64,000 nucleotides of DNA, taken from NCBI RefSeq assembly GCF_030064125.1, contig NZ_CP125957.1, positions 2,480,001 through 2,544,000 of the forward strand, in the 5' to 3' direction. Below the pieces are notes generated by a model, which worked only from the letters and a program-made list of their open reading frames with translations, did not search any database and was not told the origin of the DNA. This DNA is from Pseudomonas sp. G2-4 (GTDB lineage: Bacteria; Pseudomonadota; Gammaproteobacteria; Pseudomonadales; Pseudomonadaceae). This document shows, in pieces, positions 1 through 64,000 of the stretch. A program made the translations under genes and the position numbers. Numbering within the stretch: position 1 is the first letter of the stretch; every line of letters begins with the position of its first letter.

Positions 1-184
1 ACAGCGTGAGCCCCAGCGACGCGGTGGTGACGTGAAACAGGATACCCAGGCCAGACGACAGGCCCGACACGAGGGCAGCCAGGCGACCCTGGCTGAGCCC
101 GCGTCCTATCGCCAGCAAATTGTCAGGGCCTGGAGAGAGGACCAGCAGCACGCAAGCTGTGGTGTAGGTGAACCAGATATCCAT
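1..184 (-). CDS. LysE/RhtB-family exporter, N-terminal part (truncated by window edge)
   Basis: The minus strand from the ATG at 184 reads MDIWFTYTTACVLLVLSPGP and continues open to base 1. A first hydrophobic helix is followed by the SPGPDN motif and a Gly/Leu-rich second helix, as in the LysE/RhtB amino-acid and homoserine-lactone exporter family of the inner membrane. Only about 61 of the usual 205 or so residues are present. It lies just downstream of and co-directional with the LuxR gene, 39 bases apart, so co-transcription is possible. Family identity is seen in the sequence; the substrate is unknown. Confidence 0.8.
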   Translation of the reverse strand, partial: MDIWFTYTTACVLLVLSPGPDNLLAIGRGLSQGRLAALVSGLSSGLGILFHVTTASLGLTL

Positions 185-223
185 TGGAAACACGGTGACG
201 CTCCCTGTGAGGTAGGTGTGGGG

Positions 224-937
224 TCAACTGATGATGCCCAGAACGGCTGCCCTGACCACCGCTGCGGTTTTGTTAGTGGCGCCGAGCTTGCCCACGGCGT
301 TCTTCACATGGAATTTGACGGTGTCGAAGGAGATGGCCAGGATCTGCGCGATCTCTTCCTGCGTCTTGCCATCGGCCGTCCAACGTAGCACCTCGATTTC
401 CCGTGCGGTCAGCCGGTAATGCTGGGCCTGGTGTGACGGGGTGATCAGCAGCCTTTCCATCACTGGCGCGATAGTCTCGGCGAGCCAGCGCATCTTGAGT
501 TCCTTGGCATTGAGTTCGGCCACATCCAGCGTAGAGCTGCTGCGGGCGAGCGTCAGCATGCTCTGGTGGCGCGAGGCATTGGTACGCGAGCAGGCCCAGC
601 CGTATCTCAGGCCTGCGGCGCGAGCTTCTTCCCAGAACTGCGGCATCTTGCGCAGGAGTTCTCCCTGCCACAAAAAGGGTGTGGTGCAGGCGCGCGCGCG
701 CTGTACTGAAGGGTCGACAAGCAGGAAATCGGCGTCGCTGTAGCGGCGTTGCCAGGTGCTCGAGAAATTGCAGCGCATCTGCATGATGGGGTTGGAAAAA
801 GGCAGGGCTGTGCAGATACCGAACGAAAACCATTCGAAATCCAACTCCCAGGCAACACGTTGAACGCCGTTCACCAAGTCCTGCTCATCTTTGACCGAGC
901 TTGTCCATGCCAGCAGGTTTTCGAGCCAAGTACGCAT
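224..937 (-). CDS. LuxR-type quorum-sensing regulator 1
   Basis: The protein has 237 residues, the normal size for AHL-responsive LuxR regulators. The N-terminal autoinducer-binding domain (about 15-160) keeps the signature residues W..RY (57/61 equivalents), the DP pair in LLVDPSV, the W in TPFLW and the glycine in AAGLRYG. The C-terminal helix-turn-helix (about 172-235) starts LTAREIEVLRWTADGKT and has the usual HVKNAVGKLGATNKT recognition helix. The ATG at 937 has a GGAG ribosome site; an upstream in-frame start at 1054 is less likely. It is divergent from trpC, and a phz-box-like palindrome lies between them. I infer that it binds the signal made by LuxI at 24076 and controls the operon starting at 1204. 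Confidence 0.9.
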   Translation of the reverse strand: MRTWLENLLAWTSSVKDEQDLVNGVQRVAWELDFEWFSFGICTALPFSNPIMQMRCNFSSTWQRRYSDADFLLVDPSVQRARACTTPFLWQGELLRKMPQFWEEARAAGLRYGWACSRTNASRHQSMLTLARSSSTLDVAELNAKELKMRWLAETIAPVMERLLITPSHQAQHYRLTAREIEVLRWTADGKTQEEIAQILAISFDTVKFHVKNAVGKLGATNKTAAVVRAAVLGIIS

Positions 938-1203
938 CGAATCTCCATTTCCGGATGCCGTTTCCCGACGTTTGTTATACCCCAGTGAAATCCCCTTGGA
1001 AAGCCTGCAGGGCCAGTGCCATCGCATGTCGGTGCGGTCCATCGCCGATGGCATCCTGGCGCCTGCCTACCCCATTGGGTAGGTGGTTTTAAACCTTCAC
1101 GGCCATTAGGTTTGCTCCTCGCCGGCTGGCAGAGGAACCGCTCACTGCTTCTCTGCAGCCTTGTTACCGGCGTTATCCCAAACTCATTGATGGTGGTCGT
1201 TCC
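938..1203. promoter_or_regulatory. Divergent luxR1/trpC control region
   Basis: This 266-base spacer separates the minus-strand luxR1 from the plus-strand trpC operon. It holds the lux-box-like palindrome at 1066-1083, a 6-bp inverted pair AAACCT/AGGTTT (1091-1096, 1108-1113) and a GCAGAG/CTCTGC pair (1129-1134, 1151-1156) in the probable trpC leader. I looked for a Trp-rich leader peptide that would mark classical attenuation and found none. Confidence 0.55.
1066..1083. promoter_or_regulatory. lux/phz-box-like palindrome
   Basis: CCTACCC-CATT-GGGTAGG is a perfect 7-bp dyad with a 4-base spacer. It fits the CT-N12-AG rule of las/rhl/phz boxes, and its half sites CTAC-N8-GTAG equal those of the published phz box (ACTACAAGATCTGGTAGT). 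It is centred about 129 bases before trpC and about 137 before luxR1. With the box at the usual position just upstream of -35, a start site near 1117 would give an 87-base leader for trpC. The dyad is seen directly; its role as LuxR1 operator is inferred. Confidence 0.65.
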
Positions 1204-1992
1204 ATGCTCGAAGAGATTGTCAGATACAAAGTCCAGGAAACGGCTCAACGCAAGCAGGCGCATGGTATCGATGCCCTGCTCAAGCGGATTCGTGACGCAC
1301 GAGCGCCCCGTCACTTTGCCGGTGCCTTGGCAGGCGAGGGAATCTCGCTCATTGCCGAAGCCAAGTACCGTTCGCCGTCCAAGGGCGTGCTGCGTGCTGA
1401 CTATGATCCACTCCAGTTGGCGATGGCGTACCAGGCCGGGGGCGCCAGTGCCCTGTCGGTTATCGCCGACAGTCGGTTCTTTGGTAATGCGCCCCATGTC
1501 GTTGGCATGCTGGCCAACCATCCTCAAATCACCTTGCCGGTGATGTACAAGGACTTCATCGTCGATGAGTACCAAGTCTACGAGGCGCGGGCACTGGGCG
1601 CCGACGCGGTGTTGATGATCGTCCGCTGCCTGCCGCCCGGCAGCCTTGCGAGGTTGCATGCCTTGGCGAACCAGCTGGGGCTGGATGTATTGGTGGAGAC
1701 TTTTAACGAGGCGGACATCGACCAGGCGCTATCGGTCGACGCGTCGATAGTAGGTATCAACAATCGCGACCTCGATACCTTCAAGGTCGACTTCGACCGC
1801 TCCGCCCAATTGTTCGAGTGTCTGCCTGCTTCGGTTATCGCCGTGGCGGAAAGCGGTGTTGCCGGTCATCAGGACATGCAGTTGGTAGAACGCATCGGCT
1901 TTGCCGCCGCGCTGGTGGGGGAACGTCTGCTAACAGCTGCTGACCCTTGCCTGGAGAGCCGTCGGCTGCTGGGCGCGGATGAGGCTGTATGA
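1204..1992 (+). CDS. trpC: Indole-3-glycerol-phosphate synthase
   Basis: This 262-residue TIM barrel converts CdRP to indole-3-glycerol phosphate. Catalytic and phosphate-binding motifs are present: the Lys and SPSKG of EAKYRSPSKG (near 55), the Lys of YKDFIVDEYQ (near 119), E in LVETFNEAD, GINNRDLDTF and VAESGV. It is monofunctional, with trpF encoded separately downstream. It is the first gene of the 14-gene operon, preceded by the lux-box-like palindrome, and overlaps the next gene by ATGA. Pseudomonads normally carry trpC with trpG and trpD as a housekeeping block, so this copy in an accessory operon is probably a second, specialised trpC. Confidence 0.93.
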   Translation: MLEEIVRYKVQETAQRKQAHGIDALLKRIRDARAPRHFAGALAGEGISLIAEAKYRSPSKGVLRADYDPLQLAMAYQAGGASALSVIADSRFFGNAPHVVGMLANHPQITLPVMYKDFIVDEYQVYEARALGADAVLMIVRCLPPGSLARLHALANQLGLDVLVETFNEADIDQALSVDASIVGINNRDLDTFKVDFDRSAQLFECLPASVIAVAESGVAGHQDMQLVERIGFAAALVGERLLTAADPCLESRRLLGADEAV

Positions 1993-3044
1993 CGATGCTG
2001 CGCTCAATCATCCTCGGCTTCGGTCACTGCGGGAGAAACCTGCATCTGGCCAGCCTGCGCTCATTGCATCGGCAGGGCTGCCTGCCCGATGTCGAGACCA
2101 CCATCACGGTCGTGGACCCTGAGCTGGGCGGTGGGTTGGTCGATGGCCTGGTGATGCAGCGCTGTCTACCCGAGGCGTCGGCACTGCAGGGCAGGGTAGG
2201 TGTCGTGCACATCTGTACGCCACCTGCCCTGCACTTGCGTCATGTGCACGAGGCGCTTATGGCCGGTTTCAGATACATCATCATTGAGAAACCCATGGTG
2301 ATGAACCTGGCCGAGGCCCAGGCACTGCGTTCCATGGAGCAACAATATGATGCGCAGATTCTGGTGGTTTCGGTGTGGGGCCACAGTCAGTTGATTCCAC
2401 GGCTCACCCGGTGGCTGGAAGCCAGTGAACAGCCGCTTCGCAGTGTGCACATCATCCATGACAAGCCTCGCTTTTCGCGCTCTTTCACCCGCCATGGCGA
2501 ACACCTGTTCGACATTGAAATGCCGCATCAAGTCAGCCTGGCGTTGCTGTTCGCCGGTGCTCCGGCGTCCGGGTTTCACGCGCACACCGAAGATCTGCGC
2601 GTCGAAGGCAAGCTGCGCCAGGCCATGAAGGCGGGCAGCATCGGCTGGCACGATGAGCAGGGCATCGAGGTGCTGCTCGAATCGGATCTTGCCAGTCCGA
2701 TCCGCCAACGCAGTGTGCGCCTGCAACTGGAAAGTGGCGAATGCTGCGAAGGCTTTTTCCCCGTAGGTGCCGACGACAGCTACGCACAGCTCAGATGCGA
2801 CACCGAGCACAGTGGCAGTAGCGCTCACCAGATCTTCGCTGACGAGCCCCTGACCACCTGTGTGGGCGAGTACTACCGCTATTTCCGGAACCACCTGCAG
2901 GGTTACGGCGGCGATATGCCTCGCAGCGGCACGGTGGCGTTCAACCAGCAGGTTGTCGAACTGCTGGAGCAGGCCCGCGGCGTTGCATCTGCCAGCGCAT
3001 TGGCGTCGATCAATATGCATATGGCCAAGGAGGCCGTTCGATGA
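1989..3044 (+). CDS. Gfo/Idh/MocA-family oxidoreductase (first copy)
   Basis: The 351-residue protein has an N-terminal Rossmann fold with the nucleotide loop GFGHCGRNLH, then IIIEKPMVMNLAEAQ carrying the family EKP motif (Lys catalytic), and a longer C-terminal alpha/beta domain. The family oxidises or reduces hydroxyl/keto groups of sugars, sugar nucleotides or inositols with NAD(P). Start and stop are both ATGA overlaps with trpC and the following aminotransferase, showing tight translational coupling. Pairing with a DegT enzyme suggests it makes the 3-keto (or inosose) substrate for amination. The exact substrate cannot be read from sequence. Confidence 0.85.
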   Translation: MTMLRSIILGFGHCGRNLHLASLRSLHRQGCLPDVETTITVVDPELGGGLVDGLVMQRCLPEASALQGRVGVVHICTPPALHLRHVHEALMAGFRYIIIEKPMVMNLAEAQALRSMEQQYDAQILVVSVWGHSQLIPRLTRWLEASEQPLRSVHIIHDKPRFSRSFTRHGEHLFDIEMPHQVSLALLFAGAPASGFHAHTEDLRVEGKLRQAMKAGSIGWHDEQGIEVLLESDLASPIRQRSVRLQLESGECCEGFFPVGADDSYAQLRCDTEHSGSSAHQIFADEPLTTCVGEYYRYFRNHLQGYGGDMPRSGTVAFNQQVVELLEQARGVASASALASINMHMAKEAVR

Positions 3045-4174
3045 GTGTTCCGTTTTTCCAGATCACCGAAGGATTCACCCGCGCCTTGCCGCTGCTGGAG
3101 GAGGGGCTGGCGGAGTTTCATCGACAGTCCGGCTGGGTCAATGACCAACAGGTGCGGGCTTTTGAGCAGGCTATCGCCACTTATACCGGCGCGCCCCATG
3201 CTATCGCTACCGGCAACGCTACCGATTCGCTGATCATCTGTCTGATGGCGTTGGGCATCGGCCCGGGTGATGAAGTCATCGTGCCTTGCTACAGCTTCTT
3301 CGCTTCGGTCTCCTGCATCCTGCAAGTGGGGGCGACGCCGGTGTTCGTCGATATCGAACCTGGCAGCTACGCAATTGACTGCTCCCTGATCGAAGCCTGC
3401 ATCACCCGGCGTACCCGAGCCATCATGCCAGTCCATCTGTTCAGGCAAATGGCCGAAATGGACGCGTTGATGGACATCGCCTGCCGACATGGGCTGAAGG
3501 TTGTCGAGGACAGCGCCGAAGGAATCGGAATGCGCTGGAACGACAGGCATGCCGGGCTGATCGGGGACCTTGGCGTACTGTCGTTCTTCCCCACCAAGAC
3601 CTTGGGTGCGCTCGGCGATGCCGGAATGGTCCTGACCCGCGATGCGGACCTGGCCAGGCGGGTGCGACAGATCCTCGACAATGGCCGTGATGCCAGCGGC
3701 CTGGCGCAGTGCCTGGGCTACAACAGCCGAATGGACGACCTGCAGGCCCTATGGCTGAGGGCGCGCTTGCCCGAGCTGGACCAGGAGATCGAACGACGTG
3801 CCGCGCTTCGCGATGCCTACGATTTGCACCTGGGGCCCTTGGGTGAATACCTGCAGGTGCCGGTCACGTTGCCTCGGACAGCGCGCCAGCGATGCGTCGA
3901 CTATGTCTACCTGATCGAGGCGCAGAACCGTGACGGCCTGGCCGAGCATCTCGCTGCGCGCGGGATTGGCGTCGAGGCCTACTACCCGCTGCCGCTGCAC
4001 CTGCAGCCGGTGTGCGCCGGGCCAACCCATGCCGAGGGTCGCTTTCCGGTCGCCGAGCGGGCCGCGACCCGGGCGTTGGGCCTTCCTCTCTATGCCGATC
4101 TGACTGCGTCAGATATTGCCAGCGTGTGCCAGGCGATCACCGAGTTCTATGCCGCTGCCGGAGCCCAGTCATGA
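3041..4174 (+). CDS. DegT/DnrJ/EryC1-family sugar aminotransferase (first copy)
   Basis: This 377-residue fold-type I PLP enzyme transfers an amino group, usually from Glu or Gln, to a keto-sugar or inosose. Visible are the substrate loop ATGNATDSLIICL, the DSAEGIG acidic motif and the PLP lysine in SFFPTKTLGALGDAG, followed by LGYNSRMDDLQA. It overlaps the preceding Gfo/Idh gene and the next DegT gene by ATGA. Together with the upstream dehydrogenase it resembles two-step oxidise-then-aminate modules such as WbpB/WbpE or NtdC/NtdA. The position and sugar are not determinable. Confidence 0.88.
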   Translation: MSVPFFQITEGFTRALPLLEEGLAEFHRQSGWVNDQQVRAFEQAIATYTGAPHAIATGNATDSLIICLMALGIGPGDEVIVPCYSFFASVSCILQVGATPVFVDIEPGSYAIDCSLIEACITRRTRAIMPVHLFRQMAEMDALMDIACRHGLKVVEDSAEGIGMRWNDRHAGLIGDLGVLSFFPTKTLGALGDAGMVLTRDADLARRVRQILDNGRDASGLAQCLGYNSRMDDLQALWLRARLPELDQEIERRAALRDAYDLHLGPLGEYLQVPVTLPRTARQRCVDYVYLIEAQNRDGLAEHLAARGIGVEAYYPLPLHLQPVCAGPTHAEGRFPVAERAATRALGLPLYADLTASDIASVCQAITEFYAAAGAQS

Positions 4175-5286
4175 TCAAGTACCAGGATTTCCAACGCCGT
4201 TATCCCAATGCGCAGACACAGATACTCGAGATTCTCGCTGCCCGGGTCCAACAAGGCGATTTCATTCTCAAGCAGCAGGTTCAGGATTTCGAGCAAGCCC
4301 TGGCGGCCAAGGTCGGTGCGCGCCACGCTGTCTGTGTAAGTTCTGCGACCTCCGGCCTGACCCTGTCGCTGATTGCATCCGGTATTGGGCCGGGAGATGA
4401 GGTCATAACACCTGCTTTTTGCTACGTATCGGCCGCCTCATCCATTGTGCAGGCGGGTGCTACACCGATATTCGTGGACGTTGCCCCCCACAGCGGCGTG
4501 CTCGAGGCCGAGGCCGTCGTCCGCGCCTTGACCCCCCGGACGCGGGCGGTATTGGTCGCCCACCTGTTCAGCGGCCTGGCTGACATTGATGCGTTGCGTG
4601 AGGCATTGCCCGAGGATGTCCTGATTCTCGAGGACAGTGCCACCGCATTCGGGGCGCGCCTGCGCGGCCGTCATGCCGGCACACTCGGTGACATTGGCGT
4701 GTACTCATTCTTTGCGGCCAAACCCTTGGGCGGTATCGGCGATGGTGGCGCGGTGATTACTGACGACGACCAGGTGGCGGGAGCCGTCCGGATGCTGCGC
4801 AATCATGGGCAGGACGGCCGTCGGCGTTTCTACCACCAGCGCTTGGGATACAACAGCCGCATGGATGAGACCAATGCCGCCTGGCTGCAGGCCCGGTTGC
4901 GGGAAAACGACTTGCACCTGGCCCGCAAGCAGGCCATTGCAAAGGCCTACGACGAAGCCATCGAAGCCAGCGACGGCGTGTTGCTCGGCCAGCATCGCGG
5001 TACCCCGGATTTCTCCCCTCACGCCTATGTCGTGCGCAGTGCAGAGCGTGAGCGGCTGGCCAGGCATCTCACCGCGCGCGGTATCCAGACCCGCGTGCAT
5101 TTTCCTGTGCCCTTGCCTGAGCAGCCGGCGTTTGTCCAATGGTCCGCAGGGCCGGCGCACTACCCCAATGCGCGTCTGCTGGGCAAGCAATGCCTGGCAT
5201 TGCCCCTGTGCTCCGGCATGAGCGACGGGCAGGTCTCGCGCGTCATCGAGGCGTTGAAGGAGTTCAGCCATGCCGAGGTCATTTAA
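4171..5286 (+). CDS. DegT/DnrJ/EryC1-family sugar aminotransferase (second copy)
   Basis: The 371-residue protein is a paralogue of the preceding gene with the same family landmarks: SSATSGLTLSL, EDSATAFGARLRGRHAGTLG, the PLP lysine in SFFAAKPLGGIGDGGAV and LGYNSRMDETNAAWL. A longer in-frame reading starts at 4012, but the ATG at 4171 overlapping the previous stop (ATGA) fits the family N-terminus and is preferred. Two clearly diverged DegT enzymes in tandem suggest two amination events or two different substrates rather than a recent duplication. The remaining assignment is inference. Confidence 0.88.
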   Translation: MIKYQDFQRRYPNAQTQILEILAARVQQGDFILKQQVQDFEQALAAKVGARHAVCVSSATSGLTLSLIASGIGPGDEVITPAFCYVSAASSIVQAGATPIFVDVAPHSGVLEAEAVVRALTPRTRAVLVAHLFSGLADIDALREALPEDVLILEDSATAFGARLRGRHAGTLGDIGVYSFFAAKPLGGIGDGGAVITDDDQVAGAVRMLRNHGQDGRRRFYHQRLGYNSRMDETNAAWLQARLRENDLHLARKQAIAKAYDEAIEASDGVLLGQHRGTPDFSPHAYVVRSAERERLARHLTARGIQTRVHFPVPLPEQPAFVQWSAGPAHYPNARLLGKQCLALPLCSGMSDGQVSRVIEALKEFSHAEVI

Positions 5287-6139
5287 GCTCACGGGAATCG
5301 CCGATGAAGGCTGCGCGTCCTTGGCCGAGCAGGTGGCGTGCCACGCTGAACTGGGCTGGCGACATCTCGAGCTGCGCAGTGTCGACAGCGTGCCGCTGGC
5401 CAACCTGTCGGAACGATCACGCGTATCGATGTGCGATTCGCTGCTCGCACAGCCCATGGACGTGGTGGTCCTGGCCTCACAGATCGGCAATTGGGGCAGC
5501 AGGATCGATACCGACTGGCAGACTGACCGGGCCGAATTGCAATGCCTGTTACAGATGGCCGGGCGCCTGGGGACGCGGATGATCCGAGTCATGTCCTACC
5601 CCAATTGTGGCTGGGAAGAGGCCCGCTGGCGGCATGCGGTCATTGAGCGATTCAAGCGTCTGGTGGAAGTGGCCGAAGACGCCGACGTCGTGCTGATACA
5701 CGAGAACTGTGCCGGATGGGCCGGCCAGGGCGCCGAGCAGACCCTGCAGTTGCTCGATGCCGTTGGCTCGGATCACTTGAAGCTGTTGTTCGATATCGGC
5801 AATGGCCTGAGTTATGGCTATGACGCCTTGTCGTTCCTGCGCCAAGTTCTCCCGCACGTGGCGCATGTGCATCTTAAGGATGGCTGCCGGGAAGTGGACG
5901 AAGTGCACTACACCTTCCCCGGGGAAGGCCAGGTGCGGGCCAAAGACTGCATCAATCTGCTGCTGGACAAGGGTTACAACGGCTGGTTTTCGATCGAGCC
6001 GCACCTGTGCCTGATCCCGCACCTCAGACAGTCGGCCACGGATCCGCATCGACAACGGCAGACCTATCAGGCCTATGCCGGGCATGCACGGGACCTGCTG
6101 CGATCCTGCCAGGAGGCGAAACATGCTGTTCACGGATAA
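5270..6139 (+). CDS. Sugar phosphate isomerase/epimerase-like TIM-barrel protein
   Basis: The protein has 289 residues. It matches the xylose-isomerase-like TIM-barrel (AP-endonuclease 2) superfamily: LIHENCAGW, LLFDIGNGLSYGYDALSFLRQV, HVHLKDG and a late FSIEPHL supply the Glu/Asp/His/Glu metal site typical of IolE, IolI and hydroxypyruvate isomerases. It overlaps the preceding gene by 17 bases and the M20 gene by 17. IolE/IolI relatives occur with Gfo/Idh enzymes in inositol pathways, which makes an inosose or keto-sugar substrate plausible. The reaction itself is unknown. Confidence 0.8.
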   Translation: MPRSFKLTGIADEGCASLAEQVACHAELGWRHLELRSVDSVPLANLSERSRVSMCDSLLAQPMDVVVLASQIGNWGSRIDTDWQTDRAELQCLLQMAGRLGTRMIRVMSYPNCGWEEARWRHAVIERFKRLVEVAEDADVVLIHENCAGWAGQGAEQTLQLLDAVGSDHLKLLFDIGNGLSYGYDALSFLRQVLPHVAHVHLKDGCREVDEVHYTFPGEGQVRAKDCINLLLDKGYNGWFSIEPHLCLIPHLRQSATDPHRQRQTYQAYAGHARDLLRSCQEAKHAVHG

Positions 6140-7397
6140 ATACGTAGACCGGCTTGAGCAACTGCTGTGCATCGACACGGTGACCCCGATGGAGACCGGC
6201 CAGCCCTCGTGCATCGCGCAGGCCAATACGCTCTTCGCCCAGTGGGCGCAGACAGTGGGCATGCGCGAGGTGTTCAACGGTCCTGGTGCCTTGCCCGATG
6301 AGGCGCGAGTGCCGGTGTCGGTGCAGCGCCGGATGAACGAGGCGCCGCAGTTCCTGGCTTGGCAGCCCCATAGCGTCCTGGAGATCGGTAACGGACCACG
6401 GGAACGTACGGTCATGTTCAATTTCCACATGGACACTGTGTCACCTCATCTGCCTGTGCAGGTAGTCGACGGCTGCGTACAGGGCCGCGGTGCGGTGGAC
6501 AATAAGGGGCCAGGCCTGGCGGTGCTGGCAGCGCTGGAGGCCTTGCAGATGCAAGAGCCGCAGGTGCTGGACGATATCCGCGTGCTGATCCAAGTGGTCG
6601 CCGGTGAAGAAGGGGGCGCCATGGGCGTCTATGGGACCCGCTACCTGTGCGAGCAAGGCTACCTGGGCTGCCTGAACATCTTCGTGGAGCCGACAGGCCC
6701 CGGTTACTTCGATGCCTCTACCACCTCGATGACGTACGAAGTACGGATGGACGGCAGGGATTCGACCGACGACTTTCCGCAACAGGGCGACAATGCTTCG
6801 CTGGTTCTGGGTTTCATCGCTCAGGCCATGGCTACCCAGTTGGCAGAGCCGTTGCACGCGCTGCAGGTGAAGATGACCCTGGCCGGTCTGCATACCGGCA
6901 TGCACCACAACCGGGTTTACGGTAACGGGCACTGTCTCTTCAATTTTGCCTATCGCAGCGCCGCTCAGGCGCGCGATGCCGAAGTGTTGGTCGAGCAAGC
7001 GTTCGACCAGGCGTTGCAGCAGTGCGGCTCACGTTTCGCCCAAAGCCCGCCATTCCTCATGACTGTCGAACGCCTGCGCACCACCTGCAGCGCTCGTTGG
7101 CTCAAGCACGGCTTGCCGGTCCTGAACAACCACCATGTGGCCTTGCAGCGCCTGTTGGGCGAGGCCGGCATCGTGCCGAACCCGGATGCCGAACAGGCCT
7201 TCACCTGCGATGCGATGTGGGCTCAGGGCGACGGCGCCTACAGCGTCGTCTGGGGGCCGGGCTCACTGGCCGACAACGGTGCGCACACCTGCCGTGAATA
7301 CGTTTCGATCAATGACCTGGACACCTTTGCAGTTGATGTAAAGCGGCTGCTACGCCGCTTTGCCGAGCCGATCGCAAACACTCTCAAGCAAGGATAA
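6123..7397 (+). CDS. M20-family metallopeptidase/deacylase
   Basis: This 424-residue cytosolic zinc hydrolase has NFHMDTVSPHLP (H-x-D ligand motif), QGRGAVDNKGPGLAV (metal-bridging Asp), VVAGEEGGAMG (general-base Glu pair) and a late NGAHTCREYV carrying the last ligand His. The middle LHTGMHHNRVYG lies in the lid domain. The start at 6123 is set by the AGGAGGCGAA ribosome site; an upstream in-frame start at 6075 is disfavoured. Family members remove N-acyl groups (ArgE, DapE) or cleave dipeptides, so a deacetylation or deprotection step in the cluster is a reasonable guess. Confidence 0.85.
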   Translation: MLFTDKYVDRLEQLLCIDTVTPMETGQPSCIAQANTLFAQWAQTVGMREVFNGPGALPDEARVPVSVQRRMNEAPQFLAWQPHSVLEIGNGPRERTVMFNFHMDTVSPHLPVQVVDGCVQGRGAVDNKGPGLAVLAALEALQMQEPQVLDDIRVLIQVVAGEEGGAMGVYGTRYLCEQGYLGCLNIFVEPTGPGYFDASTTSMTYEVRMDGRDSTDDFPQQGDNASLVLGFIAQAMATQLAEPLHALQVKMTLAGLHTGMHHNRVYGNGHCLFNFAYRSAAQARDAEVLVEQAFDQALQQCGSRFAQSPPFLMTVERLRTTCSARWLKHGLPVLNNHHVALQRLLGEAGIVPNPDAEQAFTCDAMWAQGDGAYSVVWGPGSLADNGAHTCREYVSINDLDTFAVDVKRLLRRFAEPIANTLKQG

Positions 7398-7403
7398 AAC
7401 GCT

Positions 7404-8489
7404 ATGGATTTCTTCTGCATTGCAGCCAACGAGCTGCATGGGTTCACTGTGGCTGCCCTTAAGGCAGCCGGGTTCACCGCATCCCAGGCCCAGAAGGCGG
7501 CGCCCGTGTTATTGCATGCCGATCTGAACGGCCACGATACCCATGGCATCGCCAACCTGGTCAATGTCTATATCGCCGGTGCCCGGAGCGGTGAAATCAA
7601 CCTGGCCGCCAGCGGCCAGTGGATCAGCGACCAAGGGGCCTGCGCCACCCTTGATGCCGACGGCGGGCTGGGACTGTTGGCGGGACAGCAGGCCATGGAA
7701 CGGGCCATCGACAAGGCCCGGGACTTTGGGATTGGCTGTGCGGTGGTGCGCAACAGTTCGCACTTCGGCGCGGCAGGTTTCTACGCCAGCATGGCCCTGG
7801 AACACGGCATGATCGGCATGGCCATGACCAACCTGGGTCGTGAGCCCGTCGCTCATCCGCTGGGCAGTATGGCGCCCTTGATGGGGACGAACCCGATCAG
7901 CCTGGCGGCTCCGGTGGCTGCTATGCCAGCGCCATTCCTGTTGGACATGAGCACGACGGTCTGCGCCAGCGGCAAGATCAAACAGGCCATTCGACGCCAG
8001 CAAACCATTCCCACCGGCTGGCTTCACGATGCCGAAGGCCGCGAGGTTAGCGATCCTGGAGCGTACCTGGACGGCAGCGCGATGTTGCCGATGCTCGGCG
8101 GGGCTTACGCGGAGCAGGGCGGACACAAGGGCTTGGGCCTTGGGATGATGGTCGAGATCCTGTGTGGGGTGCTCAGTGGTGCCCAGACCGGTGCGGACCT
8201 TGGCAACCCGGGGCGCAATAGCATCGGCCACTTCTTCCTGGCCCTGTCCCCCGAAGCCTTTGGTGCTGGCGAAGGTTTCCGCTCGTCGATGGACCGATTG
8301 CTCCAATACATCACGCAGGCGCCTGTGCATCCGGCGTTCGACCCGCTGAGCTATCCCGGCGCGCCTGACCTGAGGGTGCGTACAGAACGCCTGGCACAGG
8401 GCATTCCCGTCGATGCCGCACTGTTGGAGCAGCTCGACAGCATCGCGGGACAACTCGGTATTTCCCGAATCACGAGGACAGTGGCATGA
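7404..8489 (+). CDS. Ldh2/malate dehydrogenase-type NAD(P)-dependent oxidoreductase
   Basis: The 361-residue protein matches the Ldh2 family, which is unrelated to Rossmann dehydrogenases and includes malate, ureidoglycolate, 2,3-diketo-L-gulonate and piperideine-2-carboxylate reductases. NGHDTHGIANLVNVYI carries the catalytic His. NSSHFGAAGFYASMALEHGMIGMAMTN and GTNPISLAAP form the cofactor site, and the C-terminal region has GGHKGLGLGMMVEILCGVLSG. It follows the M20 gene by 6 bases and overlaps the next gene by ATGA. It probably reduces a 2-keto acid or imine carboxylate, fitting a pathway with an alpha-keto or uronic intermediate. Substrate is unknown. Confidence 0.87.
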   Translation: MDFFCIAANELHGFTVAALKAAGFTASQAQKAAPVLLHADLNGHDTHGIANLVNVYIAGARSGEINLAASGQWISDQGACATLDADGGLGLLAGQQAMERAIDKARDFGIGCAVVRNSSHFGAAGFYASMALEHGMIGMAMTNLGREPVAHPLGSMAPLMGTNPISLAAPVAAMPAPFLLDMSTTVCASGKIKQAIRRQQTIPTGWLHDAEGREVSDPGAYLDGSAMLPMLGGAYAEQGGHKGLGLGMMVEILCGVLSGAQTGADLGNPGRNSIGHFFLALSPEAFGAGEGFRSSMDRLLQYITQAPVHPAFDPLSYPGAPDLRVRTERLAQGIPVDAALLEQLDSIAGQLGISRITRTVA

Positions 8490-9403
8490 CCATAAGGCTT
8501 GGCATCATCGGCATGGGAGTGATCTCCCACTACTACCTCAAGGCGCTGCAAGACAGCACCCTGTGCCAGCTGATGGCGGTGTGCGACAAGGCGCCCGAAC
8601 GGCTGGCGCCATTCGCGGCGACGGATGTGCGTTGCCATACCGATTACACCACCTTGCTCGCCGACCCGGACCTCGACGCGGTGATTATCAACCTGCCCAA
8701 CCATCTTCATTTCACCGCTTGCGTGGCTGCCTTGGAGGCGGGCAAGCATGTGTGCTGCGAGAAGCCATTGACCCTCGAACTGGACCAGGCCGAGCAGTTG
8801 CGCGACATGGCCCGCCGCTTGAACCTGACGCTGCTCACGGCCTTTCACCGACGCTACAACACCCACCTGCTCAATGCCGTGAAGCAAGGACTGTTCAATG
8901 ATGCGGTGCATGTTCGGGCGCGTTACCACGAGCGCATCGAGGATCATGCCGGCCATGACACCTGGTATTTGGACAGTGCCTCCTGTGGTGGCGGCTGCAT
9001 TGCCGACAATGGTCCGAATGTCTACGACACGCTGAGCTTTGTGCTTGGCCGATTCGAGGTCACTGGGGCGCAGGTTCGTCGAAATGCGTTGGGGATCGAC
9101 ATGGAGGCGTTGGTCACGCTGACCAACGCGGTCGGGCTTGAGGCGAGCGTTGAACTGAGTTGGGACTATGCCCACGGCGAACAGAAAGACCTGGTGATCG
9201 ACTACGCCGACGGACGCCAAGTCATCGTCGACCTGCTCAAGGACAGCGTGGGTTTCAAGACGTCCCTCTATCACGAATACGAGGGCGTCATCGCCCATCT
9301 CGCCAGGAGCATCCAAGGCATGGTCGAAGACGGTTCGATTGGTGTCGATGCGGTGCGGCTGGTGCGCGCTACCTATGCCATGGAGGCCCGCGATGCTCGC
9401 TGA
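8486..9403 (+). CDS. Gfo/Idh/MocA-family oxidoreductase (second copy)
   Basis: This 305-residue protein has the Rossmann loop GIIGMGVISHYYLKAL, the LPNHLH segment and the catalytic EKP motif in CCEKPLTLELDQAEQ. The C-terminal domain carries DHAGHDTWYLDSASCGGGCIADNGPNVYDTLSFVLG, the usual substrate-site GG...D.G..H/N-D pattern. It is only distantly similar to the first Gfo/Idh enzyme of the operon, so it likely acts on another intermediate. It is coupled by ATGA to the preceding Ldh2 gene and overlaps the next small gene by 11 bases. Confidence 0.86.
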   Translation: MTIRLGIIGMGVISHYYLKALQDSTLCQLMAVCDKAPERLAPFAATDVRCHTDYTTLLADPDLDAVIINLPNHLHFTACVAALEAGKHVCCEKPLTLELDQAEQLRDMARRLNLTLLTAFHRRYNTHLLNAVKQGLFNDAVHVRARYHERIEDHAGHDTWYLDSASCGGGCIADNGPNVYDTLSFVLGRFEVTGAQVRRNALGIDMEALVTLTNAVGLEASVELSWDYAHGEQKDLVIDYADGRQVIVDLLKDSVGFKTSLYHEYEGVIAHLARSIQGMVEDGSIGVDAVRLVRATYAMEARDAR

Positions 9404-9809
9404 ACAGCCCCGTCAGCCGTCCAAGGCCAGGCTCGAGGCTAGGCTGGTGAAGCTGCTCTATCACACTCAGCAAGCACGTGGCATGACGTTGATCGAGCAC
9501 CGCTCCCGTTGTGTGCGGCGCGGCGAGTTGCACGAAGTGGTGACGACCGACCAGGCAGGGGCCGAGCCGGGCGACCGGATTGAGCGGGTCGGCTTCATCG
9601 GCTTCGTCGAAATCCAGCAGGCCGGGGTCATCGAGCGCGGTGATCGGGTGTTGCTGGGCGACACCTGCATTGGTCAGGTCATTGGCTTTGACGAATGCCA
9701 CTTTCCCAATCACTACAACATCCTGATAGCGGCGGACGACCTGCTGACCGGTGGCACCCTCCGGGATTGCGGCTTAGGCAGTTACCTGCACTTCGAGGAA
9801 GAGCAATGA
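9393..9809 (+). CDS. Unrecognised 138-residue protein
   Basis: I do not recognise this family. The start at 9393 overlaps the Gfo/Idh stop and the stop overlaps trpB by ATGA, so it is a genuine operon member. After about 25 polar residues it is rich in beta-type segments with turns: TTDQAGAEPGDRIERVGFIG, IERGDRVLLGD, IGQVIGFDECHFPNHYNI and LRDCGLGSYLHFEEE. A Cys/His group (DECHFPNHYN, near 107-116) could bind metal or act catalytically. There is no signal peptide or membrane segment. Its place directly before the fused trpB suggests a role tied to the pathway. Confidence 0.7.
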   Translation: MLAEQPRQPSKARLEARLVKLLYHTQQARGMTLIEHRSRCVRRGELHEVVTTDQAGAEPGDRIERVGFIGFVEIQQAGVIERGDRVLLGDTCIGQVIGFDECHFPNHYNILIAADDLLTGGTLRDCGLGSYLHFEEEQ

Positions 9810-11674
9810 ACGAGATATTCGAGATCGATGTATCGGCAGCGGCGCGCGTGCAGTTTCCAGGCGCCAGGGTCCTGGCAATGCGCCTGCCTGGCGTGGGAAG
9901 CGTCGATGGGGCAGGGCTTGACTGGTCGGCCAACCGCGCAGCATGGGCTGGCGTGGACAAGGATGCCTTGCTGACCCACCCATCGATTGCGCCGTATGCG
10001 AACTACTACCAACGTGCGGGCATTAATCCGCGCAAGCACCTGCCTTCGGTCGCCAACTTCATCCACCGTGCATTTGGCCGGGCCCAGGCGCGGTTGCCGC
10101 GCATAAATGGGGTGGTCGATACGGTCAATTGGGTGGCGGTCTCCACCATGACTTCGTTGGGGGCATTTGATGCCGCAGGGATCGAGGGACCGGTGCTGCT
10201 GGACCTCTCTGGTGAGGACGAGTCGTACGAGCCCGTTGGCGGCCAAGGACGCGAGCCGCTGCCGGCTGGCCTGTTGGTGCTGCGTGACTCAAAGAAAGTC
10301 TTGTCGCTGTTTTCCATTCGAGACACGGTCCATACCGCTACCTGCGACAGCACCTCTGACCTGCTGTTGCTAGGGTGCGTATTGCCGCCACTCGACAGCA
10401 CCCCAGTCAGGGCAGCCCTGCAACTTGTCGCGCAACGCCTGGGAGGTGGGCGTTCGCCAGCGCTGGAAGCCCTGGCAGGGCAAGGTCCTTGGTTCGATGA
10501 CCATGGTGGGTGTTTCATCGCTGAAACACTCTCGCCTCCGGTCAGCGAACTGACCGAGCGTTATCAGCAAATCATCGCCAGTGCAGCGTTCCAGCAACGT
10601 TATCGCAGCTTGCTCAAACACTATGTGGGGCGGGCTACTCCCTTGACGTTGGTGGAGAACTTCTCCCGGGAAATTGGGGTGAAAACCTACCTCAAACGCG
10701 AAGACCTGGCCCATACCGGCGCCCACAAGATCAACAATGCCCTGGGTCAGGCGCTGCTGGCGCAGATGATGGGTAAACGCCGCGTGATCGCAGAAACAGG
10801 CGCAGGCCAACATGGCGTGGCGACTGCTGCGGCCTGTGCCTTGCTGGGGATCGAATGCGTGATCTACATGGGCTTGCGTGACATGCAACGCCAGGCGCTG
10901 AACGTACAACGCATACGGTTGATGGGCGCGCGGGTAGTGGCGGCCACTGGCGGCACCCAGACCCTCAAGGACGCGATCAACGACGCCCTGCGCGACTGGG
11001 TGGCCAATGCCGACACGACCTATTACCTGCTGGGATCGGCGTTGGGCCCGCACCCTTACCCGGCCATCGTCCGCTATTTCCAGAGCGTCATCGGCGACGA
11101 GGCCAGGCAGCAGTTCGCCGCGCTTGAGGACGGAGCACTCCCGGATGCGCTGGTGGCATGTGTCGGAGGGGGATCGAACGCCATCGGGTTGTTTTCGGCC
11201 TTCATTGAGGAACCTGACGTGCAGTTGTTCGGTGTCGAGGCCGCCGGCCAGGGCGAAAGCAGTGGCAATCATTCGATCCGTTTCGGCCAGGGCGGACAGA
11301 GCCGCTCCGGGGTCTTGCAAGGGTGTCGCTCCTACGTCCTGCAGGACGCCAATGGGCAGATAGGTGAAACCCACAGCATCGCGCCCGGACTGGATTACCC
11401 GATGGTCGGGCCTGAGCATGCCCAGTTGCGTGACAGCGGCCGCGCCAATTATCTCTGGGCCAGCGATGACGAGGCGCTGCAAGCACTCCAGCTGTTATCG
11501 CGCTGTGAAGGCATCATCCCGGCCCTGGAAAGCGCTCATGCATTGGCCGGCGCCATCAAAGTCGCGCGGCAACTGCCCCAGGGCGCGCGAATCATCATCA
11601 ACCTCAGCGGGCGTGGCGACAAGGACATGCAAACCATTGCCCAGCTCACGAGTGCGGAGGAAGTCCCCCAATGA
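9806..11674 (+). CDS. trpB: Fusion: B3/B4 (PheRS editing-like) domain + tryptophan synthase beta subunit
   Basis: The protein has 622 residues instead of the usual 400 or so. Residues 1-235 or so match the B3/B4 tRNA-editing-like fold (YANYYQRAGINPRKHLPSVA, LPRINGVVDTVNWVAVST, then GAFDAAGIEGPV and a GLLVLRD..SLFSIRDT segment). Residues from about 245 are a full TrpB: PLP lysine in HTGAHKINN, catalytic Glu in AETGAGQHGVA, phosphate loop GGGSNAIG, GLDYPMVGPEH and SGRGDKD. All catalytic motifs are intact, so it should condense indole or an analogue with serine. An upstream in-frame start at 9695 is rejected because the 9806 ATG overlaps the preceding stop (ATGA). Confidence 0.92.
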   Translation: MNEIFEIDVSAAARVQFPGARVLAMRLPGVGSVDGAGLDWSANRAAWAGVDKDALLTHPSIAPYANYYQRAGINPRKHLPSVANFIHRAFGRAQARLPRINGVVDTVNWVAVSTMTSLGAFDAAGIEGPVLLDLSGEDESYEPVGGQGREPLPAGLLVLRDSKKVLSLFSIRDTVHTATCDSTSDLLLLGCVLPPLDSTPVRAALQLVAQRLGGGRSPALEALAGQGPWFDDHGGCFIAETLSPPVSELTERYQQIIASAAFQQRYRSLLKHYVGRATPLTLVENFSREIGVKTYLKREDLAHTGAHKINNALGQALLAQMMGKRRVIAETGAGQHGVATAAACALLGIECVIYMGLRDMQRQALNVQRIRLMGARVVAATGGTQTLKDAINDALRDWVANADTTYYLLGSALGPHPYPAIVRYFQSVIGDEARQQFAALEDGALPDALVACVGGGSNAIGLFSAFIEEPDVQLFGVEAAGQGESSGNHSIRFGQGGQSRSGVLQGCRSYVLQDANGQIGETHSIAPGLDYPMVGPEHAQLRDSGRANYLWASDDEALQALQLLSRCEGIIPALESAHALAGAIKVARQLPQGARIIINLSGRGDKDMQTIAQLTSAEEVPQ

Positions 11675-12459
11675 ACCGTATCGACAGCTGTTTCGCCGAT
11701 CTCGCGCAAAGAGGCGAAAAGGCCCTGATGCCTTACCTGACGGTCGGCTATCCGGCACTGGACAGTCTGCCGGAGCTGGTACAGGCCGCACGTAATGCTG
11801 GTGCGGATGTCATCGAGCTGGGTGTGCCTTTCTCCGATCCGGTCGCCGATGGTCCGGTGATCCAACAGACCAGCCACGCAGCGATTGCCAATGGCATGAC
11901 CATGACGTTGGCATTGAAGCAGATCGCCGGACTTCCCCAGGACGACCAGGCGCCCGCGCTGGTGGTGATGACCTATACGAATCTTCTGCTTAACCATGGT
12001 TACGAGCGGTTCGCCGCGCAGGCGGCCGAGGCGGGCATCAGTGCAGTGATTGTCCCGGACATGCCGGTCGAGGCCAGTGGTGAGTTGCGTGCCGCCCTGG
12101 AGGCGCAAGGTTTGTATCAGATCTTTCTGATGACACCGAACCTTAGCGATGAGCGCCTGCGCACGATTGCCAGACACGCCAAGGGGTTCATCTATCTGGT
12201 GTCGGTGCTGGGCACGACTGGTGAGCGCGACCAATTGGCCGACATCGGTCCGTTCGTGGAGCGGGTACGGCGATTTACTGACTTGCCTTTGGCGGTTGGT
12301 TTCGGCATCGGCACCCCCGAGCAGGCCCGAGTCATGTGGCAGCTGGCGGAGGGCGTGATCATTGGCAGCGCTTTGGCACGCCGGCTGGCCGACCCAGTCG
12401 AAGCCGCTACGCAGGCCCACCACTATCTCGCTGGTTTCAAGGCCGGGGGCCGGCGATGA
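11671..12459 (+). CDS. trpA: Tryptophan synthase alpha subunit
   Basis: This 262-residue TIM barrel cleaves indole-3-glycerol phosphate to indole plus glyceraldehyde-3-phosphate and normally channels indole to TrpB. Catalytic Glu and Asp are both present in DVIELGVPFSDPVADGP (near 50 and 61). Also typical are MTYTNLLLNHGYERF, VPDMPVEASGEL, LVSVLGTTGER and VGFGIGTPEQAR. The gene overlaps both trpB and trpF by ATGA. The complete active site argues that the pair makes indole-derived amino acid rather than being vestigial. Confidence 0.94.
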   Translation: MNRIDSCFADLAQRGEKALMPYLTVGYPALDSLPELVQAARNAGADVIELGVPFSDPVADGPVIQQTSHAAIANGMTMTLALKQIAGLPQDDQAPALVVMTYTNLLLNHGYERFAAQAAEAGISAVIVPDMPVEASGELRAALEAQGLYQIFLMTPNLSDERLRTIARHAKGFIYLVSVLGTTGERDQLADIGPFVERVRRFTDLPLAVGFGIGTPEQARVMWQLAEGVIIGSALARRLADPVEAATQAHHYLAGFKAGGRR

Positions 12460-13082
12460 ATGGCTGGCAGCAGGGAACGATCAAGGTGTGCGGGGTACGG
12501 ACACCGGAAGATATCCAGGCTTGCCTGCAAGCCCGTGTCGATTTGATCGGCCTGGTACTGGTGCCTGGTTCAAAGCGCGAACTGTCGCTCAAACAGGCAA
12601 CGGTCTTGCGTGACCTGATCGGTGACCAGGCCAGGGTAGTGGGCGTGTTCATGAATCAGCCGTATAGCCAGGTCTACAAAACCACCCAGGCCCTGGACCT
12701 GGATCTGGTGCAGTTGCATGGCCAGGAGCAGGGGCGTTGTTGGGAGCAACTGGGACGGCCTTTGATCCGTCGTGTGATGCCGTCGGATTACCGCCGCGAT
12801 CGAAGGGCCTCGGCGCTGCCACTGGTCGATGCAGGGGCCGGCCACGGGATTGCGCATCCTTGGCCGGCCACGCGCTACCCGGAGGCGATGATCGCGGGCG
12901 GTTTGACGGTCAACAGTGTCGCAGCGTTGATCGAAGCACTCGAGCCCGCAGCCGTGGATGTGTCCTCGGGGGTGGAGTCGTCGCCAGGTTGCAAGTCGCC
13001 CCAGGCTATTGACGCGTTCTGTCGAAATGCCCGGATCGCCTTCGGGCAAGTGCGACGCGCGCAACGCAGCAGCAATCAGTAA
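12456..13082 (+). CDS. trpF: Phosphoribosylanthranilate isomerase
   Basis: The 208-residue protein isomerises phosphoribosyl-anthranilate to CdRP. The catalytic Cys is in IKVCGVRTPEDIQ and the catalytic Asp in PLVDAGAGHGIAHPW (the usual GGTGK loop is changed to GAGHG). The phosphate site AGGLTVNSVAALIEALEP and AVDVSSGVESSPGCKSP are conserved. The start at 12456 overlaps the trpA stop (ATGA); the longer reading from 12336 lies inside trpA. The altered loop after the catalytic Asp is the only unusual point. Confidence 0.92.
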   Translation: MNGWQQGTIKVCGVRTPEDIQACLQARVDLIGLVLVPGSKRELSLKQATVLRDLIGDQARVVGVFMNQPYSQVYKTTQALDLDLVQLHGQEQGRCWEQLGRPLIRRVMPSDYRRDRRASALPLVDAGAGHGIAHPWPATRYPEAMIAGGLTVNSVAALIEALEPAAVDVSSGVESSPGCKSPQAIDAFCRNARIAFGQVRRAQRSSNQ

Positions 13083-13146
13083 TGACGGCAGCCGCCGTGG
13101 CCTGCCAACAGGCGGGATCAGCCCAGCTAACAGGTGAGGGAAAACA

Positions 13147-14178
13147 ATGCCGCAGAATGTGCGTGGAGTGGTTGCACGGTACAGCCAGGGGGAGCCGGTC
13201 GAGGCGCATCAGTTGCAAAGCGCCTTTCGCGCATTGATGCAGGGACAGCTGCCGGACTCGTTGATCGCTGCGCTGCTGGTGGCTTTGCAAGTGAAGGGCT
13301 TGGAGGCCCAGGCGATCGAGTGTGTCGCCCGCGTGGTACGTGAATTTCTGATTCCGGTCCGGCATTCGGTGGCGGGGCCGCTGGTGGACCTGTGCGGAAC
13401 AGGAGGGGACGCGCGGGCCACGTTCAACGTGTCGACCACCGCCAGCTTTGTGGTGGCTGCGGCGGGTGTGCGGGTGGCCAAGCATGGCAACCGCAGTGTC
13501 AGCTCGACCTGTGGCAGCGCCGATGTACTGGAAGCGCTGGGCCTGGATTTGCAATTGACGCCCGCACAGATCGCTACGTGCCTGGAACGAGTGGGAATTG
13601 GATTCATGTTCTCGCCAGCCCATCGACCGGCTCTGCCGGGCTTGACGCGGGTCCGCAGTGAACTGGCCATCCGCACGATTTTCAATGTCATCGGCCCGCT
13701 GACCAACCCCGCCGCGGCGAGCAGGCAGTTGCTGGGTGTGTTCAGCGCCGAGCTGGTGCCGATCATGGCGCAGGTACTCAGGGCACTGGGCAGCGAGCGG
13801 GCGCTGGTGGTCCACGGCGAGGATGGCTTGGACGAGATTTCCCTATCCGGTAGCACGCTGGTCGCTGAGCTCTGGGATGGCGACATACGCCAGTACCACC
13901 TCCACCCCAGCGATTTCGGAATGAAGGTGTGTGATCTGGCAACCCTGCAGGTCAGCAGCATCGACCAGGCCCGGGCGTTATGCCTGGAAGTGCTCGCGGG
14001 CCGGAAGGGTGCTCCACGCGACATTGTCCTGCTCAACAGTGCCGCGGCGCTCTACCTGGGCGACAGGGTCGAGAGTATCGCCCAGGGGCTGGAGCTGGCG
14101 ACCGGCATTCTGGACAGCGGAAAGGCCATGCAAACCTATGAATCGTTGTTGTCATTTACCCGTGGATTGCGAAATTGA
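13147..14178 (+). CDS. trpD: Anthranilate phosphoribosyltransferase
   Basis: This 343-residue enzyme joins anthranilate and PRPP. The glycine loop DLCGTGGDARATFNVST (PRPP site), KHGNRSVSSTCGSADVLEALG, FSPAHRPALPGLTRVRSELAIRTIFNVIGPLTNPA and HGEDGLDEIS are all present. It is preceded by a 64-base gap, the largest inside the operon, with a small GCCTG-CCAA-CAGGC hairpin, and ends 29 bases before the sugar-nucleotide dehydrogenase. With trpE and trpG on the opposite strand, the locus encodes every step from chorismate to tryptophan. Confidence 0.94.
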   Translation: MPQNVRGVVARYSQGEPVEAHQLQSAFRALMQGQLPDSLIAALLVALQVKGLEAQAIECVARVVREFLIPVRHSVAGPLVDLCGTGGDARATFNVSTTASFVVAAAGVRVAKHGNRSVSSTCGSADVLEALGLDLQLTPAQIATCLERVGIGFMFSPAHRPALPGLTRVRSELAIRTIFNVIGPLTNPAAASRQLLGVFSAELVPIMAQVLRALGSERALVVHGEDGLDEISLSGSTLVAELWDGDIRQYHLHPSDFGMKVCDLATLQVSSIDQARALCLEVLAGRKGAPRDIVLLNSAAALYLGDRVESIAQGLELATGILDSGKAMQTYESLLSFTRGLRN

Positions 14179-14207
14179 AGGCACAGCCGGGTTTCAAGGA
14201 GCGAAGG

Positions 14208-15500
14208 ATGGAACAGATTTTTGGGACTGTCGCGGTGGTGGGGCTGGGCTATGTCGGGCTTCCTCTGGCGGTTGAGTTCGGCAAGCGCTTGCCGACCATA
14301 GGCTTCGATATCTGCCAGCACAGTATCGATCAATTACGCGATGCCATAGATCCATCCGGGGAGCTTGGCGAGGAGCAGATGCAGCAGGCGCACTTGCTCA
14401 CCTATACGAGCGATCCGGCGGCGCTGCGCTGCGCTGACATTATCATCGTCGCGGTCCCCACACCTGTGGATGCGGCGAATCAACCTGATTTGTCACCCTT
14501 GATACGAGCCAGTGAAGCGGTGGGGCGGAACATGAAACCCGGGGCATTGGTCATCTACGAGTCGACCGTTTACCCGGGCGCGACCGAGGAACGGTGCATT
14601 CCCGCCTTGCAGGAGGCTTCGGGGCTGGTGTGGAAAGAGGGCTTCACTGTCGGCTACTCGCCTGAGCGAATCAATCCCGGCGATCGTACCCACACGCTTT
14701 GCGATATTGTCAAAGTCGTGTCCGGCGACAGTCCGCAGAGCTTGCAGACCGTGGCCGCGTTGTACGAGCTGATTGTCCGGCCGGGGGTGCATCGTGCGCC
14801 TTCGATCAAAGTGGCCGAGGCGGCCAAGGTCATCGAGAATACCCAGCGCGACCTGAACATCGCCCTGATGAATGAGTTATCGCTGATCTTCTCGGAACTG
14901 AAGATCGACACTTGCCAGGTGCTGGAAGCGGCGAACACCAAGTGGAATTTCCTTGATTTCAAGCCAGGGCTGGTAGGCGGTCACTGCATTGGCGTCGATC
15001 CCTATTACCTCACCTACAAGGCCGAGTCCCATGGCTACCATCCCCAGGTGATCCTTGCCGGGCGACGGATCAACGATGGCATGGGCAAGTGGATCGTCGA
15101 GAAAACCATCAAGCTGCTGATCGCCGCCAACCGTGTGGTGAAGGGCTCGACGATCAATGTGCTGGGGATCACATTCAAGGAAAACTGCGCGGATGTACGC
15201 AATTCGAAGGTTCACGACATCATCGTCGAGTTGCGAGCCTATGGCGTCAACGTCCATGTGCATGACCCGCTGGCCGACGCAGCGACGGTCATGCGTGAGT
15301 ACGACTGCGCATTGAGCAGTTGGGAACAGCTGCCCGCAGGCGATGCGATGATCGTGGCTGTGCCGCATGAGGCCTATCGGCGCACCTCATTGCAGCAAAT
15401 GCGCACCAAGTTATTGCCCGGGGCCTGTGTGATTGATGTCAAGGCTGTCCTGGATCGGGAGTCCTACGAGGCCGAGGGTTATCATTTCTGGCGTCTGTAG
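14208..15500 (+). CDS. NDP-sugar 6-dehydrogenase (WbpA/TviB-like)
   Basis: The 430-residue NAD-dependent dehydrogenase oxidises the C6 hydroxyl of a UDP-hexose or UDP-N-acetylhexosamine to a carboxylate. Motifs: Rossmann loop VVGLGYVGLPLAVEFGK, VPTPVDAANQPDLSPL, YESTVYPGATEE, GYSPERINPGD, catalytic Cys in VGGHCIGVDPYYLTYKAESHGYHP, and a C-terminal NDP-binding domain with GITFKENCADVRNSK. The last two resemble TviB/WbpA (UDP-HexNAc) more than UDP-glucose dehydrogenases. The ATG at 14208 has an AAGGAGCGAAGG ribosome site; an in-frame TTG at 14175 is less likely. It is the last gene of the operon and overlaps luxR2 convergently by 19 bases. Confidence 0.88.
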   Translation: MEQIFGTVAVVGLGYVGLPLAVEFGKRLPTIGFDICQHSIDQLRDAIDPSGELGEEQMQQAHLLTYTSDPAALRCADIIIVAVPTPVDAANQPDLSPLIRASEAVGRNMKPGALVIYESTVYPGATEERCIPALQEASGLVWKEGFTVGYSPERINPGDRTHTLCDIVKVVSGDSPQSLQTVAALYELIVRPGVHRAPSIKVAEAAKVIENTQRDLNIALMNELSLIFSELKIDTCQVLEAANTKWNFLDFKPGLVGGHCIGVDPYYLTYKAESHGYHPQVILAGRRINDGMGKWIVEKTIKLLIAANRVVKGSTINVLGITFKENCADVRNSKVHDIIVELRAYGVNVHVHDPLADAATVMREYDCALSSWEQLPAGDAMIVAVPHEAYRRTSLQQMRTKLLPGACVIDVKAVLDRESYEAEGYHFWRL

Positions 15501-16285
15501 ACCGCTGGTTCAACCGTCGGCGTGACGAGCCCGCAGGCCACCGCAGCACTGACGGCCTGCTGGCGACTCACCGAACCGAGTTTGCGTCGGGCATTGAGCA
15601 GGTGGAAGTCGATGGTGCGTTCGGAACAGGTCAGGATGTGGCTGATCTCCCAGGTGGTCTTGCCGGCGCTGGCCCAATACAGGCAGTCCAACTCTTTGGG
15701 CGTGAGGTTCTGGCGGGGCTGGGCTACTGGACTCTGCAACTGATGGCGCATCCCGGCGAGCAGGTAGGGGATGAGCATGAATAATTGATAGACGGCGGGG
15801 TTGGAAAACCCTTCTCGCTCGGTGATCTGGGTGTCATCGAAAGCCACACTTAGTGTTCCCCTGAGCATCTCGTAGCGCAGCGGGATGCTCAGGCCGCTGC
15901 GCAGGCCGTGTTGCTCGCGTTGCTGCCAGAAGTGCCGGGAGCGTCCACGGGCACGCCTGCGCTCGCTGTCCCAGAAAAAAGGCAGCAGTTCGCGTCGACA
16001 GTGTCTGAGTATCGGGTCGATCTCGATCAGCCCGTCACCGCGATAGTGTTCCAGCCAACGTTTGGGAAAGGTGGTGATGAGGCCAGCGAGAGGGTCGGTG
16101 TCCCTTGGTGCTGCCGGTCCCAGGCTGATGAGGTAGCTGCCGAAGCCGAGTTGGCGCAGCACTTTGTTGACCAGGCGCTCCCAATCGCAACGGTTGGCAT
16201 CTTTGGCCAGACTCATGAAGGCGGTCAGCGGTGCGGTACGCCCGGCCTGGGTCCGGCCGCAGACGGGGGAGTTGAGTTTGTCCAT
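15482..16285 (-). CDS. LuxR-type quorum-sensing regulator 2
   Basis: The protein has up to 267 residues; a later in-frame ATG at 16216 would give 244. The autoinducer-binding domain keeps W..HY, IEIDPI, the W of PFFWDS and REQHGLRSG. The HTH reads LTPKELDCLYWASAGKTTWEIS followed by TIDFHLLNARRKLGS. It is clearly diverged from luxR1, so the two may recognise different operators or signals. It follows trpG on the same strand behind a terminator-like hairpin, so it probably has its own promoter in 16286-16340. Its 3' end overlaps the sugar dehydrogenase gene. Confidence 0.9.
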   Translation of the reverse strand: MDKLNSPVCGRTQAGRTAPLTAFMSLAKDANRCDWERLVNKVLRQLGFGSYLISLGPAAPRDTDPLAGLITTFPKRWLEHYRGDGLIEIDPILRHCRRELLPFFWDSERRRARGRSRHFWQQREQHGLRSGLSIPLRYEMLRGTLSVAFDDTQITEREGFSNPAVYQLFMLIPYLLAGMRHQLQSPVAQPRQNLTPKELDCLYWASAGKTTWEISHILTCSERTIDFHLLNARRKLGSVSRQQAVSAAVACGLVTPTVEPAVYRRQK

Positions 16286-16339
16286 AAACGAGTCGCTCTT
16301 GTTATAGCGGGAATGAAACAGCCGGAGCACGGAAAAGAA

Positions 16340-16353
16340 GGGGCGTGCGCCCC
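16340..16353 (-). terminator. Intrinsic terminator after trpG
   Basis: On the minus strand GGGGCG-CA-CGCCCC is followed directly by TTCTTTTCC. The stem is 6 GC-rich pairs with a very short loop, then a T-rich tail, just 11 bases after the trpG stop. It would separate trpEG transcription from luxR2. Confidence 0.55.
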
Positions 16354-16363
16354 TCCTGGTGGA

Positions 16364-16948
16364 TCACTGGTGCACGTAACACTTGATGAAACTGCGGAAC
16401 AGGTCCAAGCCGTTTTCGGTCAGGATGCTCTCAGGGTGAAACTGCACCCCCTCCACTGGCAGGTGGCGATGCCGTACACCCATCACATAGCCGTCATCGG
16501 TGGATCGCGAGGTGACTTCCAGGCAGTCGGGTAACTGCTGGTCGCTGACCATCAACGAGTGGTAGCGGGTGGCTTGTATGGCACGTGCTTGCGTATGGTC
16601 GTAGACGCCCTTGCCATCATTCTCGATTTTGCTCACCTTGCCGTGCATCACGTGCGGGGCGCGGCAAACCTGGGCGCCGAAGGCCAGGCCGATGGCCTGA
16701 TGACCCAGGCAAACGCCCAGCAGCGGCAAACGCCCCTGAAAGTGCTTGATGACTTCGATATAGCCAACGTCGGCCGGATGCCCAGGCCCAGGGCCCAGCA
16801 CGCAGAAGTCCGGTGAAAAATCCTCGATGCGTTGCAGGAGGTCTGGCACGTCGTGACGCTCGACGCGGGTTTCCAGCCCCAGTTGTTCCAGGTACTGGCT
16901 GATGATAAAGACGAAGCTGTCGTAGGCATCGATCAGGAATACTTTCAC
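16364..16948 (-). CDS. trpG: Anthranilate synthase glutamine amidotransferase subunit
   Basis: This 194-residue class I amidotransferase supplies ammonia to TrpE. Catalytic Cys is in LLGVCLGHQAIG, His/Glu in VQFHPES, and the oxyanion motif is GPGPGHPAD. The start is a GTG at 16948 that overlaps the trpE stop (GTGA), giving the canonical MKVFLIDAYDSF N-terminus. An extended reading to 17101 would run into trpE and is rejected. It is a free-standing subunit, as in PhnB, and translationally coupled to trpE. Confidence 0.93.
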   Translation of the reverse strand: MKVFLIDAYDSFVFIISQYLEQLGLETRVERHDVPDLLQRIEDFSPDFCVLGPGPGHPADVGYIEVIKHFQGRLPLLGVCLGHQAIGLAFGAQVCRAPHVMHGKVSKIENDGKGVYDHTQARAIQATRYHSLMVSDQQLPDCLEVTSRSTDDGYVMGVRHRHLPVEGVQFHPESILTENGLDLFRSFIKCYVHQ

Positions 16949-18414
16949 AGTGCGATCTCCTTGCCGGTTACTGCCCGGTAGACAGAACCCATTTTGTACA
17001 ACGTCTCTTTCCACTCCATCTCGGGAACCGAGTCGGCAACCACCCCGGCGGATGCCCGCAAGTGGTAGGTACCCTCGTCGAAGACGGTCGAGCGAATGCA
17101 CAGGGCGGTATTGACGCTGCCATCAAAACCTACGAGGCCAAGGGCTCCGGCGTAGATGCCGCGGCGGTTGCTCTCCATTCCCTCGATCAACTCCATCGCC
17201 CTGACCTTGGGCGCGCCGGACATGGTCCCGGCGGGGAACGAGGCTTTGATCACGTCGTAGGCGTCCAGGCCTGGGCGCAGCAGACCGCGAACGTTCGACA
17301 CCATGTGATAGAGGTGCGAGTACTCCTCCACCAGCATGAACTCGTCGACTTCCAGTGAGCCGGCCTGGCAGACGCGACCGATATCATTGCGACACAGATC
17401 GATGAGCATCAGGTGCTCGGCGCGTTCCTTCTCCGAGCGGGTCAGCTCCAGCACCAGTTGGGTCGGATCGACGCCAGGCTTCTTGCCGACAGTACCGGCG
17501 ATCGGACGCATCTCAATCAAATCGTCCTTGATCCTGACGAACAGCTCCGGACTGGCACCGATCAGGTCGATACCGCCCACATGGGCCAGGTACATGTAAG
17601 GAGAGGGGTTGCGCAGGCGCAGGTTCTGGTACACATCGAACGGCGCAACCTGCGAGCGAATGCGGATCTCATGGCCGAGTTGGATCTGGTAGACGTCGCC
17701 GGCGCGGATGTGCTCCATCGCGACTTCGACACGTTCGCAAAATTGCTCCGGGGTGACCGTGCGGATTTCCTCGAATGTCTCTGGATACGGTGGCAGATCC
17801 ACTGCCTCGCACGCCGGGGTTGCGCTCAGGAAGGGGTAATCCTCCACTGTACGGGGCGCCCACAGAGGGTGGTTGTTGATCAGGGTTTCGACAATGCCGT
17901 TGCTGTGGAAATAAACCAGTGTCTGATAGACCGACAGGGCGATGAGCGGGTAGCTGTAGGTCTGTTCGGCGAGATCGGGAAGGCGCTCGATCAGGCGAAC
18001 GCAGTCGTAGGAGAAATAGCCGAAGAACGCCAGGCTGGAAGGGGCATTGGGTGCAGGCTGGAACGTAGCCTGGATGGCCCGGAGCAGGTTCCACGCTGAC
18101 TCGCTGTCCGGTAGATGGATCTTGTGCTCGGGATCGACCTGCACCCCCCCTTGTTGCAGGCTGGCGGACAAGTGTTCACACAGCGCAGGACAGCCGCGCA
18201 GTTGTGCCTGGCCCTCATCGATACACACTTCGAAAAGGGGCTCGAGCCCGATGATCGTCGCCCGGCGATCGCGGCTTGGACCGGACAGTGATTCAAGAAT
18301 GAAGACAGACTCGCGACCCAGTTGCTCCAGTGCATTTGCATATATGCCAAGTGCATCTGTAGATCGACGTTCTTCGCGGCGAAGAACATTGACGTCAATT
18401 AAATGTTTATTCAC
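16945..18414 (-). CDS. trpE: Anthranilate synthase component I
   Basis: The protein has 489 residues from the GTG at 18414. It converts chorismate plus ammonia to anthranilate. The chorismate-binding domain contains QIQLGHEIRI, IGASPELFVR, PIAGTVGKKPG, DLCRNDIGRVCQ, EYSHLYHMVSNV, FPAGTMSGAPKVRAMELI and RASAGVVADSVPE. The N-terminal ILESLSG resembles the LLES motif of Trp feedback sites, so feedback sensitivity may be kept. An in-frame GTG at 18492 is possible, but a strong dyad (18477-18496) spans it and looks like promoter DNA, so 18414 is preferred. It is divergent from the PaaK-like operon. Confidence 0.92.
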   Translation of the reverse strand: MNKHLIDVNVLRREERRSTDALGIYANALEQLGRESVFILESLSGPSRDRRATIIGLEPLFEVCIDEGQAQLRGCPALCEHLSASLQQGGVQVDPEHKIHLPDSESAWNLLRAIQATFQPAPNAPSSLAFFGYFSYDCVRLIERLPDLAEQTYSYPLIALSVYQTLVYFHSNGIVETLINNHPLWAPRTVEDYPFLSATPACEAVDLPPYPETFEEIRTVTPEQFCERVEVAMEHIRAGDVYQIQLGHEIRIRSQVAPFDVYQNLRLRNPSPYMYLAHVGGIDLIGASPELFVRIKDDLIEMRPIAGTVGKKPGVDPTQLVLELTRSEKERAEHLMLIDLCRNDIGRVCQAGSLEVDEFMLVEEYSHLYHMVSNVRGLLRPGLDAYDVIKASFPAGTMSGAPKVRAMELIEGMESNRRGIYAGALGLVGFDGSVNTALCIRSTVFDEGTYHLRASAGVVADSVPEMEWKETLYKMGSVYRAVTGKEIAL

Positions 18415-18476
18415 GGTTATACCATTTTCAAGGTGCAACGATTCAGGCACTCCATTAAGAGAGCGCCACGGGAATA

Positions 18477-18496
18477 TAAAGTGCGCAGGCACTTTA
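18477..18496. promoter_or_regulatory. 20-bp perfect dyad upstream of trpE
   Basis: TAAAGTGC-GCAG-GCACTTTA has 8-bp arms and a 4-base spacer, the same geometry as a lux box but without CT-N12-AG ends. It lies 63 bases before the preferred trpE start. It may be an operator for LuxR2 or another dimeric regulator; the binder is unknown. Confidence 0.5.
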
Positions 18497-18673
18497 AATA
18501 GGTGTTGACGGATATCCTGAATGTTCGGGGCGGACGCTGTTCATGTCGCGCGCAATACCAGGCTTGCAACGGATTGCAGCCATCGATGCGCAGGGCACAA
18601 GGCGCGAGCACCTTCGAATTTCATTGGGGAGAGAGCAGGACGTTGCTGGCAGGCAGCAGACAGACGCTGGTCT

Positions 18674-18691
18674 TCGCTAAATTATTAGCGA
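18674..18691. promoter_or_regulatory. 18-bp dyad in the divergent region
   Basis: TCGCTAA-ATTA-TTAGCGA has 7-bp arms and a 4-base spacer. There is no T-tail, so an operator is more likely than a terminator. It lies roughly midway between trpE and the PaaK-like gene. Confidence 0.4.
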
Positions 18692-19072
18692 CGCCAGATA
18701 TTGCTTTTGAAGATGGCCAGAGTGGCCCGGGAACAGCTGTCGGGGTAGCTGTGGGAAGAGCTGATAGCAGAAAGGTGATAGTACATTTTAGACATCCCAG
18801 TCTTGGCTAGGCACTGCGGGAACGAGCAGCAGTGCGGCGAAATTACCAGTGTGCCCTGGGGCTGTCAACTGCTGGACGGATATTAATATTTCATTCATTT
18901 CTTAGTGTCGACAGGCACAACAACTATTCCTGCGCATATGTAAGTGCGCGTGCTTTTAACAAGAAATTCGTGCGCGCACAACTGCGGGATAACGCAGCTG
19001 GGTATTTGTAACTTCTGTCACTAACGTAGCGGCCGTTGAGTTCCAGTAACCCATCAAACCTGAGCGGCTGAA

Positions 19073-20425
19073 ATGAAAGAGCATCTAGACACATTCAAGA
19101 AGCGGTACGATCCGATTCATCATGCCTATTGGACCGATGTCCTCAGCGACACCGCGTTGGCGGCATGGCACCAGGAACAGTTGCGGGAAGTGATCGGCCA
19201 CGTGAAGCGTTCTTCGCCGTTCTATGCCAAGCACCTTGCCCAGGTCGACGAGCGTACGCTGACCTTGGATGATCTCGTCACCTTGCCATTCACGACCAAG
19301 GACGACTTGCGCGAGGCAGGCTTCGACATTTTGTCCGGCCCGCTGGAAGACAGCATCTTTTATTACGAGACGACGGGCACTACCGGGCCTGCTACGCCAT
19401 GCCCGCGGGACCGCAAGGAAAGCTACGCGAGCAATCGCCAGTTGGCCATGGCCTACCAGGCCGTGGTCGAAAAGCACTTTCCAGGTGAGAAGACGGTCGT
19501 CGGTATCATGGGGCCCACCGAGGTCCATTCCTTTGGCGACACCCTGGGCGATGTCTGCACCCAGCTCGACCTGTGCAATGCCAAGATCTGGCCGCACTCA
19601 CCGGTGATCGGCTGGCCCAAGGCGCTGCAACTGCTCAAGGACCTGCGCATCGGGGTACTCGCCTCTGCGCCGGGGCTCTTGCTGGCTATGGCCAAGGAAG
19701 CCGAGCGCCAAGGCTTCAACCCACGCGAGGACTTCGCCCTGCGCGCCTTCATGATGAGTGGCGAGTTGTGCACGCCGGCGTTGAAGAACAACCTTTATAG
19801 CCTGTGGGGGGCGCAAGCCTACAACAGCCTGTATGGCTCCCAGGAAGCGATGATCATCGCGGCTTGCAACGCCAACGACCAACTGGTACCTCATCGCCTC
19901 AACTACCTCATCGAAGTGCTTGATCCCAAGACCGGCGAAAACCTGGGCGGCACCGGTGATGGCGAGTTGTGCGTGACCATGCTGATCCCCGGCAGCAAGC
20001 CGTTGATCCGCTACCGTACCGGTGACCTGGTCTCTATCCAGTCGCGTCCGGGCTATCCCCAGTCGATGCGCCAGACCGTCAAGGTTGTCGGTCGAGTGAA
20101 GGATGCCGTGCAGCTGAATGACCGCGCGTTCTCGGCCGCGCAGATCGAGCAGGCGCTGCTCGAAGGCGTCGAACAGTGCCTGGGCTATCAAATCGTCCTC
20201 AGCCGCGCCAATGATCGCGATACGGTCATCGCCAAACTGGAAATGTCGCGCTTCTTCGATGGTGATCGCGCACGCCTGGTGCTGCTGATCAAGGAGCGCC
20301 TGCGGGAGCGGCTGGGGGTCGAGGCCACGGTCATGGTGGTGGGCGATCTTGCCGAACATGTGAACCTGGGTAGTTGGTTCAGCTGGAAAGAAGCCCGCAT
20401 CGTCGATCAACGCAAAGGCCAGTGA
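19073..20425 (+). CDS. PaaK-like adenylate-forming enzyme (phenylacetate-CoA ligase family)
   Basis: The 450-residue protein belongs to the ANL superfamily, PaaK branch. It has the ATP P-loop in YYETTGTTGPATPCPRD (near 103), GLLLAMAKEAERQG, YNSLYGSQEAMI, the adenine/ribose motif IRYRTGDLVSI and the hinge VVGRVKDAVQLNDRAFS leading to a small C-terminal domain. It is close to the normal PaaK length of about 430. The family activates aromatic or other carboxylic acids to acyl-AMP and often CoA thioesters. Neighbouring trpEG raises anthranilate or an indole acid as candidate substrates, which is inference only. It is the first gene of a seven-gene operon ending in luxI. Confidence 0.85.
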   Translation: MKEHLDTFKKRYDPIHHAYWTDVLSDTALAAWHQEQLREVIGHVKRSSPFYAKHLAQVDERTLTLDDLVTLPFTTKDDLREAGFDILSGPLEDSIFYYETTGTTGPATPCPRDRKESYASNRQLAMAYQAVVEKHFPGEKTVVGIMGPTEVHSFGDTLGDVCTQLDLCNAKIWPHSPVIGWPKALQLLKDLRIGVLASAPGLLLAMAKEAERQGFNPREDFALRAFMMSGELCTPALKNNLYSLWGAQAYNSLYGSQEAMIIAACNANDQLVPHRLNYLIEVLDPKTGENLGGTGDGELCVTMLIPGSKPLIRYRTGDLVSIQSRPGYPQSMRQTVKVVGRVKDAVQLNDRAFSAAQIEQALLEGVEQCLGYQIVLSRANDRDTVIAKLEMSRFFDGDRARLVLLIKERLRERLGVEATVMVVGDLAEHVNLGSWFSWKEARIVDQRKGQ

Positions 20426-20433
20426 GGTCACCG

Positions 20434-20979
20434 ATGAGCTTGTCTGTTCGCGTGATCGACAGCGCCAGCGATCTGTTCGAGTCCGTCAGGCAATTGCGCA
20501 GTCGCTACCTGGGGACTAACCCGGCGAAGGAGGATGACTTCGATCGAAGGGAGCAGTTGCGCGACGCCATGTCCTATCACCTGATCTACCTGGACAACGA
20601 CGAAGTGGTCGGGACGTTGCGCGTCACTCCGCTGGGCCATGGCCTGAGTTTCGTCGAGCGGGCTGTCGATGTGCATGCCTATTTCCAACAGTCGACGGAT
20701 GCCTTCGATGCCAACCGCCTGGTGCTGGACGAGCGCTATCGCGGCGGGCGGCACCTGCGCATGTTTCTCCTGCAGGCGGCCATCTGGCTGAAAGCCAACA
20801 CCCACCTGCGATTCATCTCGGCCCTGTGCCGCGGCCAGCTGGCCGCCCTTTATGTCGGTCTGGGCGGGCGCGTGCTGGTGGATGACGTGACCTGGACCGG
20901 GGAACAGGTCGAGCGGCGCTACAGCCTCGTGTACCTGGAACTCGAAAGTGTTTACCACAATGTTAAAGGAGCCAATTGA
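20434..20979 (+). CDS. GNAT-fold acyltransferase (autoinducer-synthase-like)
   Basis: The 181-residue protein fits the GNAT/FeeM/LuxI-like acyltransferase fold: RQLRSRYLG near the N-terminus, VVGTLRVTPLG as a central beta hairpin, then DANRLVLDERYRGGRHLRMFLLQAAIWLKA and a LYVGLGGRVLVDDV segment. It lacks the LuxI signature, so it is not a second AHL synthase of the usual type. FeeM-type relatives make N-acyl amino acids from acyl-ACP. The start at 20434 follows GAGGTCACCG; an in-frame start at 20374 lies inside the previous gene. The substrate is unknown. Confidence 0.7.
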   Translation: MSLSVRVIDSASDLFESVRQLRSRYLGTNPAKEDDFDRREQLRDAMSYHLIYLDNDEVVGTLRVTPLGHGLSFVERAVDVHAYFQQSTDAFDANRLVLDERYRGGRHLRMFLLQAAIWLKANTHLRFISALCRGQLAALYVGLGGRVLVDDVTWTGEQVERRYSLVYLELESVYHNVKGAN

Positions 20980-20980
20980 A

Positions 20981-21664
20981 ATGCAAGCATTCTTCAACGA
21001 ACTCGACGCTATCGTCGACGCGGGCTGGGCCCAGATCAAACAGGGTGCCTACTGGAAATTCAGTCTGGACAACCCCACGCCACCCGCTCTTTACCAACAG
21101 CTCATGCTGCAGGTGTACCACTACACCCGCTACAACTCGGTCAATCAGGCCGCCTGCGCCTTCAGTGCCGATCCGGAAGAGACGACACTGCTGCGCTTCG
21201 TCTATAAGCACGCCTTGGAAGAGCTGGGTCACGAGCGCATGGTACTGCGCGACCTCGAGTCGGTCGGGCTGCTGCCACAGGAGATGCCAGCGCCCCTGGC
21301 ACCGACCCAGGCGCTGATCGCTTTCCTCAACGATGTGGCTATCCGCAAGGGACCGATCGCACGGCTGGGCTACAGCTATTGGGCCGAGGATGTCTACGAG
21401 CACATCCAGCCGATCCTGGACAGGTTCCGCACTGACCTGGGCCTGAAGGACGAGCAGATGACGTTCTTTGTCGCCCATTCGACCATCGATGAGAAGCACG
21501 CCGAAGAAGTACGCCTGGCCATCCAGCGTGCGGTGAAGACCGAAGACGATCGTCGCCAGATCAAGGAAGTGGCACGCGTCACGTTGTGGCTGACCGGACA
21601 GTTGATGGAAGAAGCGCTGCGAGCCTATCTGGCTGGCGAAGAAGGGCTGCGAGAGGCGTCCTGA
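20981..21664 (+). CDS. Haem-oxygenase-like diiron oxidase
   Basis: This 227-residue all-helical protein resembles the HDO group of the TenA/PqqC/haem-oxygenase-like superfamily (UndA, SznF, BesC, CADD). Probable metal ligands: the E-x2-H of HALEELGHERM (near 81-90), a Glu and His in WAEDVYEHIQP, and D-x2-H in TIDEKHAEEVR. Such enzymes use two irons and oxygen for N-oxygenation, C-C cleavage, decarboxylation or desaturation of amino or fatty acid substrates. The next gene is a flavin reductase that could supply electrons. The start is one base after the previous stop. Reaction and substrate are unknown. Confidence 0.75.
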   Translation: MQAFFNELDAIVDAGWAQIKQGAYWKFSLDNPTPPALYQQLMLQVYHYTRYNSVNQAACAFSADPEETTLLRFVYKHALEELGHERMVLRDLESVGLLPQEMPAPLAPTQALIAFLNDVAIRKGPIARLGYSYWAEDVYEHIQPILDRFRTDLGLKDEQMTFFVAHSTIDEKHAEEVRLAIQRAVKTEDDRRQIKEVARVTLWLTGQLMEEALRAYLAGEEGLREAS

Positions 21665-21667
21665 ATC

Positions 21668-22279
21668 ATGAACCTGACCATCATTGTCGGCTCCAGCCGA
21701 CCTTGTGGTGTCAGTGCACGGGTGGTGGCGCTGGTGCGCCGCCACTTGGGCGAGGAGATCGAGATCGATGCCATCTGGCTCAAGGATTACCGGATCGATT
21801 ATTGCGACGCCGATAACGCCTGTTCGGATCAGGACTGCGCCGTGCAGGACGACGTCGGGCAGTTGGTGGCGCGGCTGGACCGCGCCGATGCGGTGCTCTA
21901 TCTCCCCGTCATGCACGCCTACGGCATCAACAGTCGCTTCCAGGCATTTCTGGAGCGGGTCGGCTATGGCTTCCTGCGTCCACGCCAACGGCCGCTGCGC
22001 GACAAGCTCGCGGCAATTGCGGTCGTCGGTCGGCGCTATGGGCACACGGCTGTTTTCTCCCAGGTCGCGCTCAACGTACTGCTCAACAAGATGATTCTGG
22101 TCGGCTCGGGATTCCCGCCGTGCTTTCAGACACAGCTGGCCCACGATCCAGAAGCGGAACAGGCCCTGTGCGAGACGCTGGATCGACTCTGTGAGCACTA
22201 CCGTCGACTGAATCCCATAGGGGTTGCCACAGGCAAACCGGAGAGAATCCTGCGACCCATTCACTTTCAGAAGGGATAA
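21668..22279 (+). CDS. NAD(P)H-dependent FMN reductase
   Basis: The 203-residue flavodoxin-like protein starts MNLTIIVGSSRPCGVSARVV, the FMN-phosphate loop of the NADPH-dependent FMN reductase family. A second FMN contact lies in ADAVLYLPVMHAYGINSRFQAFLERV. DNACSDQDCAVQDD, a short Cys/Asp-rich loop, is also found in related reductases. It sits three bases after the diiron oxidase, with which it probably works as an electron donor (inference from order). Confidence 0.82.
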   Translation: MNLTIIVGSSRPCGVSARVVALVRRHLGEEIEIDAIWLKDYRIDYCDADNACSDQDCAVQDDVGQLVARLDRADAVLYLPVMHAYGINSRFQAFLERVGYGFLRPRQRPLRDKLAAIAVVGRRYGHTAVFSQVALNVLLNKMILVGSGFPPCFQTQLAHDPEAEQALCETLDRLCEHYRRLNPIGVATGKPERILRPIHFQKG

Positions 22280-22284
22280 TTGTC

Positions 22285-23193
22285 ATGCCATTGAAAGATT
22301 CATTGCTCGCGTTGCTGGTCACGCTTCTCTGGGGCGCCCAGGTCACAGCGGTGAAGATTGGCGGCGCCGAGCTGCCACCTATCCTCATGGTCGCCATGCG
22401 CTATGCGATCATGGCGCTGTTCCTCATGCCATTGCTCAAGCGGGTCAAGCGCGAGCAGTTCGGGCCGATGGTCTTGGTCGCCACGATTACCGGCACTTTA
22501 CATTTTGGCTTGCTGTATTGCGGTATCGCCCGGGTAGACGCTTCTACCTCGGCAATCATCTATCAGCTGGCGGCACCCTTTACCCTCGTTTTGGCGTTCG
22601 CGTTATTGGGTGAAGTCCTGAAAGTGCGGGTGCTGGTGGGCATTTTGCTGGCGTTTGCCGGTGTGCTGGTGCTGCTGGTCAAGCCGTCAGCGAGCGGGAC
22701 TTTTGTCGGCATGCTGCTGGTGGCTCTGGCGGCCTTGGCATTCGCTGTCGGATCGGTGTTGACCAAGCGCCTCGGGCCGCTGGATCCACTGGCCTTGAGT
22801 GCCTGGACCGCGGTCATCGCCGCGCCGCAACTGTTGTTGTGGTCCTTCGTCCAGGAAGGCGGGCAATGGGCAAGCGTCCACACGGCCAGCGCCCAGGCGT
22901 GGTGGGCGGTCCTCTACACAGCTCTCAGTGGCGGTCTCTTGGGATTCGGCCTGTGGTTCTGGTTGCTCGGGCGCAATTCGATGCAGCAACTGAGCCCGTA
23001 TCTGCTTCTGGTGCCATTGTTCGCGATCGCTGTCAGCCAGATCATGCTCGCCGAAGGCATCAGCCAGCGCCTGGTGATCGGCGCAGCGCTGACGCTGGCG
23101 GGTGTGGCGCTGTGCCAACTGCGCCTACCCGCAAGATTCTTTCTCAAGGCCGGCGGCAGCAAAGGGCAAGGGGTGGCGGATGAACAGCGTTGA
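22285..23193 (+). CDS. EamA/DMT-family transporter
   Basis: This 302-residue membrane protein is made of two EamA repeats, each with about five hydrophobic helices. VTLLWGAQVTAVKIGG opens the first repeat and GMLLVALAALAFAVGSVLTKRL the second. Members export amino acids and metabolites. In this operon it is the likely exporter of the product or an intermediate. The C-terminus overlaps the hydrolase start. Confidence 0.88.
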   Translation: MPLKDSLLALLVTLLWGAQVTAVKIGGAELPPILMVAMRYAIMALFLMPLLKRVKREQFGPMVLVATITGTLHFGLLYCGIARVDASTSAIIYQLAAPFTLVLAFALLGEVLKVRVLVGILLAFAGVLVLLVKPSASGTFVGMLLVALAALAFAVGSVLTKRLGPLDPLALSAWTAVIAAPQLLLWSFVQEGGQWASVHTASAQAWWAVLYTALSGGLLGFGLWFWLLGRNSMQQLSPYLLLVPLFAIAVSQIMLAEGISQRLVIGAALTLAGVALCQLRLPARFFLKAGGSKGQGVADEQR

Positions 23194-24088
23194 TCGACTG
23201 TTGCTCGGTACCTTGCGCCAGGTCCAACGCTGGAAGTTCGGTTTGAAACTGCGCTGGCACACCAGTGCTCGAGGGCGCCTGGCCTATCTGCAAGGCACTG
23301 CGCGTCAGAAGGGGCCGACATTGGTCATCCTTCATGGCTTGGGGGCCAGCAAGGACCAGTGGGGGCCCGCGATCCTGGGCTTGGCACGCCATCACCCTTG
23401 CGTCTTTGTCGATTTGCCGGGACATGGCCAATCCTTGTACGAGCCGCCTGCGGGCTTCGGACCGCAGGCCTTGCTGGCAGCGCTGGAGGACTTGTTGGAA
23501 ACGGTACGCGAGGGTCCCTTCGTGCTGGTTGGCAGCTCTTTGGGCGGTTGCGTGGCCGGGTTGTATGCCGCGAAATACCCCCGGCGCGTCAGTCACCTGG
23601 TCTTGCTGGCGCCTGCCGGTCTCGGCCCGACGGCGCTGGGACCGGCATTGCAAGCTGGCCTGCAAGGGCAGGGCAGTGTCTTCGGCTATCGTACGGTCGA
23701 GGAGATGAGGCGCTTCTGGAGCCTGGTGTTCAAGCGGCCACCCCAAGTGCGAGGACGCCTGGCGCAGGCCATGGCGGCCAGCGGCAGGTCGCGGTTTGCT
23801 GCGGTGCAGCGGGCCATCGAGGATTTTCGCCGCGAAGGCCTGGACGTACTTCTCGCGCGGCTTCCACTGATCTCTTCGAGAACGCTGGTGATCTGGGGGC
23901 AGCATGACCAGGTGTTCCTGCCTGCCGCCCTGGAGAACCTGCTCCAACAACTGCCCGACGCCCGTGGCCAGGTCATCGAGGACTCTGGGCATGTGCCCTA
24001 TATTGAACAGGGTGCGGAGGTCGTCGCGGCCATCACAGGGTTCATATCAACCTCCGGTGTCGGGGAGGTTCGACCATGCTCGAAGTGA
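23180..24088 (+). CDS. Alpha/beta hydrolase
   Basis: The 302-residue protein has the oxyanion motif LHGLGASKDQW, the nucleophile elbow VGSSLGGCV, the acid in IWGQHDQVF and His in EDSGHVPYIE, so the triad is complete. The preferred start at 23180 (AAGGGGTGG upstream) overlaps the EamA gene; an in-frame start at 23102 is unlikely. It could release, cyclise or edit an acyl intermediate made by the PaaK-like enzyme or GNAT, or hydrolyse the AHL itself; neither can be decided from sequence. It overlaps luxI by 13 bases. Confidence 0.85.
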   Translation: MNSVDRLLLGTLRQVQRWKFGLKLRWHTSARGRLAYLQGTARQKGPTLVILHGLGASKDQWGPAILGLARHHPCVFVDLPGHGQSLYEPPAGFGPQALLAALEDLLETVREGPFVLVGSSLGGCVAGLYAAKYPRRVSHLVLLAPAGLGPTALGPALQAGLQGQGSVFGYRTVEEMRRFWSLVFKRPPQVRGRLAQAMAASGRSRFAAVQRAIEDFRREGLDVLLARLPLISSRTLVIWGQHDQVFLPAALENLLQQLPDARGQVIEDSGHVPYIEQGAEVVAAITGFISTSGVGEVRPCSK

Positions 24089-24681
24089 TTGCCAGCACCC
24101 GCAGTGAGATGTCCCCGGCCCTCTTCAAGGCACTGGCGCGCTATCGGTATGATGTGTTCGTCAAGGGCCTCGGCTGGGCATTGCCCTGCGCCGAGGGCTT
24201 CGAGGTGGATGCTTTCGATCGGCCGGATACGGTGTATGTCCTGGCCCGCGACAGCAGGCAGGAAATCGTCGGGTGCGCACGCTTGATTCCTACCGATCGC
24301 CCCTTTCTGTTGGGGGAGGTGTTTCCCCAGTTGATGGGTGACACGCCGTTGCCGTCCTCAAGCACCGTCTGGGAGCTGTCCCGGTTTGCCAGCCGGCGTC
24401 CACTGTCGCGACGGGCCCAGGTCATGCGGGCCTGGCACGACACCACATGGTTAATGAGCAAGGTCATCGGCGTTGCGCAGACCCTTGGCGCACGTCGGTT
24501 GATTGCGTTCAGTGCGCCGGGAAACGAGCGCCTGCTCAGGCGCATGGGTGTCAGCACTCACAGGATTGCGGGGCCGCAGATGGTCAATGAGTTTCCAGTG
24601 GTGCCTTTCTGGATCAATGTGGCGGGTTATCGTCACCGTGCAGTGGCTGGTAAGACTCAACGCGAGTGCCAACCCAACTGA
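24076..24681 (+). CDS. LuxI-type acyl-homoserine-lactone synthase
   Basis: The 201-residue protein carries the full LuxI signature: RYRYDVFVKGLGW, EVDAFDRPDTVYVLA, EIVGCARLIPTDRPFLLGEVFPQL and SSTVWELSRFA (invariant R, F, W, D, D, R, E and R positions). The ATG has GGGGAGG upstream. It uses SAM and acyl-ACP or acyl-CoA to make an AHL; chain length cannot be read. It is the last gene of the operon, so signal synthesis rises with the biosynthetic genes. No luxR lies next to it; the nearest is luxR2, 8 kb away. Its end overlaps the IclR gene convergently by 25 bases. Confidence 0.95.
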   Translation: MLEVIASTRSEMSPALFKALARYRYDVFVKGLGWALPCAEGFEVDAFDRPDTVYVLARDSRQEIVGCARLIPTDRPFLLGEVFPQLMGDTPLPSSSTVWELSRFASRRPLSRRAQVMRAWHDTTWLMSKVIGVAQTLGARRLIAFSAPGNERLLRRMGVSTHRIAGPQMVNEFPVVPFWINVAGYRHRAVAGKTQRECQPN

Positions 24682-25439
24682 GCTGAAATCTGTTGCGTGG
24701 CCTCCATCAGTTGCTTGACGTAATCCTGCTTCAATTCCTCCCTGAACCGAAAACACGGGAATGAAACGCTCATGCCGCCGATCACGTGACCGAAGCGGTC
24801 GCGAATCGGCGCCGCCAGGCAGCGCATGTTGTCTTCGAACTCTTCATGGTCTTCGGCATAGCCTTGCCGGCGAACCGTTTCCAGTTCTTCCAGATAGGCT
24901 TCGACGCTGGTCAGGGTATTGGCCGTGCGGCGCTCGAAGCTTTCTTCCTTGAGGTGCGCCAGCAACTCATCTTCTTCAAGCCAGGCCATCAGCACCTTGC
25001 CGATGCCGGTGCAGTACAGCGGCGCTCGCCGGCCAATGCGCGAGTACATGCGCAGGTTGTACTTGGAGTCGATCTTGTGCACGTAGACGATGCTGCCTTC
25101 GTCAAGAATCCCCAGGTGAACCGTCTCGCCCGTCAGCTCGTTGATCCGGCGCATGCCTGGTTCCGCTTCCCGGACGATGTCCAGGTGGGGCAGGGCCTGG
25201 GCCCCCAGTTCGAATAGCCGGACGCTGAGGCGATAGCGATCCTCGGCATCCTGCACCACATACCCCAGCGCCTTGAGCGACTGCAAAAAGCGATAAACCG
25301 TGGCCTTGGACATGTCCAGTTTGTTGGCGATTTCCGAGACGCCGCTTTCTTCCGGATGCTCGGCCAAGGCCTCGAGTACGGCCATGGTCCGGCCAACGGC
25401 CGACACCTGATCATTGCTTGGGATGACGCTGTTGTCCAT
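24657..25439 (-). CDS. kdgR: IclR-family regulator, KdgR-like
   Basis: This 260-residue regulator has an N-terminal winged helix (VSAVGRTMAVLEALAEHPEESGVSEIANKLDMSKATVYRFLQSL in sequence order) and a C-terminal effector domain with VHLGILDEGSIVYVHKIDSK and MLACLAAPI-type loops (DNMRCLAAPIRDRFG). It is divergent from the KDG kinase, and two KdgR-box-like sites lie in the gap. This matches enterobacterial KdgR, whose inducer is 2-keto-3-deoxygluconate. The start at 25439 has a GGAG site; a longer reading to 25490 is not needed. Confidence 0.88.
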   Translation of the reverse strand: MDNSVIPSNDQVSAVGRTMAVLEALAEHPEESGVSEIANKLDMSKATVYRFLQSLKALGYVVQDAEDRYRLSVRLFELGAQALPHLDIVREAEPGMRRINELTGETVHLGILDEGSIVYVHKIDSKYNLRMYSRIGRRAPLYCTGIGKVLMAWLEEDELLAHLKEESFERRTANTLTSVEAYLEELETVRRQGYAEDHEEFEDNMRCLAAPIRDRFGHVIGGMSVSFPCFRFREELKQDYVKQLMEATQQISAQLGWHSR

Positions 25440-25485
25440 GAAGGCTCCAACGTGAAAAGTAAAACCCAAGGATATACGCAAGCAG

Positions 25486-25504
25486 AACAAAACGCTGTTT
25501 CATT
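25486..25504. promoter_or_regulatory. KdgR-box-like operator 1
   Basis: AACAAAACGCTGTTTCATT matches the enterobacterial KdgR consensus AATRAAAYRNYRTTTYATT at all but about two positions. It lies upstream of the -35 of the kinase promoter and is near-perfectly inverted relative to operator 2. Confidence 0.65.
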
Positions 25505-25509
25505 TTTAC

Positions 25510-25537
25510 TTGACGAGGCGGGAAATCTGGCTAGACT
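25510..25537 (+). promoter_or_regulatory. Sigma-70-type promoter of the kdgK operon
   Basis: TTGACG (25510-25515), a 16-base spacer, and TAGACT (25532-25537). It is bracketed by the two KdgR-box-like sites, giving a start near 25544. Confidence 0.65.
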
Positions 25538-25553
25538 CGGGCCTTGAAAGAAA

Positions 25554-25572
25554 AATGAAACGCCGTTTTAAA
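25554..25572. promoter_or_regulatory. KdgR-box-like operator 2
   Basis: AATGAAACGCCGTTTTAAA matches AATRAAAYRNYRTTTYATT at about 17 of 19 positions. It lies just downstream of the predicted transcription start, where a bound repressor would block transcription. Confidence 0.65.
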
Positions 25573-25591
25573 AACACAAAAAAGGCGCGTA

Positions 25592-26587
25592 ATGATGGAT
25601 GAAACACGAATCCATGGCTCACACACCCGCCCCTTGAAGGTGGCATTGGTGGGAGAGTGCATGATCGAGATGCACGGTGAACCGGGCGCTGCGATCACCC
25701 AGACTTTTGGTGGCGACACGCTCAACACGGCGGTCTATCTGGCCCGATTGAGTGTGCCCGCCGCGGTGACCGTGGACTACATGACCGCCGTGGGTGGCGA
25801 TGCATTCAGCCTGGCCATGCGTCAATCCTGGCGTAACGAGGACATTGCTGACGCCCATGTCCGGGTGATCGAAGAGGCGCTGCCGGGACTGTATTTCATC
25901 CAGACCGACCCACACGGCGAGCGGCGTTTTCTCTACTGGCGCGGGGAAGCAGCGGCGCGGCGCATGTTCGACGGACCCGAGGCCGACCCCATGCTGGAGG
26001 CGCTGGCAGGGTTCGACTATGTGTACCTGAGCGGCATCAGCCTGGCGATCCTCACGCTCGAAGGGCGAGAACGCCTGATGCAGGCCTTGCAGCGGGCTCG
26101 CCAAGCGGGCACCTGCATCGTCTTCGACAACAACTACCGTCCCCACCTCTGGCCCGATCCCGAAACCGCCCGCCAGGCCTATCGCGACCTGCTGCGCCTG
26201 ACCGACCTGGCCCTGGTCACTTGGGACGATGACGCCATCCTGTTCGGCTATCGCGACACCGACGCCTTGTTCAGCGCTTATGCGCAGGCCGGGGTCAGCG
26301 AAGTGGCCCTCAAGCGTGGCGCCGCGTCCTGCTTGATCCAATGTCCGGCGGGCCGTTTCGAAGTACCCGCGCAAAACGTTGCCCGTGTCATCGACACCAC
26401 TGCCGCCGGCGATTCGTTCAGCGCTGCTTACTTGGCCTGTCGTCTGCAAGGCGGGGACCCGGAGCAGGCCGCGCGCTGGGGCCACCGCCTGGCTGCCCAG
26501 GTTGTCCAGTACCGAGGCGCACTGATTCCCCAAGCGGCCATGCCGAGCATGGGCACGCCTGCATATCCTTCCGTTGCACAGGTCTGA
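25592..26587 (+). CDS. kdgK: 2-keto-3-deoxygluconate kinase (PfkB family)
   Basis: The 331-residue PfkB-family kinase starts [17 protein letters not shown] and has [27 protein letters not shown] and the catalytic signature [15 protein letters not shown]. It phosphorylates KDG to KDPG, which enters the Entner-Doudoroff aldolase step. Its position divergent from a KdgR-like regulator and before mannonate dehydratase supports this over fructokinase. It overlaps the ManD region by a few bases only if ManD used an upstream start. Confidence 0.88.
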
Positions 26588-26591
26588 GCTT

Positions 26592-27803
26592 ATGAAAATT
26601 ATAGAAGCGCGCGTCATCGTTACCTGCCCGGGTCGCAACCTGGTTACCTTGAAGATCGTCACTGACGAGGGCATCTACGGCATCGGCGACGCGACCTTGA
26701 ATGGCCGCGAACTGGCGGTGGTGGCCTATCTGGAGGAACACGTCCTGCCCGCGCTGATCGGCCGCGACGCCCACCGAATCGAGGACATCTGGCAGTACCT
26801 GTATCGCGGCGCGTATTGGCGGCGTGGCCCGGTGACCATGACCGCCATCGCCGCCGTCGATGTGGCGCTCTGGGACATCAAGGCCAAGGCGGCGAACATG
26901 CCGTTGTATCAGTTGCTGGGCGGCAAGAGTCGCAAGCGGGTAATGGTCTATGGGCATGCCACCGGCAGGGACATCGAAGGTTGCCTGGACGAAGTCGCCC
27001 GCCACGTCGAGCTGGGCTATAAAGCCGTGCGCGTGCAATGCGGCGTGCCCGGCATCGCCACCACCTACGGCGTCGCCAAGCGCAGCGGCGAGCGCTACGA
27101 GCCGGCCGACAGCGACCTGCCGGCCGAACACGTCTGGGACACCGCCAAATACCTCAACTACGTACCCAAGCTGTTCGCCGCCGTGCGCGAACGTTTTGGC
27201 GACGACCTGCATATCCTCCATGACGTGCACCATCGCCTCACGCCCATCGAAGCGGGACGCCTGGGCAAGGCCGTGGAGCCGTACAACCTGTTCTGGCTCG
27301 AAGACTGTACCCCGGCCGAAAACCAGCAGGCCTTTCGCCTGATCCGCCAGCACACCACCACGCCTTTGGCCGTTGGCGAGGTGTTCAACTCCATCCATGA
27401 CTGCCGCGAGTTGATCCAGGAACAGTTGATCGACTACATCCGCACGACGCTGGTGCATGCCGGCGGCATTACCCATGTGCGGCGCATTGCCGATTTTGCC
27501 GCGCTGTTCCAGGTGCGCACCGGTTTTCACGGGGCCACCGACCTCTCGCCGGTGTGCATGGGCGCGGCCCTGCATTTCGATACCTGGGTGCCCAACTTCG
27601 GTATCCAGGAGCACATGCCTCACGAAGCGCGCATCGATGAAGTCTTCCCCCATGCCTATCGCTTCGAGGACGGCCATTTCACGCCGGGCGAAGCACCGGG
27701 GCACGGCGTCGACATCGATGAAGACCTCGCCCGCCAATACCCCTACAAGCGCGCCAGCCTGCCGGTCAACCGCCTGGAAGACGGGACGCTCTGGCACTGG
27801 TGA
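26592..27803 (+). CDS. manD: D-mannonate dehydratase, enolase superfamily (ManD/RspA)
   Basis: The 403-residue enolase-superfamily enzyme has an N-terminal cap ([20 protein letters not shown]) and a barrel with [20 protein letters not shown] (metal Asp and base His), [12 protein letters not shown] (Glu), [12 protein letters not shown] (Glu), [15 protein letters not shown] and [18 protein letters not shown]. These are ManD-type active-site signatures; some members act slowly on D-gluconate or have little activity. It dehydrates D-mannonate to KDG. The start at 26592 gives the canonical MKII N-terminus. Confidence 0.9.
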
Positions 27804-27855
27804 AGCGTTTCCAACACATAGAAAACGGGGCGGATGTCCCGTCAGGAGTGACCCG

Positions 27856-28887
27856 ATGAAAGCGTTTCAGGTAAGAGCACCCTTCGAGTTCGGGTTGGCC
27901 CAGGTCGACTCACCCCAGGTGGCCCATGGTGAAGTCCAGGTCGATGTGGCGTATGCCGGCATCTGTGGCTCGGACATGCACATCATCCATGGGCAGAACG
28001 CATTCGTGCGTTTTCCCCGTGTCACTGGCCATGAATTTTCCGGCGTGGTCCGGCAAGTCGGCGAGGGCGTAGAACACCTTCAAGTGGGCGACCGGGTGTG
28101 CATCGATCCGGTGATCAGCTGCGGCACCTGCTATCCCTGCCGCATCGGCCGGCCCAATGTCTGCACCCGGCTGCAAGTGATCGGTGTGCACCGCGATGGC
28201 GGTTTCAGCGAGCAGGTCTGCGTGCCGGCAGAAAACGCCCATCGTTTGCCCGATGCGATGTCCCTCAGCCACGGCGCCCTGGTCGAGCCTTATTCCATTG
28301 CCCTGAATGTGCTTGATCGCATGCAGCCCCATCCGGGCGACAGCGTGCTGATCTACGGCGCCGGGGTGATCGGCCTGACCCTGGTGCAGATGGCCAGGGC
28401 CTTGGGGCTGACCGACATCACCGTGACCGACGTCATCGACAGTCGCCTGGAGACGGCGCGGGCCCTGGGCGCGAGTCGGACCCTCAACGGCCAGCAAGTC
28501 GATGTCGAAGCGACGATGCGTGAGCTCACCCAGGGCGAGGGCGTGCCGTTGATTGTCGATGCCGCCTGCATCCCGGCGCTGATGCCGCAGATGGTGCGCC
28601 TGGCCTCGCCGGCCGGTCGCATCGGGCTGTTGGGGTTCACTGCTACGCCCAGTGATCTGGTGCAGTTGGAAATGATCAAGAAGGAACTGACCCTGGTGGG
28701 TTCGCGGCTCAACAACCGCAAGTTTCCCAAGGTGATCGAACTGATCGCCAGCGGCCAGTTGCAGGTCCAGGACCTGATCAGTCATCGCGTCACTTTCGAC
28801 GAGATGCCCGGCGCCATCGAGCTGATCGAGAAACACCCCGAGCAAACCCGCAAGGTTCTGGTGGAGCTGACGAACGCCCATCACTGA
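27856..28887 (+). CDS. Zinc-dependent sugar/polyol dehydrogenase (RspB-like)
   Basis: The 343-residue medium-chain dehydrogenase has the catalytic zinc site CGSDMH and GHEFSGVV, the structural-zinc cysteines CGTCYPCRIGRPNVC, and the cofactor loop IYGAGVIGLT. RspB relatives oxidise L-gulonate, L-galactonate or similar acids at C5. The rspA-rspB order is conserved in many bacteria. The start at 27856 fits the family; an in-frame extension to 27457 overlaps manD and is rejected. It probably yields fructuronate or tagaturonate. Confidence 0.87.
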   Translation: MKAFQVRAPFEFGLAQVDSPQVAHGEVQVDVAYAGICGSDMHIIHGQNAFVRFPRVTGHEFSGVVRQVGEGVEHLQVGDRVCIDPVISCGTCYPCRIGRPNVCTRLQVIGVHRDGGFSEQVCVPAENAHRLPDAMSLSHGALVEPYSIALNVLDRMQPHPGDSVLIYGAGVIGLTLVQMARALGLTDITVTDVIDSRLETARALGASRTLNGQQVDVEATMRELTQGEGVPLIVDAACIPALMPQMVRLASPAGRIGLLGFTATPSDLVQLEMIKKELTLVGSRLNNRKFPKVIELIASGQLQVQDLISHRVTFDEMPGAIELIEKHPEQTRKVLVELTNAHH

Positions 28888-28965
28888 GCCGTTTTTACCA
28901 CCGGTTCCATCGTGCCTGTTATGGGCATCCTCACCGAATAAACACAACAAGCGGGAGGCTCCACC

Positions 28966-30258
28966 ATGTTTGGTCAAGGACGTAGCTTAATCATCATCAT
29001 GCTGTTCCTGGCCGGGGTCATCAACTACCTCGACCGCTCGGCACTGTCTGTGGCGGCCCCTTTCATCCAGAAGGACTACGGTCTGAGTACGGGTGAGATG
29101 GGCATGATCTTCAGTAGTTTTTTCGTTGGCTATGCTGCTTTCAACTTCATCGGTGGCTGGGCCGCCGACCGTTACGGCGCCAAGACCACGTTGTTGCTGG
29201 CGATGGTGTTGTGGTCGTTGTTCAGCGGCCTCACCGTACTGACGGTGGGCTTTGCTTCGCTGGTGCTCATCCGGATCCTGTTCGGCATGGGCGAAGGACC
29301 GCTGAGCGTGACCACCAGCAAGATGGTCAACAACTGGTACGCCCCCAAGCACAGGGCCCGGGCGATTGGTACGTCGATGTCCGGCACGCCGCTGGGCGGG
29401 GCGATTTCCGGCCCGGTGGTGGGCTTTATCGCCGTCACCTACGGCTGGAAGGTCTCGTTCATTATCATCATGCTGGTCGGCCTGATCTGGGCGGCGGTGT
29501 GGTACAAGTTCGTCAAGGAAAAGCCTGAGGGCGAGGGCGCCGAGGAGATTCTTCGGGCCGAGGGGCAAAGCGACCTGGCGGCACAACCGGTGTTCCCGCT
29601 GCGCTTCTACCTCAAGCAGCCGACGGTGTTGTTCACCTCCCTGGCATTCTTTTCCTATAACTACACGCTGTTTTTCTTCCTGACCTGGTTCCCCAGCTAC
29701 TTGACCATGGCCCACGGCCTGAACGTCAAGGACATGAGCATCGCCACAGTCATTCCCTGGGTCCTGGGTTTCCTCGGCCTGGCCTTGGGCGGTTTCATTT
29801 CCGACTTCGTGTTCAAGAAAACCGGGCGGATGATGTTCTCCCGCAAAGTAGTGCTGGTGACATGCCTGCTGGCCTGCGCGGTCTGTATCGCCTGTGCCGG
29901 GATGGTCAAGACGCTGTATCCGGCGGTCATTCTCGTGGCTTTGGCGGTGTTCTTCCTCTACCTCACCGGCGCCATCTATTGGGCGATCATCCAGGACACC
30001 GTGCCGGCGGCGCGGGTGGGCGGCGTCAGTGGTTTCATGCACTTTCTGGCGAACACCTCGGGCATTATCGGCCCAACCTTGACGGGCTTCCTGGTGCAGT
30101 TCACCGGTTCGTTCACCAGTGCGTTCCTGCTGGCGGGGCTGTTGACCGTAATCGGCGCGGTGTGTGTGGCGCGCTATGTAAAACCCCTGGCGGTAGCCAA
30201 TACCGCTGACTCGGCTGCACAAGGCTCGCAACCGGCTTCGGCCCTGAGCCATCCCTGA
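28966..30258 (+). CDS. MFS transporter, ACS family (hexuronate/aldonate importer)
   Basis: This 430-residue inner-membrane protein has about 12 helices. VINYLDRSALSVAAPFI and GGWAADRYGAKTTLLL are typical of the anion:cation symporter family that includes ExuT, GudP and GarP. RILFGMGEGPLSVTTSKMVNNWYAPKHRARA carries the loop 4-5 signature. It follows rspB by 78 bases with a GGGAGG ribosome site. Import of a uronate, mannonate or galactonate is inferred from the neighbours. Confidence 0.9.
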   Translation: MFGQGRSLIIIMLFLAGVINYLDRSALSVAAPFIQKDYGLSTGEMGMIFSSFFVGYAAFNFIGGWAADRYGAKTTLLLAMVLWSLFSGLTVLTVGFASLVLIRILFGMGEGPLSVTTSKMVNNWYAPKHRARAIGTSMSGTPLGGAISGPVVGFIAVTYGWKVSFIIIMLVGLIWAAVWYKFVKEKPEGEGAEEILRAEGQSDLAAQPVFPLRFYLKQPTVLFTSLAFFSYNYTLFFFLTWFPSYLTMAHGLNVKDMSIATVIPWVLGFLGLALGGFISDFVFKKTGRMMFSRKVVLVTCLLACAVCIACAGMVKTLYPAVILVALAVFFLYLTGAIYWAIIQDTVPAARVGGVSGFMHFLANTSGIIGPTLTGFLVQFTGSFTSAFLLAGLLTVIGAVCVARYVKPLAVANTADSAAQGSQPASALSHP

Positions 30259-30275
30259 ACAGAAGGAGTGTATTG

Positions 30276-31733
30276 ATGCCTGTTGTGAAACGAGTGCCCT
30301 GCGTCGGTGCTGCAACGCAGGTCGGTATCGTGCATCTGGGCTTGGGCGCGTTTCATCGCGCCCATCAGGCGGTCTACCTGCAACGCCATCTCAATCGCCA
30401 TGGCGAAAGTGACTGGGGGCTGTGCAGCGCCAACCTGCGGTCGAATCGCACGTTGGTCGATCAATTGCGCGAGCAGGACGGCCGCTATCATGTTGCCGAG
30501 TACCGCGACCGTGAACAGGTGACGCTGCGTGAGATCGGGGTGCTGCGCCAGGCTTTGTATGTGGGCGAGGGTGGCCCTGACTTGGAGCAGCTGTTGCAGC
30601 GCATGGCCGCGCCGCACACGCGGATCGTCACGCTCACCATCACCGAAAAAGGCTATTGCTTGAGCCCTTCCTCCGGGCAACTGCGCAGCGAAGACCCGGT
30701 GATTGCCCATGACATCGCTCATCCGCAAACGCCACGCTCAGCTCCCGGCATCGTCCTTGAAGCCCTGCGTCGGCGCCGCGTTGCCGGCATCCCCGCTTTC
30801 ACGGTGTTGTGCTGCGACAACATGCCCGACAACGGCCAGCGCACGCGCCAGGCGGTCAGCGCTTTGGCGGCGACGCAGGATAACGCGTTGGCCCAGTGGA
30901 TCGACCAACACGTGGCGTTTCCCAGCTGCATGGTCGACCGCATTGTGCCGGCCATGGATGACGAATCCTTCCGGCGACTGGAGCAACTGGACTGTCATGA
31001 CCCGGCGGCAGTGGTCTGTGAAAGCTTCAGCCAGTGGGTGATCGAGGATCACTTTCCCCTCGGTCGCCCGGATTGGGAAGTGGAGGGCGTGCAGATGGTG
31101 GAGGACGTGCGCCCGTTCGAAACAATGAAACTGCGCATGCTCAATGGCAGCCATTCGTTGCTGGCCTATGTGGGACTGCTGGTCGGCCACGACACGGTGT
31201 TCGATGCCGTCAGCGACGCGAACCTGCTGCGCCTGATCGGGCGTTACATGGCCGAGGAGGCAGCGCCTACTTTGGACATGCCAGCGGGTATCGATCTTTC
31301 GGTCTATGCCCACGATCTAAAGGCGCGGTTTGCCAATGACAGCCTGCAACATCGCCTGCGCCAGATCGCCATGGACGGCTCGCAGAAACTGCCGCAACGC
31401 TGGTTGCTGGGTGCACAGCAATTGCTTGACCAGGGACGTGGCATCGGCTGTACCGCATTGGGCATCGCGGCCTGGATTCGCTACTGCACGCAGCCGTTGC
31501 CCGGCGGTTCGGCGGCGGTGATTGACGATCCTTTGAACGCGACCTTTATCGATCTTGCGGGACGATTCGAAGGCCCGTCGTTGGTGGACGCTTTTCTTGA
31601 TCTGGACGAAGTCTTCCCGGCCGGGTTGTCGGCTCGCGTCGCCTTTCGCGATGCGGTGCAAAGTGCCTATGCAGCCCTGGTTCGCGATGGCATTGGCAGC
31701 CTTTTGCACACCTTTGCCGCACCCAACCGATAA
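30276..31733 (+). CDS. uxuB: Fructuronate reductase-type enzyme (mannitol dehydrogenase family)
   Basis: The 485-residue long-chain mannitol dehydrogenase family protein has [20 protein letters not shown] as NAD loop, [33 protein letters not shown] and the catalytic [17 protein letters not shown] (Lys/Asn/His). UxuB, UxaB and mannitol dehydrogenases are hard to separate by eye; the following uxuA supports fructuronate to D-mannonate. The ATG at 30276 has AGAAGGAG upstream. Confidence 0.83.
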
Positions 31734-31746
31734 CAAGGAGAAGAAC

Positions 31747-32922
31747 ATGGAACAGACATGGCGTTGGTTTGGCCCCAAAGACCCGATCTCCCTGGCGGAC
31801 GTCCGTCAAACCGGTGCGACGGGTATCGTCACGGCGCTGCACGAAATTCCCAACGGCGAAGTATGGCCGGTGGAGACCATCGCGGCGCGCAAACAGATGA
31901 TCGAAGCGGCTGGCTTGAGCTGGTCAGTGGTGGAAAGCATCCCGGTGCACGAGGACATCAAGCGCGGCTGCGGACGACGCGATGAGTACATCGCCAACTA
32001 CCAGCAAAGCGTGCGCAACCTGGCGAGCTGCGGCGTCGATATCGTTTGCTACAACTTCATGCCGGTCCTGGACTGGACCCGTACCGACTTGACCTATGAA
32101 CTGGCGGATGGTGGCTGGGCGTTGCGCTTCGATCAAACCGCGTTTGCCGCCTTCGACCTGTTCATTCTCCAGCGCCCGGGTGCGCAGGCCGAATACAGCG
32201 CCGAGGATATCCAGCAGGCCAAGGCCTACTTCGAGCAACTCACGCCAGCTAAGCGCGAAACCCTGGTCAACACCTTGATTGCGGGCTTGCCCGGTGCCGA
32301 GGAGCATTACAGCCTGGAAAACTTCCGGGCCTTGCTGCGCACCTACGCCGACATCGACGAAGCCAGGTTGCGTGAACACCTGGGGTATTTCTTGCGCGCG
32401 GTGATCCCGGTGGCAGAGGAGGTGGGTGTGCGCATGGCGATTCACCCGGACGATCCGCCCCGTGCGCTGCTAGGCTTGCCACGCATCCTGTCCACCGCTG
32501 AAGACGCCCAATGGTTGCTGGACGCCGCCCCAAGCCCGGCCAATGGCCTGACGTTCTGCACTGGCTCCTACGGCGTGCGCGAAGACAACGACCTGGTGGC
32601 GATGGCCAAGCACTTCGCGCCCTTCATCTACTTCACCCACCTGCGCTCAACCCGCCGCGAAGCGGATCCGCGCAGCTTCCACGAAGCCCATCACTTGGAT
32701 GGCGACGTCGACATGGTGGGGGTCATCAGTGCCTTGGTGGCGGAAGAGCGCAGGCGAGAACGCGAAGGCGGCCCACGCTTGCCGCTGCGTCCGGACCATG
32801 GGCACCAGCTGCTCGACGATCAGCACCGCAAAAGCAATCCCGGCTACTCGCTGATCGGCCGCCTCAAGGGCCTGGCGGAAATCCGTGGTGTGGAACTGGC
32901 CGTGCGTCGGCAACTGGGCTAG
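31747..32922 (+). CDS. uxuA: Mannonate dehydratase (UxuA type)
   Basis: The 391-residue TIM-barrel enzyme contains [78 protein letters not shown] and [13 protein letters not shown], all UxuA hallmarks with Fe/Mn-binding Cys/His/Asp. It dehydrates D-mannonate to KDG, the same reaction as the non-homologous ManD encoded 5 kb upstream. The start at 31747 follows AAGGAGAAGAAC; an in-frame reading from 31555 lies inside uxuB. Last plus-strand gene of the block. Confidence 0.92.
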
Positions 32923-32957
32923 CCCGAGAACACCAAAGCCGCGCTGTGCCGTTTTTT

Positions 32958-33088
32958 GTGGCGAGGGAGCTTGCTCCCGCTGGGCTGCGCAGCAGCCCTA
33001 AAACCTGACCCCGCGGTGCATCAGACAGACCGCATTCAACTTGTTTGGGGTCGCTTCGCAACCCAGCGGGAGCAAGCTCCCTCGCCAC
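32958..33088. repeat. REP doublet (REPIN-like)
   Basis: The left arm GTGGCGAGGGAGCTTGCTCCC and the right arm GGGAGCAAGCTCCCTCGCCAC lie in inverted orientation around a roughly 90-base centre. Both extend into CGCTGGG/CCCAGCG. This is the classic extragenic palindrome of fluorescent pseudomonads, mobilised in trans by RAYT transposases. It fills the gap between the convergent uxuA and GntR genes and may also end transcription. Confidence 0.85.
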
Positions 33089-33118
33089 CAGGCGACCATC
33101 AGCCGCGGGGCCGGCTCA

Positions 33119-33823
33119 CTACTCATCTGGCTCCAGGGCTCGCAGCCAACGGTTCTCCGAACGACTCAAATGCTGGCGCATCGAGGTTTGGGCGCCGAGC
33201 ACATCTTTATGGGCCACGGCACGCAGGATCGCTTCATGCTCGACGACGGCGGCTTCCCAGGTCAGGGCATTCTCTGAATGTTTGCTCAGGTGCGCCGAGA
33301 TGGGGTTGTGTCGTTCATCAAAGAGTGCGGTGATGATCCGCACCAGGGCGGAGTTGCCGCTCATCTTGGCCAGGCGCTGATGAAATTTTCGGTCGTCCTC
33401 CAGCGGCGGCTGGCCGTTGGCGATGCTGGCGCGCATGGCGTCGATGCATTCCTGCAAATAGCGATAGTCGCTTTTCTTGCCATGCAAGCAGGCCAGGACC
33501 ACGGATTCACCTTCGATCAAGGCGCGCGCCTGCATCAGTTCCGATGGGCTCTCACCCAAGGCTACGCTGGTGTTTTTCCCGTCCTTGGGCCTGGCGCGCA
33601 CGTACACGCCTGAGCCCATCTTGATTTCAATTTCGCCCTCTATCTCCAGGGCGATCAGCGCCTCGCGCAACGAAGGTCGGGAAACCCCCAGCAGTTGGGT
33701 CAAATCCCGTTCGGGGGGAAGCCTGAAACCGGCTTTGAAATCACCCTGGGCGATGTAGTTGCGCAGTTGGTCGGCGATTTTCTGGTACGGCTTTCGCTCA
33801 GAGGTGTTTAGTGGTGAGACCAT
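33119..33823 (-). CDS. GntR/FadR-family regulator (UxuR/ExuR-like)
   Basis: The 234-residue protein has an N-terminal winged helix (YQKIADQLRNYIAQGDFKAG, LPPERDLTQLLGVSRPSLREAL, GEIEIKMGSGVYV) and an all-helical FCD effector domain with the metal-site pattern DDRKFHQRLAKMSGN, EH and MRQHL. FadR-group regulators of hexuronate genes bind TTGGT-type dyads; two ATTGG-N5-CCAAT sites occur upstream of the co-directional altronate dehydratase operon. It is therefore a good candidate for the local hexuronate repressor. Confidence 0.88.
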   Translation of the reverse strand: MVSPLNTSERKPYQKIADQLRNYIAQGDFKAGFRLPPERDLTQLLGVSRPSLREALIALEIEGEIEIKMGSGVYVRARPKDGKNTSVALGESPSELMQARALIEGESVVLACLHGKKSDYRYLQECIDAMRASIANGQPPLEDDRKFHQRLAKMSGNSALVRIITALFDERHNPISAHLSKHSENALTWEAAVVEHEAILRAVAHKDVLGAQTSMRQHLSRSENRWLRALEPDE

Positions 33824-33872
33824 GGGGCGGCGTCCATCGGATAGTCGGCGAAGGCTACCATAGGCGCCGGAT

Positions 33873-35399
33873 TCACATCACCGCGCCGATCTGCCAGGGC
33901 AGGAACTCGTTATCGCCCAAGCCGTTTTCCTCGCTGCAGGTACGGCGCCCGGAAGCCGTCTCCAGCATCAACCGGAACAACCGCTCACCGGCCTCAGCCA
34001 CCGACTCCAGCCCATCGACAATGCCTCCAGCGTTGAAATCCATATCCAGCTCCATGCGTTGGAACAGGCGAGTGTTGGTGGCGATCTTCAAGGACGGCGT
34101 GGGCTTGCAGCCGTAGGTCGAGCCGCGACCCGTGGTAAAACAGATGAGATTAGCGCCGCCCGCCACCTGGCCGGTCGCGGACACCGGGTCATAACCGGGC
34201 GTGTCCATGAACACAAGGCCTTGAGCCTCGACCGTTTCAGCGTACTGGTAAACCCCCATCAACCCGGTAGCGCCGGCTTTCGCCACGGCACCCAGGGATT
34301 TTTCCAGGATGGTGGTGATGCCCCCGGCCTTGTTGCCAGGCGAAGGATTGTTGTTCATGTCACCGTCGTTATGGCGTACGTACGCTTCCCACCAATGGAT
34401 CCGCTCCATCAATTTTGCCGAGATCTCGGCGGACGCAGCACGAGCCGTCAGCAAGTGTTCAGCGCCATAGATTTCCGGCGTTTCCGAAAGAATGGCAGTG
34501 CCGCCATGCTGCACCAACAGGTCCACGGCCGCGCCGAGTGCCGGATTCGCCGTAATGCCCGAATAACCGTCCGAACCGCCGCACTGCAGGCCGACGCACA
34601 AATGGCTGGCGGCCACGCTCGTGCGCTGGCATTGGTTGATGATGGGCAGCATCGCTTCGATATGGGCGATACCACGTTGCACGGTTTCGCGAGTACCACC
34701 CGCGTCCTGGATGATCAGGCTGGCCTTGAGCACCGCCGAGCGATCGCCCAGTTCATTCATCAGCGGGGTGAGTTGGTTGACCTCGCAACCCAGGCCGATC
34801 AACAGGACTCCGGCGAAATTGGCGTGATCGGCATACCCGCGCAAGGTACGCTTGAGAATATCGATGCCTTCACCTTTTGCCCCCATGCCACAACCGCTGC
34901 CATGGGTGATTGCAACGACGCCATCGACATTGGGAAAGTCTTTCAGGCGCTCGGCAGAAAACGCATTGGCAATGTGTTTGCACACGGTGGCCGAGCAATT
35001 GACGCTGGAAACAATGCCGATGTAATTACGTGTCCCAACGCGTCCATCCGCGCGGACGAAACCTTCGAATGTAGCGCAGTCACTGCTGGGCAAGGTGGGG
35101 ACGTAGACGTTCCGCACACTGTGTTCGGCATTGGTGGTGGGCATGGCCAGGTTGTGCACGTGGACATAATCGCCAGGCGTGATGTCCTCGGTCGCCTGGC
35201 CGATGGTCTGGCCATACTTGAGCACCCTTTGGCCCGCCAACACGCTGCGCAGGGCGATCTTATGGCCGGATGGAATCGCCTGTCGGGCGATCAGCGCGAT
35301 GCCGTCGGCGCTAAGGCGTTGACCTTCAGCGATATCGCCGCGCGCCACCGCGACATCGTCCCCGGGCGTCAAGACCAGCAAAGAAGAAGGCAAGTTCAT
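33873..35399 (-). CDS. uxaA: Altronate dehydratase (UxaA family)
   Basis: The 508-residue protein has the N-terminal SAF-like domain (LTPGDDVAVARGDIAEGQRL) and the large catalytic domain with GFVRADGRVGTRNYIGI, CSATVCKHIA, THGSGCGMGAKGEGID, GLGCEVNQL, GLQCGGSDGYSGITANPALG and FTTGRGSTYGCKPTPSLKIATN. It converts D-altronate, or galactarate-like acids, to KDG. The start at 35399 is followed by MNLPSSLLVLTPGDD; the longer reading to 35549 overlaps the upstream gene. It forms an operon with the zinc dehydrogenase. Confidence 0.92.
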   Translation of the reverse strand: MNLPSSLLVLTPGDDVAVARGDIAEGQRLSADGIALIARQAIPSGHKIALRSVLAGQRVLKYGQTIGQATEDITPGDYVHVHNLAMPTTNAEHSVRNVYVPTLPSSDCATFEGFVRADGRVGTRNYIGIVSSVNCSATVCKHIANAFSAERLKDFPNVDGVVAITHGSGCGMGAKGEGIDILKRTLRGYADHANFAGVLLIGLGCEVNQLTPLMNELGDRSAVLKASLIIQDAGGTRETVQRGIAHIEAMLPIINQCQRTSVAASHLCVGLQCGGSDGYSGITANPALGAAVDLLVQHGGTAILSETPEIYGAEHLLTARAASAEISAKLMERIHWWEAYVRHNDGDMNNNPSPGNKAGGITTILEKSLGAVAKAGATGLMGVYQYAETVEAQGLVFMDTPGYDPVSATGQVAGGANLICFTTGRGSTYGCKPTPSLKIATNTRLFQRMELDMDFNAGGIVDGLESVAEAGERLFRLMLETASGRRTCSEENGLGDNEFLPWQIGAVM

Positions 35400-35416
35400 G
35401 GTACGTCCTCCCAGTC

Positions 35417-36427
35417 CTAGCACTCGATGATGGCCTTGACCACCCCCTGTTTGGGGTCGAGCAAGGTGGTGAACGAGTGAGCGATATCGCCGAGGGTCAG
35501 GCGATGGGTATTGAGGGCTGCATCCGGAATCAGTCCGTCGCGCAGACACTGCTCGACGTAATGGAAGTCTTCCTTGGTCGCGTTGCGACTGCCCATCAGG
35601 GTGGCTTCACGCTTATGAAATTCCGGGTCGGAAAAGGTGATGGAGTCCCGAACCACCGAGATCATCACATAGGTGCCGCCGTGGGCGATGAACTCGAACC
35701 CGCGCTCCATGGCCCGGGCATTGCCGGTGGCATCGAACACCACGTCAAAAAAATCATCCCCGGTGAGTTCAGCCAGGGCCTGCTTGTCACCTTCACCGAT
35801 TTGCACCGCCGCATGGATATCCAGGTGTTGTTTACAGAACGACAGGCGATCCTCACGGGTATCCAGCACGGTAACTTTTGCCCCACGCAGGCTGGCGAAG
35901 ATCGCCGCCGCCATACCGATCGGGCCGGTGCCAACCACCAAGGCGTGCTTATCCGCCTGGACATTTGAACGACGTACGGCGTGAGCCCCGATCGACAGGA
36001 ACTCGATCATCGCTGCCTGGTCCAGGGAAACCCCCACGGCCTTGTGTACGAATTCGCATGGAACACTCAGGTACTCAGTAAAAGCGCCGTCGCAGTGAAC
36101 CCCTAGCACCTGGATACGGGTGCAGCAGTTGGTCTTGCCCTGGCGACAGGCGATGCAGGTCCCGCAGGACAGATAAGGCATCACGTAGACGACGTCACCC
36201 ACGGCGAGGTTGCTGGCGCTGTCAGTGCCTTCCACAACCCCGGAAAACTCGTGCCCCATGACCCGCGGGTATTCGAGGTAGGGCTGATTGCCAGTGAAAA
36301 TATGCAGGTCGGTGCCACAGACCCCGACACGCTTGACCCGGATGAGGATCTCCCCCGGTTTCCTGAGGGGCTTTTCAGTCTGGATGGCGGTTAACGAGCC
36401 GGGTTCGTTACAAATGACAGTCAGCAT
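35417..36427 (-). CDS. Zinc-dependent dehydrogenase (LgoD/YjjN-like)
   Basis: The 336-residue medium-chain dehydrogenase has the zinc site CGTDLH and GHEFSGVVE, structural Cys CGTCIACRQGKTNCC and the cofactor loop VVGTGPIGMAAAI. It resembles L-galactonate 5-dehydrogenases that give tagaturonate, which would then need reduction to altronate for the next enzyme. It is the first gene of the uxaA operon, behind two GntR-type operators. The start at 36427 gives MLTVICNEPGS; the 57-residue upstream extension contains the promoter and is rejected. Confidence 0.85.
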   Translation of the reverse strand: MLTVICNEPGSLTAIQTEKPLRKPGEILIRVKRVGVCGTDLHIFTGNQPYLEYPRVMGHEFSGVVEGTDSASNLAVGDVVYVMPYLSCGTCIACRQGKTNCCTRIQVLGVHCDGAFTEYLSVPCEFVHKAVGVSLDQAAMIEFLSIGAHAVRRSNVQADKHALVVGTGPIGMAAAIFASLRGAKVTVLDTREDRLSFCKQHLDIHAAVQIGEGDKQALAELTGDDFFDVVFDATGNARAMERGFEFIAHGGTYVMISVVRDSITFSDPEFHKREATLMGSRNATKEDFHYVEQCLRDGLIPDAALNTHRLTLGDIAHSFTTLLDPKQGVVKAIIEC

Positions 36428-36584
36428 GTTGATGCTCCTTGGCGGGCGTCCAGGCAATGGGTGCCTGCAGGCGGGAGGAGGGTTGTGAGCGCACGGCTGC
36501 CGGGACCGGGCTCTCTTTTTTGTTGTAGTCGGGCAGTGACCCGCTTGGATGATCTTCGCCTGAAAGCTACACGCCGGAAAAAAT

Positions 36585-36599
36585 ATTGGCAAGACCAAT
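36585..36599. promoter_or_regulatory. FadR/GntR-type operator, proximal
   Basis: ATTGG-CAAGA-CCAAT, 5-bp arms with a 5-base centre, just downstream of the -10-like TATTAT on the minus strand. Probable target of the GntR regulator at 33119-33823. Confidence 0.65.
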
Positions 36600-36613
36600 T
36601 TAAAATAATATCG

Positions 36614-36628
36614 ATTGGACTGACCAAT
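36614..36628. promoter_or_regulatory. FadR/GntR-type operator, distal
   Basis: ATTGG-ACTGA-CCAAT has the same arms and spacing as the proximal site, 29 bases away. It overlaps the promoter spacer upstream of the -10-like element. Confidence 0.65.
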
Positions 36629-36778
36629 GTGGGTTTGTAGAGCCGATCCGATTTCTCTTCCTTCTTACAATGCACTTGGCATCGCCCAGCGCTGGGGGAA
36701 GATGCCTAGGGGGGATTGCCTACGAGGAAATTTGGATGAGCACCACGTGGAGGGAAAACAAGTACTGAGTCAAAACAT

Positions 36779-37381
36779 CTACTGATGAATTTCGGTGACC
36801 GACATAGTGAAAACCAGCTTGGACCTTCCGGTGTTGGCGTAGGTGTGTGGCACATCTGTCTTTGCCACCGCAGAGCTACCGGCGGGAATGACCAGTTCGG
36901 TTTCTCCTACGACGCATTTCAGCGTGCCTTTCTCGACATGGAACAGTTCCAACGTGCCTTGGGGATGTCCGGGTGAAGCAAAGGATTCACCTGGAAACAT
37001 CTCCCAGCGCCACAGTTCAATCATGTTGGGGCCGCTCGTTCCGGCCAGAAGCCGTGCTGTCCCTCCCTGATCTCCGGTCCAGAGCGTAGGAATGTCATGA
37101 CTGTCGATGATATGGGCGGAGGGGGCTTCCGTCACATTGACGATGTCTGCAACTGAAAGGCGCAACGCCGCAGCGATTTTGCAGAGGATGCCGATGCTCG
37201 GATTGGCCGTGCATTTCTCTATTTCGACGACCATTCCTTTACTCACCCCTGAGCGACGGGAAAGCTCATCCAGAGTGATTTTTTGTGCCTTGCGTGCCTG
37301 TTTGAGGGTGCGCGCAACGGCCAGGCTCACAGCCTGTGCATCAGCACCAGGGGCTGTTGATATACCGGTATTCGTGGTCAT
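36779..37381 (-). CDS. XRE-family regulator with C-terminal cupin
   Basis: This 200-residue regulator has a lambda-repressor-like helix-turn-helix at about 24-80 (LKQARKAQKITLDELSRRSGVSKGMVVEIEK in sequence order) and a cupin domain at about 110-197 (SPGHPQGTLELFHVEKGTLK, VVGETELVIPAGSSAVAKTD). Such proteins sense a small ligand and often control amino-acid or polyamine genes. The target is not evident. It is divergent from the B3/B4 gene, 164 bases apart, so that gene is a candidate target. Confidence 0.87.
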   Translation of the reverse strand: MTTNTGISTAPGADAQAVSLAVARTLKQARKAQKITLDELSRRSGVSKGMVVEIEKCTANPSIGILCKIAAALRLSVADIVNVTEAPSAHIIDSHDIPTLWTGDQGGTARLLAGTSGPNMIELWRWEMFPGESFASPGHPQGTLELFHVEKGTLKCVVGETELVIPAGSSAVAKTDVPHTYANTGRSKLVFTMSVTEIHQ

Positions 37382-37545
37382 TGGTATGGGTCATGAGGGA
37401 AGAATGGATGAAGGAATTCTCGGCGTTTGTCGGCAGTTCCGTCAATCAGGCCATTGGCCGTAGCAGCTCATCATGGTCGATATATTGACTTTTTTGGTCG
37501 GCGATGACTAGCATGAAATGAGATTTGAATTTCTGGAGATCGTTG

Positions 37546-38238
37546 ATGTTGTCCGTACTGCCGTTAATCGACCCATCTGTTGCTGAGCTGGCCCCGGGGT
37601 TCAGGGCCCTGAGCATCGTGGTGGAAGCTGCGCCGCTCATCAATCCAAGCGTCGCTCAAGAAGCCCTGGAACGTGCGTGCCAGTCGGTCATGGCGGGCGG
37701 ACCCGGCTGGGGGGATGCTCATCTGGCTGCTTGGGCAGATACGTTTCGACAGTTCGGGGCGAAGCCGCAACGGACCCCTTGCTCAGCCGAAGCCTTGCGC
37801 AAGCGGGTTTTGCGCGATGGCAACTTGCCGAGCCTGGACCCTGTCGTCGATCTGTACAACGCCATCAGCATTGAGTACGCGATCCCGGTGGGAGGGGAAA
37901 ACATTGCAGCCTATACAGGCGTGCCACGGCTCGTTATTGCGGATGGTTCCGAACCTTTTGACACCATGAAAGAAGGCGTTCCAGCTTATGAATATCCCGA
38001 CGCCGGCGAAGTGGTCTGGCGGGATGAAAAAGGCGTGACGTGCCGGCGCTGGAATTGGCGCCAAGGTGTTAGAACCCGGTTGAGTGCCGATGCAAGCCAC
38101 ATGTGGTTCATTCTGGAAAGCTTGCCGGCTATGCCGCTCGAGGCGTTGACTGAAGCGGGTGACAAGTTGATAGAGGGCCTGCAATTGATGATGCCTGGCG
38201 CCCGGATTGAGAGCGCCTTGGTTGGTCCTGGGGCCTAG
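37546..38238 (+). CDS. Free-standing B3/B4 (PheRS editing-like) domain protein
   Basis: The 230-residue protein matches the B3/B4 tRNA-editing-like fold: WADTFRQFGAKPQRTPCSAEALRKRVLRDGNLPSLDPVVDLYNAISIEYAIPVGG in order, then GEVVWRDEKGVTCRRWNWRQGVRT. The LPSLDPVVDLYNAIS motif parallels LPRINGVVDTVNWVAVS in the TrpB fusion at 9806. In PheRS this domain hydrolyses mischarged Tyr-tRNAPhe; free-standing copies may edit in trans, but their role is uncertain. The ATG at 37546 has GGAG; an in-frame TTG at 37525 is less likely. Confidence 0.82.
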   Translation: MLSVLPLIDPSVAELAPGFRALSIVVEAAPLINPSVAQEALERACQSVMAGGPGWGDAHLAAWADTFRQFGAKPQRTPCSAEALRKRVLRDGNLPSLDPVVDLYNAISIEYAIPVGGENIAAYTGVPRLVIADGSEPFDTMKEGVPAYEYPDAGEVVWRDEKGVTCRRWNWRQGVRTRLSADASHMWFILESLPAMPLEALTEAGDKLIEGLQLMMPGARIESALVGPGA

Positions 38239-38372
38239 TACCCGTAAAGTGACTGTTATCCTGCTCACTGTCCTGGCAGCCGTTTCTTTCACGCCACTGC
38301 CATGTCGCCCCACAAGCATTTAATGAACCCAGCCCCATCCGCTCATGTCACTCGTTTGTCAGGAACGACAAC

Positions 38373-40013
38373 ATGGAGCCATTGATGCGACCTTTGTATT
38401 TCGCCAGTCTGTCCTTCACCGCGCTGCTCTGCGCGGCTTGCTCAAGTCAACCGCCCGCGACATGGAGCTATGAAGATGCCCGGGGGCGAACCAATCTGCC
38501 GCCCGACCAAGCCTATCCCGAGCTGTTCGAAGCGGTGCAACGCCAGCAGGTTTTTACTGACCAGAAGCACTTCGTGGACGCGCTGCCCAAGCGTGATCCT
38601 TCGAAAATCCGTGCCGACTACCTGGCCCGGCGTGACAGCGAAGGCTTCGATATCAAAGCCTTTGTGCAAGATAACTTCATCGAGTCGGGCGAGGCTGAAA
38701 GTCCGGCGCCGGCACCCGGTGCCCCGATTGAAGAACACATCGACAAGCTGTGGCCCGTGCTAAGCCGGAGCTACAGCCAAGTTCCGCAATACAGCAGCTT
38801 GTTGCCCCTGCCGCAGCCCTATGTGGTGCCAGGCGGGCGCTTTCGCGAGATGTATTACTGGGATTCGTATTTCACCATGCTGGGGCTTGAGCAAAGCGGT
38901 GAGAAGGCCAAGGTGCGCCAGATGACCGATAACTTTGCCTACATGATCGACACCTACGGCCACATTCCCAATGGCAATCGCACCTACTACCTGAGTCGCT
39001 CGCAGCCGCCGTTCTTTGCCTACATGGTGGAGTTGCAGGCTCGCATCGAAGGTGACCAGGCCTACGGGCGATACCTGCCGCAATTGCAGAAGGAATATGC
39101 CTATTGGATGGAAGGTGCCCAGGCACTCAAGTCCGGTGCGGCTGCCCAGCACGTCGTCAAACTCGCAGATGGCAGCGTTCTGAATCGCTATTGGGATGCC
39201 AGCGCGACGCCTCGCCAGGAGTCCTGGTTGCAAGACGTCAAGACCGCCGCTCAGGCGCCGCAAAGGCCCAGGCAGGAAGTCTGGCGTGACCTGCGTGCTG
39301 GCGCCGAAAGCGGTTGGGACTTCAGTTCTCGTTGGTTGGACGATGGCCAGAACCTGACGACCATACGCACCACGTCAATTGTGCCGGTTGACCTGAACAG
39401 TCTTATCTACCACTTGGAGCGCACCATCGCCAAAGCCTGTGAAACCATTCAGGACTCGCCCTGCATCCAGGCGTATAACCAGCGCGCCGAGCTGCGCCAG
39501 CGTGCCATCGAGAAGCACCTGTGGAATGCCGACGGCGGTTTCTATGTGGACTACGATTGGCAGCGCAACCAGCAACGCCAGCCACTCACCGGCGCGACGC
39601 TGTTCCCGCTGTACACAGGGCTCGCCTCTGTCGAGCGTGCAAACCGCACGGCCGAGGCGGTGCGTGACGGTCTGTTGCGTCCCGGCGGCATTGCCACTAC
39701 CCAGGTCAGCAATGGCCAGCAGTGGGATGAGCCCAATGGCTGGGCACCGTTGCAATGGGTCGCAGTGGAGGGCTTGGAACGATACGGGCAAACCGCGTTG
39801 GCGCAACAGATTGGCAGCCGCTTTTTGCAGCAGGTCCAGAATCTCTATCGCAAGGAAAACAAACTGGTAGAGAAGTACGATCTGTCTGGACGGGGAGATG
39901 GCGGAGGCGGCGGCGAGTATGAATTGCAGGACGGCTTCGGCTGGACGAACGGGGTCACGCTAAAGCTGATGAGCAAGTATGGCGCAAGCTCCCCAGCGCC
40001 CGCTGATGAATGA
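38373..40013 (+). CDS. treA: Periplasmic trehalase
   Basis: The 546-residue GH37 enzyme hydrolyses trehalose to two glucoses. Trehalase signature 1 is PGGRFREMYYWDSYFTMLGL and signature 2 is QWDEPNGWAPLQWVAVEGL; the glycine-rich GDGGGGGEYELQDGFGWTNG follows. The hydrophobic N-terminus with LLCAACSS indicates export, perhaps with a non-canonical lipobox. The start may be 38373 or the ATG at 38385. It stands alone with no trehalose transporter or regulator next to it. Confidence 0.93.
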   Translation: MEPLMRPLYFASLSFTALLCAACSSQPPATWSYEDARGRTNLPPDQAYPELFEAVQRQQVFTDQKHFVDALPKRDPSKIRADYLARRDSEGFDIKAFVQDNFIESGEAESPAPAPGAPIEEHIDKLWPVLSRSYSQVPQYSSLLPLPQPYVVPGGRFREMYYWDSYFTMLGLEQSGEKAKVRQMTDNFAYMIDTYGHIPNGNRTYYLSRSQPPFFAYMVELQARIEGDQAYGRYLPQLQKEYAYWMEGAQALKSGAAAQHVVKLADGSVLNRYWDASATPRQESWLQDVKTAAQAPQRPRQEVWRDLRAGAESGWDFSSRWLDDGQNLTTIRTTSIVPVDLNSLIYHLERTIAKACETIQDSPCIQAYNQRAELRQRAIEKHLWNADGGFYVDYDWQRNQQRQPLTGATLFPLYTGLASVERANRTAEAVRDGLLRPGGIATTQVSNGQQWDEPNGWAPLQWVAVEGLERYGQTALAQQIGSRFLQQVQNLYRKENKLVEKYDLSGRGDGGGGGEYELQDGFGWTNGVTLKLMSKYGASSPAPADE

Positions 40014-40121
40014 AGTGCAAGGCGTGTTCGAGCCTCTCTTGCGATAGCGTAATGTGGAGGACGTTCCGTGCATCAACGGAGCACGTGGCCGGCGGTGGTC
40101 CCGTGCTCGGCGCTTGATCAT

Positions 40122-41075
40122 CTACTCATACACCGTCACCCGATTGCGTCCGGTCTTCTTCGAGGTATACAGCGCGCTGTCGGCCCAGGCGATCAGGTCG
40201 GCGTGGGAGGTAGAGGGCTGGCTCAGGTCGGCCACTCCGAGGCTGATGGTGAAGCGGATGCTCTGGTTGTTGTGCAGTACTTCCATTTCTTCGACTGCCT
40301 TGCGCAGACGCTCGGCGAAAACGAGTGCGCCGGCCTTGTCGGTGTCCGACAGCACCACGCCGAATTCTTCGCCGCCGTAACGCCCAGCCACATCGGATTC
40401 GCGTACATGCTCGCGCACCAGCTTGGCAATTTGCTCGATAACCTTGTCGCCCGCCTGATGACCATAGGTGTCGTTGACCCGTTTGAAGTGGTCGATATCG
40501 AACATCACCAGGCTCAAGGCATTGCCGTAGCGTTGGTTGCGGGCATGGGCAGCTTTCAGGTTTTCTTCCCAATGGCCACGGTTGTACAGGCCGGTCAGCC
40601 GGTCGGTGCTGGAGAGTTGTTGCAGTTGCGCATTGGCGGCCTGAAGCTGATGCCGATTGGTGGCGACGTCGGTGACGTCATAGATCACCAGGCAGACATG
40701 GTTGATTTTGTTGTCGGGGGAGCGCAGAGGCAGCAACGTGGTGTTCTGGTACATGAACTCTTCCTGGCCGGTGATCGGCTGGTAGTTCTTGAACCGCACC
40801 AGATACGGACGCAGCTCCCAGATAGTGAACGCTGGCGTGCCCAGGGTGGCGACGCTTTCCACCTTGCGGCTGAACCATTGGCGGTCGACCTCGGGGAACA
40901 GCGTGAAAAAATGCTGGTTGTGGGCGTCCTTGGGTTGTACCCCGGAGCGGTTCTCCATGAAGGTGTTCCAGACCTGCACACGGTAGTCGCGATCGAGCAC
41001 GACCACCCCCACATCGATGCTCTGGACAATCGTCAGCAACCAGTGGAACTCGGTGAGATCAACAGGATCATTCAT
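40122..41075 (-). CDS. Diguanylate cyclase with PAS-like sensor domain
   Basis: The 317-residue cytosolic protein has a PAS-like domain at about 8-145 (IDVGVVVLDRDYRVQVWN, VCLVIYDVTDVA), a short coiled segment and a GGDEF domain at about 155-312 with DRLTGLYNRGHWEE, DIDHFKRVNDTYGHQAGD and the active-site AGRYGGEEFGVVL. GGEEF is a catalytically competent variant. A clear RxxD inhibitory site is present just upstream (RESD). It follows the REC-CheC/CheX gene by 3 bases, so the two probably form a signalling unit. Confidence 0.92.
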   Translation of the reverse strand: MNDPVDLTEFHWLLTIVQSIDVGVVVLDRDYRVQVWNTFMENRSGVQPKDAHNQHFFTLFPEVDRQWFSRKVESVATLGTPAFTIWELRPYLVRFKNYQPITGQEEFMYQNTTLLPLRSPDNKINHVCLVIYDVTDVATNRHQLQAANAQLQQLSSTDRLTGLYNRGHWEENLKAAHARNQRYGNALSLVMFDIDHFKRVNDTYGHQAGDKVIEQIAKLVREHVRESDVAGRYGGEEFGVVLSDTDKAGALVFAERLRKAVEEMEVLHNNQSIRFTISLGVADLSQPSTSHADLIAWADSALYTSKKTGRNRVTVYE

Positions 41076-41078
41076 GGC

Positions 41079-42077
41079 TCAATTCATCAGGTAGGCAAGT
41101 TTGTGGGTCAATCGCTCGATCGAGTCTTCCGTGAACAGCAGCAACAGATCGAAGCGAATGTCATGCCCTTCCAGGCTATAGCTGATCTCGACGGCCAGGG
41201 TCTTTTTCCAGCGTTTCTGGTTGAGCAGGATCAGCTCATCGATGGCCGCGTGTTGGCCAAGAATCTGCGGGTGGCCTTGGGAGAACACCACGTCGATCTG
41301 TTCGGCAATGCTGCTCAGGCAAGCGCCGATCAGGACGCTGGAGAGGTCCAGCAGCATTTCCAGGTCCGAGTACTCGCTCGTCTGACGTTGCATCAATTGC
41401 GCGATGTCGGCGACTTCCGAGTCGTGAAAGATCAGCAGGGCTTCGCCGGCGATGCCACTGCCGATAAAACCCTGGCAGATGGCCGTCAGTTGCTGGGAGC
41501 TGCCGGCATCGGCCAGCGCCATGTGCAACTCACCCACTTCGAGAATGTTCACGTTCGGTACGGGCAACTGCACGAAAACCCCGAGTACCTTGGCGATCAG
41601 GGCGGCTGCCTGGCCGATGGCGACGTTGACCGTTTCGCGGAATACATCGTGAAAACTGATGACGGTGTTTGTTTCGGAACGATTCTGCGGTGGCGTCTGG
41701 CCGGGTTTCGTCAGGAGCCCCAGCCGACTGAGGGTCTGGCGCAGCTCGTCTTCGTCGAAAGGTTTTTTCAGGAAGGCCAGCGCGCCCAGTTCAAGCACGC
41801 GGCGCACCGCTTCCTCTTGGACGTCACCCGAGATCACGATGACTTGCGCCTTCAATCCTTCGTCGCGCAACGCGCTCAACACCTGGTAACCGTCCATCTC
41901 TGGCATGGTCAGGTCGAGCAGTACCACCTGTCCCAAACCCTGGCGTATGGCGTCCATGGCCTGGCGACCATTCATGGCCTCGGTGACCGAGACCGGCCAG
42001 TCCGCCGGCAGGGCTCGTAGTACTTGTTTGCGAGCCATGTTGGAATCGTCACACACTACTAGGGGAATCACTGACAC
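41079..42077 (-). CDS. Response regulator with CheC/CheX-like phosphatase domain
   Basis: The 332-residue protein has a REC domain at 1-120 with VVCDDSNMAR, VVLLDLTMPEMDGYQ (phospho-Asp), VISGD and FLKKPFDEDEL. A CheC/CheX-like domain follows: FRETVNVAIGQAAALIAKVLG holds one E-x2-N site, while the second helix DLSSVLIGACLSSIAE has Ser where Asn is usual, so only one site looks intact. The GTG at 42077 (MSVIPLVVCDDS) is preferred; starts at 42125 and 42128 are alternatives. First gene of a pair with the diguanylate cyclase. Confidence 0.85.
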   Translation of the reverse strand: MSVIPLVVCDDSNMARKQVLRALPADWPVSVTEAMNGRQAMDAIRQGLGQVVLLDLTMPEMDGYQVLSALRDEGLKAQVIVISGDVQEEAVRRVLELGALAFLKKPFDEDELRQTLSRLGLLTKPGQTPPQNRSETNTVISFHDVFRETVNVAIGQAAALIAKVLGVFVQLPVPNVNILEVGELHMALADAGSSQQLTAICQGFIGSGIAGEALLIFHDSEVADIAQLMQRQTSEYSDLEMLLDLSSVLIGACLSSIAEQIDVVFSQGHPQILGQHAAIDELILLNQKRWKKTLAVEISYSLEGHDIRFDLLLLFTEDSIERLTHKLAYLMN

Positions 42078-42318
42078 AGAGGCACTCTTTAAGAGGTTGG
42101 CTATCAGGGAATGGCTTACATGCATCATGTCATAGGGTAGCAAAGACCTGCCAGTGCATAGGGTTTATCGGAACCCCTCCTTAAACATGGGAGGCCGGCG
42201 GGGCGTTCCAGGTTCCGCTTTCTTCGCAGGCATTTGAAATGCCCGGCGTTGCTCGACAGAATCGTTTCCCGATCCGGCCACAGGTGCTGGACGTTCGTGG
42301 TGAAAAAAGGGGCTGTAG

Positions 42319-43014
42319 TTGAACGAACAGACATTGTCCATGCGCCTGGAGCGTGTGGCGGCACAGGTACCAGCCGGCGCACGCCTGGCCGATATCGGCT
42401 CGGATCACGCCTACCTGCCGGTGGCGTTGATGCGCCGTGGAGCCATCGTGGCGGCGGTGGCCGGTGAGGTGGCGTTGACGCCGTTTCGCTCGGCCGAACG
42501 TACCGTGGCCGAGAACGGCCTGGAACAGCGCATCACCGTGCGCCTGGCCAATGGCCTGGCGGCGATCGAACCGGGAGACGGCGTTACGGCCATCAGCATC
42601 TGCGGCATGGGCGGCGAGACGATCCGCGACATCCTCGACAACGGCAAGGCGCGCCTGAGCGGCCAGGAACGGTTGATCCTGCAGCCCAACGGTGGTGAGC
42701 AGCCCCTGCGCCAATGGCTGATGGAAAATGGTTACCGCATCCTTTTCGAGGAACTGCTGCGGGAAAATCGCTTCGACTACGAAATCATCGTCGCCGAGCG
42801 CGCCGGGCCGGTGCTGTATAGCCCCGAGGAACTGTACTTCGGCCCACTGCAGATGCAGGCCCGCAGTCCGGCATTCCTGAGCAAGTGGCAGCGAATTCTG
42901 CGCGTGAAACAGCGGACCCTGGCTCACTTTGCCCGGGCGCGCCAGGCCGTGCCCGAGGAAAAAATCCAGGAAGTCGCCCGGCAGGCCCGGTGGATCACTG
43001 AGCTGCTGGCTTGA
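42319..43014 (+). CDS. trmK: tRNA (adenine-N1)-methyltransferase, TrmK family
   Basis: The 231-residue SAM-dependent enzyme starts with MRLERVAAQVPAGARLADIGSDHAYLP and has AISICGMGGETI, LILQPNGGEQPLRQWL and FDYEIIVAERAGP, the TrmK/YqfN signature. TrmK methylates A22 of tRNA. The probable start is a TTG at 42319 behind AAAAAAGGGG; an ATG at 42337 is the alternative. It is a single gene, divergent from the response regulator. Confidence 0.88.
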   Translation: MNEQTLSMRLERVAAQVPAGARLADIGSDHAYLPVALMRRGAIVAAVAGEVALTPFRSAERTVAENGLEQRITVRLANGLAAIEPGDGVTAISICGMGGETIRDILDNGKARLSGQERLILQPNGGEQPLRQWLMENGYRILFEELLRENRFDYEIIVAERAGPVLYSPEELYFGPLQMQARSPAFLSKWQRILRVKQRTLAHFARARQAVPEEKIQEVARQARWITELLA

Positions 43015-43107
43015 CCCAATGGGGGGGAACGTCTACGCCAGCGCAGCCTCTGAAGGTAATGCAGGACGACCCCGCGCTGCCTTTTTACACTTGGAGGATA
43101 GGCTCAC

Positions 43108-43800
43108 ATGAACATTTTAATGGTCCTTACATCCCACGATCAGTTGGGTGATACCGGCAAGAAAACCGGTTTTTGGCTGGAAGAGTTCGCTGCTCCCTAC
43201 TACGTGTTTGTCGAGGCCCAGGCGACAGTCACGCTCGCCTCCCCCAAGGGCGGACAGCCACCGCTGGACCCGAAAAGCGATGAAGAGGACGCCCAAACCG
43301 AGGCGACTCGTCGCTTTCGCACCGACACCACGGCCCAAGCGGCGTTGGCCAATACGGTGCTGCTGGGAGAGATTGATCCCTATGACTTCGACGCCGTGTT
43401 TTATCCCGGAGGTCATGGACCGCTCTGGGACTTGGCCGAAGACATTGATTCGAAAACCCTCATCGAAGCTTTTTATGCCGCTAACAAACCCGTGGCCGCC
43501 GTTTGCCACGCCCCTGGCGTATTCAAGAACGTTCAAGCCCCGGATGGCCAGCCGGTGGTGAAGGGCAAAAAAGTCACCGGCTTCACCAACTCCGAAGAGG
43601 AGGCCGTCGGGCTGACGCAGGTGGTGCCGTTTCTGGTGGAGGACATGCTCAAGGCAAAAGGTGGCGAATATTCCAAGGGCGCGGACTGGGCCAGCTATGT
43701 GGTCGAGGATGGACATCTGATCACGGGCCAGAATCCGGCTTCATCCGAGGCCGCCGCCAAAGCGCTGCTCAAGCGGCTCGAGCAGGAACAGACAGCCTGA
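43108..43800 (+). CDS. DJ-1/PfpI-family protein (class I glutamine amidotransferase-like)
   Basis: The 230-residue protein starts MNILMVLTSHDQLGDTGKKTGFWLEEFA. Its nucleophile Cys is in AAVCHAPGVF, and YPGGHGPLWDL supplies the acidic partner region. This size and N-terminus match the HchA/YajL-like branch that shows glyoxalase or protein-repair activity. It stands alone with a good GGAGG ribosome site. Confidence 0.9.
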   Translation: MNILMVLTSHDQLGDTGKKTGFWLEEFAAPYYVFVEAQATVTLASPKGGQPPLDPKSDEEDAQTEATRRFRTDTTAQAALANTVLLGEIDPYDFDAVFYPGGHGPLWDLAEDIDSKTLIEAFYAANKPVAAVCHAPGVFKNVQAPDGQPVVKGKKVTGFTNSEEEAVGLTQVVPFLVEDMLKAKGGEYSKGADWASYVVEDGHLITGQNPASSEAAAKALLKRLEQEQTA

Positions 43801-43862
43801 GTCGACATTGAGATCACCTTGGCCCGGACGCGCATGCCAATCAAAGAACCGCGGATAGCGGC

Positions 43863-45890
43863 TCAAGCATTGGCATGGGCCAGTCCGGTCAAGGTATCAG
43901 CGATGGTCTTCGTGCGCTGCGCCGTGCCTTCGGTGGTGCGGCTTGAGTCCTCCAGGACATCGAGCATTTCGCGCAGGGCGCTCACGGCTACAGACTGATC
44001 CTCGATCTGTTGGGCGACGCCTTGGATTTCTTTTGACAACAGGTCGATGTCCACGCCGATTTCAGCGGCATTCTTGCGGGTGATTTCCGCGAGCTTACGC
44101 ACTTCGTCCGCCACCACCGCGAAACCTCTGCCCATTTCACCCGCCCGGGCAGCTTCGATGGCGGCGTTCAGGGCCAGCAGGTTGGTCTGTCCGGCGATTT
44201 GCTGAATCACTTGCACGATTGACTGAATACGCAAACTCGAACTGGCCAGCGCGCGTGCGCCGACCACCGCTTCGCCCGCTTGCGTGGCAAGCTGCTCCAC
44301 GGTCGTACCGGCCTGCTCGGCGACGGTGTTTTGTCGATCTATAGTGCCCGTCAGGTCATCCATCGACAGGTGCAGTTCACCCGAGTAATGCTTGATTTGC
44401 GTGGCCATTTCCTCCTGCTGCTGGCTGGCGTGGGCCAAGACCTGGCCCAGGTCCGTCAGACCGTTGAACACGGGCAGGATCGTGCTGTCGAGGCCGCGGC
44501 TGTCCAAGGCGCTGCTGAAGTCTTTCATCTTGAACGCCATGATCTGCTTGACCACGACATGGTTCAGACCTGCCAGCTTCTTGATCTGGCGGCGCAGGAA
44601 AAAGGCCTTGAACTCGCCGTAGTGGGCGATGAAGTTATCGACGTACTCGTCGCTGAAACTGACGCCCTTGGTGACCCGAAAGAAGAAAATCGCTGTGAGC
44701 GTCTGGTTCAGGTTCAGGCCGAGGATTTCACCAAACGTCGAGAAGCCGGCCAAAGGCACATCACCGAAAATATCGGCCATGCTGCCCAGCTCGTTGCTGT
44801 TGTTGAGCCGACGCAGGATGCAGTCGTTGAGGATTGCTGCCACCGGCCGACCGCCTTTGCCCTTGAGGAATTTCTCGTAGTCGATGCGGGTCGCTTCGCG
44901 AAGGGGCGTGCGCTTGACCATCACCAGCTCTTCGCCGGGCGCGACGTCGCAGAACAGCTGGATGATTTGCTGTTGATAGTCGATGCGGGCAATGGAGCGC
45001 ACGAACAGCTCTTCGCCCACGCGGATGGCGAATGAATAATCCGCCAGTTTCTTTTCCAGCGCCTGGGCAGTGCATTCGAATGCGTCGCACAGCGCCTGCA
45101 CCATGCTCTTGATGTTGCCGCGGCTGTCGATGACCTGGTCGATGGTGCGGTCTTCCACGGAAGCGGTCAACACGCTGAACGTCAGCCCGGCCGGTTGGAA
45201 GTTCTGGCTTTTGAAGACCCCGAAGCGCACATCCGCTGCGGTCTTGAGGAAAACGATCTGCGCATGGTTCTGATAACTGCGCTGACCGTCACTGATCAGG
45301 GTTTTCTTGAAATCAAGTTTGCCCCCGGCAGAGCCGCCGACGAACAGGCAAGGGAAGCGCCCGGACTCATAAAGCGCCTCCATGAAGAACGACTCGGATG
45401 CCGAAAGACCGTCGAACACCACGTAGGCCAAGGTGTCGCGATGGTCTATGGGTGTGTTCACTTGCGCCCGCTTGATGTTGCTCACCAGTTTGGCGATGCG
45501 CTCACGCATGGCCAGGCGTTTACCCCCACCGCGAATGTCTTCGCACTCCAGCGGCACCATCACTACCTCGGCCGAGACAATCACGCTGGCATCAAACAGT
45601 TGCAGCACCACCCGGTCCCACGTCTCGCCGGTCTGGCAGTACAGCGCGTTAGCGCCGTTGCACAGCTCGCCTGACGTCGTGCACAGGCTGATGGCGCTGT
45701 GGGCGAAGCGCTTTTTGACCTTGGCGGCGATCTGGTCGATGTCCAGGTGAGGGGAAACAAATCCGGTCACCAGCACCGGGTCTACGCGCACGTTGGCCAG
45801 CGCCTGGTCCAGCCCACTTGCAGTGCAAACCACGCTTGCGGCGCCTTGAGTGTGGGCTCGGGCCTTCTTGAAGAGATTCAGTAGGTTCAT
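43863..45890 (-). CDS. FIST-domain methyl-accepting chemotaxis transducer
   Basis: The 675-residue protein has N-terminal FIST domains (about 20-430: [57 protein letters not shown]) followed by a helical linker and a short MCP signalling hairpin at about 530-670 with [40 protein letters not shown]. No transmembrane segment is visible, so it is probably a soluble receptor. FIST domains are thought to sense small ligands such as amino acids. The start at 45890 removes an implausible 66-residue extension. Confidence 0.92.
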
Positions 45891-46179
45891 GGCTGGACTC
45901 GTTGAGTGCGACGTGACGCATACAAGGTATACGTGCAGAGGCCTTACTCTGTATCGGCCACGGCTGGGTATGCAGGAGTGAACTTGGCAGCGGTGGCTAC
46001 GCAGAGGCGCCTGGCGGCGTTCAGGCTGAGCAGCAATGCCTGTGCAGGATCCTCTGCGTATAACCAGCTTCAAATTATCGATTTCCATCCCCGGCCCACA
46101 GTGCCATTTCGTCTGTGTTGACCGCGTCCAATTGATTAGAGACTTTCGTACACCTTTCAGGAGAAACCCAGCGACTCGA

Positions 46180-47175
46180 TCAGCCGTTCAGTAAAGTCAT
46201 CGTCTGAGCCGCGTATCGATCGCCGGCCACCGCCCCTTCGGTTGCAAAAATGTCGTCCAGATGAGCCGACTCATCGGCGCTCAACGTCACCCCGGCGGCC
46301 GCCACATTGCTCTCCAGATATTTTCGCTGCTTGGTTCCCGGGATGGGGATGACGTGATCGCCTTGAGCCAAGACCCACGCCAGGGCCAGTTGTGCAGCGC
46401 TGATGTGCTTGTTCACCGCCAACGCCTTGACCCGCTCCACCAACGCCAGGTTGCGATTGAAATTGTCGGCCTGGAAGCGCGGGCTGAAGCGGCGATAGTC
46501 ATCGGCGTCGAAGTCGTCGGGGCTCTTCAGTTCGCCCGTCAGAAAGCCGCGGCCCAGGGGGCTGTAGGCGACAAAGGCAATGCCCAGGCGCCGACAGGTA
46601 TCGAGCACGCCATTGTGTTCAGGCTCACGGGACCATAGCGAGTATTCGCTTTGAACCGCCGCCAGTGGATGAACCGCATGGGCCCGTTGGATGGTCTCGG
46701 CGCTGGCTTCCGAGAGGCCAATGTGGCGGACCTTGCCGGCCTTGACCAATTCGGCCATGGCCCCGATGGTCTCTTCGACCGGCACCTGAGGGTCGATGCG
46801 GTGCTGGTAGTAGAGGTCGAGGTAGTCGGTGTTGAGTCGCTTGAGACTGCCTTCGACAGATTGCCGGACGTAGTCAGGGCGCCCATTGACGCCGCGGGCA
46901 TGGGGATCACTGCTGCGCACGAGGCCGAACTTGGTGGCCAGGTAAATGCGTTCACGCTTGCCGTGCAGGGCGCGTCCGAGCAGTTCTTCGTTGGTGTGCG
47001 GCCCATACATGTCGGCGGTATCGAACAGGGTTACGCCCAATTCCACGGCGCGGTGGAGCGTGGCAATAGCCTCTTGCTCATTGACGCCCGTGGTGTAGAA
47101 GTCCGACATGCCCATGCAGCCCAGGCCGATGATCGAAACATGTGGGCCGCGATGGCCGAGTTGGCGGGTGATCAT
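46180..47175 (-). CDS. Aldo/keto reductase
   Basis: This 331-residue NADPH-dependent barrel has the tetrad [16 protein letters not shown] (Asp, Tyr), YLATKFGL (Lys) and LYYQHRIDP (His). The C-terminal NADPH clamp is [13 protein letters not shown]. It resembles the AKR13/YakC group acting on aldehydes. It is divergent from a LysR gene, the usual arrangement for a regulated detoxification reductase. Confidence 0.92.
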
Positions 47176-47232
47176 GCTGATTGCTCTAGGAAGTAAATGA
47201 CCTGTTCAGTCTCCAATAAGCTATTTTCTGGA

Positions 47233-47254
47233 TAAACCCGAGATTTTTGGTTTA
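47233..47254. promoter_or_regulatory. Inverted repeat between aldo/keto reductase and lysR
   Basis: TAAACC-N10-GGTTTA is a perfect 6-bp dyad in the AT-rich 112-base divergent spacer. Its size fits a LysR-family recognition site. Confidence 0.5.
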
Positions 47255-47287
47255 ACTATTCGTAATATCTAAACAGTGAGCCGGGCC

Positions 47288-48211
47288 ATGGACCGATTAC
47301 AGGCAATGCAGGTGTTCAGGCGCATCGTCGAACTGGGCGGTTTTGGCAAGGCGGCCGATGACCTTGGCCTGCCCCGGGCGACCGTCAGTCTGCTGATTCA
47401 GCAATTGGAAACCCACCTGGGCGTACAGCTATTGCAGCGCACCACACGGCAGGTGCGCGCGACGCTCGATGGCGAAGCCTACTATCAGCGCTGTGGCCAA
47501 TTGCTGGACGATCTCGATGACCTCGAAGGCTCGCTGTCGGTCCAACGCAGTCAGCCCCGCGGCACCTTGCGGGTGGACATGCCCATCACCTTTGGTTGCA
47601 CCTGGATCCTGCCGCACCTGGCGGATTTCTATCGACGCTACCCTGGCCTGCAATTGGACCTCGGCTTTCACGACCGGCAAGTCCATCTGCAACGTGAGGG
47701 CGTGGATTGTGCGATACGGGCCGGCAACATCGTCGATCAGGCCTTGGTGGCACGGCCCATTGTGCGGCTACGGCAACTGACCTGCGCCAGCCCAGACTAC
47801 CTGGCCCGCTCAGGTACGCCCCAGCGGTTGGAAGATTTGCCGGCCCATCGCGCAATCAACTTTGCCTCGGGCAATGGACGATTTTTCCCATTCGAGTTCG
47901 AAGTGGCGGGGCAGGTGCGCGAGTTGCAATTGCCGGGCGAGGTGACCGTCAACAACGCTGACGCCTACGTGACGGCTTGTGAGGCGGGATTTGGCTTGAT
48001 TCAAGTACCGCGTTACCACGTCCAGCGACAGTTGGACGAGGGACGGCTGGTGCAAGTGCTGGGCGAATATGGTGTGCCGTTGTGGCCGATTTCAGCGGTG
48101 TATCCGCCGCATCGACAGCTGTCGCCACGGGTGAGGGTCTTTATCGACTGGGTGATTGAGTTGTTGCACGGGGCGGCGGATGCCCAGGAGGCGTTGATGG
48201 TCAGGACGTAG
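47288..48211 (+). CDS. LysR-family transcriptional regulator
   Basis: The 307-residue protein starts MDRLQAMQVFRRIVELGGFGKAADDLGLPRATVSLLIQQLE, the winged helix of the LysR family. The effector domain (about 90-300) has PRGTLRVDMPITFG and VNNADAYVTACEAGFGLIQVPRYHV. It belongs to the CrgA/YhjC-like group often found next to reductases. The GTG at 47276 is an alternative start. It probably regulates the divergent aldo/keto reductase. Confidence 0.92.
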   Translation: MDRLQAMQVFRRIVELGGFGKAADDLGLPRATVSLLIQQLETHLGVQLLQRTTRQVRATLDGEAYYQRCGQLLDDLDDLEGSLSVQRSQPRGTLRVDMPITFGCTWILPHLADFYRRYPGLQLDLGFHDRQVHLQREGVDCAIRAGNIVDQALVARPIVRLRQLTCASPDYLARSGTPQRLEDLPAHRAINFASGNGRFFPFEFEVAGQVRELQLPGEVTVNNADAYVTACEAGFGLIQVPRYHVQRQLDEGRLVQVLGEYGVPLWPISAVYPPHRQLSPRVRVFIDWVIELLHGAADAQEALMVRT

Positions 48212-48314
48212 GCTGGCGGGTAATACCGAGGTTATCGTCGACCCTTTCCGGGCCTGCCGACTGCATCGCGAGGGTGCATAGTCGGCCGGCATGAGGAAAG
48301 AGGGCTGTTGTCGC

Positions 48315-49460
48315 TCAAGGCCAATCGACGGTGACTGCTTGTGGATCCCCTTGGTGCATCTGGCTCAATTCCGCATCCGCCTTGGCTTGCGTCGGGTGGC
48401 AGAACTCGAAGGCGTTCTGAGTTTTCCCTGACGGTCCTTTGGCCTCGGCCATACAAACGACCGCGCCCGGTGAACAAAGCCCAGGCTTGAAGTTGAAATT
48501 GCCCCAGACATTGGGCTGCTCTTGCTTCACTTTGGCGATGTAGCTCATCAGCGAGGCTTGCATCCCTGCATCCGCCACGCCCGGGATCAGTTTGACCGGG
48601 CTGGTGGTGGCGCCGTATGTGTGTTGAGTGGCCAGAAGTGCGTGGCAATACAACCCTCCAGCGGGAACGGCAGACTGTGATACCACGGGGATCGGAGTCC
48701 CTCCCGCGCTGACGACCACAGGAACGATTCTAAACGCGCTGGCACGCCACACCTTTAAATTCACCTTGGCGCCGATTTCCGCTTTTGCAACCGCGAGCCT
48801 GAAATCGATTGAATCGGCGATAGGTTGATTATCGACCGCCACGACGACGTCCTCAGACAGCATTCCGGCTTGCTGGGCACCGCCACCAGGAACAATCGCC
48901 AGGACCACCACGCCAGCCGGGGGAAGCGACAAGGCCATCGCCCGTTGTGGATCAACGGTATCAATGCTCATGCCGACTTTGCCGCGAGGCAAGTTGGACG
49001 CCTGGCAGCCCTTCTCAAGCCATACCTGGCTGGCAGCTTCTTTTCGTGCACTTGCGACCTGTTTCATGAGCGGCTCAGCGCTCGCCTGGTACATAGGCAC
49101 CTCGCTGAGGGCCGTCTCAATGTAACCGCATGACTTGGAGCGATAGCGGTCAGGCGTCTCCCGGGTCACCAGCTTTTGCAAATTGACGGGTGGCTGGGCT
49201 TGTGGCGCTGCCATGGCTACGGGCGCGGGAGAGACGGTGGGAGAGCCCGTATCGGCCAACGATGAGGCGACGTAGGCCGTGGCTGCCACGCCAATGGCGG
49301 CGGTCATTACGCTGCTGTCTACGCCCGCGGGCATGGGCAGGAGCATGGCGCCTACGACTGCCGCCTCGCCCAGGCCACCATCAGACGCACAGCCAGCCAG
49401 GCCGGTGAGAGACATTGCAATGGCAAACCGTGTCGTTATTTTAAAGGTGTTCGCAAACAT
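48315..49460 (-). CDS. PDZ-domain lipoprotein of unknown function
   Basis: The 381-residue protein has a signal peptide with lipobox LAGC (IAMSLTGLAGCASDG), a Gly/Ala-rich hydrophobic stretch at about 32-67, a Pro/Ala linker, and a PDZ domain at about 165-255 (LPPAGVVVLAIVPGGGAQQAGMLSEDVVVAVDNQPIADSID in order). The C-terminal 110 residues contain paired cysteines and are not recognised. No protease domain is attached. A divergent gene at 49711 has the same layout, suggesting a duplicated or interacting pair. Confidence 0.75.
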   Translation of the reverse strand: MFANTFKITTRFAIAMSLTGLAGCASDGGLGEAAVVGAMLLPMPAGVDSSVMTAAIGVAATAYVASSLADTGSPTVSPAPVAMAAPQAQPPVNLQKLVTRETPDRYRSKSCGYIETALSEVPMYQASAEPLMKQVASARKEAASQVWLEKGCQASNLPRGKVGMSIDTVDPQRAMALSLPPAGVVVLAIVPGGGAQQAGMLSEDVVVAVDNQPIADSIDFRLAVAKAEIGAKVNLKVWRASAFRIVPVVVSAGGTPIPVVSQSAVPAGGLYCHALLATQHTYGATTSPVKLIPGVADAGMQASLMSYIAKVKQEQPNVWGNFNFKPGLCSPGAVVCMAEAKGPSGKTQNAFEFCHPTQAKADAELSQMHQGDPQAVTVDWP

Positions 49461-49710
49461 TGCTGTTCCCTGATGGAGTGCTCAAGTCGATTTTTCAGCA
49501 TAATGGCATATCGCCTTTGTCTTCTATATAGAGCATCTTATGGTCGGCCAGGCGCTATGCTTCCTAGGCGCGGCGTAAGCGAGGTCTAATCGCTCGCTGC
49601 TGCTGGGCAGATTCCACCGTCCAAGCGCATAAGCTGGGCGTTGGCAGATCGGTGGCCAAACAATCGTTGGGTCCGATTTCCCTTAAAGCGCCACCCGTAT
49701 CAGGATGACC

Positions 49711-50820
49711 ATGTCGACAAAACGCATTGCAATATCGCTTGCCCTCGTCCCTCTGTTGGCGTCTTGCGTCAATCCCATGTACAGCGCAGCGGAGCGAGCC
49801 GAAACTGCGGAGTACCTGCGAAAAGCAAGAGACCCTGCCACTTACTTCGCAATGGACTGCGAAACCTTTCTGGCGACCAAGCGCGGGTATGACCAATATC
49901 CCAGCATGGCCAACGATCCCACCACACTGGTTATCCAGCAGGTCGCCACCCAGCGTGACTGCTCCGCCGGCAGTTCGCCGGCGCCAAGCACGGCATTGGT
50001 TTCCCCCAGTGCTGTGACTCCAGTGGCAACGCCTGCACCCGTGGCGGCTTCGCAGGGACGCTTGGGCTTGCACATCACCGCCGTGACACCGACGGTGGCT
50101 AAGCAGTTCGGCTTGCCCACTGTAAGCGGCGTGCTGGTCTTGGGTCCGGTGCCGGGAGGTGGTGCTGAAAAAGCAGGGATGTTGGCGGGAGATATCGTTC
50201 TGGAAGTCGCGGGGACTGCGGTCAATAGCCCGGCCGAGCTGACGGCCGTAGCCAGCCGTATTCAACCAGGGTTCACCGCTCCGCTACGGGTGTGGCGTTA
50301 CCGCGCGCCCCTGGATGTACTGGTGGAAGTAGGCGGCTCATCGGACGCGACACCTTCGGTCGCGCCTCAGCTTCCGGCAAGCGTCGCGAAGCTGCCGAGC
50401 CAACCCCTGGCCACGCCACCGTCAACGCCGACCGGCAATCATGCGCCAAACAGTTCTTTCTGTTTTGCACTGTTCGATGCCAGGCAGGCTCAAGGGTTGA
50501 GTGATTACCCACCCAGGGGAGTTATCACCCAGATCTGGCAAGGCGCAGGACTGAGCAGTACACCTGCTCGCCTCATCATGCCGCAGTTCCAGGCATTTAC
50601 GCGATCCCAAGGCTATGACGTGGCCATGCAGCCGATGTTCTGCCAGCCAATCGGGGCGAGCGAGCAATGCCAAGCCCTGGGTATCGAAAGTTTCATGCTG
50701 ACCATGCGCAGCTATTCCGCGACGGTTAACTGCACCGAAACCCAGCAGGGGGCGCAAGCCACTCGCGCCGTGATGCTCAAGCAATTCCCCTATCTACAAA
50801 GCACGACGTGGCGCCCTTGA
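49711..50820 (+). CDS. PDZ-domain lipoprotein of unknown function (partner)
   Basis: This 369-residue protein has a signal peptide and lipobox LASC (ISLALVPLLASCVNP), a Pro/Ser/Ala linker at about 95-115, a PDZ domain at about 118-205 (VSGVLVLGPVPGGGAEKAGMLAGDIVLEVAGTAVNS in order) and a C-terminal domain with cysteines (FCFALFDA, PMFCQPIG). Domain order mirrors the divergent lipoprotein at 48315, but identity is low outside the PDZ core. The ATG at 49711 has AGGA 5 bases upstream and is preferred over 49705. Confidence 0.75.
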   Translation: MSTKRIAISLALVPLLASCVNPMYSAAERAETAEYLRKARDPATYFAMDCETFLATKRGYDQYPSMANDPTTLVIQQVATQRDCSAGSSPAPSTALVSPSAVTPVATPAPVAASQGRLGLHITAVTPTVAKQFGLPTVSGVLVLGPVPGGGAEKAGMLAGDIVLEVAGTAVNSPAELTAVASRIQPGFTAPLRVWRYRAPLDVLVEVGGSSDATPSVAPQLPASVAKLPSQPLATPPSTPTGNHAPNSSFCFALFDARQAQGLSDYPPRGVITQIWQGAGLSSTPARLIMPQFQAFTRSQGYDVAMQPMFCQPIGASEQCQALGIESFMLTMRSYSATVNCTETQQGAQATRAVMLKQFPYLQSTTWRP

Positions 50821-50851
50821 GCAATTTCCCATCGTGAAGGTGCGCCAGCAG

Positions 50852-51619
50852 TCAGGCCTTGACCCAGCGTTGCCGGCTCCAGCTGCTCAGCGTGTCGACG
50901 GCCAGAACCAGCACCAGCATCGCCAGAATCACTGTACTGCCTTGCGCTTCCTGGAACAGGCTGAGGCTGACGTAGAGCATTTGCCCCAAGCCCCCGGCGC
51001 CGACGAAGCCGAGCACGCTGGCCATGCGGATGTTGTTTTCCCAGCGGTACAGGACATAGGCCAGTAGCTGGGGCAGCAGATTCGGCAGGGTGCCGTAGCA
51101 GAACGCCAACACCGCATTGCCGCCCTGCAACCGGATGGCTTCGGCGGGTTGCGGCGGGGTGTTTTCCAGCGCTTCGGCGAACAACCGGCCGAGCACCCCC
51201 GTGGTGTGCAGGGCCAACGCCAGGGTGCCGGCATTGGGACCGAGCCCGGCGGCCAGGACCATCAGCGCGGCCCAGACCAGTTCCGGAACCGCGCGCAAGG
51301 CATTGAGCACAAGGCGCGCGGCGCTCTGGAAAGGCCAGCCATAGCGCCCGGCGGCGGGCAAGGCCAATAGCAGGCCCAATACCGCGGCGAGCAGCGTGCC
51401 GATGGCCGACATGGCCAGGGTTTCCAGGGCACCGTGGCCGATTGCTCGCAGGTGACCTGGGCTCAGGTCCGGGCTGAGGAAGCGCTGGGCATAAGCCCCC
51501 ATCCGAGTCAGGTTGCCACTGTCACCGAGTTCGCCGAGGTCAATGCCCAGGTAGATGAACGAGGCGACGACCGCTGCGCCGATGCACAGGACGATGATCG
51601 CGTTGATCAGCCGATTCAT
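50852..51619 (-). CDS. ABC transporter permease (PhnE family), second of pair
   Basis: The 255-residue inner-membrane permease has about six helices and the EAA-type loop [47 protein letters not shown]. It is the last gene of the four-gene transporter operon and overlaps the preceding permease by ATGA. A long in-frame extension to 52102 runs through that gene and is rejected. Confidence 0.9.
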   Translation of the reverse strand: MNRLINAIIVLCIGAAVVASFIYLGIDLGELGDSGNLTRMGAYAQRFLSPDLSPGHLRAIGHGALETLAMSAIGTLLAAVLGLLLALPAAGRYGWPFQSAARLVLNALRAVPELVWAALMVLAAGLGPNAGTLALALHTTGVLGRLFAEALENTPPQPAEAIRLQGGNAVLAFCYGTLPNLLPQLLAYVLYRWENNIRMASVLGFVGAGGLGQMLYVSLSLFQEAQGSTVILAMLVLVLAVDTLSSWSRQRWVKA

Positions 51620-52443
51620 GCCAGCCTCCAGCGCAGCAGACGGCTGAGTTGATCGGCGAGCAGCACCAGGACGAGGAAGGTCAGTAACAAACTGGCCACT
51701 TCGCCGCCGGCGAACATGCGCAACGACAGATCCATCTGCTGGCCCAGGCCACCGGCGCCGACGAAGCCCATCACCACCGAGGCGCGGATGGCGCATTCCC
51801 AGCGGTACACCGTGTAGGACAACAACTCCGCCGCGACATTGGGCAGGATCCCGTAGCAGAAGGCGGCGAGTCGGCCGCTGCCGGCCTGCAACAGCGCGTG
51901 GGCTGGACGCTGGTCGACCGACTCGTAGATTTCCGCGTAGACCTTGCCCAACATGCCGCTGTAGGTAATGGCAATGGCCAGTACCCCAGCCGTCGGGCCG
52001 AGGCCGACGGCGCGCACGAAAAGCAAGGCCCAGACGATCTCCGGCACGCTGCGCAGGAAGATCAACAGGGCGCGTACGGGCCAACGCAGCAGGTGCCCCC
52101 AATGGCCAGGACGGCCGGCACGGGAGGCCGCCGACAGCGACAGGGCACGGCTGGCCAGCAAGCTGGCAGGAACGGCCAACATCAACGCCAGGGCCATCCC
52201 CGCCGTGGCGATGGCCAGGGTCTGCAAGGTGGCTTGCAACAACAGCTCGATGAATTCCTCGCCATGGGCCGGAGGCCAGAAGGCGGATACAAACCGGCCC
52301 ATCTCGCTCTGGCTATCACTGGCCAGCAGGACGCTGAGGTCCAACTCGCTGAAGTGAATGCCCGGCCACAGCAGGACAAGCGCCAGCAGGCTGAGCAGCA
52401 GGCGAGGGCCGGTCGCAGGGTCGCGGGTATCGTGTTTCAGCAT
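51616..52443 (-). CDS. ABC transporter permease (PhnE family), first of pair
   Basis: The 275-residue permease is a paralogue of the following gene, with the matching loop [47 protein letters not shown]. Two distinct PhnE-type subunits indicate a heterodimeric membrane channel. It overlaps the ATPase gene by 7 bases. Confidence 0.9.
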
Positions 52444-53234
52444 CGTGGAATCTGCACACTCAAGGTAGGCACTGGTGCTGGCGAAGATTGCAGCTGCTCA
52501 TTGGCGTAGAGCCTGTCGAGCAGCTCGCGGTCGACCGCATCGGCCGGCAAATCGAACAGGATCTGTCCATCGCGCAGGCCAATGATCCGCGAAAAATGTG
52601 CCAGGGCCAGCTCCACCGCATGCAGGCTGGCGACCAGGGTGACGTTGTGCTCCCGGGCATGGCGACAGAGCACCGACAGCGTGTGCTCGGCCAATACCGG
52701 ATCCATGGCCGATACCGGTTCATCGGCCAGCAGCACCTCGGGCGCTTGATACAACACGCGGGCGATGCCAACGCGTTGCAGCTGTCCGCCGGAGAGTTGC
52801 TGGCATTGCGCGAACAGCTTGTCACCCAGGTCCAGCCGGGACAATGCCGCGCGCGCGCCCGGAATGTCCAGCGGGTGCAACAGATTCAGCAGACCCTTGC
52901 CCATGCTCCACTGACCCAGCTTGCCGGCCAGAACCGCAGTGACCACGCGCTGGCGCGGCGGCAGGGGAGGCGATTGATGGATCAGGCCGATGCGGGCGCG
53001 CAGACGCTGGCGCTGGCGGGCGGACAATTGCCAGGCTCGCTCGCCGAGCACCTGCACTTCGCCGTCACCCGGACGCAGGGCGACGCCCAGCACGTTGAGC
53101 AGGCTCGACTTGCCCGCGCCGGACGGGCCGATGATGGCGACCTGTTCGTTGGCGGTAATGTGCAGCTCCACGCCACGCAGTGCCTGGACACCGTTGGCGT
53201 GGGACAGGCTGACCTGGGTCAGGTGCAATGTCAT
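52437..53234 (-). CDS. ABC transporter ATP-binding protein (PhnC family)
   Basis: The 265-residue ATPase has Walker [16 protein letters not shown]-loop [10 protein letters not shown], signature [15 protein letters not shown], Walker [13 protein letters not shown] and H-loop LVASLHAVE. It energises the two PhnE-type permeases. It overlaps the binding-protein gene by ATGA, so the four subunits are translationally coupled. Confidence 0.92.
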
Positions 53235-54082
53235 TTGAGCAGTTCGGCGGCGCGTGCGGCTTCCTCGATGCCCTTGTAGTTTTCAGGCTTGGTTTCGATG
53301 AAGCGGCTGGCGGCTTGCAGGTCGAGGATTTCCTTGTCCTTCGGGTTCGCCGGATCGAGGGCCAGGAACGCGGCCTTTATCTTCGCGGCCAGTGCTGGGT
53401 CGAGGGTTCCACGCACCGTCCAGTTGTAGTCGAAGTAAGCCGGGGTGGTGGCAAACACCTTGACCTTGGTGGTGTCGACCTTGCCGGCGGCGACCAGTTT
53501 TTCCCAGACACTGGCGTTGAGAACCCCGGCATCGACCTTGCCGGCCTGGACCCAGGCAACGGTGGCATCATGGGCGCCCGAATAGCCGACGCGGCTGAAA
53601 TAGGTTTCCGGCTTGATGCCGTCCTGGAGCATGAAATAGCGCGGCATCAAGCTGCCTGACGTCGAAGACACCGAGCCGAAAGCAAAGGTCTTGCCCTTGA
53701 GGTCGGCGAGGGATTTCACGGCAGGATCGGCGGTTATGAATTTGCTGGTGAACTGAGCATCCTGTTCACGTTGTACCAACGGAATGGCATTGCCGGTTTT
53801 CAGGCGTGCCTGTACGAACGTGAAGCCGCCCAGCCAGGCCATGTCGATCCGGTCGGTGGCCAGCGCCTCGACCACGGCCGGATAGTCGCTCACGGGCACG
53901 AACTCGACTTTCATACCGGTTTGCTGCTCCAGATACGCGCCAAGCGGCTTGAACTTGCGCAGCAGTTCGGTCGGGGCTTCATCGGGAATCGCGCTGACTT
54001 TCAGCGTGTCGGCGGCCTGCGTCAGCAGGGTGCAAAAAGACAGGGTCAAGCCGACGGCCAGTGTCAGGGAACGCTTGAGCAT
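53231..54082 (-). CDS. Phosphonate/selenate-type substrate-binding protein
   Basis: The 283-residue periplasmic protein has a signal peptide cleaved after LLTQA ([25 protein letters not shown] in order) and matches the PhnD-like family: [57 protein letters not shown] and [23 protein letters not shown]. Closely related Pseudomonas proteins are annotated as putative selenate-binding; phosphite, phosphonate or another oxyanion remains possible. First gene of the operon. Confidence 0.88.
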
Positions 54083-54446
54083 GGAAGATCTCCGGTACAT
54101 TAACGCAAGAATGTTTAAGCGCCAGGCGGGGTGGATGGCATGGCGCTTTGTGAGGGTAGACGAATGGGAGCCCTATCGACCGTTTTTGGTCGACCCGATG
54201 AATCTCTGTTGATCGCACCGCCGGGATCCTACAAGCCCAGGCTTATGATGCAAGCAGTTCTTGCTATGCCACGGTCAACGAGCAGGATGCCGGATGGGTG
54301 CAACGGCTGGTGGACAGAGCGCAAGTGAGCGTCGGATCCCCTAGTTATCCAGAAAAACCGTGAGTATGTCTGTGGATAACCGCGCCGCGACCAGGCGGTT
54401 GGAGCGTTTCAACAGACGATCAAAAAATAAACAGGTAGATTGAAAT
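54083..54446. promoter_or_regulatory. Intergenic region upstream of the oxyanion ABC operon
   Basis: This 364-base gap holds the ABC operon promoter and the end of the AraC gene region. A dyad TCGACC-GTTTTT-GGTCGA (54176-54193) is a candidate operator. A plus-strand open frame of about 50 codons ending near 54361 has no convincing start codon or ribosome site and is not called. Confidence 0.45.
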
Positions 54447-55280
54447 TCAAGTAGGGAGGATTGCCCGGTAAGCCGTCGACCATTGACTACGCAACTGCGC
54501 CGGACTGACCCCAAGGCGTTGCTTGAAGACCGTTGCCATGTGCGCCTGGGAATTGAAGCCGCAAATGTGGGCGATCTCCACCAGTCTGGCTGTTGAATCA
54601 CGCATCAAGGCTCGGGCCTTGGCCAGGCGTCGGTCGATCAGGTAGCTGTGGGGGCTTTTGCCCGTCGCGTGCTTGAAGGCGCGCATGAAATAGCCTTCGG
54701 ACAAACCGAGCAATCCCGCCATCGCCGGCACGCTCAGCGGGCCGTCGAGACCCGCGTCAATGAACTCATCGAGCAGGCGCAGCCGGTTGCCAGTGATAGA
54801 GCCTGGGGGCGGGTTCGACAACGCCTGGTGATCCAGCGTCCGTTCAGCCAGTCCGAGTGCCCAGGCTTCCCAATCGTCCTCTATCGATGCCTGCAACAAC
54901 GCGCCGCGAATGCGCTGTGCAAGGGTAATGGCTTGCTGATCGATACGGTTGTTGAATGCCCGATTCCCTACCAACGCAAGACCGTCCGTACGCATGACCC
55001 GCAGGTATTCACCGCCGCTGGGTGATTCGGAGAATACGTCACACTCAGCCGGGACGAAGGCCAGGCCATTGGGCATGGCCTCGAAGGGCTGCACCCGGTC
55101 GCTGCCAATGGCATGCACGCCGCGTTGGCTGTCGAAGGCAAAGCCGATCGCCGCTTGGGTCGCGACATATCGCGCCGCATAAGCGCAGCCGGGTAACAAT
55201 TCGATCGCCCATGGGCCGGCCTCGATTCGACGGACCGGTTCCGGTGGGGGCGAGGGCGGCAGGCGATTTCGATGGCTCAT
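54447..55280 (-). CDS. AraC-family regulator
   Basis: The 277-residue protein has an N-terminal sensor region and a C-terminal double helix-turn-helix at about 175-275: SVPAMAGLLGLSEGYFMRAFKHATGKSPHSYLIDRRLAKARALM, then LVEIAHICGFNSQAHMATVFKQRLGVSPAQLRSQW. The start is uncertain (55280 or 55289). It is divergent from the threonine-dehydratase-like gene, 102 bases apart, which it may regulate. Confidence 0.88.
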   Translation of the reverse strand: MSHRNRLPPSPPPEPVRRIEAGPWAIELLPGCAYAARYVATQAAIGFAFDSQRGVHAIGSDRVQPFEAMPNGLAFVPAECDVFSESPSGGEYLRVMRTDGLALVGNRAFNNRIDQQAITLAQRIRGALLQASIEDDWEAWALGLAERTLDHQALSNPPPGSITGNRLRLLDEFIDAGLDGPLSVPAMAGLLGLSEGYFMRAFKHATGKSPHSYLIDRRLAKARALMRDSTARLVEIAHICGFNSQAHMATVFKQRLGVSPAQLRSQWSTAYRAILPT

Positions 55281-55382
55281 GCAGCCCATAGTAGAGAAGA
55301 GTGGGCACAAAAGTCAGGTCAGTTTTCTGAAAGCCGTCGTATGGCGTCCGTCTCTAGACTGGGCAAAACCTGGAGGTCACCC

Positions 55383-56339
55383 ATGCACAGACTGACGCTC
55401 GACGCGATTGAACACGCTGCCCACGCTGTCTACCAAGTCATGCCGGCAACCGCCCAATACGCTTGGCCCTTGCTGGCTGAGCGGCTGGGTTGCACGGTGT
55501 GGGTCAAGCACGAAAACCACACCCCTACCGGTGCTTTCAAGGTGCGTGGCGGCATCACCTTCATGCACTGGCTCAAACACGCTCACCCAGACGTGAAAGG
55601 CGTGGTCACCGCCACCCGTGGCAACCATGGGCAGAGCCTGGCGCTGTCGGCGAACGCGCTGGGTTTGAAGGCGTTGATCGTGGTGCCAGAAGGCAATTCG
55701 GTAGAAAAGAACAATGCCATGCGCGCCTTTGGTGGCGAGGTGGTTGAGTGCGGCCGCGATTTCGACGAGGCCCGCGAAGAGGCTGCCCGCCTGGCGCAAG
55801 TGCATGGCCTCTACCTGGTGCCGCCGTTTCACATCGAGCTGGTCAAAGGCGTGGCCACTTATGCGCTTGAACTGTTCAAGGCTGCGCCGGACCTGGATAC
55901 CGTCTACGTGCCGATTGGCTGTGGATCGGGGATTTGTGGGGTGATTGCCGCCCGTGATGCCTTGGGCCTGAAAACCCGGGTGGTGGGGGTGGTTTCCACT
56001 GAGGCTTTGGCGGCAAAGTTATCGTTTGAAACGGGAGAACTCTGCGAAACCGCTTCGGCCAACACCTTTGCTGACGGCCTTGCCGTGCGTAAGCCGATCC
56101 CCGAGGCCTTCGCCATCTACGCGGCGGCGGCGACACGGATCGTGTCGGTCAGCGACCAGGAAATTGCCGAGGCCATGCGCGTCTACTACACCGACACCCA
56201 TAACCTCGCCGAAGGGGCCGGTGCGGCCGCGTTGGCCGCGCTCATGCAGGAGCGTGAAACGATGGCGGGAAGGCGGGTGGCTGTGATTCTGTCCGGCGGG
56301 AATGTAGACAGGCCGGTGTATGCCAAAGTGATTGAGTGA
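55383..56339 (+). CDS. Threonine/serine dehydratase-like PLP enzyme
   Basis: The 318-residue fold-type II PLP enzyme has the lysine in HTPTGAFKVRGGI, the TATRGNHGQSLA phosphate/substrate loop, PIGCGSGICGVIA and LSGGNVDRPVY. There is no C-terminal ACT domain, as in catabolic TdcB-type or hydroxyaspartate dehydratases and racemases. It should deaminate threonine, serine or a related hydroxy amino acid to a 2-oxo acid. A divergent AraC gene is the likely regulator. Confidence 0.88.
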   Translation: MHRLTLDAIEHAAHAVYQVMPATAQYAWPLLAERLGCTVWVKHENHTPTGAFKVRGGITFMHWLKHAHPDVKGVVTATRGNHGQSLALSANALGLKALIVVPEGNSVEKNNAMRAFGGEVVECGRDFDEAREEAARLAQVHGLYLVPPFHIELVKGVATYALELFKAAPDLDTVYVPIGCGSGICGVIAARDALGLKTRVVGVVSTEALAAKLSFETGELCETASANTFADGLAVRKPIPEAFAIYAAAATRIVSVSDQEIAEAMRVYYTDTHNLAEGAGAAALAALMQERETMAGRRVAVILSGGNVDRPVYAKVIE

Positions 56340-56386
56340 GTGAGGGCCGCGCAGGCTAACGCCGATCAGCTAATCGACACAGAACC

Positions 56387-56418
56387 TCGTGGCGAGGGGA
56401 TAAATCCCCTCGCCACGA
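56387..56418. repeat. Short palindromic REP-like element / terminator
   Basis: TCGTGGCGAGGGGA-TAAA-TCCCCTCGCCACGA is a perfect 14-bp dyad with a 4-base loop, 48 bases after the dehydratase stop. It shares GTGGCGAGGG with the REP arms at 32958. It can fold as a strong hairpin, though no T-run follows. Confidence 0.8.
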
Positions 56419-56426
56419 CAGGCGCA

Positions 56427-57591
56427 GTTTGTAGTCTATAGTTTTTACCAGAGCCGGAATCCTTGCGTGGGGGGCGATCGGGAACGACAGACTCCTCGTG
56501 CCGTCACTGCGTCGGATACCCGCAAGCCGTCAGTCATGAACAATGCAGGGAGCACACCATGGCGATCCAACGGTCGAACATATTGAGGTCGGCCCCCGGT
56601 ATCGCCAGTTCCGAGCCTGCCATTTCCGGTCCCCCGAAAAAAATGTTTCGGCGCGGCTTCGACCAAGCCAAAGAAGCCTACATTCTGTTCCCGCTGCTGG
56701 CCGTTCTCCTGTTGCTGGCCCTGTGGGCGGGTACCCTTTACCTGATCAAGGTCGAACAGGTTCGCGCGCAGCGGGGCATCGCCGAGGCGAGCCTGGAAAT
56801 CGGCGCCACCTACGAAGCGCAGATCCTGCGGGCCGTGCGTGAAATCGATCAGACCCTCAAACTCGTCAAATACACCTACGAGTCCGAGGGGGAGCAGGAT
56901 CCGCTGCCCAAACTCAAGGCTCGCGCGCTATTGCCATCATCCTATCTGTTTGACGTCAGCGTGGTCGATGCTGACGGCCTGGTCGTTGCGAGTACGCAGG
57001 CGAGTGAAGCCGGCAGCAGGATCGCCCAGGGTGAGCCGCAAACGCTGTGGCGTGACAATGCACTGTCGATCAGCCGCCCCTGGAAAAGCCCGGCAACGGG
57101 GGAGTGGAAGCTGCGGTTCAGCCGGCGTCTGAATACGGGGACTGGCGGGTTCGCCGGGATCGCGATGGTCGAGGTCGATGCGGCCTATTTCGTCAGCAGT
57201 TACGACGCCTCAAAACTCGGCAATCACGGCCTGCTCGGCTTGTTGGGCGTCGACGGTGTTTTCCGGGCACGGCGCACCGGGGAAACCATACTGGCCGGTG
57301 ACCAGGTCGATTACGCGGCGGTGGTGCCGGACACTGAAAACACCGAGGCCGTCCGCTCGATCACTGGATGGGATGGCGTGCGCCGCTATACCAGTGCTCG
57401 TCAACTCTATGATTATCCGCTGGCGGTGATTGTCGGACTGTCCGAGGAAGAACAACTGGCCGCCGTGACGCGACAGGCACGCGCCTACCTGTGGCGGGCG
57501 GCGGGCGCTAGCCTGTTGCTGGTGTTGTTCGTCAGTCTGCTGAGCCGGATGAGTTGGCAACTGGTGCAAAGCCGCTTGCGCGCCGCCGAAG
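56427..57591 (+). repeat. Duplicated promoter-leader-sensor segment, plus copy
   Basis: This segment is homologous, in inverted orientation, to 61599-62757. Similarity begins in the promoter (TTTGTAGTCTATAGTT with a -10-like TATAGT at 56437-56442), continues through the leader (ATGCAGGGAGCACAC, identical in both) and covers the whole membrane-sensor half of the protein up to the shared SRLRAAE. Confidence 0.85.
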
Positions 57592-58931
57592 CCAAAATCG
57601 CTTATGCCGAAAGCGTCGAGTATCTGGCCTATCACGACGGCCTTACGTCGCTGCCCAACCGCAGTCTGTTCAGCAAGATGTTGAGCCAGAGCATCAGCGA
57701 GGCAAGCCGTTATCGTCGGCAACTGGCGGTGCTTTTCCTCGACCTCGACCGTTTCAAGCAAATCAACGACACGCTTGGACACGATGCCGGCGACCAACTG
57801 CTGCAGGAAGTCTCGTTGCGACTCAAGGCTTGTCTGCGCGCCAGCGATACGGTGGCCCGATTGGGCGGCGACGAATTCGTGATATTGCTGCCGGAGCTGT
57901 CCGAGGACAAATACGTGGCGACCACCGCCCAGAAGATCCTGGGCGCCATTGCCCGGCCGTTCAACCTCCAGGGCCAGGAGTTTCGTGTGACCGTCAGTGT
58001 CGGCATCAGTGTCTTTCCACAGGATGGCCTGGACGAGCAGACACTCAAGAAAAACGCCGATATCGCGATGTACCAGGCCAAGCAGCAAGGCAAGAACAAC
58101 TTTCAGTTCTACTCCGAGAAACTCAACGCGGACTCATTGGAACGGATGACGCTTGAGCTGAGCTTGCGCCACGCGCTGGAGCGCCATGAGTTCCAGCTGC
58201 ACTACCAGGCCAAGCGAGATATACGCAGCGGCCAGATCACTGGGATGGAAGCGCTCTTGCGCTGGAATCATCCCGACCTGGGTATCGTCGCGCCGATGCA
58301 GTTTATCCCGGTGGCGGAGGAGACCGGTCTGATCGTGCCGATTGGCAAATGGGTGCTCAAGACCGCCTGCCAGCAAAACGTTGCCTGGCAACAGCAAGGA
58401 CTGCCACATTTGGGGATCGCCGTGAACCTCACGGCCCGGCAGTTTGCCGATGAGCGTTTACTCGCCGACCTGGCCGAGATACTGGCTGAAACCGGTATGG
58501 AGGCGAGTCTGCTGGAGCTCGAAATCGCCGAAAGCCTGCTCATGCAGGATGTCAAAAGAGCTTTGAGTGTGTTGACCGGACTCAAGCGCCTGAAAATCCG
58601 GATTGCCATTGATGATTTCGGTATCGGTTATTCTTCGCTCTCTGCTCTCAAGCAGTTTCCACTCGACGCCATCAAGATCGATCGCTCATTTATCTGTGAT
58701 GTCAGCAGTGTGTCGGAAGACAAAGCCTTGACCGAGGCCATTATCGCGATGGGCAGGACCCTGAGCCTGACCGTGGTTGCCCAAGGCGTGGAAACCAAGG
58801 AACAGGCCGACTTCCTGCGCGACAATGCCTGCGATGAGTTCCAGGGGTTTTACTTCAACAAGCCGGTACCGGCCGATCAGTTCAAGGTGTTGCTACAAGC
58901 CCAGGCGGCCAGTCCGAGTGTCGATACCTGA
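56559..58931 (+). CDS. Membrane-anchored GGDEF-EAL c-di-GMP protein
   Basis: The 790-residue protein has an N-terminal helix (AYILFPLLAVLLLLALWAGTLYL in order), a periplasmic dCache-like sensor to about 305, a second helix near 315-335, GGDEF (LGGDEFVILL) and EAL domains. The EAL domain keeps MEALLRW, NLTARQF, LEIAES, DDFGIGYSSL, KIDRSF and AQGVET, so phosphodiesterase activity is likely; GGDEF is intact but no clear I-site is seen. The sensor half is nearly the same as that of the histidine kinase at 60741-62630. The start at 56559 follows CAGGGAG. Confidence 0.92.
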   Translation: MAIQRSNILRSAPGIASSEPAISGPPKKMFRRGFDQAKEAYILFPLLAVLLLLALWAGTLYLIKVEQVRAQRGIAEASLEIGATYEAQILRAVREIDQTLKLVKYTYESEGEQDPLPKLKARALLPSSYLFDVSVVDADGLVVASTQASEAGSRIAQGEPQTLWRDNALSISRPWKSPATGEWKLRFSRRLNTGTGGFAGIAMVEVDAAYFVSSYDASKLGNHGLLGLLGVDGVFRARRTGETILAGDQVDYAAVVPDTENTEAVRSITGWDGVRRYTSARQLYDYPLAVIVGLSEEEQLAAVTRQARAYLWRAAGASLLLVLFVSLLSRMSWQLVQSRLRAAEAKIAYAESVEYLAYHDGLTSLPNRSLFSKMLSQSISEASRYRRQLAVLFLDLDRFKQINDTLGHDAGDQLLQEVSLRLKACLRASDTVARLGGDEFVILLPELSEDKYVATTAQKILGAIARPFNLQGQEFRVTVSVGISVFPQDGLDEQTLKKNADIAMYQAKQQGKNNFQFYSEKLNADSLERMTLELSLRHALERHEFQLHYQAKRDIRSGQITGMEALLRWNHPDLGIVAPMQFIPVAEETGLIVPIGKWVLKTACQQNVAWQQQGLPHLGIAVNLTARQFADERLLADLAEILAETGMEASLLELEIAESLLMQDVKRALSVLTGLKRLKIRIAIDDFGIGYSSLSALKQFPLDAIKIDRSFICDVSSVSEDKALTEAIIAMGRTLSLTVVAQGVETKEQADFLRDNACDEFQGFYFNKPVPADQFKVLLQAQAASPSVDT

Positions 58932-58953
58932 GGGCCCAACGGGCTGATGAGCA

Positions 58954-59391
58954 TCATTGCGGATCGATGGGCAGCGCCCTGACGCTGCTGTCCACATCAC
59001 GTGCGTCGATATAGCCAATGGTGTCGGGATTCTCTGCGATCCGTTTCTTGACTTCGGCGCTGCTGGAAACAGCCTGGGGAGGCTGGCCCCTGCCGGTAAA
59101 GATGATTTTTGACCAGTGCGCCTTGAGCTGGGATGCGGACTTGCCCGTGAACGTTGAGTAGAACTCATCGCGGGTCGGCGAATCTTCAGTCTGGTCAATT
59201 GGAATGGCTTGTGTGCCGCTGGGAAAACGACTGGTTTTGCCCTGGAAAATATCCGCCACCTGATTGCGCGCGAGCGTTTTCAATGGACTGGAAGTGGCGA
59301 CCACGACCACTACATCGGCCATGACGGGGCTGCTGCCTGCGTACAGGACTGTCCCTAGCACCGCATACCCAATGCGTTTGAAGAACCGCAT
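58954..59391 (-). CDS. Small phosphate-ABC-type substrate-binding protein
   Basis: The 145-residue exported protein has a signal peptide (RIGYAVLGTVLYAGSSPVMA) and a single PstS-like lobe: VVVVVATSSPLKTLARNQVADIFQGKTSRFPSGTQ and DSPTRDEFYSTFTGKSASQLKAHW, then IGYIDARDV. It is under half the length of PstS, so it may be a sensing accessory rather than a transport receptor. The ATG at 59391 has GGAG upstream and is preferred over 59403. It follows the porin and histidine kinase genes in one operon. Confidence 0.82.
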   Translation of the reverse strand: MRFFKRIGYAVLGTVLYAGSSPVMADVVVVVATSSPLKTLARNQVADIFQGKTSRFPSGTQAIPIDQTEDSPTRDEFYSTFTGKSASQLKAHWSKIIFTGRGQPPQAVSSSAEVKKRIAENPDTIGYIDARDVDSSVRALPIDPQ

Positions 59392-59402
59392 GATCGGCTC
59401 CA

Positions 59403-60641
59403 TCAGAAGACAAAATCGACAGAAAGGCTGAGCAAATTGAAGTTGCCGCCGGGCTCGTAGCCTGGCTGATGATTCACTAAAGGTCCGGTTGTCCGGGGGC
59501 CTAGGCGGGTGTGGTCATACTGGATTTTGGCGTCCATATTTGATGTGAAGTCCCAGCGCATGCCGACCGACAGGGTTTGCTGGCGACTGTTCGCGGCCAT
59601 GAGCGAGTTGAGCGCGGCGTTTAGCCCTGTTGCCGCACCCGCCAAGTCTGGCGGTAAAGCCGATGTGCTCAAACCCGGGGTAGAGGTTTCGGTGTCCGTT
59701 CTTGATCGCGCGTAAGTCACATAGGGCGTGAATTCATCAATCCTGTATCCACCGCTGAGGTACCAGGCGCTGACCGTACCTATTACTGCATCGCTGTTGA
59801 AGTGCCCCCATTCGCCCATGACGAACCATTTGCCTGGGTCATAGATCGCCCCCACGCCCACGAACTTCATGCGCTTGTCCTTGGTATCGTACCGGTCCGC
59901 GATGCGGTTGCCTTCCTCGCCGAATTCCCTGAAACCATCGAAGAGAGGGTTGAAAGACTCCACGGTCAGGTGGGTCTCCAGGTAGGTGATGCGGGTGGTC
60001 AAGGCCCCATATTCGGTCAGATTGGAAACGCCCCACGAGCCCTTGGCCAGGATCTCGCCCATGTCATTGGGCATGTGGGGATTGCTGCGACCATAGTTGC
60101 CCTGCACCGTATTGATGAGATCACCAAAGTGCAGCCTATAACTGAGGTCTATGCCGTCGGTGTTCGTGACCGGTATCAGGCTATATACCTCGCCTGGTGG
60201 CCTGACCCACGGCAGGGTGTAGCCCACTTTTCGACTATCGGAGAACAGGAACGCCGGCTGCACCGTACGGCCGACACGCATGCTGAAATCCGGTGTGAAC
60301 TGATACTTGATGTTGGCCCATTCGATGGAGGGCTCGTAGCTGTTGTCATATTGCTGCTCGGAAATGACCTGCACCACGGCCGAAAGCTGCGGTGAGAAAT
60401 TGGCGGTCAGCTGAGCACCCACCAGGCTATCGACATCGGCGCTCCAATTGCGGGTATGCCCTGTACCGTTGGGCTTGAAGATACTGGAGGTGTAATCGGC
60501 TTTATTGTCGCTCGAGTGAACGATCCCTACTGTGCCAAAACTGCTCAGCGAAAATATCGACTTTTCTGAATCCTCGGCACTGACGGGGCAGACATACAAC
60601 GTCGCTACTGCCAGGGCCAGGGTATTAAGTCTTGCCACCAT
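59403..60641 (-). CDS. Outer-membrane porin-like protein
   Basis: The 412-residue protein has a signal peptide (LALAVATLYVCPVSAED) followed by alternating beta-strand sequence (FSLSSFGTVGIVHSSDN, GAQLTANFSPQLSAVVQVISEQQY, SMRVGRTVQPAFLFSDSRKVGYT) and ends with LSVDFVF, the C-terminal aromatic of outer-membrane barrels. It belongs to the porin group often encoded with small phosphate-binding-like proteins in pseudomonads. It sits between the histidine kinase and the binding protein, 99 bases after the kinase. Confidence 0.87.
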   Translation of the reverse strand: MVARLNTLALAVATLYVCPVSAEDSEKSIFSLSSFGTVGIVHSSDNKADYTSSIFKPNGTGHTRNWSADVDSLVGAQLTANFSPQLSAVVQVISEQQYDNSYEPSIEWANIKYQFTPDFSMRVGRTVQPAFLFSDSRKVGYTLPWVRPPGEVYSLIPVTNTDGIDLSYRLHFGDLINTVQGNYGRSNPHMPNDMGEILAKGSWGVSNLTEYGALTTRITYLETHLTVESFNPLFDGFREFGEEGNRIADRYDTKDKRMKFVGVGAIYDPGKWFVMGEWGHFNSDAVIGTVSAWYLSGGYRIDEFTPYVTYARSRTDTETSTPGLSTSALPPDLAGAATGLNAALNSLMAANSRQQTLSVGMRWDFTSNMDAKIQYDHTRLGPRTTGPLVNHQPGYEPGGNFNLLSLSVDFVF

Positions 60642-60740
60642 AGGATCACCGCGACCTCATCGGAAAATAAAGCACCTGTCGTTCAGAGACGACTCCACCA
60701 GCGGAAGCTGTTCGGCGTTGCTGGATGCGAGGAGCTGGCA

Positions 60741-62630
60741 TTACGAAAACTTGGCCTGATCAGAAGCGTTGATCGCCAGTTTGAGCGTAAAGGTCGCCCC
60801 TTTTCCTGGCCCCTCGCTATGGGCCTCCAGCGAGCCTCCCATCTCCATGGCTGCCAGCACACAGCTGTGCAACCCGAAACCATGGCCATCTTTGCGTGTG
60901 GTGAATCCGTGGGCAAAAATCCGCGTCAGGTTCTCTGGCGCAATGCCTTCGCCATTGTCGATGACCTGGATAGCCAAGGTGGTGCCTTGCTGGACCTCAC
61001 TGTGAAGGGTGATCTGCGGGCTTGGCTCTGGCCGGTCATCCATCGCGCTGCTGGCATTTTTTATCAGGTTCACCAGGATCAGCAGCACGCGGTGCTTGTC
61101 CAGCTGCAGCAAGGGCGTGTCTGCAAAGTCACGCACCACTGTTATCTGGCGCGCGGCGAGTATCCCGGCGTTCATGCGCAAAGCATCCTCGATCAGTGCC
61201 TTTATTTGCACGGTCTCGGCGATGCTGGATGCGCCCGCATAGGATTGCTGGGCAGAGACGATTTCCTTGATGTGATCAACGCTTTTGGTCAGTTGCCCGA
61301 GTTCGTCGGTCATGCTCTGTTGCTCTAGCGCAAGGGCTTCCACCAGTTGATTCAAGTAGCCAGGCAAAAGCTTGCCTTTCTCATCGTGGGAGATGAAGTC
61401 ACCGAGATCGTCGGCATGCTGGTTCATCAGCTGCACCGCCTTGCCAAGCCCGAGGGCCTTGCTGGTGCGCAGCTTGCGGGTGACCAGGTCTGCGGAAATA
61501 TTCACGCTGTTAAGCACATTGCCCACGTTATGCAGGACGTTGGTGGCGATTTCGGCCATGCCCGCCTGACGGGCTGCAGCGGCCAGTTGGGTCTGGACTT
61601 CGGCCGCGCGCAAACGGCTTTGCGCCAATTGCCAGCTCATTCGGGCGAGCAGACTCACTAACAACACCAGCAATAGGCTGCCCCCCGCAGCGCGCCAGAG
61701 ATAGGTGTGGGCCTGGCGGGTCACCGCGGCCAGTTGCTCTTCCTTGGACAACCCGACGATCACCGCCAGCGGAAAATCGTAGAGTTGGCGGGCGCTGGTA
61801 TAGCGCTGCACACCGTCCCATCCGTTGACCGAGAGAACGGCTTCAGTATTTTCGGTGTCCGGCACCACTGCGGTGTAATCCACCGTATCGCCCGCCGATA
61901 CTGCTTCCCCGGTACGGTGTACCCGGAAAATGCCATCGGTGCCGAGTAGCCCGAGGGCACCCTGGTCACCCAGTTTCGAGGCGTCATAACTGCTGACGAA
62001 ATAGGCTGCGTCGACTTCGACCCTGGCAATTCCGGAAAACGCGCCATCTGCCGCGTTGAGTCGGCGGCTAAAGCGTAATCGCCATTCTCCGGTGGCAGGG
62101 CTTTTCCACGGGCGGCTGATCGACAGCGAGTCGTTTTGCCGCAGCGCCTGCTGCTCATCGGGGTCAGCGATATTTTCCCTGTCTTGGGTCCGTGTGCTCG
62201 CCACGAGCCCTCCGTCCGGATTGACCACGCTGACGTCAAACACCAAGGCCGGTGGCAACAAAGCCCGCTCTTGGAGTTTGCGCAGCGGATTGGGCTCACC
62301 CTCAGCCTCAAAGGTGTATTTGACGAGCTTGAGGGTTTGATCGATTTCGTGAATGGCGCGCAACATCTGCGCTTCGTACGTGGCGCCCATTTCCAGGCTT
62401 GCCGTCGCGGCGCTCTGCTGCGCGCGCAGCTGTTCGACCTTGATCAGGTACAGGGTGGCCGTCCAGACCGCCAACAACAGGAGCACGGCCAGCAGCGGGA
62501 ACAGAATGTAGGCTTCTTTGGCTTGGTCGAAGCTGCGCCGAAACAGGCTGGTCCTGGGGCTTGAACCGGACTCTGCGGAATGGGTAATGCCAGAGGCCAA
62601 CCTCAGTAAATAGGGCCGCTGGATCGGCAT
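60741..62630 (-). CDS. Sensor histidine kinase sharing its sensor with the GGDEF-EAL protein
   Basis: The 629-residue protein has an N-terminal helix, a periplasmic dCache-like domain and a second helix (together about 1-345) that closely match the GGDEF-EAL protein. The kinase part has GMAEIATNVLHNVGNVLNSVN (phospho-His), the N-box LVNLIKNASSAMDD, VIDNGEGIAPENL and HGFTTRKDGHGFGLH. No response regulator is adjacent. It is the first gene of an operon with the porin and the small binding protein, which are candidate co-sensors. Confidence 0.92.
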   Translation of the reverse strand: MPIQRPYLLRLASGITHSAESGSSPRTSLFRRSFDQAKEAYILFPLLAVLLLLAVWTATLYLIKVEQLRAQQSAATASLEMGATYEAQMLRAIHEIDQTLKLVKYTFEAEGEPNPLRKLQERALLPPALVFDVSVVNPDGGLVASTRTQDRENIADPDEQQALRQNDSLSISRPWKSPATGEWRLRFSRRLNAADGAFSGIARVEVDAAYFVSSYDASKLGDQGALGLLGTDGIFRVHRTGEAVSAGDTVDYTAVVPDTENTEAVLSVNGWDGVQRYTSARQLYDFPLAVIVGLSKEEQLAAVTRQAHTYLWRAAGGSLLLVLLVSLLARMSWQLAQSRLRAAEVQTQLAAAARQAGMAEIATNVLHNVGNVLNSVNISADLVTRKLRTSKALGLGKAVQLMNQHADDLGDFISHDEKGKLLPGYLNQLVEALALEQQSMTDELGQLTKSVDHIKEIVSAQQSYAGASSIAETVQIKALIEDALRMNAGILAARQITVVRDFADTPLLQLDKHRVLLILVNLIKNASSAMDDRPEPSPQITLHSEVQQGTTLAIQVIDNGEGIAPENLTRIFAHGFTTRKDGHGFGLHSCVLAAMEMGGSLEAHSEGPGKGATFTLKLAINASDQAKFS

Positions 62631-62757
62631 AGTGTGCTCCCTGCATGGTCACTATTGAAGGCTCTTGGGTATGCGATACGGTTACGGCTCGGGGGGCATG
62701 CTCCTGCTTGCCGAGCGAAAGGACTCTGGATCTGCTAGGAACTATAGACCACAAACC
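61599..62757 (-). repeat. Duplicated promoter-leader-sensor segment, minus copy
   Basis: Inverted partner of 56427-57591. It covers the kinase promoter (-10-like TATAGT at 62741-62746 on the minus strand), the leader with ATGCAGGGAGCACAC, and the sensor half of the kinase to SRLRAAE. After that point the two proteins diverge abruptly into different output domains. Confidence 0.85.
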
Positions 62758-62876
62758 GTACCTGCCAGTACGCGTGAGCTGGATGTTGAGGAGGAGGGAG
62801 GCGCTCGGCGCCAGGGACCGGCGCCAGCCGGGTGTAAGGGAGGGCTGCCGAGGCCGGCCGACGCTTCAACCCAGCT

Positions 62877-64000
62877 TCATACCGCTTGCTTGACCTTTCG
62901 ATGCACCCACTGAGCCTCGTCCTGCAGCTCAAGGACTTGCCAGTGAAAGTGTTCCAGCGAGGTGCTGTGTCCGACGCTGATCAGGATCGTCTGCGGTAGC
63001 GTCTGTTTGAGCAATTGATAGCAGCGCGCTTCGTTGGCCGCGTCCAGGGCGGAGCTGCTCTCGTCGAGAAATAGCACCGTGGGGCGGGCCAGCAGGGCGC
63101 GGACGAATGCACAGCGTTGCTGTTCGCCGACGCTGAGGGTCTGCGTCCAGTCTCGCTCCTGATCCAACTGATCGCCCAGGTGTTGCAGGCCGACGTGCTC
63201 CATGGCCTGGCGCAACGCGGCATCTTCTTCGTGACGGGGCGGGTTGGGGTACCAGAGCGCCTCACGCAGGCTGCCCAACGGCAGGTAAGGTTTTTGCGAA
63301 AGGGTCAGTGCGCGGTCACGGTCATAAGCGCTTGAGCCAGAGGCATGATGCCAAAGCCCGGTAATCGTACGAATCAGCGTCGATTTGCCATAGCCCGACG
63401 GCGCACTGATCATCAGGCTGTCACCGGGCTTGAGTGAAAGGTTGAAGCCTTTGAACAATTGTCGGCCGTTTGGCAGCCAGATATCCAGGTCCTTGATATC
63501 GAGACCGCTGGCTTGCTGTTCGAGCCTGACCCGGGACTTGACCTCGACGTTATCCAGGCGCTCCTGGAAACCGACCAGTCGGTCGATCACCGACTTCCAT
63601 TCCGACAGCTCCGGAAACACGCTCACCAGGTAGGCGATGGCCGCGTGCACTTCGCCGAAGGCCGCGCTGATCTGCGTCAGGCGACCGAGGGGGAACGCGC
63701 CGGCGAAGAACTGCGGCGCCATGATGAACATGGGAATGACCGTCGCGCTGCGCAAGTAGAAGGTCGAGTAGCCCATGATCAGTTTCTGTTTCTTGACCAG
63801 CGCCCAGAAGTTTTGCAGCGCTGCCTCCAGGCGTTGGTTGAAGCGTTCGTTCTCCACGACTTCGCCGCGGTATTGGGCTACCGAGTCGGCGTTTTCTCGC
63901 AGACGGATGAGTGAAAACCGAAAGTCCGCTTCACGTCGCTGTTGCATGAAATTGAGGCTTGGCAGCGCGCGCCCCAGCCAGAAGGCGAGGCCGGTGCCCA
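62877..64000 (-). CDS. ABC transporter ATPase/permease, SbmA/YddA type (truncated by window edge)
   Basis: The reading frame is open to base 64000. The visible part begins inside the membrane domain (LAFWLGRALPSLNFMQQRREADFRFSLIRLRENADSVA in order) and continues to a full ATPase domain with Walker A SAPSGYGKSTLI, signature LSVGEQQRCAF and Walker B VLFLDESSSALD. The fused layout and the FRF..IRLRENAE-like motif match the YddA/SbmA-related ABC family. The start lies beyond the window. The substrate is unknown. Confidence 0.88.
   Translation of the reverse strand, partial: GTGLAFWLGRALPSLNFMQQRREADFRFSLIRLRENADSVAQYRGEVVENERFNQRLEAALQNFWALVKKQKLIMGYSTFYLRSATVIPMFIMAPQFFAGAFPLGRLTQISAAFGEVHAAIAYLVSVFPELSEWKSVIDRLVGFQERLDNVEVKSRVRLEQQASGLDIKDLDIWLPNGRQLFKGFNLSLKPGDSLMISAPSGYGKSTLIRTITGLWHHASGSSAYDRDRALTLSQKPYLPLGSLREALWYPNPPRHEEDAALRQAMEHVGLQHLGDQLDQERDWTQTLSVGEQQRCAFVRALLARPTVLFLDESSSALDAANEARCYQLLKQTLPQTILISVGHSTSLEHFHWQVLELQDEAQWVHRKVKQAV

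Follow-up and report, generated by a model that had tools for sequence, protein, structure and literature searches.

The systems most closely related to the region described here are the benzoxazolinate cassettes, which Shi et al. 2022 (PMC10098953) present as three-gene units encoding an SgcD-type enzyme, an SgcG-type enzyme and an acyl-AMP ligase, and which occur in the sgc cluster of C-1027 and in the pbz cluster of benzobactin. In the same article, PbzF of Pseudomonas chlororaphis is termed an anthranilate synthase component I and is regarded as capable of substituting for PhzE, an ADIC synthase. In addition, clusters of "aromatic carbon metabolism" have been reported from plasmids of P. 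syringae pv. actinidiae by McCann et al. 2013 (PMC3723570), where two anthranilate genes adjoin the pathway of a secreted compound whose first gene codes for a phenylacetate-CoA ligase; the passage devoted to them suggests anthranilate as the substrate of this ligase and leaves benzoxazolinate unmentioned. Finally, CtdA, a free protein of the B3/4 type, is described as deacylating canavanyl-tRNA (PMC10018355).

The present analysis deals with a window of 64,000 nucleotides from Pseudomonas sp. G2-4 (NZ_CP125957.1, positions 2,480,001 to 2,544,000), whose genome consists of one contig of 6.65 Mb. The gene content and order, the separate occurrence of the parts, the family placement of the enzymes and the selection acting on the genes point, with an estimated probability of about 0.6, to a supercluster linked to quorum sensing and assembled from two cassettes with separate histories, in which cassette B would provide a benzoxazolinate-type unit and cassette A a tryptophan-type amino acid.

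Gene content and the second set of trp genes

All seven families of trp-type genes are present in the window within 17 kb, and the gene set runs on to position 24681, past position 18414 at which the sequence-only reading had ended it (Table 1). As claimed by that reading, they constitute a second, non-housekeeping set, separate trpC, trpA, trpF, trpE, trpB and trpD genes being located elsewhere in the same genome, with a trpG adjoining the housekeeping trpD. The cluster proteins share 33-55% identity with their housekeeping counterparts (TrpF 33%, TrpE 38% with a range of 35-38%, TrpC 40%, TrpA 40%, TrpD 44%, TrpB 54%, and TrpG 55% over a part of 130 residues) and are therefore not recent duplicates. 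TrpD (385 vs 199 bits), TrpA (237 vs 102), TrpB (566 vs 392) and, in one TrpC model, TrpC (262 vs 260) score above the NCBIfam equivalog cut-offs, whereas TrpF (125 vs 215) and TrpE (375 vs 518) fall below them. Values of dN/dS range from 0.02 to 0.21 in all 26 cluster segments compared with strain G340, and from 0.02 to 0.41 in the 20 segments held by P. zanjanensis, for which dS is small.

The announced linkage to LuxR and LuxI genes and the interleaving of sugar-type aminotransferases and dehydrogenases with the trp genes are both borne out by the gene content. Since a non-housekeeping set is associated in this way with LuxR/LuxI and with sugar-type enzymes, a dedicated small-molecule metabolism represents a sensible reading of the region.

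Table 1. Features of the region; positions are counted from the first nucleotide of the window.
Feature	Position	Strand	Evidence and remarks
LuxR-type regulator 1 (autoinducer-binding + GerE)	224..1054	-	PF03472 E 3e-21, PF00196 E 1.5e-18; conserved in P. zanjanensis and G340
Lux-box-like 20-bp dyad, LuxR1/trpC2 gap	1065..1084	.	same sequence in three genomes; putative function
trpC2, indole-3-glycerol phosphate synthase, cassette A	1204..1992	+	PF00218 E 5e-70; 40% to housekeeping TrpC
GfoA, divergent Gfo/Idh/MocA oxidoreductase, module of cassette A	1989..3044	+	PF01408; 30-32% to module gene 1 of Rhizobium, Streptomyces
DegT aminotransferase a, module	3041..4174	+	PF01041 E 2e-101; 51% to Rhizobium module gene
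DegT aminotransferase b, module	4171..5286	+	PF01041; 47-48% to Rhizobium module gene
AP_endonuc_2 TIM-barrel isomerase/epimerase-like, module	5270..6139	+	PF01261 E 3e-28; 40% Rhizobium, 44% Streptomyces
M20 metallo-deacylase, module	6123..7397	+	PF01546 E 1e-17; 47% Rhizobium, 41% Streptomyces
Ldh_2 family dehydrogenase, module	7404..8489	+	PF02615 E 1e-107; 45% Rhizobium, 35% Streptomyces
GfoB, Gfo/Idh/MocA dehydrogenase, module	8486..9403	+	PF01408 E 7e-27; 43-44% in Rhizobium and Streptomyces
DUF6917 protein	9393..9809	+	PF21891 E 8e-49
B3/4::TrpB fusion, 622 aa, cassette A	9806..11674	+	PF03483 E 1.5e-14 and PF00291 E 8e-47
trpA2, cassette A	11671..12459	+	PF00290 E 2e-80; TIGR00262 237 bits, cut-off 102
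trpF2, cassette A	12456..13082	+	PF00697 E 7e-35 (longer ORF); 33% to housekeeping TrpF
trpD2, cassette A, R160 in acceptor site	13147..14178	+	TIGR01245 385 bits
UDP-HexNAc 6-dehydrogenase-like (TviB-type)	14208..15500	+	TIGR03026 369 bits > cut-off 190; NF011729 455 bits < cut-off 592
LuxR-type regulator 2, cassette B	15482..16285	-	PF03472/PF00196; 63-64% to LuxR of P. syringae-group plasmid cassette
TrpG-type amidotransferase, cassette B	16364..16948	-	TIGR00566 209 bits; 84-85% to plasmid cassette
SgcD-type chorismate enzyme, TrpE family, cassette B	16945..18414	-	GTG start, ORF open to 18492; 80-83% to plasmid cassette
PaaK-family ligase (candidate acyl-AMP ligase), cassette B	19073..20425	+	86% to plasmid cassette
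GNAT-type acyltransferase, cassette B	20434..20979	+	PF13444 21.3 bits, just under cut-off 22.4; 76-77% to plasmid cassette
Haem-oxygenase-like (HDO) family enzyme, cassette B	20981..21664	+	ORF open from 20948; PF14518 E 1.7e-19; 87% to plasmid cassette
SgcG-like flavoprotein (candidate ADIC dehydrogenase), cassette B	21668..22279	+	PF03358; 79-80% to plasmid cassette
EamA exporter, cassette B	22285..23193	+	PF00892 E 5e-38; 75% to plasmid cassette
Alpha/beta hydrolase, cassette B, start uncertain	23102..24088	+	PF00561; 57-58% to plasmid cassette
LuxI-type AHL synthase	24076..24681	+	PF00765 E 1e-23; 98% to G340

Cassette B and its counterparts on plasmids

Cassette B consists, in this order, of LuxR2, a trpG-type gene, a trpE-type gene (TrpE2), a PaaK-type ligase, a GNAT, an HDO, a flavoprotein, an EamA exporter and a hydrolase, followed here by LuxI. 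It has in common with the benzoxazolinate cassettes an SgcD-group enzyme, an SgcG-like flavoprotein and a PaaK-family ligase, to which a glutaminase subunit is added. TrpE2 corresponds to the SgcD-type (or PhzE-type) component I of these cassettes: it shares 44% identity with SgcD and 35-38% with the housekeeping TrpE, is separated together with SgcD by a branch (support 100/99) from five TrpE and a third paralogue of the same genome, and 8 residue positions are fixed differently between the two sides. In this tree, where long branches were flagged by the programme, the benzoxazolinate-linked sequences do not strictly group together (with 2 label changes, and a single clade in 16% of the bootstrap trees), and NBC_00376, from a halogenase cluster with a trpD, is placed among them. 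Judging from its sequence, TrpE2 is probably not a true anthranilate synthase (TrpE); it could still make anthranilate: PbzF is called an anthranilate synthase component I in the account of Shi et al. and yet treated as able to stand in for PhzE.

The flavoprotein is 36% identical to SgcG over 148 residues (E 9e-31), and it is unsure whether it shares the state of the FMN-dependent, Fe-S containing SgcG/XsbA type, since it displays three cysteines where SgcG has four. The ligase, 43% identical over 445 residues to that encoded between sgcG and sgcD, belongs on this comparison to the PaaK family (XsbC type). The HDO matches PF14518 and its translation contains an H-x3-D-x2-H motif, which may be part of the 3His/3carboxylate ligand set of haem-oxygenase-like dimetal oxidases (HDO). 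In contrast to the benzoxazolinate cassettes, NRPS and enediyne genes are absent from the window genes scanned, GNAT, HDO, EamA and hydrolase genes occurring instead, together with a linkage to LuxR and, here, to LuxI. Cassette B appears to match the three-gene cassette as outlined by Shi et al. (PMC10098953). The SgcD-type enzyme and its glutaminase would convert chorismate to ADIC, which the SgcG-like flavoprotein would turn into 3-O-enolpyruvoylanthranilate (OPA); the PaaK-type acyl-AMP ligase would then be responsible for cyclisation, and the product would be tailored by the GNAT, the HDO and the hydrolase and exported by EamA.

Cassette B also occurs without trpDCFBA on conjugative plasmids of the P. 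syringae group, where the two neighbourhoods read exhibit the gene order of the window and 57-87% identity per gene, E/G as the sole trp-type genes of the stretches read, and no annotated LuxI. Searches with TrpE, HDO and flavoprotein returned 23 Pseudomonas plasmid records each, counted separately for each search. When the same collection was searched with two proteins of cassette A, M20 at E up to 1e-5 and GfoB at E up to 1e-25, each gave 4 records, none of them from Pseudomonas. The plasmid of strain ICMP 18884 carries genes as described in PMC3723570, in the window order and with 57-87% identity, from which we infer that its cassette and the cluster of that description are the same locus; unlike the window, this P. 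syringae pv. actinidiae cluster lies on a conjugative plasmid, without LuxI in the stretch read.

As these two neighbourhoods indicate, trpE/G form part of a cassette of their own, so that the seven trp genes do not make up one heritable unit. The complete second tryptophan pathway of the sequence-only reading consequently stands for the presence of all seven gene types, but not as a single unit, TrpE grouping moreover with SgcD. Its dedicated precursor supply is sensible as dedicated small-molecule metabolism and unsupported as a complete tryptophan pathway; its guess of an anthranilate-derived product comes near the mark for the cassette B half.

Cassette A, its mobile module and its adjacency to cassette B

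Cassette A is composed of LuxR1, trpC, a seven-gene sugar/amino-type module, DUF6917, B3/4::TrpB, trpA, trpF, trpD and a UDP-sugar dehydrogenase. Rhizobium plasmids carry the module with its gene order unchanged, and a Streptomyces plasmid carries a five-gene version, lacking both DegT genes, that is likewise unchanged in order; identities are 30-51%, and no trp genes occur in the stretches read around it. The plasmid locus of Rhizobium sp. T136/T1470 comprises ectB, Gfo/Idh, two DegT, TIM, M20, Ldh, Gfo/Idh, methyltransferase, MFS and ATP-grasp genes, and the five-gene version belongs to a plasmid of Streptomyces sp. NBC_00490. The partners of the module in these relatives, namely EctB, ATP-grasp and a DUF6917::DXS fusion, differ from those of the window. 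DUF6917 yielded 32 matches, and residues R39, H47-E48, D100, H103 and P105-N109 are kept in all 31 that were aligned, P0022 being left out. In the acceptor site of TrpD2, an Arg (R160 in 3/3 cluster copies) replaces the His found in the 6/6 other TrpD compared. The predicted product of cassette A is an amino acid of the tryptophan type, formed from an anthranilate together with a polyol- or aminosugar-like unit.

Cassettes A and B are adjacent in the three genomes read (the window, G340 and, up to position 20516, P. zanjanensis), and because of this adjacency they may work as one pathway. Alternatively, they could be unrelated neighbours brought by chance to the same chromosomal site and acting independently, with neither product nor regulation in common, as suggested by the occurrence of cassette B and of the seven-gene module each without the other elsewhere, and by a LuxR of its own in each half. 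This alternative deserves consideration but is rather unlikely, given that the adjacency is preserved in three genomes, with a dS of 0.17-0.46 between the window and G340, that the sole LuxI found in the set sits at the end of cassette B and that all three genomes share an identical dyad ahead of cassette A. The 18-bp pattern of this dyad has one exact match in the window and two with up to 2 mismatches, which is no commoner than chance at that tolerance (mean 1.2; at least two matches in 33 of 100 shuffles).

The B3/4::TrpB fusion and possible links between the cassettes

In the 622-residue fusion protein, the B3/4 domain extends over residues 65-195 and the TrpB part over residues 230-613 approximately, the domain-search numbering being shifted by +37. 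The TrpB part reaches 566 bits with TIGR00263 (cut-off 392), and the B3/4 domain, poorly modelled (pLDDT 55), reaches 54 bits with PF03483 (cut-off 29) and resembles PheRS-beta (3pco, E 1.9e-8) and CtdA (9f7e, E 0.0014). This design was found in 5 protein clusters, 7990 candidates having been scored, and in 2 of 398 Pseudomonas genomes including the present one. The fused domain did not figure in the sequence-only account of TrpB.

Unlike PheRS-beta and CtdA, with which it shares the B3/4 homology, the window domain is fused to TrpB, and the fusion family possesses Gly at both columns aligned with the editing His and Glu of E. coli PheRS (H265 and E334); a tRNA-editing activity is thus unsupported by the residues. 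In the free CtdA-type protein encoded in the window, the first of these columns is likewise occupied by Gly, whereas the second retains Glu. A probable role of the fused domain is to deal with, or to remove, aminoacyl-tRNA bearing the amino acid of cassette A.

It is improbable that the product is a tryptophan antimetabolite shutting down the housekeeping pathway, with cassette A as a resistant bypass for self-protection and B3/4 clearing the mischarged tRNA. The fusion of this domain to an enzyme making an amino acid would agree with such a role, for which CtdA, as described in PMC10018355, provides a precedent, being a free B3/4 protein that protects from a toxic amino acid; however, the genome contains 1 trpS and no second tryptophanyl-tRNA synthetase, the PheRS editing residues are absent, the sugar/amino-type module is left unexplained, and TrpE2, whose family is normally the one subject to feedback, falls with SgcD. 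About as improbable is a single dedicated tryptophan supply that would run from trpE through to trpB and serve one natural product derived from indole: seven enzyme families within 17 kb under purifying selection and the presence of an HDO, tryptophan side-chain HDOs such as AetD and SktA being known (PMC13108848), speak in its favour. Against it, the two plasmid neighbourhoods read contain trpE/G but none of the other trp genes; TrpE2 groups with SgcD rather than TrpE; and the HDO itself belongs to the plasmid cassette, whose stretches read carry no further trp-type genes besides E/G.

Within the supercluster of two cassettes, which is the reading preferred here, there is a slim chance that A and B form one pathway to 7-oxygenated tryptophan. 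Cassette B would supply an anthranilate oxygenated at C3, either OPA or a compound derived from it, to which TrpD2, with Arg for His in its acceptor site, would add phosphoribose; TrpF2, TrpC2, TrpA2 and B3/4::TrpB would then give a tryptophan oxygenated at C7 (anthranilate C3 becoming indole C7), and the B3/4 domain of the last enzyme would handle the tRNA problem posed by this amino acid. If true, the duplicated trp pathway would assemble a substituted tryptophan de novo, starting from an already substituted anthranilate, in place of a later modification of tryptophan.

With respect to annotation, the region calls for caution, in that "complete pathway" assignments by gene name can merge two systems. 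It also reveals, in the fusion of a tryptophan synthase with a domain of the tRNA-proofreading type, a protein architecture that is very rare, and defines a mobile seven-gene module common to Pseudomonas and Rhizobium and reduced in Streptomyces. Finally, an orphan cassette carried by conjugative plasmids in plant-pathogenic Pseudomonas, among them the agent of kiwifruit canker, is given a testable identity, of the benzoxazolinate type.

Tryptophan-type genes of the cluster and elsewhere in the genome

According to Pfam and NCBIfam scans, the window, located at C1:2480001-2544000 in a complete 6.65-Mb Pseudomonas genome, contains trpC, trpF, trpD, trpA, a TrpB gene and TrpG-type and TrpE-type genes, together with two LuxR genes and one LuxI gene, and thus bears out the seven trp-type genes and the quorum-sensing genes announced by the sequence-only reading. 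The other trp set which that reading proposed to look for occurs as housekeeping copies elsewhere in the same genome, 33-55% identical to the cluster copies (hereafter TrpE2, TrpD2, TrpB2, etc.). These identities, and the separate clade (support 100/100) of the fusion-type TrpB, exclude a recent duplication of the genome's own trp genes. In contrast, the idea of one complete second tryptophan pathway is not supported: the trp-type genes do not make one pathway, because the gene order of cassette B, which carries the trpG/trpE-type genes, recurs on Pseudomonas plasmids without trpDCFBA (two neighbourhoods). Indolmycin-type self-resistance through a second TrpRS is dismissed, the genome having one trpS alone, and no riboswitch or other known RNA was matched in Rfam over window positions 1-40000.

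Table. Coordinates of the features discussed
Feature	Coordinates	Location
Housekeeping trpE	701967	same genome, outside window
Housekeeping trpG/D/C	near 705-708 kb	same genome, outside window
Housekeeping trpBA	47-49 kb	same genome, outside window
Housekeeping trpF	2191512	same genome, outside window
20-bp dyad	1065-1084	window, between LuxR1 and trpC2
Cassette A	1204 to 15500	window
DUF6917 gene	9393-9809	window
Cassette B	15482 to 24088	window
Sugar-acid catabolism genes	25592-36598	window, directly past LuxI
XRE/cupin regulator	36779-37381	window
Free-standing B3/4 gene	37546-38238	window
Plasmid cassette	8415-17059	L055, P. syringae pv. actinidiae plasmid
Plasmid cassette	8416-17058	L056, P. 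coronafaciens plasmid
Seven-gene block	15353-27594	L017, Rhizobium plasmid
Seven-gene block	9353-21594	L018, Rhizobium plasmid
Block without DegT genes	14499-22322	L015, Streptomyces sp. NBC_00490 plasmid
NBC_00376 cluster	7861-17715	L058, Streptomyces plasmid
Extra DNA, ~7.7 kb	about 2019-9781 (window-equivalent -471 to -431)	L020, genome G340

Cassette B and its benzoxazolinate-type relatives

Cassette B shows the same gene order, at 57-87% identity, as the plasmid neighbourhoods of P. syringae pv. actinidiae ICMP 18884 and P. coronafaciens B19001, the two from which this order is known: LuxR, TrpG, TrpE, PaaK ligase, GNAT-type protein, iron-containing redox enzyme, flavodoxin, EamA and hydrolase. 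Neither trpDCFBA nor LuxI is annotated in these two plasmid stretches. Among plasmids, the PaaK-type gene matches 52 records, of which 23 at 80-90% identity, and the haem-oxygenase-like enzyme (HDO), TrpE and the flavoprotein match 23 Pseudomonas records each, counted per search, so that the records may differ. LuxI matches 31 plasmid records, with no Pseudomonas among the ten organism names listed, six further names being outside that listing, and the cassette A genes M20 and GfoB match 4 records each, none from Pseudomonas; in the DNA examined, the whole of cassette A, trp genes included, did not occur without cassette B. Such clusters on a pv. actinidiae plasmid were described by McCann et al. 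2013 (PMC3723570) as genes for anthranilate next to a pathway for a secreted compound; according to these authors, who cite a reference that is presumably Green et al., both clusters are present in Pae too. The word "anthranilate" is nevertheless absent from the available text of Green et al. 2010 (PMC2856684), as it is from that of Patel et al. 2014 (PMC3909224).

Outside Pseudomonas, the best identities of TrpE2 among the matches listed (40 of 79 plasmid records) are with Streptomyces enzymes, annotated as sgcD (43.6-44.1%) or from S. zaomyceticus (43.8%). The S. globisporus record shows the order sgcG, PaaK-family ligase, sgcD, and two further Streptomyces plasmids the order flavodoxin, AMP-binding enzyme, TrpE-type, TrpG-type. 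The flavoprotein of the window shares 36% identity with SgcG over 148 residues, and the PaaK-type ligase 43% over 445 residues with the ligase adjoining sgcD. The trio of SgcD, SgcG and ligase types corresponds to the benzoxazolinate cassette as defined by Shi et al. 2022 (PMC10098953), in the main text of which "Syringae" does not appear. The orphan "aromatic" plasmid cassettes of pv. actinidiae and P. coronafaciens hold relatives of the full trio.

In a 15-sequence tree, which came with a long-branch warning from the programme, a branch with support 100/99 separates TrpE2 and the SgcD-type enzymes from five TrpE and from a third paralogue of the genome, and 8 positions are fixed differently between the five TrpE and eight benzoxazolinate-linked sequences, five of the latter being close Pseudomonas copies. 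The homologue from Streptomyces NBC_00376 falls on the SgcD side with 2 of these 8 positions and no benzoxazolinate partners in its stretch. Owing to the close copies, this placement and the long branches, TrpE2 is taken as SgcD-type by sequence, which is not proof of ADIC chemistry. The NBC_00376 plasmid cluster, which combines this homologue with trpG, trpD, a tryptophan halogenase and sbnA/sbnB, is a further instance of trpD next to an SgcD-side enzyme.

Cassette A, its mobile block and the TrpB fusion

Cassette A comprises trpC, a seven-gene block (Gfo/Idh, DegT, DegT, TIM barrel, M20, Ldh_2, Gfo/Idh), DUF6917, a B3/4::TrpB fusion, trpA, trpF, trpD and a UDP-sugar dehydrogenase. In Rhizobium sp. 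T136 and T1470, plasmids carry the block in the same order, flanked by ectB and a methyltransferase, and a plasmid of Streptomyces sp. NBC_00490 carries it without both DegT genes, at 30-51% identity; the block is therefore mobile, and what it makes probably enters different final compounds. On the Rhizobium plasmids, which are conjugative, it belongs to a compact orphan cluster with an EgtD-like methyltransferase, MFS and ATP-grasp genes. Family matches (IolG- and IolE-like, far under cut-off, and WbpE-like aminotransferases) point to a sugar or cyclitol type of chemistry. DUF6917, fused to a DXS-like enzyme on the NBC_00490 plasmid, gives a confident AlphaFold model (pLDDT 94) with no convincing match in the PDB, and the conservation of His, Glu, Asp and Asn residues points to an enzyme or a metal site.

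TrpB2 exceeds the TrpB equivalog cut-off and, by sequence comparison, keeps the catalytic residues, so that an altered serine site is rejected. Under the criterion applied, six columns differ; three are fixed in 6/6 fusions, among them a Pro in the SAGLD loop vs Ala in 23/24 others; these differences are suggestive only. The N-terminal domain is B3/4, and its relatives of solved structure are PheRS-beta and CtdA. The fusion design was found in five clusters among 5.8 billion proteins, the scored set being the 7990 candidates sharing most words, and in 2/398 Pseudomonas genomes, own counted; the window fusion and the five cluster proteins form one clade (100/100), to which the TrpB of the genome's housekeeping set does not belong. 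Since deacylation of canavanyl-tRNA by a free B3/4 protein guards cells against canavanine (PMC10018355), the natural guess would be that the fusion is linked to a non-standard amino acid. The AlphaFold model of the domain (pLDDT 55) was set aside as a basis. The columns aligned with the PheRS editing His and Glu are Gly in the fusion family, which counts against a link to such an amino acid. A free-standing B3/4 gene, distinct from the fusion and by sequence an orthologue of the canavanyl-tRNA deacylase CtdA (9f7e, E 2.4e-135), adjoins an XRE/cupin regulator further along the window.

Regulation, distribution and the possible joining of the cassettes

The dyad preceding trpC2 is identical in all three genomes (window, G340 and P. 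zanjanensis). Taken with the LuxI gene located at cassette B's end, it suggests a putative AHL control of the cluster. The core of the dyad has one exact match in the window, but allowing as many as two mismatches gives no more matches there than chance would. The GC content (0.57-0.64 in 2-kb steps) does not mark the region out. The dN/dS values are 0.02-0.21 in 26/26 cluster segments against G340, another Pseudomonas genome with the whole set, and 0.02-0.41 in 20 segments, with small dS, against P. zanjanensis SWRI12, which holds the set at 97% DNA identity over the stretch compared. Among 398 genomes of the phylum, the fusion domain and the M20 gene each occur in 1, the own one; DUF6917 occurs in 2/398 genus genomes (own and G340) and 1/369 class genomes (own), and a search of genome contigs gave one locus. 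An empty-site test with a downstream gene gave matches in 2/10 relatives, own and one distant. The extra DNA of G340 immediately left of LuxR1 is a possible left edge of the cluster. Past LuxI, sugar-acid catabolism genes (PfkB kinase, MR/MLE enolase, mannitol dehydrogenase, UxuA, altronate dehydratase type) are common to G340 up to about 29787, the end of the G340 DNA compared.

TrpD2 differs from five TrpD proteins at 12 positions on which these five agree. Three of the positions are grouped (156, 160 and 163: Ala, His, Met replaced by Ser, Arg, Leu in 3/3 cluster copies), and position 160 presumably corresponds to an anthranilate-site His by the numbering of the Sulfolobus enzyme. Arg160 could hold the extra carboxylate of 3-O-enolpyruvoylanthranilate (OPA), and a 3-oxygenated anthranilate passing through TrpD2-F2-C2-A2-B2 would place the oxygen at C7 of tryptophan. 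That the cassettes are joined via TrpD2 to such a 7-oxygenated tryptophan, a chemistry drawn from few sequences, is nevertheless quite unlikely: the occurrence of cassette B alone in P. syringae and the ligase it contains argue for benzoxazolinate as an end point in its own right.
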